Below, in pieces: positions 1 to 64,000 of a stretch of DNA of 64,000 nucleotides. The stretch comes from Loxodes magnus (taxonomy: Eukaryota; Ciliophora; Karyorelictea; Loxodida; Loxodidae): NCBI GenBank assembly GCA_946699065.1, contig CAMPDV010001073.1:1-64000 (forward strand). Reading direction: 5' to 3'. The position numbers and the translations under genes are program-made. Position 1 is the stretch's first letter, and every line of letters begins with the position of its first letter. Below the pieces are notes generated by a model, which saw nothing but the letters and a program-made list of their open reading frames with translations, searched no databases and was not told the origin of the DNA.

Positions 1-3000
1 GGGAAGTCATGGTTATACGTTGAGACTATGGGACGTAAAGACAGGTACCAGTAAGACAATGAGTGGTCACACTAGTTATGCATGATCTGTGGCTATATCC
101 AGTGATTCAGAGTTCATCGTATCGGCAAGTCATGGTTATACGTTGAGACTATGGGACGTCAAGACAGGTACCAGTAAGACAATGAGTGGTCACTCATGGT
201 CTGTAAATGCTGTGGCTATATCCAGTGATTCAGAGTTCATCGTATCGGGAAGTCATGGTTATACGTTGAGACTATGGGACGTCAAGACAGGTACCAGTAA
301 GACAATGAGTGGTCACACATGGTCTGTAAATGCTGTGGCTATATCCAGTGATTCAGAGTTCATCGTATCGGGAAGTCATGGTTATACGTTGAGACTATGG
401 GACGTCAAGACAGGTACCAGTAAGACAATGAGTGGTCACTCATGGTCTGTAAATGCTGTGGCTATATCCAGTGATTCAGAGTTCATCGTATCGGGAAGTC
501 ATGGTTATACGTTGAGACTATGGGACGTCAAGACAGGTACCAGTAAGACAATGAGTGGTCACACTAGTTCAATATATGCTGCAGCAATATCCAGTGATTC
601 AGAGTTCATCGTATCGGGAAGTCATGGTTATACGTTGAGACTATGGGACGTCAAGACAGGTACCAGTAAGACAATGAGTGGTCACACATGGTCTGTAAAT
701 GCTGTGGCTATATCCAGTGATTCAGAGTTCATCGTATCGGGAAGTCATGGTTATACGTTGAGACTATGGGACGTAAAGACAGGTACCAGTAAGACAATGA
801 GTGGTCACACTAGTTATGTATGATCTGTGGCTATATCCAGTGATTCAGAGTTCATCGTATCGGGAAGTCATGGTTATACGTTGAGACTATGGGACGTCAA
901 GACAGGTACCAGTAAGACAATGAGTGGTCACACATGGTCTGTAAATGCTGTGGCTATATCCAGTGATTCAGAGTTCATCGTATCGGGAAGTCATGGTTAT
1001 ACGTTGAGACTATGGGACGTCAAGACAGGTACCAGTAAGACAATGAGTGGTCACACTAGTTATGTATGATCTGTGGCTATATCCAGTGATTCAGAGTTCA
1101 TCGTATCGGGAAGTCATGGTTATACGTTGAGACTATGGGACGTCAAGACAGGTACCAGTAAGACAATGAGTGGTCACACATGGTCTGTAAATGCTGTGGC
1201 TATATCCAGTGATTCAGAGTTCATCGTATCGGGAAGTCATGGTTATACGTTGAGACTATGGGACGTCAAGACAGGTACCAGTAAGACAATGAGTGGTCAC
1301 ACATGGTCTGTAAATGCTGTGGCTATATCCAGTGATTCAGAGTTCATCGTATCGGGAAGTCATGGTTATACGTTGAGACTATGGGACGTCAAGACAGGTA
1401 CCAGTAAGACAATGAGTGGTCACACTTGTTGAGTATCATCTGTGGCTATATCCAGTGATTCAGAGTTCATCGTATCGGGAAGTTATAATTAGACGGTGAG
1501 ACTATGGGACGTCAAGACAGGTACCAGTAAGACAATGAGTGGTCACACATGGTCTGTAAATGCTGTGGCTATATCCAGTGATTCAGAGTTCATCGTATCG
1601 GCAAGTCATGGTTATACGTTGAGACTATGGGACGTCAAGACAGGTACCAGTAAGACAATGAGTGGTCACTCATGGTCTGTAAATGCTGTGGCTATATCCA
1701 GTGATTCAGAGTTCATCGTATCGGGAAGTCATGGTTATACGTTGAGACTATGGGACGTCAAGACAGGTACCAGTAAGACAATGAGTGGTCACACATGGTC
1801 TGTAAATGCTGTGGCTATATCCAGTGATTCAGAGTTCATCGTATCGGGAAGTTATGATTGTACGGTGAGACTATGGAACGTCAAGACAGGTACCTGTAAG
1901 ACCATGAGTGGTCACACAGATTATGTATTATCTGTGGCTATATCCAGTGATTCAGAGTTCATCGTATCGTGAAGTTATGATGAGACGGTGAGACTATGGA
2001 ATGTCAAGACAGGTACCTGTAAGACCATGAGTGGTCACACATGGTCTGTAAATGCTGTGGCTATATCCAGTGATTCAGAGTTCATCGTATCGGGAAGTCA
2101 TGGTTATACGGTGAGACTATGGGACGTCAAGACAGGTACCAGTAAGACAATGAGTGGTCACACTAGTTATGTATGATTTGTGGCTATATCCAGTGATTCA
2201 GAGTTCATCGTATCGGGAAGTGATGATTGTACGGTGAGACTATGGGACGTCAAGACAGGTACCAGTAAGACAATGAGTGGTCACACTAGTTATGTATGAT
2301 CTGTGGCTATAACCAGTGATTCAGAGTTCATCGTATCGGGAAGTATGATTCTACGGTGAGACTATGGGACGTCAAGACAGGTACCAGTAAGACAATGAGT
2401 TGTCACACATGGTCTGTAAATGCTGTGGCTATATCCAGTGATTCAGAGTTCATCGTATCGGGAAGTCATGGTTATACGTTGAGACTTTGGGACGTCAAGA
2501 CAGGTACCAGTAAGACAATGAGTGGTCACACTAGTTATGTATGATCTGTGGCTATAACCAGTGATTCAGAGTTCATCGTATCGGGAAGTTATGATTAGAC
2601 GGTGAGACTATGGGACGTCAAGACAGGTACCAGTAAGACAATGAGTGGTCACACATGGTCTGTAAATGCTGTGGCTATATCCAGTGATTCAGAGTTCATC
2701 GTATCGGGAAGTCATGGTTATACGTTGAGACTTTGGGACGTCAAGACAGGTACCAGTAAGACAATGAGTGGTCACACTAGTTCAATATATGCTGCAGCGA
2801 TATCCAGTGATTCAGAGTTCATCGTATCGGGAAGTCATGGTTATACGTTGAGACTATGGGACGTCAAGACAGGTACCAGTAAGACAATGAGTGGTCACAC
2901 ATGGTCTGTAAATGCTGTGGCTATATCCAGTGATTCAGAGTTCATCGTATCGGGAAGTCATGGTTATACGTTGAGACTATGGGACGTCAAGACAGGTACC

Positions 3001-4004
3001 AGTAAGACAATGAGTGGTCACACATGGTCTGTAAATGCTGTGGCTATATCCAGTGATTCAGAGTTCATCGTATCGGGAAGTTGAGATTCTACGGTGAGAC
3101 TATGGGACGTCAAGACAGGTACCTGTAAGACCATGAGTGGTCACACTTGTTGAGTATCATCTGTGGCTATATACAGTGATTCAGAGTTCATCGTATCGGG
3201 AAGTCATGGTTATACGTTGAGACTATGGGACGTCAAGACAGGTACCAGTAAGACAATGAGTGGTCACACATGGTCTGTAAATGCTGTGGCTATATCCAGT
3301 GATTCAGAGTTCATCGTATCGGGAAGTCATGGTTATACGTTGAGACTATGGGACGTCAAGACAGGTACCAGTAAGACAATGAGTGGTCACACATGGTCTG
3401 TAAATGCTGTGGCTATATCCAGTGATTCAGAGTTCATCGTATCGGGAAGTCATGGTTATACGTTGAGACTATGGGACGTAAAGACAGGTACCAGTAAGAC
3501 AATGAGTGGTCACACTAGTTATGCATGATCTGTGGCTATATCCAGTGATTCAGAGTTCATCGTATCGGCAAGTCATGGTTATACGTTGAGACTATGGGAC
3601 GTCAAGACAGGTACCAGTAAGACAATGAGTGGTCACTCATGGTCTGTAAATGCTGTGGCTATATCCAGTGATTCAGAGTTCATCGTATCGGGAAGTCATG
3701 GTTATACGTTGAGACTATGGGACGTCAAGACAGGTACCAGTAAGACAATGAGTGGTCACACTAGTTCAATATATGCTGCAGCAATATCCAGTGATTCAGA
3801 GTTCATCGTATCGGGAAGTCATGGTTATACGTTGAGACTATGGGACGTCAAGACAGGTACCAGTAAGACAATGAGTGGTCACACATGGTCTGTAAATGCT
3901 GTGGCTATATCCAGTGATTCAGAGTTCATCGTATCGGGAAGTCATGGTTATACGTTGAGACTATGGGACGTAAAGACAGGTACCAGTAAGACAATGAGTG
4001 GTCA

Positions 4005-6464
4005 CACTAGTTATGTATGATCTGTGGCTATATCCAGTGATTCAGAGTTCATCGTATCGGGAAGTCATGGTTATACGTTGAGACTATGGGACGTCAAGAC
4101 AGGTACCAGTAAGACAATGAGTGGTCACACATGGTCTGTAAATGCTGTGGCTATATCCAGTGATTCAGAGTTCATCGTATCGGGAAGTCATGGTTATACG
4201 TTGAGACTATGGGACGTCAAGACAGGTACCAGTAAGACAATGAGTGGTCACACATGGTCTGTAAATGCTGTGGCTATATCCAGTGATTCAGAGTTCATCG
4301 TATCGGGAAGTCATGGTTATACGTTGAGACTATGGGACGTCAAGACAGGTACCAGTAAGACAATGAGTGGTCACACATGGTCTGTAAATGCTGTGGCTAT
4401 ATCCAGTGATTCAGAGTTCATCGTATCGGGAAGTTATAATTAGACGGTGAGACTATGGGACGTCAAGACAGGTACCAGTAAGACAATGAGTGGTCACACA
4501 TGGTCTGTAAATGCTGTGGCTATATCCAGTGATTCAGAGTTCATCGTATCGGCAAGTCATGGTTATACGTTGAGACTATGGGACGTCAAGACAGGTACCA
4601 GTAAGACAATGAGTGGTCACTCATGGTCTGTAAATGCTGTGGCTATATCCAGTGATTCAGAGTTCATCGTATCGGGAAGTCATGGTTATACGTTGAGACT
4701 ATGGGACGTCAAGACAGGTACCAGTAAGACAATGAGTGGTCACACATGGTCTGTAAATGCTGTGGCTATATCCAGTGATTCAGAGTTCATCGTATCGGGA
4801 AGTCATGGTTATACGGTGAGACTATGGGACGTCAAGACAGGTACCTGTAAGACCATGAGTGGTCACACAGATTCTGTATGATCTGTGGCTATATCCAGTG
4901 ATTCAGAGTTCATCGTATCGGGAAGTTATGATTGTACGGTGAGACTATGGGACGTCAAGACAGGTACCAGTAAGACAATGAGTGGTCACACATGGTCTGT
5001 AAATGCTGTGGCTATATCCAGTGATTCAGAGTTCATCGTATCGGGAAGTCATGGTTATACGTTGAGACTATGGGACGTCAAGACAGGTACCAGTAAGACA
5101 ATGAGTGGTCACACATGGTCTGTAAATGCTGTGGCTATATCCAGTGATTCAGAGTTCATCGTATCGGGAAGTTATAATTAGACGGTGAGACTATGGGACG
5201 TCAAGACAGGTACCAGTAAGACAATGAGTGGTCACACTAGTTATGTATGATCTGTGGCTATATCCAGTGATTCAGAGTTCATCGTATCGGGAAGTCATGG
5301 TTATACGTTGAGACTATGGGACGTCAAGACAGGTACCAGTAAGACAATGAGTGGTCACACATGGTCTGTAAATGCTGTGGCTATATCCAGTGATTCAGAG
5401 TTCATCGTATCGGGAAGTCATGGTTATACGTTGAGACTATGGGACGTCAAGACAGGTACCAGTAAGACAATGAGTGGTCACACATGGTCTGTAAATGCTG
5501 TGGCTATATCCAGTGATTCAGAGTTCATCGTATCGGGAAGTCATGGTTATACGTTGAGACTATGGGACGTCAAGACAGGTACCAGTAAGACAATGAGTGG
5601 TCACACATGGTCTGTAAATGCTGTGGCTATATCCAGTGATTCAGAGTTCATCGTATCGGGAAGTTATAATTAGACGGTGAGACTATGGGACGTCAAGACA
5701 GGTACCAGTAAGACAATGAGTGGTCACACATGGTCTGTAAATGCTGTGGCTATATCCAGTGATTCAGAGTTCATCGTATCGGCAAGTCATGGTTATACGT
5801 TGAGACTATGGGACGTCAAGACAGGTACCAGTAAGACAATGAGTGGTCACTCATGGTCTGTAAATGCTGTGGCTATATCCAGTGATTCAGAGTTCATCGT
5901 ATCGGGAAGTCATGGTTATACGTTGAGACTATGGGACGTCAAGACAGGTACCAGTAAGACAATGAGTGGTCACACATGGTCTGTAAATGCTGTGGCTATA
6001 TCCAGTGATTCAGAGTTCATCGTATCGGGAAGTCATGGTTATACGGTGAGACTATGGGACGTCAAGACAGGTACCTGTAAGACCATGAGTGGTCACACAG
6101 ATTCTGTATGATCTGTGGCTATATCCAGTGATTCAGAGTTCATCGTATCGGGAAGTTATGATTGTACGGTGAGACTATGGGACGTCAAGACAGGTACCAG
6201 TAAGACAATGAGTGGTCACACATGGTCTGTAAATGCTGTGGCTATATCCAGTGATTCAGAGTTCATCGTATCGGGAAGTCATGGTTATACGTTGAGACTA
6301 TGGGACGTCAAGACAGGTACCAGTAAGACAATGAGTGGTCACACATGGTCTGTAAATGCTGTGGCTATATCCAGTGATTCAGAGTTCATCGTATCGGGAA
6401 GTTATAATTAGACGGTGAGACTATGGGACGTCAAGACAGGTACCAGTAAGACAATGAGTGGTCA
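4005..6464 (+). repeat. 1,230-bp tandem duplication (two copies of ten units)
   Basis: The stretch 4,005-5,234 repeats at 5,235-6,464 with an exact 10-unit period. The copies share a Tyr-Asn-stop TAG unit, the Ala13 variant (GCA), a C-type unit with Asp37-Ser38-Val-TGA, and a Tyr-Asp-Cys unit. The right edge is where copy 2 reads Trp37 in place of Ser37-Tyr38. I saw no differences between the copies by eye, which implies recent unequal exchange. Confidence 0.8.
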
Positions 6465-7341
6465 CACATGGTCTGTAAATGCTGTGGCTATATCCAGTGA
6501 TTCAGAGTTCATCGTATCGGGAAGTTATGATTAGACGGTGAGACTATGGAACGTCAAGACAGGTACCAGTAAGACAATGAGTGGTCACTCATGGTCTGTA
6601 AATGCTGTGGCTATATCCAGTGATTCAGAGTTCATCGTATCGGGAAGTCATGGTTATACGTTGAGACTATGGGACGTCAAGACAGGTACCAGTAAGACAA
6701 TGAGTGGTCACACATGGTCTGTAAATGCTGTGGCTATATCCAGTGATTCAGAGTTCATCGTATCGGGAAGTCATGGTTATACGGTGAGACTATGGGACGT
6801 CAAGACAGGTACCAGTAAGACAATGAGTGGTCACACATGGTCTGTATATACTGTGGCTATATCCAGTGATTCAGAGTTCATCGTATCGGGAAGTCATGGT
6901 TATACGTTGAGACTATGGGACGTCAAGACAGGTACCAGTAAGACAATGAGTGGTCACACATGGTCTGTAAATGCTGTGGCTATATCCAGTGATTCAGAGT
7001 TCATCGTATCGGGAAGTCATGGTTATACGTTGAGACTATGGGACGTCAAGACAGGTACCAGTAAGACAATGAGTGGTCACACTAGTTATGTATGATCTGT
7101 GGCTATAACCAGTGATTCAGAGTTCATCGTATCGGGAAGTTGAGATTCTACGGTGAGACTATGGGACGTCAAGACAGGTACCAGTAAGACAATGAGTGGT
7201 CACACATGGTCTGTAAATGCTGTGGCTATATCCAGTGATTCAGAGTTCATCGTATCGGGAAGTCATGGTTATACGTTGAGACTATGGGACGTCAAGACAG
7301 GTACCAGTAAGACAATGAGTGGTCACACTAGTTATGTATGA

Positions 7342-8202
7342 TCTGTGGCTATAACCAGTGATTCAGAGTTCATCGTATCGGGAAGTCATGGTTATACGTT
7401 GAGACTATGGGACGTCAAGACAGGTACCAGTAAGACAATGAGTGGTCACACATGGTCTGTAAATGCTGTGGCTATATCCAGTGATTCAGAGTTCATCGTA
7501 TCGGGAAGTCATGGTTATACGTTGAGACTATGGGACGTCAAGACAGGTACCAGTAAGACAATGAGTGGTCACACATGGTCTGTAAATGCTGTGGCTATAT
7601 CCAGTGATTCAGAGTTCATCGTATCGGGAAGTGATGATTCTACGGTGAGACTATGGAACGTCAAGACAGGTACCAGTAAGACAATGAGTGGTCACACATG
7701 GTCTGTAAATGCTGTGGCTATATCCAGTGATTCAGAGTTCATCGTATCGGGAAGTCATGGTTATACGTTGAGACTATGGGACGTCAAGACAGGTACCAGT
7801 AAGACAATGAGTGGTCACTCATGGTCTGTAAATGCTGTGGCTATATCCAGTGATTCAGAGTTCATCGTATCGGGAAGTCATGGTTATACGTTGAGACTAT
7901 GGGACGTCAAGACAGGTACCAGTAAGACAATGAGTGGTCACACTAGTTCAATATATGCTGCAGCAATATCCAGTGATTCAGAGTTCATCGTATCGGGAAG
8001 TCATGGTTATACGTTGAGACTATGGGACGTCAAGACAGGTACCAGTAAGACAATGAGTGGTCACACATGGTCTGTAAATGCTGTGGCTATATCCAGTGAT
8101 TCAGAGTTCATCGTATCGGGAAGTCATGGTTATACGTTGAGACTATGGGACGTAAAGACAGGTACCAGTAAGACAATGAGTGGTCACACTAGTTATGTAT
8201 GA
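7342..8202 (+). pseudogene. WD40 open block, exactly seven blades, S-type
   Basis: Stop-to-stop open frame of 861 bp, exactly 7 x 123, between two TGA codons at codon 40. Six blades are His-Gly-Tyr at 15-17 and lack Asp16; one is Asp-Asp-Ser with Asn23. One inter-blade segment is the Ser-Ser-Ile-Tyr-Ala-Ala form. Seven blades would suit one propeller, but nothing marks a start and both flanks continue the array directly, so the length may be chance. I treat it as a fragment of a broken repeat gene. Confidence 0.5.
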
Positions 8203-8940
8203 TCTGTGGCTATATCCAGTGATTCAGAGTTCATCGTATCGGGAAGTCATGGTTATACGTTGAGACTATGGGACGTCAAGACAGGTACCAGTAAGACAAT
8301 GAGTGGTCACACATGGTCTGTAAATGCTGTGGCTATATCCAGTGATTCAGAGTTCATCGTATCGGGAAGTCATGGTTATACGTTGAGACTATGGGACGTC
8401 AAGACAGGTACCAGTAAGACAATGAGTGGTCACACATGGTCTGTAAATGCTGTGGCTATATCCAGTGATTCAGAGTTCATCGTATCGGGAAGTCATGGTT
8501 ATACGTTGAGACTATGGGACGTCAAGACAGGTACCAGTAAGACAATGAGTGGTCACACTAGTTATGTATGATCTGTGGCTATATCCAGTGATTCAGAGTT
8601 CATCGTATCGGGAAGTCATGGTTATACGTTGAGACTATGGGACGTCAAGACAGGTACCAGTAAGACAATGAGTGGTCACACTAGTTATGTATGATCTGTG
8701 GCTATAACCAGTGATTCAGAGTTCATCGTATCGGGAAGTTGAGATTCTACGGTGAGACTATGGGACGTCAAGACAGGTACCAGTAAGACAATGAGTGGTC
8801 ACACATGGTCTGTAAATGCTGTGGCTATATCCAGTGATTCAGAGTTCATCGTATCGGGAAGTCATGGTTATACGTTGAGACTATGGGACGTCAAGACAGG
8901 TACCAGTAAGACAATGAGTGGTCACACTAGTTATGTATGA

Positions 8941-10416
8941 TCTGTGGCTATAACCAGTGATTCAGAGTTCATCGTATCGGGAAGTCATGGTTATACGTTG
9001 AGACTATGGGACGTCAAGACAGGTACCAGTAAGACAATGAGTGGTCACACATGGTCTGTAAATGCTGTGGCTATATCCAGTGATTCAGAGTTCATCGTAT
9101 CGGGAAGTCATGGTTATACGTTGAGACTATGGGACGTCAAGACAGGTACCAGTAAGACAATGAGTGGTCACACATGGTCTGTAAATGCTGTGGCTATATA
9201 CAGTGATTCAGAGTTCATCGTATCGGGAAGTCATGGTTATACTTTGAGACTATGGGACGTCAAGACAGGTACCAGTAAGACAATGAGTGGTCACACATGG
9301 TCTGTAAATGCTGTGGCTATATCCAGTGATTCAGAGTTCATCGTATCGGGAAGTCATGGTTATACGTTGAGACTATGGGACGTCAAGACAGGTACCAGTA
9401 AGACAATGAGTGGTCACACATGGTCTGTAAATGCTGTGGCTATATCCAGTGATTCAGAGTTCATCGTATCGGGAAGTCATGGTTATACGTTGAGACTATG
9501 GGACGTCAAGACAGGTACCAGTAAGACAATGAGTGGTCACACATGGTCTGTAAATGCTGTGGCTATATCCAGTGATTCAGAGTTCATCGTATCGGGAAGT
9601 CATGGTTATACGTTGAGACTATGGGACGTCAAGACAGGTACCAGTAAGACAATGAGTGGTCACACATGGTCTGTATATACTGTGGCTATATCCAGTGATT
9701 CAGAGTTCATCGTATCGGGAAGTAGAGATTCTACGGTGAGACTATGGGACGTCAAGACAGGTACCAGTAAGACAATGAGTGGTCACACATGGTCTGTAAA
9801 TGCTGTGGCTATATCCAGTGATTCAGAGTTCATCGTATCGGGAAGTCATGGTTATACGTTGAGACTATGGGACGTCAAGACAGGTACCAGTAAGACAATG
9901 AGTGGTCACACATGGTCTGTATATACTGTGGCTATATCCAGTGATTCAGAGTTCATCGTATCGGGAAGTAGAGATTCTACGGTGAGACTATGGGACGTCA
10001 AGACAGGTACCAGTAAGACAATGAGTGGTCACACATGGTCTGTAAATGCTGTGGCTATATCCAGTGATTCAGAGTTCATCGTATCGGGAAGTCATGGTTA
10101 TACGTTGAGACTATGGGACGTCAAGACAGGTACCAGTAAGACAATGAGTGGTCACACATGGTCTGTATATACTGTGGCTATATCCAGTGATTCAGAGTTC
10201 ATCGTATCGGGAAGTCATGGTTATACGTTGAGACTATGGGACGTCAAGACAGGTACCAGTAAGACAATGAGTGGTCACACATGGTCTGTAAATGCTGTGG
10301 CTATATCCAGTGATTCAGAGTTCATCGTATCGGGAAGTAGAGATTCTACGGTGAGACTATGGGACGTCAAGACAGGTACCAGTAAGACAATGAGTGGTCA
10401 CACTAGTTATGTATGA
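8941..10416 (+). pseudogene. WD40 open block, twelve S-type blades
   Basis: A 1,476-bp open frame (exactly 12 units) between codon-40 TGA stops; it is the longest in the S-type region. Nine blades have His-Gly-Tyr at 15-17 and three have Arg-Asp-Ser, the latter keeping Asp16. Most inter-blade segments are Trp-Ser-Val-Asn-Ala, with three Trp-Ser-Val-Tyr-Thr. One blade has Tyr4 in place of Ser4 and a TTG at codon 19 preceded by ACT, a marker also seen near 12.56 and 17.11 kb. There is no ATG start; the apparent start is the V1 GTG. It is probably a fragment of a formerly longer repeat frame. Confidence 0.5.
9067..9189 (+). repeat. Representative S-type WD40 unit (Asp16 lost)
   Basis: A 123-bp unit with His15-Gly16-Tyr17, Leu19, Asp23 and Ser29 (AGT) with ACA at Thr31, then Trp37-Ser38 and Asn40-Ala41. 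Compared with C-type units, the Asp16 codon GAT has become GGT. That position normally supplies the Asp of the WD40 Trp-Ser/Thr-His-Asp hydrogen-bond network, so the blade may be less stable or relaxed in function. The linked changes at codons 15-17, 19, 23, 29, 31, 37 and 40 mark a distinct subfamily rather than random drift. Confidence 0.88.
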
Positions 10417-10472
10417 TCTGTGGCTATAACCAGTGATTCAGAGTTCATCGTATCGGGAAGTATGATTCTACG

Positions 10473-11645
10473 GTGAGACTATGGGACGTCAAGACAGGTA
10501 CCAGTAAGACAATGAGTTGTCACACATGGTCTGTAAATGCTGTGGCTATATCCAGTGATTCAGAGTTCATCGTATCGGGAAGTCATGGTTATACGTTGAG
10601 ACTTTGGGACGTCAAGACAGGTACCAGTAAGACAATGAGTGGTCACACTAGTTCAATATATGCTGCAGCGATATCCAGTGATTCAGAGTTCATCGTATCG
10701 GGAAGTCATGGTTATACGTTGAGACTATGGGACGTCAAGACAGGTACCAGTAAGACAATGAGTGGTCACACATGGTCTGTAAATGCTGTGGCTATATCCA
10801 GTGATTCAGAGTTCATCGTATCGGGAAGTCATGGTTATACGTTGAGACTATGGGACGTCAAGACAGGTACCAGTAAGACAATGAGTGGTCACACATGGTC
10901 TGTAAATGCTGTGGCTATATCCAGTGATTCAGAGTTCATCGTATCGGGAAGTGATGATTATACGGTGAGACTATGGAACGTCAAGACAGGTACCAGTAAG
11001 ACAATGAGTGGTCACACATGGTCTGTAAATGCTGTGGCTATATCCAGTGATTCAGAGTTCATCGTATCGGGAAGTCATGGTTATACGTTGAGACTATGGG
11101 ACGTCAAGACAGGTACCAGTAAGACAATGAGTGGTCACACTAGTTCAATATATGCTGCAGCAATATCCAGTGATTCAGAATTCATCGTATCGGGAAGTCA
11201 TGGTTATACGTTGAGACTATGGGACGTCAAGACAGGTACCAGTAAGACAATGAGTGGTCACACATGGTCTGTAAATGCTGTGGCTATATCCAGTGATTCA
11301 GAGTTCATCGTATCGGGAAGTCATGGTTATACGTTGAGACTATGGGACGTCAAGACAGGTACCAGTAAGACAATGAGTGGTCACACATGGTCTGTAAATG
11401 CTGTGGCTATATCCAGTGATTCAGAGTTCATCGTATCGGGAAGTGATGATAAGACGGTGAGACTATGGGACGTCAAGACAGGTACCAGTAAGACAATGAG
11501 TGGTCACACTAGTTCAATATATGCTGCAGCTATATCCAGTGATTCAGAGTTCATCGTATCGGGAAGTGATGATTATACGGTGAGACTATGGGACGTCAAG
11601 ACAGGTACCTGTAAGACCATGAGTGGTCACACAGATTCTGTATGA
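10473..11645 (+). pseudogene. WD40 open block after a 1-bp deletion, mixed blades
   Basis: It opens in a new frame created by the 1-bp deletion near 10,461 and ends at a codon-40 TGA (390 codons, about 9.5 blades). The first segment has Cys34-His35 instead of Gly-His. It contains two Ser-Ser-Ile-Tyr-Ala-Ala connectors, one with GCG and one with GCA at codon 2, Asp-Asp-Tyr and Asp-Asp-Lys blades among His-Gly-Tyr ones, and a rare synonymous GAA at Glu8 near 11,180. A near copy lies at 15022-16194. No start is recognisable. Confidence 0.48.
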
Positions 11646-14600
11646 TCTGTGGCTATATCCAGTGATTCAGAGTTCATCGTATCGGGAAGTGATGATTGTA
11701 CGGTGAGACTATGGAACGTCAAGACAGGTACCTGTAAGACCATGAGTGGTCACACATGGTCTGTAAATGCTGTGGCTATATCCAGTGATTCAGAGTTCAT
11801 CGTATCGGGAAGTCATGGTTATACGTTGAGACTATGGGACGTCAAGACAGGTACCAGTAAGACAATGAGTGGTCACACTAGTTATGTATGATCTGTGGCT
11901 ATATCCAGTGATTCAGAGTTCATCGTATCGGGAAGTCATGGTTATACGTTGAGACTATGGGACGTCAAGACAGGTACCAGTAAGACAATGAGTGGTCACA
12001 CTAGTTATGTATGATCTGTGGCTATAACCAGTGATTCAGAGTTCATCGTATCGGGAAGTTGAGATTCTACGGTGAGACTATGGGACGTCAAGACAGGTAC
12101 CAGTAAGACAATGAGTGGTCACACATGGTCTGTAAATGCTGTGGCTATATCCAGTGATTCAGAGTTCATCGTATCGGGAAGTCATGGTTATACGTTGAGA
12201 CTATGGGACGTCAAGACAGGTACCAGTAAGACAATGAGTGGTCACACTAGTTATGTATGATCTGTGGCTATAACCAGTGATTCAGAGTTCATCGTATCGG
12301 GAAGTCATGGTTATACGTTGAGACTATGGGACGTCAAGACAGGTACCAGTAAGACAATGAGTGGTCACACATGGTCTGTAAATGCTGTGGCTATATCCAG
12401 TGATTCAGAGTTCATCGTATCGGGAAGTCATGGTTATACGTTGAGACTATGGGACGTCAAGACAGGTACCAGTAAGACAATGAGTGGTCACACATGGTCT
12501 GTAAATGCTGTGGCTATATACAGTGATTCAGAGTTCATCGTATCGGGAAGTCATGGTTATACTTTGAGACTATGGGACGTCAAGACAGGTACCAGTAAGA
12601 CAATGAGTGGTCACACATGGTCTGTAAATGCTGTGGCTATATCCAGTGATTCAGAGTTCATCGTATCGGGAAGTCATGGTTATACGTTGAGACTATGGGA
12701 CGTCAAGACAGGTACCAGTAAGACAATGAGTGGTCACACATGGTCTGTAAATGCTGTGGCTATATCCAGTGATTCAGAGTTCATCGTATCGGGAAGTCAT
12801 GGTTATACGTTGAGACTATGGGACGTCAAGACAGGTACCAGTAAGACAATGAGTGGTCACACATGGTCTGTAAATGCTGTGGCTATATCCAGTGATTCAG
12901 AGTTCATCGTATCGGGAAGTTATAATTAGACGGTGAGACTATGGGACGTCAAGACAGGTACCAGTAAGACAATGAGTGGTCACACATGGTCTGTAAATGC
13001 TGTGGCTATATCCAGTGATTCAGAGTTCATCGTATCGGGAAGTCATGGTTATACGTTGAGACTATGGGACGTCAAGACAGGTACCAGTAAGACAATGAGT
13101 GGTCACACATGGTCTGTATATACTGTGGCTATATCCAGTGATTCAGAGTTCATCGTATCGGGAAGTCATGGTTATACGTTGAGACTATGGGACGTCAAGA
13201 CAGGTACCAGTAAGACAATGAGTGGTCACACATGGTCTGTAAATGCTGTGGCTATATCCAGTGATTCAGAGTTCATCGTATCGGGAAGTAGAGATTCTAC
13301 GGTGAGACTATGGGACGTCAAGACAGGTACCAGTAAGACAATGAGTGGTCACACTAGTTATGTATGATCTGTGGCTATAACCAGTGATTCAGAGTTCATC
13401 GTATCGGGAAGTATGATTCTACGGTGAGACTATGGGACGTCAAGACAGGTACCAGTAAGACAATGAGTTGTCACACATGGTCTGTAAATGCTGTGGCTAT
13501 ATCCAGTGATTCAGAGTTCATCGTATCGGGAAGTCATGGTTATACGTTGAGACTTTGGGACGTCAAGACAGGTACCAGTAAGACAATGAGTGGTCACACT
13601 AGTTCAATATATGCTGCAGCGATATCCAGTGATTCAGAGTTCATCGTATCGGGAAGTCATGGTTATACGTTGAGACTATGGGACGTCAAGACAGGTACCA
13701 GTAAGACAATGAGTGGTCACACATGGTCTGTAAATGCTGTGGCTATATCCAGTGATTCAGAGTTCATCGTATCGGGAAGTCATGGTTATACGTTGAGACT
13801 ATGGGACGTCAAGACAGGTACCAGTAAGACAATGAGTGGTCACACATGGTCTGTAAATGCTGTGGCTATATCCAGTGATTCAGAGTTCATCGTATCGGGA
13901 AGTAGAGATAAGACGGTGAGACTATGGAACGTCAAGACAGGTACCTGTAAGACCATGAGTGGTCACACAGATTCTGTATATACTGTGGCTATATCCAGTG
14001 ATTCAGAGTTCATCGTATCGGGAAGTGATGATAAGACGGTGAGACTATGGGACGTCAAGACAGGTACCAGTAAGACAATGAGTGGTCACACATGGTCTGT
14101 AAATGCTGTGGCTATATCCAGTGATTCAGAGTTCATCGTATCGGGAAGTTATAATTAGACGGTGAGACTATGGGACGTCAAGACAGGTACCAGTAAGACA
14201 ATGAGTGGTCACACATGGTCTGTAAATGCTGTGGCTATATCCAGTGATTCAGAGTTCATCGTATCGGGAAGTCATGGTTATACGTTGAGACTATGGGACG
14301 TCAAGACAGGTACCAGTAAGACAATGAGTGGTCACACATGGTCTGTAAATGCTGTGGCTATATACAGTGATTCAGAGTTCATGGTATCGGGAAGTTGAGA
14401 TTCTACGGTGAGACTATGGGACGTCAAGACAGGTACCAGTAAGACAATGAGTGGTCACACTAGTTCAATATATGCTGCAGCTATATCCAGTGATTCAGAG
14501 TTCATCGTATCGGGAAGTGATGATTATACGGTGAGACTATGGGACGTCAAGACAGGTACCTGTAAGACCATGAGTGGTCACACAGATTCTGTATGATCTG

Positions 14601-15021
14601 TGGCTATATCCAGTGATTCAGAGTTCATCGTATCGGGAAGTGATGATTGTACGGTGAGACTATGGAACGTCAAGACAGGTACCTGTAAGACCATGAGTGG
14701 TCACACATGGTCTGTAAATGCTGTGGCTATATCCAGTGATTCAGAGTTCATCGTATCGGGAAGTCATGGTTATACGTTGAGACTATGGGACGTCAAGACA
14801 GGTACCAGTAAGACAATGAGTGGTCACACTAGTTATGTATGATCTGTGGCTATATCCAGTGATTCAGAGTTCATCGTATCGGGAAGTCATGGTTATACGT
14901 TGAGACTATGGGACGTCAAGACAGGTACCAGTAAGACAATGAGTGGTCACACTAGTTATGTATGATCTGTGGCTATAACCAGTGATTCAGAGTTCATCGT
15001 ATCGGGAAGTATGATTCTACG

Positions 15022-16194
15022 GTGAGACTATGGGACGTCAAGACAGGTACCAGTAAGACAATGAGTTGTCACACATGGTCTGTAAATGCTGTGGCTATAA
15101 CCAGTGATTCAGAGTTCATCGTATCGGGAAGTCATGGTTATACGTTGAGACTTTGGGACGTCAAGACAGGTACCAGTAAGACAATGAGTGGTCACACTAG
15201 TTCAATATATGCTGCAGCGATATCCAGTGATTCAGAGTTCATCGTATCGGGAAGTCATGGTTATACGTTGAGACTATGGGACGTCAAGACAGGTACCAGT
15301 AAGACAATGAGTGGTCACACATGGTCTGTAAATGCTGTGGCTATATCCAGTGATTCAGAGTTCATCGTATCGGGAAGTCATGGTTATACGTTGAGACTAT
15401 GGGACGTCAAGACAGGTACCAGTAAGACAATGAGTGGTCACACATGGTCTGTAAATGCTGTGGCTATATCCAGTGATTCAGAGTTCATCGTATCGGGAAG
15501 TGATGATTATACGGTGAGACTATGGAACGTCAAGACAGGTACCAGTAAGACAATGAGTGGTCACACATGGTCTGTAAATGCTGTGGCTATATCCAGTGAT
15601 TCAGAGTTCATCGTATCGGGAAGTCATGGTTATACGTTGAGACTATGGGACGTCAAGACAGGTACCAGTAAGACAATGAGTGGTCACACTAGTTCAATAT
15701 ATGCTGCAGCAATATCCAGTGATTCAGAATTCATCGTATCGGGAAGTCATGGTTATACGTTGAGACTATGGGACGTCAAGACAGGTACCAGTAAGACAAT
15801 GAGTGGTCACACATGGTCTGTAAATGCTGTGGCTATATCCAGTGATTCAGAGTTCATCGTATCGGGAAGTCATGGTTATACGTTGAGACTATGGGACGTC
15901 AAGACAGGTACCTGTAAGACCATGAGTGGTCACACAGATTCTGTATATGCTGTGGCTATAACCAGTTATTCAGAGTTTTTCGTATCGGGAAGTCATGGCT
16001 ATACGGTGAGACTATGGGACGTCAAGACAGGTACCAGTAAGACAATGAGTGGTCACACTAGTTCAATATATGCTGCAGCTATATCCAGTGATTCAGAGTT
16101 CATCGTATCGGGAAGTGATGATTATACGGTGAGACTATGGGACGTCAAGACAGGTACCTGTAAGACCATGAGTGGTCACACAGATTCTGTATGA
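15022..16194 (+). pseudogene. WD40 open block, second copy with a private mutation cluster
   Basis: A 390-codon copy of 10473-11645 at an offset of 4,549 bp, again starting just after the 1-bp deletion. It differs by Thr4 in an early blade and by one strongly changed unit at about 15,955-16,015. There Ser4, Asp6 and Ile10 become Thr, Tyr and Phe, codon 17 is TAT preceded by GGC, and the connector is C-type. This density of private changes is unusual in the array. The block ends at a codon-40 TGA and has no credible start. Confidence 0.48.
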
Positions 16195-19100
16195 TCTGTG
16201 GCTATATCCAGTGATTCAGAGTTCATCGTATCGGGAAGTGATGATAAGAAGGTGAGACTATGGGACGTCAAGACAGGTACCTGTAAGACCATGAGTGGTC
16301 ACACATGGTCTGTAAATGCTGTGGCTATATCCAGTGATTCAGAGTTCATCGTATCGGGAAGTCATGGTTATACGTTGAGACTATGGGACGTCAAGACAGG
16401 TACCAGTAAGACAATGAGTGGTCACACTAGTTATGTATGATCTGTGGCTATATCCAGTGATTCAGAGTTCATCGTATCGGGAAGTCATGGTTATACGTTG
16501 AGACTATGGGACGTCAAGACAGGTACCAGTAAGACAATGAGTGGTCACACTAGTTATGTATGATCTGTGGCTATAACCAGTGATTCAGAGTTCATCGTAT
16601 CGGGAAGTTGAGATTCTACGGTGAGACTATGGGACGTCAAGACAGGTACCAGTAAGACAATGAGTGGTCACACATGGTCTGTAAATGCTGTGGCTATATC
16701 CAGTGATTCAGAGTTCATCGTATCGGGAAGTCATGGTTATACGTTGAGACTATGGGACGTCAAGACAGGTACCAGTAAGACAATGAGTGGTCACACTAGT
16801 TATGTATGATCTGTGGCTATAACCAGTGATTCAGAGTTCATCGTATCGGGAAGTCATGGTTATACGTTGAGACTATGGGACGTCAAGACAGGTACCAGTA
16901 AGACAATGAGTGGTCAAACATGGTCTGTAAATGCTGTGGCTATATCCAGTGATTCAGAGTTCATCGTATCGGGAAGTCATGGTTATACGTTGAGACTATG
17001 GGACGTCAAGACAGGTACCAGTAAGACAATGAGTGGTCACACATGGTCTGTAAATGCTGTGGCTATATACAGTGATTCAGAGTTCATCGTATCGGGAAGT
17101 CATGGTTATACTTTGAGACTATGGGACGTCAAGACAGGTACCAGTAAGACAATGAGTGGTCACACATGGTCTGTAAATGCTGTGGCTATATCCAGTGATT
17201 CAGAGTTCATCGTATCGGGAAGTCATGGTTATACGTTGAGACTATGGGACGTCAAGACAGGTACCAGTAAGACAATGAGTGGTCACACATGGTCTGTAAA
17301 TGCTGTGGCTATATCCAGTGATTCAGAGTTCATCGTATCGGGAAGTCATGGTTATACGTTGAGACTATGGGACGTCAAGACAGGTACCAGTAAGACAATG
17401 AGTGGTCACACATGGTCTGTAAATGCTGTGGCTATATCCAGTGATTCAGAGTTCATCGTATCGGGAAGTTATAATTAGACGGTGAGACTATGGGACGTCA
17501 AGACAGGTACCAGTAAGACAATGAGTGGTCACACATGGTCTGTAAATGCTGTGGCTATATCCAGTGATTCAGAGTTCATCGTATCGGGAAGTCATGGTTA
17601 TACGTTGAGACTATGGGACGTCAAGACAGGTACCAGTAAGACAATGAGTGGTCACACATGGTCTGTATATACTGTGGCTATATCCAGTGATTCAGAGTTC
17701 ATCGTATCGGGAAGTCATGGTTATACGTTGAGACTATGGGACGTCAAGACAGGTACCAGTAAGACAATGAGTGGTCACACATGGTCTGTAAATGCTGTGG
17801 CTATATCCAGTGATTCAGAGTTCATCGTATCGGGAAGTAGAGATTCTACGGTGAGACTATGGGACGTCAAGACAGGTACCAGTAAGACAATGAGTGGTCA
17901 CACTAGTTATGTATGATCTGTGGCTATATCCAGTGATTCAGAGTTCATCGTATCGGGAAGTAGAGATTCTACGGTGAGACTATGGGACGTCAAGACAGGT
18001 ACCAGTAAGACAATGAGTGGTCACACTAGTTATGTATGATCTGTGGCTATAACCAGTGATTCAGAGTTCATCGTATCGGGAAGTATGATTCTACGTTGAG
18101 ACTTTGGGACGTCAAGACAGGTACCAGTAAGACAATGAGTGGTCACACTAGTTCAATATATGCTGCAGCGATATCCAGTGATTCAGAGTTCATCGTATCG
18201 GGAAGTCATGGTTATACGTTGAGACTATGGGACGTCAAGACAGGTACCAGTAAGACAATGAGTGGTCACACATGGTCTGTAAATGCTGTGGCTATATCCA
18301 GTGATTCAGAGTTCATCGTATCGGGAAGTCATGGTTATACGTTGAGACTATGGGACGTCAAGACAGGTACCAGTAAGACAATGAGTGGTCACACATGGTC
18401 TGTAAATGCTGTGGCTATATCCAGTGATTCAGAGTTCATCGTATCGGGAAGTAGAGATAAGACGGTGAGACTATGGAACGTCAAGACAGGTACCTGTAAG
18501 ACCATGAGTGGTCACACAGATTCTGTATATACTGTGGCTATATCCAGTGATTCAGAGTTCATCGTATCGGGAAGTGATGATAAGACGGTGAGACTATGGG
18601 ACGTCAAGACAGGTACCAGTAAGACAATGAGTGGTCACACATGGTCTGTAAATGCTGTGGCTATATCCAGTGATTCAGAGTTCATCGTATCGGGAAGTTA
18701 TAATTAGACGGTGAGACTATGGGACGTCAAGACAGGTACCAGTAAGACAATGAGTGGTCACACATGGTCTGTAAATGCTGTGGCTATATCCAGTGATTCA
18801 GAGTTCATCGTATCGGGAAGTCATGGTTATACGTTGAGACTATGGGACGTCAAGACAGGTACCAGTAAGACAATGAGTGGTCACACATGGTCTGTAAATG
18901 CTGTGGCTATATACAGTGATTCAGAGTTCATGGTATCGGGAAGTTGAGATTCTACGGTGAGACTATGGGACGTCAAGACAGGTACCAGTAAGACAATGAG
19001 TGGTCACACTAGTTCAATATATGCTGCAGCTATATCCAGTGATTCAGAGTTCATCGTATCGGGAAGTGATGATTATACGGTGAGACTATGGGACGTCAAG

Positions 19101-22100
19101 ACAGGTACCTGTAAGACCATGAGTGGTCACACAGATTCTGTATGATCTGTGGCTATATCCAGTGATTCAGAGTTCATCGTATCGGGAAGTGATGATTGTA
19201 CGGTGAGACTATGGAACGTCAAGACAGGTACCTGTAAGACCATGAGTGGTCACACATGGTCTGTAAATGCTGTGGCTATATCCAGTGATTCAGAGTTCAT
19301 CGTATCGGGAAGTCATGGTTATACGTTGAGACTATGGGACGTCAAGACAGGTACCAGTAAGACAATGAGTGGTCACACTAGTTATGTATGATCTGTGGCT
19401 ATATCCAGTGATTCAGAGTTCATCGTATCGGGAAGTCATGGTTATACGTTGAGACTATGGGACGTCAAGACAGGTACCAGTAAGACAATGAGTGGTCACA
19501 CTAGTTATGTATGATCTGTGGCTATAACCAGTGATTCAGAGTTCATCGTATCGGGAAGTTGAGATTCTACGGTGAGACTATGGGACGTCAAGACAGGTAC
19601 CAGTAAGACAATGAGTGGTCACACATGGTCTGTAAATGCTGTGGCTATATCCAGTGATTCAGAGTTCATCGTATCGGGAAGTCATGGTTATACGTTGAGA
19701 CTATGGGACGTCAAGACAGGTACCAGTAAGACAATGAGTGGTCACACTAGTTATGTATGATCTGTGGCTATAACCAGTGATTCAGAGTTCATCGTATCGG
19801 GAAGTCATGGTTATACGTTGAGACTATGGGACGTCAAGACAGGTACCAGTAAGACAATGAGTTGTCACACATGGTCTGTAAATGCTGTGGCTATATCCAG
19901 TGATTCAGAGTTCATCGTATCGGGAAGTCATGGTTATACGTTGAGACTATGGGACGTCAAGACAGGTACCAGTAAGACAATGAGTGGTCACACTAGTTAT
20001 GTATGATCTGTGGCTATATCCAGTGATTCAGAGTTCATCGTATCGGGAAGTCATGGTTATACGTTGAGACTATGGGACGTCAAGACAGGTACCAGTAAGA
20101 CAATGAGTGGTCACACATGGTCTGTAAATGCTGTGGCTATATCCAGTGATTCAGAGTTCATCGTATCGGGAAGTCATGGTTATACGTTGAGACTATGGGA
20201 CGTCAAGACAGGTACCAGTAAGACAATGAGTGGTCACACATGGTCTGTAAATGCTGTGGCTATATCCAGTGATTCAGAGTTCATCGTATCGGGAAGTCAT
20301 GGTTATACGTTGAGACTATGGGACGTCAAGACAGGTACCAGTAAGACAATGAGTGGTCACACATGGTCTGTAAATGCTGTGGCTATATCCAGTGATTCAG
20401 AGTTCATCGTATCGGCAAGTCATGGTTATACGTTGAGACTATGGGACGTCAAGACAGGTACCAGTAAGACAATGAGTGGTCACACATGGTCTGTAAATGC
20501 TGTGGCTATATACAGTGATTCAGAGTTCATGGTATCGGGAAGTTGAGATTCTACGGTGAGACTATGGGACGTCAAGACAGGTACCAGTAAGACAATGAGT
20601 GGTCACACTAGTTCAATATATGCTGCAGCTATATCCAGTGATTCAGAGTTCATCGTATCGGGAAGTGATGATTATACGGTGAGACTATGGGACGTCAAGA
20701 CAGGTACCTGTAAGACCATGAGTGGTCACACAGATTCTGTATGATCTGTGGCTATATCCAGTGATTCAGAGTTCATCGTATCGGGAAGTGATGATAAGAC
20801 GGTGAGACTATGGAACGTCAAGACAGGTACCTGTAAGACAATGAGTGGTCACACATGGTCTATAAATGCTGTGGCTATATACAGTGATTCAGTGTTCATG
20901 GTATCGGGAAGTAGAGATAAGACGGTGAGACTATGGAACGTCAAGACAGGTACCTGTAAGACCATGAGTGGTCACACAGATTCTGTATGTGCTGTGGCTA
21001 TATCCAGTGATTCAGAGTTCATCGTATCGGGAAGTAGAGATGAGACGGTGAGACTATGGAACGTCAAGACAGGTACCTGTAAGACCATGAGTGGTCACAC
21101 AGATTCTGTATGTGCTGTGGCTATATCCAGTGATTCAGAGTTCATCGTATCGGGAAGTTATGATTAGACGGTGAGACTATGGAACGTCAAGACAGGTACC
21201 TGTAAGACCATGAGTGGTCACACAGATTATGTATATGCTGTGGCTATATCCAGTGATTCAGAGTTCATCGTATCGGGAAGTGATGATAAGACGGTGAGAC
21301 TATGGAACGTCAAGACAGGTACCTGTAAGACCATGAGTGGTCACACATATTCTGTATATACTGTGGCTATATTCAGTGATTCAGAGTTCATCGTATCGGG
21401 AAGTGTAGATAAGACGGTGAGACTATGGGACGTCAAGACAGGTACCTGTAAGACCATGAGTGGTCACACTAGTTATGTATTATCTGTGGCTATATCCAGT
21501 GATTCAGAGTTCATCGTATCGGGAAGTAGAGATAAGACGGTGAGACTATGGGACGTCAAGACAGGTACCTGTAAGACCATGAGTGGTCACACATATTCTG
21601 TATATACTGTGGCTATATCCAGTGATTCAGAGTTCATCGTATCGGGAAGTAGAGATAAGACGGTGAGACTATGGAACGTCAAGACAGGTACCTGTAAGAC
21701 CATGAGTGGTCACACAGATTCTGTATTATCTGTGGCTATATCCAGTGATTCAGAGTTCATCGTATCGGGAAGTTATGATTAGACGGTGAGACTATGGAAC
21801 GTCAAGACAGGTACCTGTAAGACCATGAGTGGTCAAACTAGTTATGTATATGCTGTGGCAATATCCAGTGATTCAGAGTTCATCGTATCGGGAAGTTATG
21901 ATGAGACGGTGAGACTATGGAACGTCAAGACAGGTACCTGTAAGACCATGAGTGGTCACACAGATTATGTATTATCTGTGGCTATATTCAGTGATTCAGA
22001 GTTCATCGTATCGGGAAGTGTAGATAAGACGGTGAGACTATGGGACGTCAAGACAGGTACCTGTAAGACCATGAGTGGTCACACAGATTATGTATTATCT

Positions 22101-22994
22101 GTGGATATATCCAGTGATTCAGAGTTCATCGTATCGGGAAGTTATGATTAGACGGTGAGACTATGGAACGTCAAGACAGGTACCTGTAAGACCATGAGTG
22201 GTCACACATATTCTGTATATGCTGTGGCTATATCCAGTGATTCAGAGTTCATCGTATCGGGAAGTTATGATTAGACGGTGAGACTATGGAACGTCAAGAC
22301 AGGTACCTGTAAGACCATGAGTGGTCACACATATTCTGTATATACTGTGGCTATATCCAGTGATTCAGAGTTCATCGTATCGGGAAGTGATGATAAGACG
22401 GTGAGACTATGGAACGTCAAGACAGGTACCTGTAAGACCATGAGTGGTCACACAGATTCTGTATGATCTGTGGCTATATCCAGTGATTCAGAGTTCATCG
22501 TATCGGGAAGTAGAGATAAGACGGTGAGACTATGGGACGTCAAGACAGGTACCTGTAAGACCATGAGTGGTCACACATATTCTGTATATACTGTGGCTAT
22601 ATCCAGTGATTCAGAGTTCATCGTATCGGGAAGTTATGATTAGACGGTGAGACTATGGAACGTCAAGACAGGTACCTGTAAGACCATGAGTGGTCACACA
22701 GATTATGTATTATCTGTGGCTATATCCAGTGATTCAGAGTTCATCGTATCGGGAAGTAGAGATGAGACGGTGAGACTATGGAACGTCAAGACAGGTACCT
22801 GTAAGACCATGAGTGGTCACACAGATTATGTATTATCTGTGGCTATATCCAGTGATTCAGAGTTCATCGTATCGGGAAGTTATGATGAGACGGTGAGACT
22901 ATGGGACGTCAAGACAGGTACCTGTAAGACCATGAGTGGTCACACAGATTCTGTATATACTGTGGCTATATCCAGTGATTCAGAGTTCATCGTA

Positions 22995-25695
<2,701 letters not shown>

Positions 25696-26908
25696 CGTCA
25701 AGACAGGTACCTGTAAGACCATGAGTGGTCACACATATTCTGTATATACTGTGGCTATATCCAGTGATTCAGAGTTCATCGTATCGGGAAGTGATGATAA
25801 GACGGTGAGACTATGGAACGTCAAGACAGGTACCTGTAAGACCATGAGTGGTCACACAGATTCTGTATTATCTGTGGCTATATCCAGTGATTCAGAGTTC
25901 ATCGTATCGGGAAGTTATGATAAGACGGTGAGACTATGGGACGTCAAGACAGGTACCTGTAAGACCATGAGTGGTCACACAGATTATGTATGATCTGTGG
26001 CTATATCCAGTGATTCAGAGTTCATCGTATCGGGAAGTAGAGATGAGACTGTGAGACTATGGAACGTCAAGACAGGTACCTGTAAGACCATGAGTGGTCA
26101 CACATATTCTGTATATGCTGTGGCTATATCCAGTGATTCAGAGTTCATCGTATCGGGAAGTTATGATAAGACGGTGAGACTATGGGACGTCAAGACAGGT
26201 ACCTGTAAGACCATGAGTGGTCACACAGATTATGTATATACTGTGGCTATATCCAGTGATTCAGAGTTCATCGTATCGGGAAGTAGAGATAAGACGGTGA
26301 GACTATGGAACGTCAAGACAGGTACCTGTAAGACCATGAGTGGTCACACAGATTCTGTATTATCTGTGGCTATATCCAGTGATTCAGAGTTCATCGTATC
26401 GGGAAGTGATGATAAGACGGTGAGACTATGGAACGTCAAGACAGGTACCTGTAAGACCATGAGTGGTCACACAGATTCTGTATGTGCTGTGGCTATATCC
26501 AGTGATTCAGAGTTCATCGTATCGGGAAGTAGAGATGAGACTGTGAGACTATGGAACGTCAAGACAGGTACCTGTAAGACCATGAGTGGTCACACAGATT
26601 CTGTATGATCTGTGGCTATATCCAGTGATTCAGAGTTCATCGTATCGGGAAGTAGAGATAAGACGGTGAGACTATGGGACGTCAAGACATGTACCTGTAA
26701 GACCATGAGTGGTCACACTAGTTATGTATATACTGTGTCTATATCCAGTGATTCAGAGTTCATCGTATCGGGAAGTAGAGATGAGACGGTGAGACTATGG
26801 AACGTCAAGACAGGTACCTGTAAGACCATGAGTGGTCACACATATTCTGTATTATCTGTGGCTATATCCAGTGATTCAGAGTTCATCGTATCGGGAAGTG
26901 ATGATTAG

Positions 26909-27961
26909 ACGGTGAGACTATGGGACGTCAAGACAGGTACCTGTAAGACCATGAGTGGTCACACAGATTATGTATTATCTGTGGCTATATCCAGTGATTC
27001 AGAGTTCATCGTATCGGGAAGTTATGATTGTACGGTGAGACTATGGGACGTCAAGACAGGTACCTGTAAGACCATGAGTGGTCACACAAATTCTGTAAGA
27101 TCTGTGGCTATATCCAGTGATTCAGAGTTCATCGTATCGGGAAGTGATGATAAGACGGTGAGACTATGGAACGTCAAGACAGGTACCTGTAAGACCATGA
27201 GTGGTGACACAAATTCTGTAAGATCTGTGGCTATATCCAGTGATTCAGAGTTCATCGTATCGGGAAGTGATGATAAGACGGTGAGACTATGGAACGTCAA
27301 GACATGTACCTGTAAGACCATGAGTGGTCACACAGATTATGTATTATCTGTGGCTATATCCAGTGATTCAGAGTTCATCGTATCGGGAAGTAGAGATGAG
27401 ACGGTGAGACTATGGAACGTCAAGACAGGTACCTGTAAGACCATGAGTGGTCACACAGATTCTGTATTATCTGTGGCTATATCCAGTGATTCAGAGTTCA
27501 TCGTATCGGGAAGTGATGATAAGACGGTGAGACTATGGAACGTCAAGACAGGTACCTGTAAGACCATGAGTGGTCACACAGATTATGTATTATCTGTGGC
27601 TATATCCAGTGATTCAGAGTTCATCGTATCGGGAAGTAGAGATGAGACTGTGAGACTATGGAACGTCAAGACAGGTACCTGTAAGACCATGAGTGGTCAC
27701 ACAGATTATGTATATACTGTGGCTATATCCAGTGATTCAGAGTTCATCGTATCGGGAAGTCATGATTGTACGGTGAGACTATGGGACGTCAAGACATGTA
27801 CCTGTAAGACCATGAGTGGTCACACAGATTATGTATTATCTGTGGCTATATCCAGTGATTCAGAGTTCATCGTATCGGGAAGTAGAGATGAGACGGTGAG
27901 ACTATGGAACGTCAAGACAGGTACCTGTAAGACCATGAGTGGTCACACAGATTATGTATGA
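26909..27961 (+). pseudogene. WD40 open block, C-type, with a His35 to Asp change
   Basis: A 1,053-bp open frame from a TAG at codon 17 to a codon-40 TGA, with about 8.5 blades: YDC, DDK, DDK(Cys27), RDE, DDK, RDE, HDC(Cys27), RDE. It duplicates 24.95-25.68 kb at an offset of 1,960 bp, but here the RDE unit has lost no bases, so the frame continues. Near 27,206 the Gly-His pair reads Gly-Asp, losing a WD40 tetrad residue in one blade. No start is identifiable. Confidence 0.47.
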
Positions 27962-29614
27962 TCTGTGGCTATATCCAGTGATTCAGAGTTCATCGTATCG
28001 GGAAGTAGAGATGAGACTGTGAGACTATGGAACGTCAAGACAGGTACCTGTAAGACCATGAGTGGTCACACATATTCTGTATATGCTGTGGCTATATCCA
28101 GTGATTCAGAGTTCATCGTATCGGGAAGTTATGATAAGACGGTGAGACTATGGAACGTCAAGACAGGTACCTGTAAGACCATGAGTGGTCACACAGATTC
28201 TGTATGATCTGTGGCTATATCCAGTGATTCAGAGTTCATCGTATCGGGAAGTAGAGATAAGACGGTGAGACTATGGAACGTCAAGACAGGTACCTGTAAG
28301 ACCATGAGTGGTCACACAGATTCTGTATTATCTGTGGCTATATCCAGTGATTCAGAGTTCATCGTATCGGGAAGTGATGATAAGACGGTGAGACTATGGA
28401 ACGTCAAGACAGGTACCTGTAAGACCATGAGTGGTCACACAGATTCTGTATGTGCTGTGGCTATATCCAGTGATTCAGAGTTCATCGTATCGGGAAGTAG
28501 AGATGAGACTGTGAGACTATGGAACGTCAAGACAGGTACCTGTAAGACCATGAGTGGTCGCACATATTCTGTATTATCTGTGGCAATATCCAGTGATTCA
28601 GAGTTCATCGTATCGGGAAGTAGAGATGAGACGGTGAGACTATGGAACGTCAAGACAGGTACCTGTAAGACCATGAGTGGTCACACAGATTCTGTATGTG
28701 CTGTGGCTATATCCAGTGATTCAGAGTTCATCGTATCGGGAAGTTATGATTAGACGGTGAGACTATGGAACGTCAAGACAGGTACCTGTAAGACCATGAG
28801 TGGTCACACAGATTATGTATTATCTGTGGCTATATCCAGTGATTCAGAGTTCATCGTATCGGGAAGTTATGATTAGACGGTGAGACTATGGAACGTCAAG
28901 ACAGGTACCTGTAAGACCATGAGTGGTCACACTAGTTATGTATATGCTGTGGCTATATCCAGTGATTCAGAGTTCATCGTATCGGGAAGTTATGATGAGA
29001 CGGTGAGACTATGGAACGTCAAGACAGGTACCTGTAAGACCATGAGTGGTCGCACATATTCTGTATTATCTGTGGCAATATCCAGTGATTCAGAGTTCAT
29101 CGTATCGGGAAGTTATGATTAGAAGGTGAGACTATGGAACGTCAAGACAGGTACCTGTAAGACCATGAGTGGTCGCACATATTCTGTATTATCTGTGGCA
29201 ATATCCAGTGATTCAGAGTTCATCGTATCGGGAAGTAGAGATGAGACGGTGAGACTATGGAACGTCAAGACAGGTACCTGTAAGACCATGAGTGGTCACA
29301 CAGATTCTGTATGTGCTGTGGCTATATCCAGTGATTCAGAGTTCATCGTATCGGGAAGTTATGATTAGACGGTGAGACTATGGAACGTCAAGACAGGTAC
29401 CTGTAAGACCATGAGTGGTCACACAGATTATGTATTATCTGTGGCTATATCCAGTGATTCAGAGTTCATCGTATCGGGAAGTTATGATTAGACGGTGAGA
29501 CTATGGAACGTCAAGACAGGTACCTGTAAGACCATGAGTGGTCACACAGATTATGTATTATCTGTGGCTATATCCAGTGATTCAGAGTTCATCGTATCGG
29601 GAAGTTATGATTAG

Positions 29615-30667
29615 ACGGTGAGACTATGGAACGTCAAGACAGGTACCAGTAAGACAATGAGTGGTCACACTAGTTCAATATATGCTGCAGCTATATCCAG
29701 TGATTCAGAGTTCATCGTATCGGGAAGTGATGATTATACGGTGAGACTATGGGACGTCAAGACAGGTACCTGTAAGACCATGAGTGGTCACACATATTCT
29801 GTATATACTGTGGCTATATCCAGTGATTCAGAGTTCATCGTATCGGGAAGTAGAGATGAGACGGTGAGACTATGGGACGTCAAGACAGGTACCTGTAAGA
29901 CCATGAGTGGTCACACATATTCTGTATATACTGTGGCTATATCCAGTGATTCAGAGTTCATCGTATCGGGAAGTGATGATGAGACGGTGAGACTATGGGA
30001 CGTCAAGACAGGTACCTGTAAGACCATGAGTGGTCACACATATTCTGTATATACTGTGGCTATATCCAGTGATTCAGAGTTCATCGTATCGGGAAGTGAT
30101 GATAAGACGGTGAGACTATGGAACGTCAAGACAGGTACCTGTAAGACCATGAGTGGTCACACAGATTATGTATTATCTGTGGCTATATCCAGTGATTCAG
30201 AGTTCATCGTATCGGGAAGTGATGATAAGACGGTGAGACTATGGAACGTCAAGACAGGTACCTGTAAGACCATGAGTGGTCACACATATTCTGTATATAC
30301 TGTGGCTATATCCAGTGATTCAGAGTTCATCGTATCGGGAAGTAGAGATGAGACGGTGAGACTATGGGACGTCAAGACAGGTACCTGTAAGACCATGAGT
30401 GGTCACACAGATTCTGTATATACTGTGGCTATATCCAGTGATTCAGAGTTCATCGTATCGGGAAGTAGAGATAAGACGGTGAGACTATGGAACGTCAAGA
30501 CAGGTAACTTTAAAACCATGAGTGGTCACACATATTCTGTATATACTGTGGCTATATCCAGTGATTCAGAGTTCATCGTATCGGGAAGTAGAGATGAGAC
30601 TGTGAGACTATGGAACGTCAAGACAGGTACCTGTAAGACCATGAGTGGTCACACAGATTCTGTATGA
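29615..30667 (+). pseudogene. WD40 open block spanning the S/C junction, with Asn28-Phe29 variant
   Basis: Open from a TAG at codon 17 to a codon-40 TGA (349-codon run, about 8.5 blades). The first connector is S-type Ser-Ser-Ile-Tyr-Ala-Ala, then blades DDY, RDE, DDE, DDK, DDK, RDE, RDK, RDE. The RDK blade ends in Asn28-Phe29-Lys30 instead of Thr-Cys-Lys, from three base changes within 7 bp near 30,506. A close copy is at 39561-40619. There is no start codon outside the repeat framework. Confidence 0.47.
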
Positions 30668-30790
30668 TCTGTGGCTATATCCAGTGATTCAGAGTTCATC
30701 GTATCGGGAAGTGATGATAAGAAGGTGAGACTATGGGACGTCAAGACAGGTACCTGTAAGACCATGAGTGGTCACACAGATTCTGTATGA

Positions 30791-31951
30791 TCTGTGGCTA
30801 TATCCAGTGATTCAGAGTTCATCGTATCGGGAAGTAGAGATAAGACGGTGAGACTATGGAACGTCAAGACAGGTACCTGTAAGACCATGAGTGGTCACAC
30901 AGATTCTGTATATACTGTGGCTATATCCAGTGATTCAGAGTTCATCGTATCGGGAAGTGATGATAAGACGGCGAGACTATGGGACGTCAAGACAGGTACC
31001 TGTAAGACCATGAGTGGTCACACATATTCTGTATATACTGTGGCTATATCCAGTGATTCAGAGTTCATCGTATCGGGAAGTAGAGATGAGACTGTGAGAC
31101 TATGGGACGTCAAGACAGGTACCTGTAAGACCATGAGTGGTCACACAGATTATGTATATGCTGTGGCTATATCCAGTGATTCAGAGTTCATCGTATCGGG
31201 AAGTAGAGATAAGACGGTGAGACTATGGAACGTCAAGACAGGTACCTGTAAGACCATGAGTGGTCACACAGATTCTGTATATGCTGTGGCTATATCCAGT
31301 GATTCAGAGTTCATCGTATCGGGAAGTGATGATAAGACGGTGAGACTATGGGACGTCAAGACAGGTACCTGTAAGACCATGAGTGGTCACACAGATTATG
31401 TATATGCTGTGGCTATATCCAGTGATTCAGAGTTCATCGTATCGGGAAGTGATGATAAGACGGTGAGACTATGGAACGTCAAGACAGGTACCTGTAAGAC
31501 CATGAGTGGTCACACATATTCTGTATATACTGTGGCTATATCCAGTGATTCAGAGTTCATCGTATCGGGAAGTAGAGATGAGACTGTGAGACTATGGAAC
31601 GTCAAGACAGGTACCTGTAAGACCATGAGTGGTCACACAGATTATGTATTATCTGTGGCTATATCCAGTGATTCAGAGTTCATCGTATCGGGAAGTGATG
31701 ATTGTACGGTGAGACTATGGAACGTCAAGACAGGTACCTGTAAGACCATGAGTGGTCACACAGATTCTGTATTATCTGTGGCTATATCCAGTGATTCAGA
31801 GTTCATCGTATCGGGAAGTTATGATAAGACGGTGAGACTATGGGACGTCAAGACAGGTACCAGTAAGACAATGAGTGGTCACACATGGTCTGTAAATGCT
31901 GTGGCTATATCCAGTGATTCAGAGTTCATCGTATCGGGAAGTTATAATTAG
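30791..31951 (+). pseudogene. WD40 open block, C-type, about nine blades
   Basis: Open from a codon-40 TGA to a TAG at codon 17 (Tyr15-Asn16-stop). Blade order at 15-17: RDK, DDK (with Ala19), RDE, RDK, DDK, DDK, RDE, DDC, YDK. The last connector switches to S-type Trp37. The protein matches 40989-42149 in length and order, at an offset of 10,198 bp, so the two are recent copies. Asp16 is kept in all full blades. Confidence 0.48.
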
Positions 31952-34900
31952 ACGGTGAGACTATGGGACGTCAAGACAGGTACCAGTAAGACAATGAGTG
32001 GTCACACATGGTCTGTAAATGCTGTGGCTATATCCAGTGATTCAGAGTTCATCGTATCGGCAAGTCATGGTTATACGTTGAGACTATGGGACGTCAAGAC
32101 AGGTACCAGTAAGACAATGAGTGGTCACACATGGTCTGTAAATGCTGTGGCTATATACAGTGATTCAGAGTTCATGGTATCGGGAAGTTGAGATTCTACG
32201 GTGAGACTATGGGACGTCAAGACAGGTACCAGTAAGACAATGAGTGGTCACACTAGTTCAATATATGCTGCAGCTATATCCAGTGATTCAGAGTTCATCG
32301 TATCGGGAAGTGATGATTATACGGTGAGACTATGGGACGTCAAGACAGGTACCTGTAAGACCATGAGTGGTCACACAGATTCTGTATGATCTGTGGCTAT
32401 ATCCAGTGATTCAGAGTTCATCGTATCGGGAAGTGATGATTGTACGGTGAGACTATGGAACGTCAAGACAGGTACCTGTAAGACCATGAGTGGTCACACA
32501 TGGTCTGTAAATGCTGTGGCTATATCCAGTGATTCAGAGTTCATCGTATCGGGAAGTCATGGTTATACGTTGAGACTATGGGACGTCAAGACAGGTACCA
32601 GTAAGACAATGAGTGGTCACACTAGTTATGTATGATCTGTGGCTATATCCAGTGATTCAGAGTTCATCGTATCGGGAAGTCATGGTTATACGTTGAGACT
32701 ATGGGACGTCAAGACAGGTACCAGTAAGACAATGAGTGGTCACACTAGTTATGTATGATCTGTGGCTATAACCAGTGATTCAGAGTTCATCGTATCGGGA
32801 AGTTGAGATTCTACGGTGAGACTATGGGACGTCAAGACAGGTACCAGTAAGACAATGAGTGGTCACACATGGTCTGTAAATGCTGTGGCTATATCCAGTG
32901 ATTCAGAGTTCATCGTATCGGGAAGTCATGGCTATACGGTGAGACTATGGGACGTCAAGACAGGTACCAGTAAGACAATGAGTGGTCACACATGGTCTGT
33001 AAATGCTGTGGCTATATCCAGTGATTCAGAGTTCATCGTATCGGGAAGTCATGGTTATACGGTGAGACTATGGGATTTCAGACAGGTACCAGTAAGACAA
33101 TGAGTGGTCACACATGGTCTGTAAATGCTGTGGCTATATCCAGTGATTCAGAGTTCATCGTATCGGCAAGTCATGGTTATACGTTGAGACTATGGGACGT
33201 CAAGACAGGTACCAGTAAGACAATGAGTGGTCACACTAGTTCAATATATGCTGCAGCTATATCCAGTGATTCAGAGTTCATCGTATTGGGAAGTGATGAT
33301 TATACGGTGAGACTATGGGACGTCAAGACAGGTACCAGTAAGACAATGAGTGGTCACACTAGTTATGTATGATCTGTGGCTATATCCAGTGATTCAGAGT
33401 TCATCGTATCGGGAAGTGATGATTATACGGTGAGACTATGGGACGTCAAGACAGGTACCAGTAAGACAATGAGTGGTCACACATGGTCTGTAAATGCTGT
33501 GGCTATATCCAGTGATTCAGAGTTCATCGTATCGGGAAGTCATGGTTATACGTTGAGACTATGGGACGTCAAGACAGGTACCAGTAAGACAATGAGTGGT
33601 CACACTAGTTATGTATGATCTGTGGCTATAACCAGTGATTCAGAGTTCATCGTATCGGGAAGTCATGGTTATACGTTGAGACTATGGGACGTCAAGACAG
33701 GTACCAGTAAGACAATGAGTGGTCACACATGGTCTGTAAATGCTGTGGCTATATCCAGTGATTCAGAGTTCATCGTATCGGGAAGTCATGGTTATACGTT
33801 GAGACTATGGGACGTCAAGACAGGTACCAGTAAGACAATGAGTGGTCACACATGGTCTGTAAATGCTGTGGCTATATACAGTGATTCAGAGTTCATCGTA
33901 TCGGGAAGTCATGGTTATACGTTGAGACTATGGGACGTCAAGACAGGTACCAGTAAGACCATGAGTGGTCACACATGGTCTGTAAATGCTGTGGCTATAT
34001 CCAGTGATTCAGAGTTCATCGTATCGGGAAGTCATGGTTATACGTTGAGACTATGGGACGTCAAGACAGGTACCAGTAAGACAATGAGTGGTCACACATG
34101 GTCTGTAAATGCTGTGGCTATATCCAGTGATTCAGAGTTCATCGTATCGGGAAGTCATGGTTATACGTTGAGACTATGGGACGTCAAGACAGGTACCAGT
34201 AAGACAATGAGTGGTCACACATGGTCTGTAAATGCTGTGGCTATATCCAGTGATTCAGAGTTCATCGTATCGGGAAGTCATGGTTATACGGTGAGACTAT
34301 GGGATTTCAGACAGGTACCAGTAAGACAATGAGTGGTCACACTAGTTCAATATATGCTGCAGCTATATCCAGTGATTCAGAGTTCATCGTATCGGGAAGT
34401 CATGGTTATACGTTGAGACTATGGGACGTCAAGACAGGTACCAGTAAGACAATGAGTGGTCACACATGGTCTGTAAATGCTGTGGCTATATCCAGTGATT
34501 CAGAGTTCATCGTATCGGGAAGTCATGGTTATACGTTGAGACTATGGAACGTCAAGACAGGTACCAGTAAGACCATGAGTGGTCACACAGATTCTGTATA
34601 TACTGTGGCTATATCCAGTGATTCAGAGTTCATCGTATCGGGAAGTGATGATAAGACGGTGAGACTATGGGACGTCAAGACAGGTACCAGTAAGACAATG
34701 AGTGGTCACACATGGTCTGTAAATGCTGTGGCTATATCCAGTGATTCAGAGTTCATCGTATCGGGAAGTTATAATTAGACGGTGAGACTATGGGACGTCA
34801 AGACAGGTACCAGTAAGACAATGAGTGGTCACACATGGTCTGTAAATGCTGTGGCTATATCCAGTGATTCAGAGTTCATCGTATCGGCAAGTCATGGTTA

Positions 34901-35359
34901 TACGTTGAGACTATGGGACGTCAAGACAGGTACCAGTAAGACAATGAGTGGTCACACATGGTCTGTAAATGCTGTGGCTATATACAGTGATTCAGAGTTC
35001 ATGGTATCGGGAAGTTGAGATTCTACGGTGAGACTATGGGACGTCAAGACAGGTACCAGTAAGACAATGAGTGGTCACACTAGTTCAATATATGCTGCAG
35101 CTATATCCAGTGATTCAGAGTTCATCGTATCGGGAAGTGATGATTATACGGTGAGACTATGGGACGTCAAGACAGGTACCTGTAAGACCATGAGTGGTCA
35201 CACAGATTCTGTATTATCTGTGGCTATATCCAGTGATTCAGAGTTCATCGTATCGGGAAGTGATGATAAGACGGTGAGACTATGGAACGTCAAGACAGGT
35301 ACCTGTAAGACCATGAGTGGTCACACATATTCTGTATATGCTGTGGCTATATCCAGTGA

Positions 35360-36445
35360 TTGAAGTTCATCGTATCGGGAAGTAGAGATAAGACGGTGAG
35401 ACTATGGAACGTCAAGACAGGTACCTGTAAGACAATGAGTGGTCACACAGATTCTGTATGTGCTGTGGCTATATCCAGTGATTCAGAGTTCATCGTATCG
35501 GGAAGTGATGATAAGACGGCGAGACTATGGGACGTCAAGACAGGTACCTGTAAGACCATGAGTGGTCACACATATTCTGTATATACTGTGGCTATATCCA
35601 GTGATTCAGAGTTCATCGTATCGGGAAGTAGAGATGAGACTGTGAGACTATGGGACGTCAAGACAGGTACCTGTAAGACCATGAGTGGTCACACAGATTA
35701 TGTATATGCTGTGGCTATATCCAGTGATTCAGAGTTCATCGTATCGGGAAGTGATGATAAGACGGTGAGACTATGGAACGTCAAGACAGGTACCTGTAAG
35801 ACCATGAGTGGTCACACATATTCTGTATATACTGTGGCTATATTCAGTGATTCAGAGTTCATCGTATCGGGAAGTGTAGATAAGACGGTGAGACTATGGG
35901 ACGTCAAGACAGGTACCTGTAAGACCATGAGTGGTCACACTAGTTATGTATTATCTGTGGCTATATCCAGTGATTCAGAGTTCATCGTATCGGGAAGTCA
36001 TGATAAGACGGTGAGACTATGGGACGTCAAGACAGGTACCTGTAAGACCATGAGTGGTCACACATATTCTGTATATACTGTGGCTATATCCAGTGATTCA
36101 GAGTTCATCGTATCGGGAAGTGATGATAAGACGGTGAGACTATGGAACGTCAAGACAGGTACCTGTAAGACCATGAGTGGTCACACAGATTATGTATATA
36201 CTGTGGCTATATCCAGTGATTCAGAGTTCATCGTATCGGGAAGTAGAGATAAGACGGTGAGACTATGGGACGTCAAGACAGGTACCTGTAAGACCATGAG
36301 TGGTCACACATATTCTGTATATACTGTGGCTATATCCAGTGATTCAGAGTTCATCGTATCGGGAAGTGATGATAAGACGGTGAGACTATGGAACGTCAAG
36401 ACAGGTACCTGTAAGACCATGAGTGGTCACACAGATTCTGTATGA
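35360..36445 (+). pseudogene. WD40 open block following the GAT-TGA-AGT frameshift
   Basis: It opens within a unit that has lost one base (GAT-TGA-AGT near 35,361); the apparent start is a TTG. It has nine C-type blades: RDK, DDK (Ala19), RDE, DDK, VDK (with Phe4), HDK, DDK, RDK, DDK, then a codon-40 TGA. The Phe4-Val15 pair marks a haplotype that recurs at 21.4, 22.0, 23.6, 46.7, 57.3 and 59.9 kb. Copies of this block lie at 46172-47257 and 56853-58061. Confidence 0.48.
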
Positions 36446-37667
36446 TCTGTGGCTATATCCAGTGATTCAGAGTTCATCGTATCGGGAAGTAGAGATGAGA
36501 CGGTGAGACTATGGAACGTCAAGACAGGTACCTGTAAGACCATGAGTGGTCACACAGATTCTGTATGTGCTGTGGCTATATCCAGTGATTCAGAGTTCAT
36601 CGTATCGGGAAGTTATGATTAGACGGTGAGACTATGGAACGTCAAGACAGGTACCTGTAAGACCATGAGTGGTCACACATATTCTGTATATGCTGTGGCT
36701 ATATCCAGTGATTCAGAGTTCATCGTATCGGGAAGTTATGATTAGACGGTGAGACTATGGAACGTCAAGACAGGTACCTGTAAGACCATGAGTGGTCACA
36801 CTAGTTATGTATATGCTGTGGCTATATCCAGTGATTCAGAGTTCATCGTATCGGGAAGTTATGATGAGACGGTGAGACTATGGGACGTCAAGACAGGTAC
36901 CTGTAAGACCATGAGTGGTCACACAGATTCTGTATATACTGTGGCTATATCCAGTGATTCAGAGTTCATCGTATCGGGAAGTAGAGATGAGACTATGGAA
37001 CGTCAAGACAGGTAACTTTAAAACCATGAGTGGTCACACATATTCTGTATATACTGTGGCTATATCCAGTGATTCAGAGTTCATCGTATCGGGAAGTAGA
37101 GATGAGACTGTGAGACTATGGAACGTCAAGACAGGTACCTGTAAGACCATGAGTGGTCACACAGATTCTGTATGATCTGTGGCTATATCCAGTGATTCAG
37201 AGTTCATCGTATCGGGAAGTGATGATAAGAAGGTGAGACTATGGGACGTCAAGACAGGTACCTGTAAGACCATGAGTGGTCACACAGATTCTGTATGATC
37301 TGTGGCTATATCCAGTGATTCAGAGTTCATCGTATCGGGAAGTAGAGATAAGACGGTGAGACTATGGAACGTCAAGACAGGTACCTGTAAGACCATGAGT
37401 GGTCACACAGATTCTGTATATACTGTGGCTATATCCAGTGATTCAGAGTTCATCGTATCGGGAAGTGATGATAAGACGGCGAGACTATGGGACGTCAAGA
37501 CAGGTACCTGTAAGACCATGAGTGGTCACACATATTCTGTATATACTGTGGCTATATCCAGTGATTCAGAGTTCATCGTATCGGGAAGTAGAGATGAGAC
37601 TGTGAGACTATGGGACGTCAAGACAGGTACCTGTAAGACCATGAGTGGTCACACAGATTATGTATGA

Positions 37668-39320
37668 TCTGTGGCTATATCCAGTGATTCAGAGTTCATC
37701 GTATCGGGAAGTAGAGATAAGACGGTGAGACTATGGAACGTCAAGACAGGTACCTGTAAGACCATGAGTGGTCACACAGATTCTGTATATGCTGTGGCTA
37801 TATCCAGTGATTCAGAGTTCATCGTATCGGGAAGTGATGATAAGACGGTGAGACTATGGGACGTCAAGACAGGTACCTGTAAGACCATGAGTGGTCACAC
37901 AGATTATGTATATGCTGTGGCTATATCCAGTGATTCAGAGTTCATCGTATCGGGAAGTGATGATAAGACTGTGAGACTATGGAACGTCAAGACAGGTACC
38001 TGTAAGACCATGAGTGGTCACACATATTCTGTATATACTGTGGCTATATCCAGTGATTCAGAGTTCATCGTATCGGGAAGTAGAGATGAGACTGTGAGAC
38101 TATGGGACGTCAAGACAGGTACCTGTAAGACCATGAGTGGTCACACAGATTCTGTATATGCTGTGGCTATATCCAGTGATTCAGAGTTCATCGTATCGGG
38201 AAGTGATGATAAGACGGTGAGACTATGGGACGTCAAGACAGGTACCTGTAAGACCATGAGTGGTCACACATATTCTGTATATACTGTGGCTATATCCAGT
38301 GATTCAGAGTTCATCGTATCGGGAAGTAGAGATGAGACTGTGAGACTATGGGACGTCAAGACAGGTACCTGTAAGACCATGAGTGGTCACACAGATTATG
38401 TATATGCTGTGGCTATATCCAGTGATTCAGAGTTCATCGTATCGGGAAGTAGAGATAAGACGGTGAGACTATGGAACGTCAAGACAGGTACCTGTAAGAC
38501 CATGAGTGGTCACACAGATTCTGTATATGCTGTGGCTATATCCAGTGATTCAGAGTTCATCGTATCGGGAAGTGATGATAAGACGGTGAGACTATGGGAC
38601 GTCAAGACAGGTACCTGTAAGACCATGAGTGGTCACACAGATTATGTATATGCTGTGGCTATATCCAGTGATTCAGAGTTCATCGTATCGGGAAGTGATG
38701 ATAAGACGGTGAGACTATGGAACGTCAAGACAGGTACCTGTAAGACCATGAGTGGTCACACATATTCTGTATATACTGTGGCTATATCCAGTGATTCAGA
38801 GTTCATCGTATCGGGAAGTGATGATAAGACGGTGAGACTATGGAACGTCAAGACAGGTACCTGTAAGACCATGAGTGGTCACACAGATTCTGTATATACT
38901 GTGGCTATATCCAGTGATTCAGAGTTCATCGTATCGGGAAGTAGAGATGAGACTGTGAGACTATGGAACGTCAAGACAGGTACCTGTAAGACCATGAGTG
39001 GTCACACAGATTATGTATTATCTGTGGCTATATCCAGTGATTCAGAGTTCATCGTATCGGGAAGTGATGATTGTACGGTGAGACTATGGAACGTCAAGAC
39101 AGGTACCTGTAAGACCATGAGTGGTCACACAGATTCTGTATTATCTGTGGCTATATCCAGTGATTCAGAGTTCATCGTATCGGGAAGTTATGATAAGACG
39201 GTGAGACTATGGGACGTCAAGACAGGTACCAGTAAGACAATGAGTGGTCACACATGGTCTGTAAATGCTGTGGCTATATCCAGTGATTCAGAGTTCATCG
39301 TATCGGGAAGTTATAATTAG
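37668..39320 (+). pseudogene. WD40 open block, thirteen blades plus partial, longest complete open frame (copy 1)
   Basis: A 1,653-bp open frame from a codon-40 TGA to a TAG at codon 17; the open run is 549 codons. Thirteen whole blades: RDK, DDK, DDK, RDE, DDK, RDE, RDK, DDK, DDK, DDK, RDE, DDC, YDK, then Tyr-Asn-stop. All keep Asp16, Trp22 and His35, so two seven-bladed propellers could nearly be made. The last connector changes to S-type. The copy at 48480-50132 has the same protein. It may be functional if recoding or an upstream start exists, but no start or promoter is visible. Confidence 0.5.
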
Positions 39321-39560
39321 ACGGTGAGACTATGGGACGTCAAGACAGGTACCAGTAAGACAATGAGTGGTCACACATGGTCTGTAAATGCTGTGGCTAT
39401 ATCCAGTGATTCAGAGTTCATCGTATCGGCAAGTCATGGTTATACGTTGAGACTATGGGACGTCAAGACAGGTACCAGTAAGACAATGAGTGGTCACACA
39501 TGGTCTGTAAATGCTGTGGCTATATACAGTGATTCAGAGTTCATGGTATCGGGAAGTTGA

Positions 39561-40619
39561 GATTCTACGGTGAGACTATGGGACGTCAAGACAGGTACCT
39601 GTAAGACCATGAGTGGTCACACTAGTTATGTATATGCTGTGGCTATATCCAGTGATTCAGAGTTCATCGTATCGGGAAGTGATGATAAGACGGTGAGACT
39701 ATGGGACGTCAAGACAGGTACCTGTAAGACCATGAGTGGTCACACATATTCTGTATATACTGTGGCTATATCCAGTGATTCAGAGTTCATCGTATCGGGA
39801 AGTAGAGATGAGACGGTGAGACTATGGGACGTCAAGACAGGTACCTGTAAGACCATGAGTGGTCACACATATTCTGTATATACTGTGGCTATATCCAGTG
39901 ATTCAGAGTTCATCGTATCGGGAAGTGATGATGAGACGGTGAGACTATGGGACGTCAAGACAGGTACCTGTAAGACCATGAGTGGTCACACATATTCTGT
40001 ATATACTGTGGCTATATCCAGTGATTCAGAGTTCATCGTATCGGGAAGTGATGATAAGACGGTGAGACTATGGAACGTCAAGACAGGTACCTGTAAGACC
40101 ATGAGTGGTCACACAGATTCTGTATTATCTGTGGCTATATCCAGTGATTCAGAGTTCATCGTATCGGGAAGTGATGATAAGACGGTGAGACTATGGAACG
40201 TCAAGACAGGTACCTGTAAGACCATGAGTGGTCACACATATTCTGTATATACTGTGGCTATATCCAGTGATTCAGAGTTCATCGTATCGGGAAGTAGAGA
40301 TGAGACGGTGAGACTATGGGACGTCAAGACAGGTACCTGTAAGACCATGAGTGGTCACACAGATTCTGTATATACTGTGGCTATATCCAGTGATTCAGAG
40401 TTCATCGTATCGGGAAGTAGAGATAAGACGGTGAGACTATGGAACGTCAAGACAGGTAACTTTAAAACCATGAGTGGTCACACATATTCTGTATATACTG
40501 TGGCTATATCCAGTGATTCAGAGTTCATCGTATCGGGAAGTAGAGATGAGACTGTGAGACTATGGAACGTCAAGACAGGTACCTGTAAGACCATGAGTGG
40601 TCACACAGATTCTGTATGA
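39561..40619 (+). pseudogene. WD40 open block, copy of the 29.6-30.7 kb block
   Basis: Open after a TGA at codon 15 (AGT-TGA-GAT) to a codon-40 TGA. Blades run DDK, RDE, DDE, DDK, DDK, RDE, RDK (Asn28-Phe29), RDE. It differs from the block at 29615-30667 at its first connector (C-type Ser-Tyr-Val-Tyr-Ala here, S-type there) and at one codon 38 (Ser here, Tyr there). This shows crossover or conversion between unit 1 and unit 2 of the copies. No start is visible. Confidence 0.46.
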
Positions 40620-40988
40620 TCTGTGGCTATATCCAGTGATTCAGAGTTCATCGTATCGGGAAGTGATGATAAGAAGGTGAGACTATGGGACGTCAAGACA
40701 GGTACCTGTAAGACCATGAGTGGTCACACAGATTCTGTATGATCTGTGGCTATATCCAGTGATTCAGAGTTCATCGTATCGGGAAGTAGAGATAAGACGG
40801 TGAGACTATGGAACGTCAAGACAGGTACCTGTAAGACCATGAGTGGTCACACAGATTCTGTATATACTGTGGCTATATCCAGTGATTCAGAGTTCATCGT
40901 ATCGGGAAGTGATGATAAGACGGTGAGACTATGGGACGTCAAGACAGGTACCTGTAAGACCATGAGTGGTCACACATATTCTGTATGA

Positions 40989-42149
40989 TCTGTGGCTATA
41001 TCCAGTGATTCAGAGTTCATCGTATCGGGAAGTAGAGATAAGACGGTGAGACTATGGAACGTCAAGACAGGTACCTGTAAGACCATGAGTGGTCACACAG
41101 ATTCTGTATATACTGTGGCTATATCCAGTGATTCAGAGTTCATCGTATCGGGAAGTGATGATAAGACGGCGAGACTATGGGACGTCAAGACAGGTACCTG
41201 TAAGACCATGAGTGGTCACACATATTCTGTATATACTGTGGCTATATCCAGTGATTCAGAGTTCATCGTATCGGGAAGTAGAGATGAGACTGTGAGACTA
41301 TGGGACGTCAAGACAGGTACCTGTAAGACCATGAGTGGTCACACAGATTATGTATATGCTGTGGCTATATCCAGTGATTCAGAGTTCATCGTATCGGGAA
41401 GTAGAGATAAGACGGTGAGACTATGGAACGTCAAGACAGGTACCTGTAAGACCATGAGTGGTCACACAGATTCTGTATATGCTGTGGCTATATCCAGTGA
41501 TTCAGAGTTCATCGTATCGGGAAGTGATGATAAGACGGTGAGACTATGGGACGTCAAGACAGGTACCTGTAAGACCATGAGTGGTCACACAGATTATGTA
41601 TATGCTGTGGCTATATCCAGTGATTCAGAGTTCATCGTATCGGGAAGTGATGATAAGACGGTGAGACTATGGAACGTCAAGACAGGTACCTGTAAGACCA
41701 TGAGTGGTCACACATATTCTGTATATACTGTGGCTATATCCAGTGATTCAGAGTTCATCGTATCGGGAAGTAGAGATGAGACTGTGAGACTATGGAACGT
41801 CAAGACAGGTACCTGTAAGACCATGAGTGGTCACACAGATTATGTATTATCTGTGGCTATATCCAGTGATTCAGAGTTCATCGTATCGGGAAGTGATGAT
41901 TGTACGGTGAGACTATGGAACGTCAAGACAGGTACCTGTAAGACCATGAGTGGTCACACAGATTCTGTATTATCTGTGGCTATATCCAGTGATTCAGAGT
42001 TCATCGTATCGGGAAGTTATGATAAGACGGTGAGACTATGGGACGTCAAGACAGGTACCAGTAAGACAATGAGTGGTCACACATGGTCTGTAAATGCTGT
42101 GGCTATATCCAGTGATTCAGAGTTCATCGTATCGGGAAGTTATAATTAG
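40989..42149 (+). pseudogene. WD40 open block, copy of 30791-31951
   Basis: Same length, blade order and terminal TAG as the block 10,198 bp upstream: RDK, DDK (Ala19), RDE, RDK, DDK, DDK, RDE, DDC, YDK. Its left flank differs: the preceding unit ends Tyr37-Ser38 before the codon-40 TGA, where the other copy has Asp37-Ser38. That places the duplication edge within about one unit of 40,989. Confidence 0.46.
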
Positions 42150-42949
42150 ACGGTGAGACTATGGGACGTCAAGACAGGTACCAGTAAGACAATGAGTGGT
42201 CACACATGGTCTGTAAATGCTGTGGCTATATCCAGTGATTCAGAGTTCATCGTATCGGCAAGTCATGGTTATACGTTGAGACTATGGGACGTCAAGACAG
42301 GTACCAGTAAGACAATGAGTGGTCACACATGGTCTGTAAATGCTGTGGCTATATACAGTGATTCAGAGTTCATGGTATCGGGAAGTTGAGATTCTACGGT
42401 GAGACTATGGGACGTCAAGACAGGTACCAGTAAGACAATGAGTGGTCACACTAGTTCAATATATGCTGCAGCTATATCCAGTGATTCAGAGTTCATCGTA
42501 TCGGGAAGTGATGATTATACGGTGAGACTATGGGACGTCAAGACAGGTACCTGTAAGACCATGAGTGGTCACACAGATTCTGTATGATCTGTGGCTATAT
42601 CCAGTGATTCAGAGTTCATCGTATCGGGAAGTGATGATTGTACGGTGAGACTATGGAACGTCAAGACAGGTACCTGTAAGACCATGAGTGGTCACACATG
42701 GTCTGTAAATGTTGTGGCTATATCCAGTGATTCAGAGTTCATCGTATCGGGAAGTCATGGTTATACGTTGAGACTATGGGACGTCAAGACAGGTACCAGT
42801 AAGACAATGAGTGGTCACACTAGTTATGTATGATCTGTGGCTATATCCAGTGATTCAGAGTTCATCGTATCGGGAAGTCATGGTTATACGTTGAGACTAT
42901 GGGACGTCAAGACAGGTACCAGTAAGACAATGAGTGGTCACACTAGTTA

Positions 42950-44184
42950 TGTATGATCTGTGGCTATAACCAGTGATTCAGAGTTCATCGTATCGGGAAG
43001 TTGAGATTCTACGGTGAGACTATGGGACGTCAAGACAGGTACCAGTAAGACAATGAGTGGTCACACATGGTCTGTAAATGCTGTGGCTATATCCAGTGAT
43101 TCAGAGTTCATCGTATCGGGAAGTCATGGCTATACGGTGAGACTATGGGACGTCAAGACAGGTACCAGTAAGACAATGAGTGGTCACACATGGTCTGTAA
43201 ATGCTGTGGCTATATCCAGTGATTCAGAGTTCATCGTATCGGGAAGTCATGGTTATACGGTGAGACTATGGGATTTCAGACAGGTACCAGTAAGACAATG
43301 AGTGGTCACACATGGTCTGTAAATGCTGTGGCTATATCCAGTGATTCAGAGTTCATCGTATCGGCAAGTCATGGTTATACGTTGAGACTATGGGACGTCA
43401 AGACAGGTACCAGTAAGACAATGAGTGGTCACACTAGTTCAATATATGCTGCAGCTATATCCAGTGATTAAGAGTTCATCGTATTGGGAAGTGATGATTA
43501 TACGGTGAGACTATGGGACGTCAAGACAGGTACCAGTAAGACAATGAGTGGTCACACTAGTTATGTATGATCTGTGGCTATAACCAGTGATTCAGAGTTC
43601 ATCGTATCGGGAAGTTGAGATTCTACGGTGAGACTATGGGACGTCAAGACAGGTACCAGTAAGACAATGAGTGGTCACACATGGTCTGTAAATGCTGTGG
43701 CTATATCCAGTGATTCAGAGTTCATCGTATCGGGAAGTCATGGCTATACGGTGAGACTATGGGACGTCAAGACAGGTACCAGTAAGACAATGAGTGGTCA
43801 CACATGGTCTGTAAATGCTGTGGCTATATCCAGTGATTCAGAGTTCATCGTATCGGGAAGTCATGGTTATACGGTGAGACTATGGGATTTCAGACAGGTA
43901 CCAGTAAGACAATGAGTGGTCACACATGGTCTGTAAATGCTGTGGCTATATCCAGTGATTCAGAGTTCATCGTATCGGCAAGTCATGGTTATACGTTGAG
44001 ACTATGGGACGTCAAGACAGGTACCAGTAAGACAATGAGTGGTCACACTAGTTCAATATATGCTGCAGCTATATCCAGTGATTCAGAGTTCATCGTATTG
44101 GGAAGTGATGATTATACGGTGAGACTATGGGACGTCAAGACAGGTACCAGTAAGACAATGAGTGGTCACACTAGTTATGTATGA
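42950..44184 (+). repeat. 614-bp local tandem duplication
   Basis: Units from about 42.96 kb repeat at about 43.57 kb with a period of five units minus one base, the lost base being the GAT-TTC-AGA frameshift in each copy. The copies differ by TAA versus TCA at codon 7 (43,468 and 44,082), while both keep the TTG change giving Leu12. Confidence 0.72.
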
Positions 44185-46171
44185 TCTGTGGCTATATCCA
44201 GTGATTCAGAGTTCATCGTATCGGGAAGTGATGATTATACGGTGAGACTATGGGACGTCAAGACAGGTACCAGTAAGACAATGAGTGGTCACACATGGTC
44301 TGTAAATGCTGTGGCTATATCCAGTGATTCAGAGTTCATCGTATCGGGAAGTCATGGTTATACGTTGAGACTATGGGACGTCAAGACAGGTACCAGTAAG
44401 ACAATGAGTGGTCACACTAGTTATGTATGATCTGTGGCTATAACCAGTGATTCAGAGTTCATCGTATCGGGAAGTCATGGTTATACGTTGAGACTATGGG
44501 ACGTCAAGACAGGTACCAGTAAGACAATGAGTGGTCACACATGGTCTGTAAATGCTGTGGCTATATCCAGTGATTCAGAGTTCATCGTATCGGGAAGTCA
44601 TGGTTATACGTTGAGACTATGGGACGTCAAGACAGGTACCAGTAAGACAATGAGTGGTCACACATGGTCTGTAAATGCTGTGGCTATATACAGTGATTCA
44701 GAGTTCATCGTATCGGGAAGTCATGGTTATACGTTGAGACTATGGGACGTCAAGACAGGTACCAGTAAGACCATGAGTGGTCACACATGGTCTGTAAATG
44801 CTGTGGCTATATCCAGTGATTCAGAGTTCATCGTATCGGGAAGTCATGGTTATACGTTGAGACTATGGGACGTCAAGACAGGTACCAGTAAGACAATGAG
44901 TGGTCACACATGGTCTGTAAATGCTGTGGCTATATCCAGTGATTCAGAGTTCATCGTATCGGGAAGTCATGGTTATACGTTGAGACTATGGGACGTCAAG
45001 ACAGGTACCAGTAAGACAATGAGTGGTCACACATGGTCTGTAAATGCTGTGGCTATATCCAGTGATTCAGAGTTCATCGTATCGGGAAGTCATGGTTATA
45101 CGGTGAGACTATGGGATTTCAGACAGGTACCAGTAAGACAATGAGTGGTCACACTAGTTCAATATATGCTGCAGCTATATCCAGTGATTCAGAGTTCATC
45201 GTATCGGGAAGTCATGGTTATACGTTGAGACTATGGGACGTCAAGACAGGTACCAGTAAGACAATGAGTGGTCACACATGGTCTGTAAATGCTGTGGCTA
45301 TATCCAGTGATTCAGAGTTCATCGTATCGGGAAGTCATGGTTATACGTTGAGACTATGGAACGTCAAGACAGGTACCAGTAAGACCATGAGTGGTCACAC
45401 AGATTCTGTATATACTGTGGCTATATCCAGTGATTCAGAGTTCATCGTATCGGGAAGTGATGATAAGACGGTGAGACTATGGGACGTCAAGACAGGTACC
45501 AGTAAGACAATGAGTGGTCACACATGGTCTGTAAATGCTGTGGCTATATCCAGTGATTCAGAGTTCATCGTATCGGGAAGTTATAATTAGACGGTGAGAC
45601 TATGGGACGTCAAGACAGGTACCAGTAAGACAATGAGTGGTCACACATGGTCTGTAAATGCTGTGGCTATATCCAGTGATTCAGAGTTCATCGTATCGGC
45701 AAGTCATGGTTATACGTTGAGACTATGGGACGTCAAGACAGGTACCAGTAAGACAATGAGTGGTCACACATGGTCTGTAAATGCTGTGGCTATATACAGT
45801 GATTCAGAGTTCATGGTATCGGGAAGTTGAGATTCTACGGTGAGACTATGGGACGTCAAGACAGGTACCAGTAAGACAATGAGTGGTCACACTAGTTCAA
45901 TATATGCTGCAGCTATATCCAGTGATTCAGAGTTCATCGTATCGGGAAGTGATGATTATACGGTGAGACTATGGGACGTCAAGACAGGTACCTGTAAGAC
46001 CATGAGTGGTCACACAGATTCTGTATTATCTGTGGCTATATCCAGTGATTCAGAGTTCATCGTATCGGGAAGTGATGATAAGACGGTGAGACTATGGAAC
46101 GTCAAGACAGGTACCTGTAAGACCATGAGTGGTCACACATATTCTGTATATGCTGTGGCTATATCCAGTGA

Positions 46172-47257
46172 TTGAAGTTCATCGTATCGGGAAGTAGAGA
46201 TAAGACGGTGAGACTATGGAACGTCAAGACAGGTACCTGTAAGACAATGAGTGGTCACACAGATTCTGTATGTGCTGTGGCTATATCCAGTGATTCAGAG
46301 TTCATCGTATCGGGAAGTGATGATAAGACGGCGAGACTATGGGACGTCAAGACAGGTACCTGTAAGACCATGAGTGGTCACACATATTCTGTATATACTG
46401 TGGCTATATCCAGTGATTCAGAGTTCATCGTATCGGGAAGTAGAGATGAGACTGTGAGACTATGGGACGTCAAGACAGGTACCTGTAAGACCATGAGTGG
46501 TCACACAGATTATGTATATGCTGTGGCTATATCCAGTGATTCAGAGTTCATCGTATCGGGAAGTGATGATAAGACGGTGAGACTATGGAACGTCAAGACA
46601 GGTACCTGTAAGACCATGAGTGGTCACACATATTCTGTATATACTGTGGCTATATTCAGTGATTCAGAGTTCATCGTATCGGGAAGTGTAGATAAGACGG
46701 TGAGACTATGGGACGTCAAGACAGGTACCTGTAAGACCATGAGTGGTCACACTAGTTATGTATTATCTGTGGCTATATCCAGTGATTCAGAGTTCATCGT
46801 ATCGGGAAGTCATGATAAGACGGTGAGACTATGGGACGTCAAGACAGGTACCTGTAAGACCATGAGTGGTCACACATATTCTGTATATACTGTGGCTATA
46901 TCCAGTGATTCAGAGTTCATCGTATCGGGAAGTGATGATAAGACGGTGAGACTATGGAACGTCAAGACAGGTACCTGTAAGACCATGAGTGGTCACACAG
47001 ATTATGTATATACTGTGGCTATATCCAGTGATTCAGAGTTCATCGTATCGGGAAGTAGAGATAAGACGGTGAGACTATGGGACGTCAAGACAGGTACCTG
47101 TAAGACCATGAGTGGTCACACATATTCTGTATATACTGTGGCTATATCCAGTGATTCAGAGTTCATCGTATCGGGAAGTGATGATAAGACGGTGAGACTA
47201 TGGAACGTCAAGACAGGTACCTGTAAGACCATGAGTGGTCACACAGATTCTGTATGA
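46172..47257 (+). pseudogene. WD40 open block, copy of 35360-36445
   Basis: Same protein as the block 10,812 bp upstream, including the starting frameshift, the C-type unit with ACA at codon 31 near 46,242, the Ala19 blade, the Phe4-Val15 blade and the His-Asp-Lys blade. It ends at a codon-40 TGA. Shared lesions show that it was duplicated after it was broken. Confidence 0.46.
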
Positions 47258-48479
47258 TCTGTGGCTATATCCAGTGATTCAGAGTTCATCGTATCGGGAA
47301 GTAGAGATGAGACGGTGAGACTATGGAACGTCAAGACAGGTACCTGTAAGACCATGAGTGGTCACACAGATTCTGTATGTGCTGTGGCTATATCCAGTGA
47401 TTCAGAGTTCATCGTATCGGGAAGTTATGATTAGACGGTGAGACTATGGAACGTCAAGACAGGTACCTGTAAGACCATGAGTGGTCACACATATTCTGTA
47501 TATGCTGTGGCTATATCCAGTGATTCAGAGTTCATCGTATCGGGAAGTTATGATTAGACGGTGAGACTATGGAACGTCAAGACAGGTACCTGTAAGACCA
47601 TGAGTGGTCACACTAGTTATGTATATGCTGTGGCTATATCCAGTGATTCAGAGTTCATCGTATCGGGAAGTTATGATGAGACGGTGAGACTATGGGACGT
47701 CAAGACAGGTACCTGTAAGACCATGAGTGGTCACACAGATTCTGTATATACTGTGGCTATATCCAGTGATTCAGAGTTCATCGTATCGGGAAGTAGAGAT
47801 GAGACTATGGAACGTCAAGACAGGTAACTTTAAAACCATGAGTGGTCACACATATTCTGTATATACTGTGGCTATATCCAGTGATTCAGAGTTCATCGTA
47901 TCGGGAAGTAGAGATGAGACTGTGAGACTATGGAACGTCAAGACAGGTACCTGTAAGACCATGAGTGGTCACACAGATTCTGTATGATCTGTGGCTATAT
48001 CCAGTGATTCAGAGTTCATCGTATCGGGAAGTGATGATAAGAAGGTGAGACTATGGGACGTCAAGACAGGTACCTGTAAGACCATGAGTGGTCACACAGA
48101 TTCTGTATGATCTGTGGCTATATCCAGTGATTCAGAGTTCATCGTATCGGGAAGTAGAGATAAGACGGTGAGACTATGGAACGTCAAGACAGGTACCTGT
48201 AAGACCATGAGTGGTCACACAGATTCTGTATATACTGTGGCTATATCCAGTGATTCAGAGTTCATCGTATCGGGAAGTGATGATAAGACGGCGAGACTAT
48301 GGGACGTCAAGACAGGTACCTGTAAGACCATGAGTGGTCACACATATTCTGTATATACTGTGGCTATATCCAGTGATTCAGAGTTCATCGTATCGGGAAG
48401 TAGAGATGAGACTGTGAGACTATGGGACGTCAAGACAGGTACCTGTAAGACCATGAGTGGTCACACAGATTATGTATGA

Positions 48480-50132
48480 TCTGTGGCTATATCCAGTGAT
48501 TCAGAGTTCATCGTATCGGGAAGTAGAGATAAGACGGTGAGACTATGGAACGTCAAGACAGGTACCTGTAAGACCATGAGTGGTCACACAGATTCTGTAT
48601 ATGCTGTGGCTATATCCAGTGATTCAGAGTTCATCGTATCGGGAAGTGATGATAAGACGGTGAGACTATGGGACGTCAAGACAGGTACCTGTAAGACCAT
48701 GAGTGGTCACACAGATTATGTATATGCTGTGGCTATATCCAGTGATTCAGAGTTCATCGTATCGGGAAGTGATGATAAGACTGTGAGACTATGGAACGTC
48801 AAGACAGGTACCTGTAAGACCATGAGTGGTCACACATATTCTGTATATACTGTGGCTATATCCAGTGATTCAGAGTTCATCGTATCGGGAAGTAGAGATG
48901 AGACTGTGAGACTATGGGACGTCAAGACAGGTACCTGTAAGACCATGAGTGGTCACACAGATTCTGTATATGCTGTGGCTATATCCAGTGATTCAGAGTT
49001 CATCGTATCGGGAAGTGATGATAAGACGGTGAGACTATGGGACGTCAAGACAGGTACCTGTAAGACCATGAGTGGTCACACATATTCTGTATATACTGTG
49101 GCTATATCCAGTGATTCAGAGTTCATCGTATCGGGAAGTAGAGATGAGACTGTGAGACTATGGGACGTCAAGACAGGTACCTGTAAGACCATGAGTGGTC
49201 ACACAGATTATGTATATGCTGTGGCTATATCCAGTGATTCAGAGTTCATCGTATCGGGAAGTAGAGATAAGACGGTGAGACTATGGAACGTCAAGACAGG
49301 TACCTGTAAGACCATGAGTGGTCACACAGATTCTGTATATGCTGTGGCTATATCCAGTGATTCAGAGTTCATCGTATCGGGAAGTGATGATAAGACGGTG
49401 AGACTATGGGACGTCAAGACAGGTACCTGTAAGACCATGAGTGGTCACACAGATTATGTATATGCTGTGGCTATATCCAGTGATTCAGAGTTCATCGTAT
49501 CGGGAAGTGATGATAAGACGGTGAGACTATGGAACGTCAAGACAGGTACCTGTAAGACCATGAGTGGTCACACATATTCTGTATATACTGTGGCTATATC
49601 CAGTGATTCAGAGTTCATCGTATCGGGAAGTGATGATAAGACGGTGAGACTATGGAACGTCAAGACAGGTACCTGTAAGACCATGAGTGGTCACACAGAT
49701 TCTGTATATACTGTGGCTATATCCAGTGATTCAGAGTTCATCGTATCGGGAAGTAGAGATGAGACTGTGAGACTATGGAACGTCAAGACAGGTACCTGTA
49801 AGACCATGAGTGGTCACACAGATTATGTATTATCTGTGGCTATATCCAGTGATTCAGAGTTCATCGTATCGGGAAGTGATGATTGTACGGTGAGACTATG
49901 GAACGTCAAGACAGGTACCTGTAAGACCATGAGTGGTCACACAGATTCTGTATTATCTGTGGCTATATCCAGTGATTCAGAGTTCATCGTATCGGGAAGT
50001 TATGATAAGACGGTGAGACTATGGGACGTCAAGACAGGTACCAGTAAGACAATGAGTGGTCACACATGGTCTGTAAATGCTGTGGCTATATCCAGTGATT
50101 CAGAGTTCATCGTATCGGGAAGTTATAATTAG
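48480..50132 (+). pseudogene. WD40 open block, thirteen blades plus partial (copy 2)
   Basis: Identical in translation to 37668-39320 over 549 codons, including the single GAC-to-GACT-type change giving ACT at codon 18 near 48,781, also at 37,969. Conservation of this block in two copies could reflect very recent duplication rather than selection. It is bounded by a codon-40 TGA on the left and a codon-17 TAG on the right. Confidence 0.48.
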
Positions 50133-51054
50133 ACGGTGAGACTATGGGACGTCAAGACAGGTACCAGTAAGACAATGAGTGGTCACACATGGTCTGTAAA
50201 TGCTGTGGCTATATCCAGTGATTCAGAGTTCATCGTATCGGCAAGTCATGGTTATACGTTGAGACTATGGGACGTCAAGACAGGTACCAGTAAGACAATG
50301 AGTGGTCACACATGGTCTGTAAATGCTGTGGCTATATACAGTGATTCAGAGTTCATGGTATCGGGAAGTTGAGATTCTACGGTGAGACTATGGGACGTCA
50401 AGACAGGTACCAGTAAGACAATGAGTGGTCACACTAGTTCAATATATGCTGCAGCTATATCCAGTGATTCAGAGTTCATCGTATCGGGAAGTGATGATTA
50501 TACGGTGAGACTATGGAACGTCAAGACAGGTACCTGTAAGACCATGAGTGGTCACACTAGTTATGTATATGCTGTGGCTATATCCAGTGATTCAGAGTTC
50601 ATCGTATCGGGAAGTTATGATGAGACGGTGAGACTATGGGACGTCAAGACAGGTACCTGTAAGACCATGAGTGGTCACACAGATTCTGTATATACTGTGG
50701 CTATATCCAGTGATTCAGAGTTCATCGTATCGGGAAGTAGAGATGAGACTATGGAACGTCAAGACAGGTAACTTTAAAACCATGAGTGGTCACACATATT
50801 CTGTATATACTGTGGCTATATCCAGTGATTCAGAGTTCATCGTATCGGGAAGTAGAGATGAGACTGTGAGACTATGGAACGTCAAGACAGGTACCTGTAA
50901 GACCATGAGTGGTCACACAGATTCTGTATGATCTGTGGCTATATCCAGTGATTCAGAGTTCATCGTATCGGGAAGTGATGATAAGAAGGTGAGACTATGG
51001 GACGTCAAGACAGGTACCTGTAAGACCATGAGTGGTCACACAGATTCTGTATGA

Positions 51055-52338
51055 TCTGTGGCTATATCCAGTGATTCAGAGTTCATCGTATCGGGAAGTA
51101 GAGATAAGACGGTGAGACTATGGAACGTCAAGACAGGTACCTGTAAGACCATGAGTGGTCACACAGATTCTGTATATACTGTGGCTATATCCAGTGATTC
51201 AGAGTTCATCGTATCGGGAAGTGATGATAAGACGGCGAGACTATGGGACGTCAAGACAGGTACCTGTAAGACCATGAGTGGTCACACATATTCTGTATAT
51301 ACTGTGGCTATATCCAGTGATTCAGAGTTCATCGTATCGGGAAGTAGAGATGAGACTGTGAGACTATGGGACGTCAAGACAGGTACCTGTAAGACCATGA
51401 GTGGTCACACAGATTATGTATATGCTGTGGCTATATCCAGTGATTCAGAGTTCATCGTATCGGGAAGTAGAGATAAGACGGTGAGACTATGGAACGTCAA
51501 GACAGGTACCTGTAAGACCATGAGTGGTCACACAGATTCTGTATATGCTGTGGCTATATCCAGTGATTCAGAGTTCATCGTATCGGGAAGTGATGATAAG
51601 ACGGTGAGACTATGGAACGTCAAGACAGGTACCTGTAAGACCATGAGTGGTCACACAGATTATGTATTATCTGTGGCTATATCCAGTGATTCAGAGTTCA
51701 TCGTATCGGGAAGTGATGATAAGACGGTGAGACTATGGAACGTCAAGACAGGTACCTGTAAGACCATGAGTGGTCACACATATTCTGTATATACTGTGGC
51801 TATATCCAGTGATTCAGAGTTCATCGTATCGGGAAGTGATGATAAGACGGTGAGACTATGGAACGTCAAGACAGGTACCTGTAAGACCATGAGTGGTCAC
51901 ACAGATTCTGTATATACTGTGGCTATATCCAGTGATTCAGAGTTCATCGTATCGGGAAGTAGAGATGAGACTGTGAGACTATGGAACGTCAAGACAGGTA
52001 CCTGTAAGACCATGAGTGGTCACACAGATTATGTATTATCTGTGGCTATATCCAGTGATTCAGAGTTCATCGTATCGGGAAGTGATGATTGTACGGTGAG
52101 ACTATGGAACGTCAAGACAGGTACCTGTAAGACCATGAGTGGTCACACAGATTCTGTATTATCTGTGGCTATATCCAGTGATTCAGAGTTCATCGTATCG
52201 GGAAGTTATGATAAGACGGTGAGACTATGGGACGTCAAGACAGGTACCAGTAAGACAATGAGTGGTCACACATGGTCTGTAAATGCTGTGGCTATATCCA
52301 GTGATTCAGAGTTCATCGTATCGGGAAGTTATAATTAG
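51055..52338 (+). pseudogene. WD40 open block, ten blades, recombinant of neighbouring copies
   Basis: A 426-codon run from a codon-40 TGA to a codon-17 TAG. Blades: RDK, DDK (Ala19), RDE, RDK, DDK, DDK, DDK, RDE, DDC, YDK. The left half follows 40989-42149. Near its middle a DDK blade carries Asn23 and a Leu40-Ser41 connector where the other copies have Asp23 and Tyr40-Ala41. The right half follows 37668-39320, so it looks like a mosaic of two related modules. Confidence 0.46.
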
Positions 52339-52341
52339 ACG

Positions 52342-54560
52342 GTGAGACTATGGGACGTCAAGACAGGTACCAGTAAGACAATGAGTGGTCACACATGGTC
52401 TGTAAATGCTGTGGCTATATCCAGTGATTCAGAGTTCATCGTATCGGCAAGTCATGGTTATACGTTGAGACTATGGGACGTCAAGACAGGTACCAGTAAG
52501 ACAATGAGTGGTCACACATGGTCTGTAAATGCTGTGGCTATATACAGTGATTCAGAGTTCATGGTATCGGGAAGTTGAGATTCTACGGTGAGACTATGGG
52601 ACGTCAAGACAGGTACCAGTAAGACAATGAGTGGTCACACTAGTTCAATATATGCTGCAGCTATATCCAGTGATTCAGAGTTCATCGTATCGGGAAGTGA
52701 TGATTATACGGTGAGACTATGGGACGTCAAGACAGGTACCTGTAAGACCATGAGTGGTCACACAGATTCTGTATGATCTGTGGCTATATCCAGTGATTCA
52801 GAGTTCATCGTATCGGGAAGTGATGATTGTACGGTGAGACTATGGAACGTCAAGACAGGTACCTGTAAGACCATGAGTGGTCACACATGGTCTGTAAATG
52901 CTGTGGCTATATCCAGTGATTCAGAGTTCATCGTATCGGGAAGTCATGGTTATACGTTGAGACTATGGGACGTCAAGACAGGTACCAGTAAGACAATGAG
53001 TGGTCACACTAGTTATGTATGATCTGTGGCTATATCCAGTGATTCAGAGTTCATCGTATCGGGAAGTCATGGTTATACGTTGAGACTATGGGACGTCAAG
53101 ACAGGTACCAGTAAGACAATGAGTGGTCACACTAGTTATGTATGATCTGTGGCTATAACCAGTGATTCAGAGTTCATCGTATCGGGAAGTTGAGATTCTA
53201 CGGTGAGACTATGGGACGTCAAGACAGGTACCAGTAAGACAATGAGTGGTCACACATGGTCTGTAAATGCTGTGGCTATATCCAGTGATTCAGAGTTCAT
53301 CGTATCGGGAAGTCATGGCTATACGGTGAGACTATGGGACGTCAAGACAGGTACCAGTAAGACAATGAGTGGTCACACATGGTCTGTAAATGCTGTGGCT
53401 ATATCCAGTGATTCAGAGTTCATCGTATCGGGAAGTCATGGTTATACGGTGAGACTATGGGATTTCAGACAGGTACCAGTAAGACAATGAGTGGTCACAC
53501 ATGGTCTGTAAATGCTGTGGCTATATCCAGTGATTCAGAGTTCATCGTATCGGCAAGTCATGGTTATACGTTGAGACTATGGGACGTCAAGACAGGTACC
53601 AGTAAGACAATGAGTGGTCACACATGGTCTGTAAATGCTGTGGCTATATACAGTGATTCAGAGTTCATGGTATCGGGAAGTTGAGATTCTACGGTGAGAC
53701 TATGGGACGTCAAGACAGGTACCAGTAAGACAATGAGTGGTCACACTAGTTCAATATATGCTGCAGCTATATCCAGTGATTCAGAGTTCATCGTATCGGG
53801 AAGTGATGATTATACGGTGAGACTATGGGACGTCAAGACAGGTACCTGTAAGACCATGAGTGGTCACACAGATTCTGTATGATCTGTGGCTATATCCAGT
53901 GATTCAGAGTTCATCGTATCGGGAAGTGATGATTGTACGGTGAGACTATGGAACGTCAAGACAGGTACCTGTAAGACCATGAGTGGTCACACATGGTCTG
54001 TAAATGCTGTGGCTATATCCAGTGATTCAGAGTTCATCGTATCGGGAAGTCATGGTTATACGTTGAGACTATGGGACGTCAAGACAGGTACCAGTAAGAC
54101 AATGAGTGGTCACACTAGTTATGTATGATCTGTGGCTATATCCAGTGATTCAGAGTTCATCGTATCGGGAAGTCATGGTTATACGTTGAGACTATGGGAC
54201 GTCAAGACAGGTACCAGTAAGACAATGAGTGGTCACACTAGTTATGTATGATCTGTGGCTATAACCAGTGATTCAGAGTTCATCGTATCGGGAAGTTGAG
54301 ATTCTACGGTGAGACTATGGGACGTCAAGACAGGTACCAGTAAGACAATGAGTGGTCACACATGGTCTGTAAATGCTGTGGCTATATCCAGTGATTCAGA
54401 GTTCATCGTATCGGGAAGTCATGGCTATACGGTGAGACTATGGGACGTCAAGACAGGTACCAGTAAGACAATGAGTGGTCACACATGGTCTGTAAATGCT
54501 GTGGCTATATCCAGTGATTCAGAGTTCATCGTATCGGGAAGTCATGGTTATACGGTGAGA
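52342..54560 (+). repeat. 1,106-bp local tandem duplication
   Basis: About 52.35-53.45 kb repeats at about 53.46-54.56 kb, a period of nine units minus one base. Shared features are the TGA at codon 15 after Met10 (ATG for ATC), the Ser-Ser-Ile connector, an Asp-Asp-Cys unit and the GAT-TTC-AGA frameshift. A single copy of the same module is at 42.16-43.27 kb, so this copy was expanded later. Confidence 0.72.
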
Positions 54561-56852
54561 CTATGGGATTTCAGACAGGTACCAGTAAGACAATGAGTGG
54601 TCACACATGGTCTGTAAATGCTGTGGCTATATCCAGTGATTCAGAGTTCATCGTATCGGCAAGTCATGGTTATACGTTGAGACTATGGGACGTCAAGACA
54701 GGTACCAGTAAGACAATGAGTGGTCACACTAGTTCAATATATGCTGCAGCTATATCCAGTGATTAAGAGTTCATCGTATTGGGAAGTGATGATTATACGG
54801 TGAGACTATGGGACGTCAAGACAGGTACCAGTAAGACAATGAGTGGTCACACTAGTTATGTATGATCTGTGGCTATATCCAGTGATTCAGAGTTCATCGT
54901 ATCGGGAAGTGATGATTATACGGTGAGACTATGGGACGTCAAGACAGGTACCAGTAAGACAATGAGTGGTCACACATGGTCTGTAAATGCTGTGGCTATA
55001 TCCAGTGATTCAGAGTTCATCGTATCGGGAAGTCATGGTTATACGTTGAGACTATGGGACGTCAAGACAGGTACCAGTAAGACAATGAGTGGTCACACTA
55101 GTTATGTATGATCTGTGGCTATAACCAGTGATTCAGAGTTCATCGTATCGGGAAGTCATGGTTATACGTTGAGACTATGGGACGTCAAGACAGGTACCAG
55201 TAAGACAATGAGTGGTCACACATGGTCTGTAAATGCTGTGGCTATATCCAGTGATTCAGAGTTCATCGTATCGGGAAGTCATGGTTATACGTTGAGACTA
55301 TGGGACGTCAAGACAGGTACCAGTAAGACAATGAGTGGTCACACATGGTCTGTAAATGCTGTGGCTATATCCAGTGATTCAGAGTTCATCGTATCGGGAA
55401 GTGATGATTATACGGTGAGACTATGGGACGTCAAGACAGGTACCAGTAAGACAATGAGTGGTCACACTTGTTGAGTATCATCTGTGGCTATATACAGTGA
55501 TTCAGAGTTCATCGTATCGGGAAGTCATGGTTATACGTTGAGACTATGGGACGTCAAGACAGGTACCAGTAAGACAATGAGTGGTCACACATGGTCTGTA
55601 AATGCTGTGGCTATATCCAGTGATTCAGAGTTCATCGTATCGGGAAGTCATGGTTATACGTTGAGACTATGGGACGTCAAGACAGGTACCAGTAAGACAA
55701 TGAGTGGTCACACATGGTCTGTAAATGCTGTGGCTATATCCAGTGATTCAGAGTTCATCGTATCGGGAAGTCATGGTTATACGGTGAGACTATGGGATTT
55801 CAGACAGGTACCAGTAAGACAATGAGTGGTCACACTAGTTCAATATATGCTGCAGCTATATCCAGTGATTCAGAGTTCATCGTATCGGGAAGTCATGGTT
55901 ATACGTTGAGACTATGGGACGTCAAGACAGGTACCAGTAAGACAATGAGTGGTCACACATGGTCTGTAAATGCTGTGGCTATATCCAGTGATTCAGAGTT
56001 CATCGTATCGGGAAGTCATGGTTATACGTTGAGACTATGGAACGTCAAGACAGGTACCAGTAAGACAATGAGTGGTCACACAGATTCTGTATATACTGTG
56101 GCTATATCCAGTGATTCAGAGTTCATCGTATCGGGAAGTGATGATAAGACGGTGAGACTATGGGACGTCAAGACAGGTACCAGTAAGACAATGAGTGGTC
56201 ACACATGGTCTGTAAATGCTGTGGCTATATCCAGTGATTCAGAGTTCATCGTATCGGGAAGTTATAATTAGACGGTGAGACTATGGGACGTCAAGACAGG
56301 TACCAGTAAGACAATGAGTGGTCACACATGGTCTGTAAATGCTGTGGCTATATCCAGTGATTCAGAGTTCATCGTATCGGCAAGTCATGGTTATACGTTG
56401 AGACTATGGGACGTCAAGACAGGTACCAGTAAGACAATGAGTGGTCACACATGGTCTGTAAATGCTGTGGCTATATACAGTGATTCAGAGTTCATGGTAT
56501 CGGGAAGTTGAGATTCTACGGTGAGACTATGGGACGTCAAGACAGGTACCAGTAAGACAATGAGTGGTCACACTAGTTCAATATATGCTGCAGCTATATC
56601 CAGTGATTCAGAGTTCATCGTATCGGGAAGTGATGATTATACGGTGAGACTATGGGACGTCAAGACAGGTACCTGTAAGACCATGAGTGGTCACACAGAT
56701 TCTGTATTATCTGTGGCTATATCCAGTGATTCAGAGTTCATCGTATCGGGAAGTGATGATAAGACGGTGAGACTATGGAACGTCAAGACAGGTACCTGTA
56801 AGACCATGAGTGGTCACACATATTCTGTATATGCTGTGGCTATATCCAGTGA

Positions 56853-58061
56853 TTGAAGTTCATCGTATCGGGAAGTAGAGATAAGACGGTGAGACTATGG
56901 AACGTCAAGACAGGTACCTGTAAGACAATGAGTGGTCACACAGATTCTGTATGTGCTGTGGCTATATCCAGTGATTCAGAGTTCATCGTATCGGGAAGTG
57001 ATGATAAGACGGCGAGACTATGGGACGTCAAGACAGGTACCTGTAAGACCATGAGTGGTCACACATATTCTGTATATACTGTGGCTATATCCAGTGATTC
57101 AGAGTTCATCGTATCGGGAAGTAGAGATGAGACTGTGAGACTATGGGACGTCAAGACAGGTACCTGTAAGACCATGAGTGGTCACACAGATTATGTATAT
57201 GCTGTGGCTATATCCAGTGATTCAGAGTTCATCGTATCGGGAAGTGATGATAAGACGGTGAGACTATGGAACGTCAAGACAGGTACCTGTAAGACCATGA
57301 GTGGTCACACATATTCTGTATATACTGTGGCTATATTCAGTGATTCAGAGTTCATCGTATCGGGAAGTGTAGATAAGACGGTGAGACTATGGGACGTCAA
57401 GACAGGTACCTGTAAGACCATGAGTGGTCACACTAGTTATGTATTATCTGTGGCTATATCCAGTGATTCAGAGTTCATCGTATCGGGAAGTCATGATAAG
57501 ACGGTGAGACTATGGGACGTCAAGACAGGTACCTGTAAGACCATGAGTGGTCACACATATTCTGTATATACTGTGGCTATATCCAGTGATTCAGAGTTCA
57601 TCGTATCGGGAAGTGATGATAAGACGGTGAGACTATGGAACGTCAAGACAGGTACCTGTAAGACCATGAGTGGTCACACAGATTATGTATATACTGTGGC
57701 TATATCCAGTGATTCAGAGTTCATCGTATCGGGAAGTAGAGATAAGACGGTGAGACTATGGGACGTCAAGACAGGTACCTGTAAGACCATGAGTGGTCAC
57801 ACATATTCTGTATATACTGTGGCTATATCCAGTGATTCAGAGTTCATCGTATCGGGAAGTGATGATAAGACGGTGAGACTATGGAACGTCAAGACAGGTA
57901 CCTGTAAGACCATGAGTGGTCACACAGATTATGTATTATCTGTGGCTATATCCAGTGATTCAGAGTTCATCGTATCGGGAAGTGATGATAAGACGGTGAG
58001 ACTATGGAACGTCAAGACAGGTACCTGTAAGACCATGAGTGGTCACACAGATTATGTATGA
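56853..58061 (+). pseudogene. WD40 open block, third copy of the 35.36-kb block, extended
   Basis: Begins with the same GAT-TGA-AGT frameshift as 35360 and 46172. It follows the same blade order for nine blades, then continues through Asp37-Tyr38-Val-Leu40-Ser41 into one more DDK blade before a codon-40 TGA. The extension marks the right end of homology among the three copies, at about 57.92 kb. Confidence 0.46.
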
Positions 58062-58474
58062 TCTGTGGCTATATCCAGTGATTCAGAGTTCATCGTATCG
58101 GGAAGTTATGATTAGACGGTGAGACTATGGAACGTCAAGACAGGTACCTGTAAGACCATGAGTGGTCACACATATTCTGTATATGCTGTGGCTATATCCA
58201 GTGATTCAGAGTTCATCGTATCGGGAAGTGATGATTAGACGGTGAGACTATGGAACGTCAAGACAGGTACCTGTAAGACCATGAGTGGTCACACTAGTTA
58301 TGTATATGCTGTGGCTATATCCAGTGATTCAGAGTTCATCGTATCGGGAAGTTATGATGAGACGGTGAGACTATGGGACGTCAAGACAGGTACCTGTAAG
58401 ACCATGAGTGGTCACACAGATTCTGTATATACTGTGGCTATATCCAGTGATTCAGAGTTCATCGTATCGGGAAG

Positions 58475-61400
58475 TAGAGATGAGACTATGGAACGTCAAG
58501 ACAGGTACCTGTAAGACCATGAGTGGTCACACAGATTATGTATGATCTGTGGCTATATCCAGTGATTCAGAGTTCATCGTATCGGGAAGTGATGATAAGA
58601 CGGTGAGACTATGGGACGTCAAGACAGGTACCTGTAAGACCATGAGTGGTCACACAGATTATGTATTATCTGTGGCTATATCCAGTGATTCAGAGTTCAT
58701 CGTATCGGGAAGTGATGATAAGACGGTGAGACTATGGAACGTCAAGACAGGTACCTGTAAGACCATGAGTGGTCACACATATTCTGTATATACTGTGGCT
58801 ATATCCAGTGATTCAGAGTTCATCGTATCGGGAAGTGATGATGAGACGGTGAGACTATGGGACGTCAAGACAGGTACCTGTAAGACCATGAGTGGTCACA
58901 CATATTCTGTATATACTGTGGCTATATCCAGTGATTCAGAGTTCATCGTATCGGGAAGTGATGATAAGACGGTGAGACTATGGAACGTCAAGACAGGTAC
59001 CTGTAAGACCATGAGTGGTCACACAGATTATGTATGATCTGTTGCTATATCCAGTGATTCAGAGTTCATCGTATCGTGAAGTAGAGATGAGACTATGGGA
59101 CGTCAAGACAGGTACCTGTAAGACCATGAGTGGTCACACAGATTATGTATTATCTGTGGCTATATCCAGTGATTCAGAGTTCATCGTATCGGGAAGTGAT
59201 GATAAGACGGTGAGACTATGGAACGTCAAGACAGGTACCTGTAAGACCATGAGTGGTCACACAGATTCTGTATGTGCTGTGGCTATATCCAGTGATTCAG
59301 AGTTCATCGTATCGGGAAGTCATGATAAGACGGTGAGACTATGGGACGTCAAGACAGGTACCTGTAAGACCATGAGTGGTCACACTAGTTATGTATATGC
59401 TGTGGCAATATCCAGTGATTCAGAGTTCATCGTATCGGGAAGTTATTATGAGACGGTGAGACTATGGGACGTCAAGACAGGTACCTGTAAGACCATGAGT
59501 GGTCACACATATTCTGTATATACTGTGGCTATATCCAGTGATTCAGAGTTCATCGTATCGGGAAGTTATGATTAGACGGTGAGACTATGGAACGTCAAGA
59601 CAGGTACCTGTAAGACCATGAGTGGTCACACAGATTATGTATTATCTGTGGCTATATCCAGTGATTCAGAGTTCATCGTATCGGGAAGTTATGATTAGAC
59701 GGTGAGACTATGGAACGTCAAGACAGGTACCTGTAAGACCATGAGTGGTCACACTAGTTATGTATATGCTGTGGCAATATCCAGTGATTCAGAGTTCATC
59801 GTATCGGGAAGTTATGATGAGACGGTGAGACTATGGAACGTCAAGACAGGTACCTGTAAGACCATGAGTGGTCACACAGATTATGTATTATCTGTGGCTA
59901 TATTCAGTGATTCAGAGTTCATCGTATCGGGAAGTGTAGATAAGACGGTGAGACTATGGGACGTCAAGACAGGTACCTGTAAGACCATGAGTGGTCACAC
60001 AGATTATGTATTATCTGTGGATATATCCAGTGATTCAGAGTTCATCGTATCGGGAAGTGATGATAAGACGGTGAGACTATGGAACGTCAAGACAGGTACC
60101 TGTAAGACCATGAGTGGTCACACAGATTATGTATTATCTGTGGCTATATCCAGTGATTCAGAGTTCATCGTATCGGGAAGTTATGATTGTACGGTGAGAC
60201 TATGGGACGTCAAGACAGGTACCTGTAAGACCATGAGTGGTCACACAGATTATGTATGATCTGTGGCTATATCCAGTGATTCAGAGTTCATCGTATCGGG
60301 AAGTGATGATAAGACGGTGAGACTATGGAACGTCAAGACAGGTACCTGTAAGACCATGAGTGGTCACACAGATTCTGTATATGCTGTGGCTATATCCAGT
60401 GATTCAGAGTTCATCGTATCGGGAAGTGATGATAAGACGGTGAGACTATGGAACGTCAAGACAGGTACCTGTAAGACCATGAGTGGTCACACAGATTATG
60501 TATGATCTGTGGCTATATCCAGTGATTCAGAGTTCATCGTATCGGGAAGTAGAGATGAGACTATGGGACGTCAAGACAGGTACCTGTAAGACCATGAGTG
60601 GTCACACAGATTATGTATGATCTGTGGCTATATCCAGTGATTCAGAGTTCATCGTATCGGGAAGTGATGATAAGACGGTGAGACTATGGAACGTCAAGAC
60701 AGGTACCTGTAAGACCATGAGTGGTCACACAGATTCTGTATATGCTGTGGCTATATCCAGTGATTCAGAGTTCATCGTATCGGGAAGTAGAGATGAGACT
60801 ATGGGACGTCAAGACAGGTACCTGTAAGACCATGAGTGGTCACACAGATTATGTATGATCTGTGGCTATATCCAGTGATTCAGAGTTCATCGTATCGGGA
60901 AGTGATGATTGTACGGTGAGACTATGGAACGTCAAGACAGGTACCTGTAAGACCATGAGTGGTCACACAGATTCTGTATGATCTGTGGCTATATCCAGTG
61001 ATTCAGAGTTCATCGTATCGGGAAGTAGAGATAAGACGGTGAGACTATGGGACGTCAAGACATGTACCTGTAAGACCATGAGTGGTCACACTAGTTATGT
61101 ATATACTGTGTCTATATCCAGTGATTCAGAGTTCATCGTATCGGGAAGTAGAGATGAGACGGTGAGACTATGGAACGTCAAGACAGGTACCTGTAAGACC
61201 ATGAGTGGTCACACATATTCTGTATATACTGTGGCTATATCCAGTGATTCAGAGTTCATCGTATCGGGAAGTGATGATTAGACGGTGAGACTATGGGACG
61301 TCAAGACAGGTACCTGTAAGACCATGAGTGGTCACACTAGTTATGTATATACTGTGTCTATATCCAGTGATTCAGAGTTCATCGTATCGGGAAGTAGAGA

Positions 61401-62020
61401 TGAGACGGTGAGACTATGGAACGTCAAGACAGGTACCTGTAAGACCATGAGTGGTCACACATATTCTGTATTATCTGTGGCTATATCCAGTGATTCAGAG
61501 TTCATCGTATCGGGAAGTGATGATAAGACGGTGAGACTATGGAACGTCAAGACAGGTACCTGTAAGACCATGAGTGGTCACACAGATTCTGTATATGCTG
61601 TGGCTATATCCAGTGATTCAGAGTTCATCGTATCGGGAAGTGATGATAAGACGGTGAGACTATGGAACGTCAAGACAGGTACCTGTAAGACCATGAGTGG
61701 TCACACAGATTATGTATGATCTGTGGCTATATCCAGTGATTCAGAGTTCATCGTATCGGGAAGTAGAGATGAGACTATGGGACGTCAAGACAGGTACCTG
61801 TAAGACCATGAGTGGTCACACAGATTATGTATGATCTGTGGCTATATCCAGTGATTCAGAGTTCATCGTATCGGGAAGTGATGATAAGACGGTGAGACTA
61901 TGGAACGTCAAGACAGGTACCTGTAAGACCATGAGTGGTCACACAGATTCTGTATATGCTGTGGCTATATCCAGTGATTCAGAGTTCATCGTATCGGGAA
62001 GTAGAGATGAGACTATGGGA
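58475..62020 (+). other. Cluster of six 8-bp frameshift deletions
   Basis: The same deletion as at 23-25.7 kb occurs near 58,485, 59,090, 60,557, 60,794, 61,770 and 62,010, again only in Arg-Asp-Glu units. Isolated further cases are at about 36,990, 47,802 and 50,748, where the deletion is combined with the Asn28-Phe29 variant. Two of the six (61,770, 62,010) are copies of 60,557 and 60,794 by local duplication. Confidence 0.85.
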
Positions 62021-62430
62021 CGTCAAGACAGGTACCTGTAAGACCATGAGTGGTCACACAGATTATGTATGATCTGTGGCTATATCCAGTGATTCAGAGT
62101 TCATCGTATCGGGAAGTGATGATTGTACGGTGAGACTATGGAACGTCAAGACAGGTACCTGTAAGACCATGAGTGGTCACACAGATTCTGTATGATCTGT
62201 GGCTATATCCAGTGATTCAGAGTTCATCGTATCGGGAAGTAGAGATAAGACGGTGAGACTATGGGACGTCAAGACATGTACCTGTAAGACCATGAGTGGT
62301 CACACTAGTTATGTATATACTGTGTCTATATCCAGTGATTCAGAGTTCATCGTATCGGGAAGTAGAGATGAGACGGTGAGACTATGGAACGTCAAGACAG
62401 GTACCTGTAAGACCATGAGTGGTCACACAG
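60280..62430 (+). repeat. 1,214-bp tandem duplication containing two 8-bp deletions per copy
   Basis: About 60.28-61.20 kb matches about 61.49-62.42 kb. The period is ten units minus 16 bp, equal to two 8-bp deletions per copy. Each has DDK units, two deleted RDE units, an Asp-Asp-Cys unit, and a Cys27 plus Ser2 pair. The copies diverge at the connector before 61.2 kb (Tyr37-Ser38) and 62.43 kb (Asp37-Ser38 and TAA). Confidence 0.7.
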
Positions 62431-62441
62431 ATTCTGTATAA

Positions 62442-64000
62442 GCTGTGGCTATATCCAGTGATTCAGAGTTCATCGTATCGGGAAGTGATGATTGTACGTT
62501 GAGACTATGGGACGTCAAGACAGGTACCTGTAAGACCATGAGTGGTCACACAGATTATGTATTATCTGTGGCTATATCCAGTGATTCAGAGTTCATCGTA
62601 TCGGGAAGTTATGATTGTACGGTGAGACTATGGGACGTCAAGACAGGTACCTGTAAGACCATGAGTGGTCACACAAATTCTGTAAGATCTGTGGCTATAT
62701 CCAGTGATTCAGAGTTCATCGTATCGGGAAGTGATGATAAGACGGTGAGACTATGGAACGTCAAGACAGGTACCTGTAAGACCATGAGTGGTCACACAAA
62801 TTCTGTAAGATCTGTGGCTATATCCAGTGATTCAGAGTTCATCGTATCGGGAAGTGATGATAAGACGGTGAGACTATGGAACGTCAAGACATGTACCTGT
62901 AAGACCATGAGTGGTCACACAGATTATGTATTATCTGTGGCTATATCCAGTGATTCAGAGTTCATCGTATCGGGAAGTGATGATAAGACGGTGAGACTAT
63001 GGGACGTCAAGACAGGTACCTGTAAGACCATGAGTGGTCACACAGATTATGTATTATCTGTGGCTATATCCAGTGATTCAGAGTTCATCGTATCGGGAAG
63101 TTATGATTGTACGGTGAGACTATGGGACGTCAAGACAGGTACCTGTAAGACCATGAGTGGTCACACAAATTCTGTAAGATCTGTGGCTATATCCAGTGAT
63201 TCAGAGTTCATCGTATCGGGAAGTGATGATAAGACGGTGAGACTATGGAACGTCAAGACAGGTACCTGTAAGACCATGAGTGGTCACACAAATTCTGTAA
63301 GATCTGTGGCTATATCCAGTGATTCAGAGTTCATCGTATCGGGAAGTGATGATAAGACGGTGAGACTATGGAACGTCAAGACATGTACCTGTAAGACCAT
63401 GAGTGGTCACACAGATTATGTATTATCTGTGGCTATATCCAGTGATTCAGAGTTCATCGTATCGGGAAGTAGAGATGAGACGGTGAGACTATGGGACGTC
63501 AAGACAGGTACCTGTAAGACCATGAGTGGTCACACAGATTCTGTATTATCTGTGGCTATATCCAGTGATTCAGAGTTCATCGTATCGGGAAGTGATGATT
63601 ATACGGTGAGACTATGGAACGTCAAGACAGGTACCTGTAAGACCATGAGTGGTCACACTAGTTATGTATATGCTGTGGCTATATCCAGTGATTCAGAGTT
63701 CATCGTATCGGGAAGTGATGATAAGACGGTGAGACTATGGAACGTCAAGACAGGTACCTGTAAGACCATGAGTGGTCACACTAGTTATGTATATGCTGTG
63801 GCAATATCCAGTGATTCAGAGTTCATCGTATCGGGAAGTGATGATAAGACGGTGAGACTATGGAACGTCAAGACAGGTACCTGTAAGACCATGAGTGGTC
63901 ACACAGATTCTGTATTATCTGTGGCTATATCCAGTGATTCAGAGTTCATCGTATCGGGAAGTGATGATAAGACGGTGAGACTATGGGACGTCAAGACAGG
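62442..64000 (+). CDS. WD40-repeat protein, open segment running off the right edge (partial)
   Basis: After the TAA at 62,439-62,441 the frame stays open to the end of the window: 519 codons, 12 whole blades and part of a 13th, with no frameshift. All blades are C-type and keep Asp16, Trp22 and His35, so each could fold. Codons 15-17 run DDC, YDC, DDK, DDK, DDK, YDC, DDK, DDK, RDE, DDY, DDK, DDK, DDK. Residues 37-38 and 40-41 alternate DY-LS and NS-RS, then DS-LS and SY-YA. A four-blade set (492 bp) is duplicated inside it, at about 62.58 and 63.07 kb. Twelve or more blades would make nearly two seven-bladed propellers. No start codon is identifiable, because GTG is the framework V1 codon. 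It could be the 5' or middle part of an intact repeat gene, or only the least damaged part of the array. Confidence 0.55.
63798..63920 (+). repeat. Representative C-type WD40 unit
   Basis: A clean 123-bp unit beginning at the V1 codon GTG. It carries Asp15-Asp16-Lys17, Val19, Asn23 and Cys29 (TGT), with ACC at Thr31, and Asp37-Ser38 and Leu40-Ser41 after Gly34-His35-Thr36. It keeps the residues expected for the WD40 structural tetrad (Ser in the serine-rich strand, Asp16, Trp22, His35). C-type units dominate 20.8-29.6 kb and the region after 58 kb. A GGTACC hexamer lies at codons 27-28, as in nearly every unit of the window. Confidence 0.9.

Follow-up and report, generated by a model that had tools for sequence, protein, structure and literature searches.

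The 64,000-nucleotide stretch of Loxodes magnus DNA analysed here (the window) is one repeat array without interruption, and it raises the question of why the variation among its units sits at a few codons of an otherwise nearly uniform sequence.

The repeat unit and its variable codons

TRF detected a single array over 1–64000 (+ strand; period 123, 521 copies, 93% matches), which is part of an array ending at about C1073:123292. Units were anchored at Met-Ser|Gly-His and codons numbered from Gly-His (codons 1 and 2). The window contained 520 full WD40-blade units, i.e. 490 of 123 nt, 16 of 122 nt and 14 of 115 nt; the 115-nt unit at 22938–23052 (+) is an example of those that break the frame.

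Codon statistics were taken from the window and from a wider sample of 1,990 units of 123 nt in 23 stretches (the window being one of them) on three contigs; the 161 of 2,151 units with other lengths were left out, and stretches L001–L008, which overlap other stretches, were excluded from all unit counts. Variation was high at codons 4, 5, 7, 8, 23, 24 and 25, with window codon entropies of 2.03, 1.20, 2.17, 1.49, 2.17, 1.23 and 2.20 bits, respectively, and 24 of the remaining 34 codons had less than 0.3 bits. These seven codons held 60% of the window codon entropy and 66% of the nucleotide diversity of the 1,990 units (17% expected). Among the 41 codons of the unit, codons 5, 7, 23 and 25, chosen in advance from a paper on the fungal HNWD genes, ranked 7, 2, 3 and 1 in the window (P = 7e-5); for the pooled sample and the C4, C72 and C29 arrays, P lay between 2e-5 and 1.2e-4. 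An original prediction from the window sequence had listed six hypervariable codons (15, 17, 37, 38, 40 and 41 in its numbering; 23, 25, 4, 5, 7 and 8 here). All six were borne out by codon entropy, but codon 24 (Asp/Gly), also variable, had been overlooked; its two-state codons 19, 23 and 29 correspond to 27, 31 and 37. The near-invariance of third bases that it described holds only roughly, common synonymous alleles being present at codons 3, 26 and 39 in the window and at codon 10 in the wider sample.

The unit array matched the WD40 profile PF00400 (4.1e-97). Seven in-frame units at 51403–52263 (+), all with Asp24, were modelled by AlphaFold2 (single sequence) as a seven-bladed propeller (pLDDT 94.8, pTM 0.91), with strands a to d of the first unit at 6–11, 17–22, 26–31 and 37–41, and Foldseek matched this model to seven-bladed propellers. 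PDB entries 2ymu and the designed nvWRAP-T (7bie), compared here by their PDB titles, are likewise propellers of near-identical blades (model TM 0.94 to both, by query length) and are single proteins; we know of no satellite or variable-codon system for either. On the model the variable codons lay in the d-a loop, at the start of strand a and in the b-c turn. They are thus predicted top-face, binding-surface codons of a WD40 propeller, as had been anticipated. HNWD codons 7, 9, 25 and 27, as given in the HNWD reports, correspond to codons 5, 7, 23 and 25 here, with a 2-16-2 spacing in both, the correspondence being drawn from spacing and loop position.

The genome uses translation table 27, by which in-unit TAA, TAG and TGA are read as Gln, Gln and Trp. 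Under the standard code 145 of the 490 window units would contain a stop, and all but a few of these stops would fall in variable codons (155 at codons 5, 7, 23 and 25; three at codons 15 and 21). This code was rejected because of these stops inside units and because NACHT and kinase matches at other places in the genome also have in-frame TAA, TAG and TGA.

Recombination and decay in the arrays

The genome contained 386,658 exact-pattern units, equal to ~48 Mb or 6.7% of the 706-Mb assembly. Long head-to-tail arrays and a high copy number are those of a satellite; on the 311,820-base contig C371, each of the 11 sampled 10-kb stretches was array, as were both ends. An array edge was read on one 5′ side and on one 3′ side and, judged by eye, both edges opened onto AT-rich sequence; the Pfam scan covered one 3′-flank stretch and one contig-end stretch. 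Rfam gave no match on stretches L029, L051, L052 and L053, and a RING-like frame in L029 had no match in Pfam.

Within the window, units at 1–16000 (+) were rich in Gly24, the structural Asp being lost (Asp/Asn24 in 23–29% of units), and those at 24001–32000 (+) were Asp24/Cys37 units resembling the gene cassettes described below (Asp/Asn24 in 100%, Cys37 in 94%). About 55 consecutive units at 32738–39491 (+; ends derived from unit numbers) had an identical copy 88 units (~10.8 kb) downstream, and this is a large recent duplication within the array. In the whole sample, linkage between the two variable blocks was 0.29 within units and 0.28 from one unit to the next; for the window the values were 0.38 and 0.29. 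Linkage dropped with distance. Of the proposed mixing of units, reshuffling was observed, but the similar linkage within and across the unit border gave little sign of blades moving as discrete modules in the arrays.

The frame was broken in 161 of the 2,151 sampled units, no length shift being divisible by three. Asp24 was missing in 1,143 of the 1,990 units, and the complete tetrad of four residues was present in only 821. Rare backbone variants in the wider array sample were N63:S16 versus 59:20 expected (p = 0.37), and four overlapping subsets also showed no departure from expectation. At four thresholds, rare variants per codon in the arrays numbered 1.4–2.6 at variable and 1.5–2.3 at backbone codons; mutation was not directed to the variable codons in the arrays, as it would be in diversity-generating mutagenesis. 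Common alleles per codon were 4.29 at variable versus 1.38 at other codons, and they differed in amino acid except in two synonymous pairs. Judged by these counts, the sampled arrays look like an unconstrained satellite in neutral decay rather than under selection. The lack of coding constraint was less clear for the C4, C72 and C29 arrays, where Asp24 was retained in 78 of 79 units and 40/40, 23/23 and 16/19 units, respectively, were in frame, so that decay may be less advanced in some arrays, or these may be partly in use. Variants in these three were N31:S11 (raw counts).

Kinase-pentapeptide-WD40 genes carrying the unit

The blade unit was also found in kinase-pentapeptide-WD40 genes, at three to four copies each. 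In the C57 gene, the only one scanned with Pfam, the order was kinase, linker, pentapeptide and WD40 (PK_Tyr_Ser-Thr, 7.7e-60; Pentapeptide, 2.4e-14), with the frame lost within blade 6; five other genes matched its kinase-pentapeptide part. At least 90 genome matches to this part were obtained (89 of 6,358 candidates scored), and the WD40 part was read in six, from which all cassette numbers come. The six WD40 parts had one layout: a fixed blade, three cassettes (four in one gene) and three fixed blades. Cassettes were exactly 123 nt and varied at the same codons as the array units.

Nucleotide difference between genes was 4.0% in the cassette backbone versus 13.5% in blade 1 and 14.1% in two later blades (C57 left out of this last comparison), and 34.1% at the cassette top-face codons. 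Over 19 cassettes, pN/pS (by a counting method with no site model, and open to distortion by recombining repeats) was 3.08 at all seven top-face codons (bootstrap over genes 1.92–7.06) and 2.90 at codons 5, 7, 23 and 25; backbone values were 0.33 in the cassettes (0.24 without two hybrids, each of a cassette half and a blade-1 half) and 0.18 in blade 1. Cassette pS was 0.09–0.24 of blade-1 pS (bootstrap, six genes, hybrids left out). These sequence statistics indicate purifying selection on the cassette backbone, together with its homogenisation between genes, and diversification of the top-face codons. From the architecture, the job of these genes is likely recognition, the propeller top binding a variable ligand and the kinase signalling. 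One of the 19 cassettes was identical to an array unit across 123 nt, two differed by 1 nt, and 16 were 2–13 nt from the closest of 595 distinct units in a comparison set of 2,315, which is <1% of all units.

Origin of the satellite and related systems

We consider, with a probability of about 0.7, that the array is a satellite of the variable blade cassette from a large kinase-pentapeptide-WD40 gene family, and that the genes seeded the satellite. In this family (protein kinase, pentapeptide repeats, WD40 propeller) fixed blades would enclose the cassettes; exchange between genes would hold the cassette backbone uniform, and selection for diversity, supported by the statistics of six genes, would keep the top-face codons unlike. 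The cassette would also have been amplified head to tail to ~387,000 units in all, in long arrays of which one (the 312-kb contig) was sampled end to end, and crossing-over and block duplication within the sampled arrays would shuffle the inherited variants under no visible constraint. Since the variation appears to be of two ages, the hypervariable codons of the window were probably inherited from the genes and not generated in the array. The nature of ~48 Mb of a ciliate assembly is thereby identified, as a satellite whose unit also serves as the variable cassette in a family of protein-coding genes. Because this satellite is built from one variable part of a kinase-linked, receptor-like gene family, and its variable codons are the predicted binding-surface codons, the genome carries a likely recognition module in hundreds of thousands of copies. 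The original prediction that the array may be, or derive from, such a module is supported for derivation, by the same unit in the genes and the excess of amino-acid change there, but not for selection on the array itself.

It is conceivable, though we think it doubtful, that the arrays are a silent archive whose blade variants are copied by gene conversion into the kinase genes, renewing the repertoire. Genes and arrays have the same nucleotide backbone, three cassettes are within 1 nt of an array unit, and the low synonymous divergence of cassettes relative to blade 1 of the same genes implies that they are often homogenised or replaced. The hybrid cassettes would also fit, as would the outward reading, near contig ends, of several arrays and 13 of 14 placeable kinase matches. 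However, the 16 other cassettes differ from every sampled unit, and gene-to-gene exchange alone would yield equal homogenisation. An equally tentative idea is a two-part repertoire, with kinase receptor genes facing outward close to chromosome ends and the satellite as a cassette library that refreshes them by gene conversion; the satellite would then serve as a functional store of variants, much as pseudogene archives do for antigen and antibody genes. In the trypanosome VSG and avian immunoglobulin pseudogene archives, expressed members are accompanied by a large non-functional library with the variable unit. Those archives donate to genes, whereas in Loxodes array-to-gene transfer is a possibility. 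These findings make it testable whether satellite DNA can serve as a reservoir of receptor diversity, and they show that a pattern of variable codons in a repeat can be a fossil of selection that acted elsewhere.

A reading of the array as one giant functional gene of tens of thousands of residues, or as the exons of such a gene, is very improbable: table 27 removes the in-unit stops, in-frame runs reach 65 units and seven units give a confident propeller fold, but the 64 kb contain 31 separate in-frame runs with units in all three phases, rare variants look neutral, Asp24 or the tetrad is lost from most units, and both read edges open onto AT-rich sequence. We give as little credence to array size, order and copy number being largely an assembly artefact. 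Contigs C371, C982, C1318 and C3752 do start inside an array, C982 and C3752 have a common flank yet unlike unit order, and the Loxodes genome paper blames the size gap between its two assemblies on misassembly of low-complexity repeats; nevertheless, array-flank junctions were read, and 386,658 copies, with locus-specific alleles at the loci read, would hardly arise by misassembly of a few genes. Least credible is a non-coding satellite in which the seven codons are at present hotspots of mutation or are being mutated by a directed process. Variation is largely confined to few sites, as this would predict, but rare (young) variants per codon are about equal in backbone and variable codons, common alleles change amino acids, and the gene cassettes vary at the same codons.

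Among the papers searched, none joined "WD40" with "Loxodes", no such system was apparent from the titles listed, and "WD40" was absent from the main text of the Loxodes genome paper. The HNWD/NWD genes het-d, het-e and het-r of Podospora anserina have near-identical, reshuffled WD40 blades, concerted evolution between genes and diversifying selection at four top-face codons (PMC1805685, PMC2873952). The Loxodes genes resemble them in the homogenisation of blades between genes and in the excess of amino-acid change at the corresponding four codons. They differ in having a kinase and pentapeptide repeats where HNWD has HET and NACHT, in the fixed blades around the cassettes, in the ciliate host, and in the amplification of the cassette into a satellite of tens of megabases as well. 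A HET-E/HNWD NOD-like type, the parallel originally drawn, was not supported, the one gene scanned with Pfam having no HET and no NACHT N-terminal to WD40; NACHT had 31 genome matches, and among the matches listed none was near an array or a kinase gene. The presence of the HNWD pattern in a distant lineage with another signalling domain suggests that one way to build variable receptors arose convergently.

The LRR genes with 90-bp exons in Tetrahymena, also a ciliate, provide another likeness, their amplification being attributed to unequal crossing-over, with a LINE-like element nearby (PMC6564038). The Tetrahymena units are there described as exons between phase-2 introns, whereas the Loxodes units, in the arrays and genes read, are contiguous 123-nt coding blades, by count mostly in long arrays.

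A WD40 blade array and its variable codons

The window is C1073:1-64000. By tandem-repeat analysis, a single head-to-tail array with a period of 123 filled all 64,000 bases of the window, and its plus strand encoded WD40 blades of 41 residues each (PF00400, 4.1e-97, Pfam on one stretch). There were 520 full units, 490 of 123 nt, 16 of 122 nt and 14 of 115 nt. The six variable codons listed in the original prediction were confirmed and, counted from Gly-His as codons 1–2, were 4, 5, 7, 8, 23 and 25; codon 24 varied too. Excerpts of PMC11441545 describe a Loxodes magnus macronuclear assembly of 706 Mbp, with 231 Mbp of low-complexity tandem repeats, and code 27, in which UGA is Trp or stop by context. 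In-frame TAA, TAG and some TGA occurred in protein matches elsewhere in the genome, and under code 27 the apparent stops in the array, at codons 7, 23 and 25, encode Trp and Gln.

Seven units of the window were modelled by AlphaFold2 as a seven-bladed propeller (pLDDT 94.8, pTM 0.91), the closest PDB entries being nvWRAP-T and 2ymu. In the model, codons 4–5 lay in the d-a loop, 7–8 where strand a begins, and 23–25 in the b-c turn. When the top-face hotspot rule for WD40 proteins (V-R1-R2-V plus the residue preceding the tetrad Asp; excerpts of PMC3419727) was applied to the array unit, codon 7 was R1, codon 5 was R1-2 and codon 23 was D-1. The variable codons of HNWD, the NACHT-WD40 genes of the fungus Podospora anserina, are 7, 9, 25 and 27 in excerpts of PMC1805685, matching array codons 5, 7, 23 and 25 in spacing and loop positions. 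Judged by these positions, the hotspot rule and the HNWD spacing, the variable codons would thus not fall at buried sites, which the original prediction named as grounds against a recognition module.

Kinase-pentapeptide-WD40 genes carrying the same blade

A pattern match on contig C57 was a gene comprising a kinase (VAIK, HRD, DFG and APE seen by eye), a linker, pentapeptide repeats and WD40 blades, with the satellite backbone in blades 2–4. Its kinase-pentapeptide part (476 aa) had at least 90 genomic matches, some partial, at 41–94% identity, in a search in which 89 of 6,358 candidates were scored. WD40 parts were read in six genes: that of C57, found via the pattern, those of C676, C5, C12 and C393, which ranked next among the matches, and that of C64, ranked 13th. 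Apart from C57, one frame ran through all blades, laid out as a fixed blade 1, three cassettes (123-nt blades with the array backbone; four in C64) and three fixed blades. The C57 gene lost its frame within blade 6, and blade-like sequence went on in another frame (L075, C57:12500-14614); a pseudogene, a frameshift or an assembly error may account for this. On inspection, the tetrad residue Asp24 was present in 19/19 gene cassettes.

Nucleotide differences between genes were 4.0% in the cassette backbone, 13.5% in blade 1, 14.1% in two later blades (C57 left out) and 34.1% at cassette top-face codons. The pN/pS was 3.08 at cassette top-face codons (1.92–7.06, bootstrap over genes, 290 resamples) and 0.33 in the cassette backbone (0.24 without two hybrids); in blade 1 it was 0.18 for the backbone and 0.79 for top-face codons. 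The pS ratio of cassette to blade 1 was 0.09–0.24, hybrids left out. The second half resembled blade 1 in two cassettes, blade 4 of C676 and blade 4 of C12, which are apparent recombinants. The blade 4 cassette of C393 was identical to the array unit at C1073:80617.

Variation, shuffling and edges of the arrays

The sample comprised 2,151 units drawn from 23 stretches, the window among them, on contigs C1073, C371 and C982. In it, common alleles (≥2%) averaged 4.29 per variable codon versus 1.38 per other codon; those at variable codons were amino-acid differences, with only two synonymous pairs. Rare variants per codon were about as frequent at variable as at other codons. Outside the variable codons their N:S was 63:16 against an expected 59:20 (p=0.37), and rare backbone variants showed no departure from expectation in four overlapping subsets. 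All 161 odd-length units broke the frame. Of 1,990 units, 1,143 lacked Asp24, 1,112 of them with Gly in its place. By these results, present-day mutation in the arrays falls evenly over the unit with no constraint in evidence; the alleles at variable codons are older and carry a coding signature.

Linkage between the two variable blocks was 0.29 inside a unit and 0.28 over a unit border in this sample, against 0.38 and 0.29 for the window by itself, and it dropped with distance; crossing-over at any point would give roughly this pattern. A 55-unit run was duplicated 88 units away in the array.

The 5′ edge of the C982 array (~93,550) was preceded by AT-rich sequence ending in an intron-end-like stretch, the intron-like 32 nt being GTAAAT...TTTTCTTTTTAG (minus strand, L051:1351-1800); no coding exon was seen by eye upstream of it. 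This 5′ flank and junction were common to C982 and C3752, with one mismatch in ~440 bases, and the arrays diverged after 168 bases; with their different unit order, they may represent a single locus, either as two haplotypes or as two versions in the assembly. The 3′ edge on C1073 lay at ~123,292, with AT-rich sequence beyond, and the GC of flank probes was 14–30%. A reverse-transcriptase-like frame sat ~0.8–1.3 kb past this edge (C1073 ~124.1–124.6 kb, L053:524-1000; PF00078 E=1.2e-5, short of the family cut-off; YADD motif by eye), reminiscent of the LINE near Tetrahymena LRR units in excerpts of PMC6564038. At the contig end, a Cys-rich, RING-like frame was seen by eye with TAA/TAG as Gln (L029:531-1000, C1073:135693-136162), for which a Pfam scan gave no match.

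Genome-wide extent, location and related systems

A broader exact pattern found 173,837 + 212,821 = 386,658 units in the assembly (705,730,643 bases, 7,843 contigs) and 0 in a reversed-pattern control; at 123 nt each, they amount to ~47.6 Mb, or 6.7% of the assembly. A pattern containing a codon absent from 1,990 sampled units had 3,069 matches, the first 100 with known locations. The arrays of C4, C72 and C29 had a common backbone (0–2 of 102 consensus nt differing among them, up to 4 versus C371), alleles at variable codons specific to each locus, and Asp24 kept. Two other residues were lost in some units: His2 in 4/40 (C4) and 5/23 (C72), Trp30 in 4/40 (C4).

Fourteen of the 90 kinase matches, some of them picked for nearness to a contig end, were placed on contigs of known length, and 13 of the fourteen lay within 30 kb of the end, pointing outward; five of the six genes read were likewise near an end and outward. 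Further matches lay deeper, counted from the contig start only (for example C11:83619, C931:66895 and C450:166508). A 79-bp satellite was found distal to the C57 kinase gene (L080, C57:8001-10500) and, in a single orientation, at all six contig starts tested, each with a kinase match nearby; five (C57, C5, C25, C31, C27) matched over 114–121 bases at 80–98%, and C16 over only 48 aligned positions. It is possibly a subtelomeric satellite. The arrays on C4, C29, C72 and C46 read toward the nearer contig end, as does that on C21 provided that C21 exceeds ~0.6 Mb. Outward orientation, nearness to contig ends and the satellite thus suggest, short of proof, a subtelomeric location of genes and arrays.

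The sequences themselves show that cassettes are homogeneous yet diverse at the top face, that some are hybrids, that the arrays turn over and that variation within them looks neutral. The propeller would recognise a ligand, the kinase would signal, and the arrays would derive from the genes. Diversity is made in a way resembling that of HNWD, but the Loxodes system falls outside the HNWD and NLR families, because the gene scanned with Pfam, that of C57, has a kinase and pentapeptides rather than NACHT. Among the matches listed, none of the NACHT-like ones (31 genome-wide, five on C256) was close to an array or a kinase gene. The closest ciliate parallel found was the Tetrahymena 90-bp-exon LRR family, which, as described in excerpts of PMC6564038, differs in its introns.
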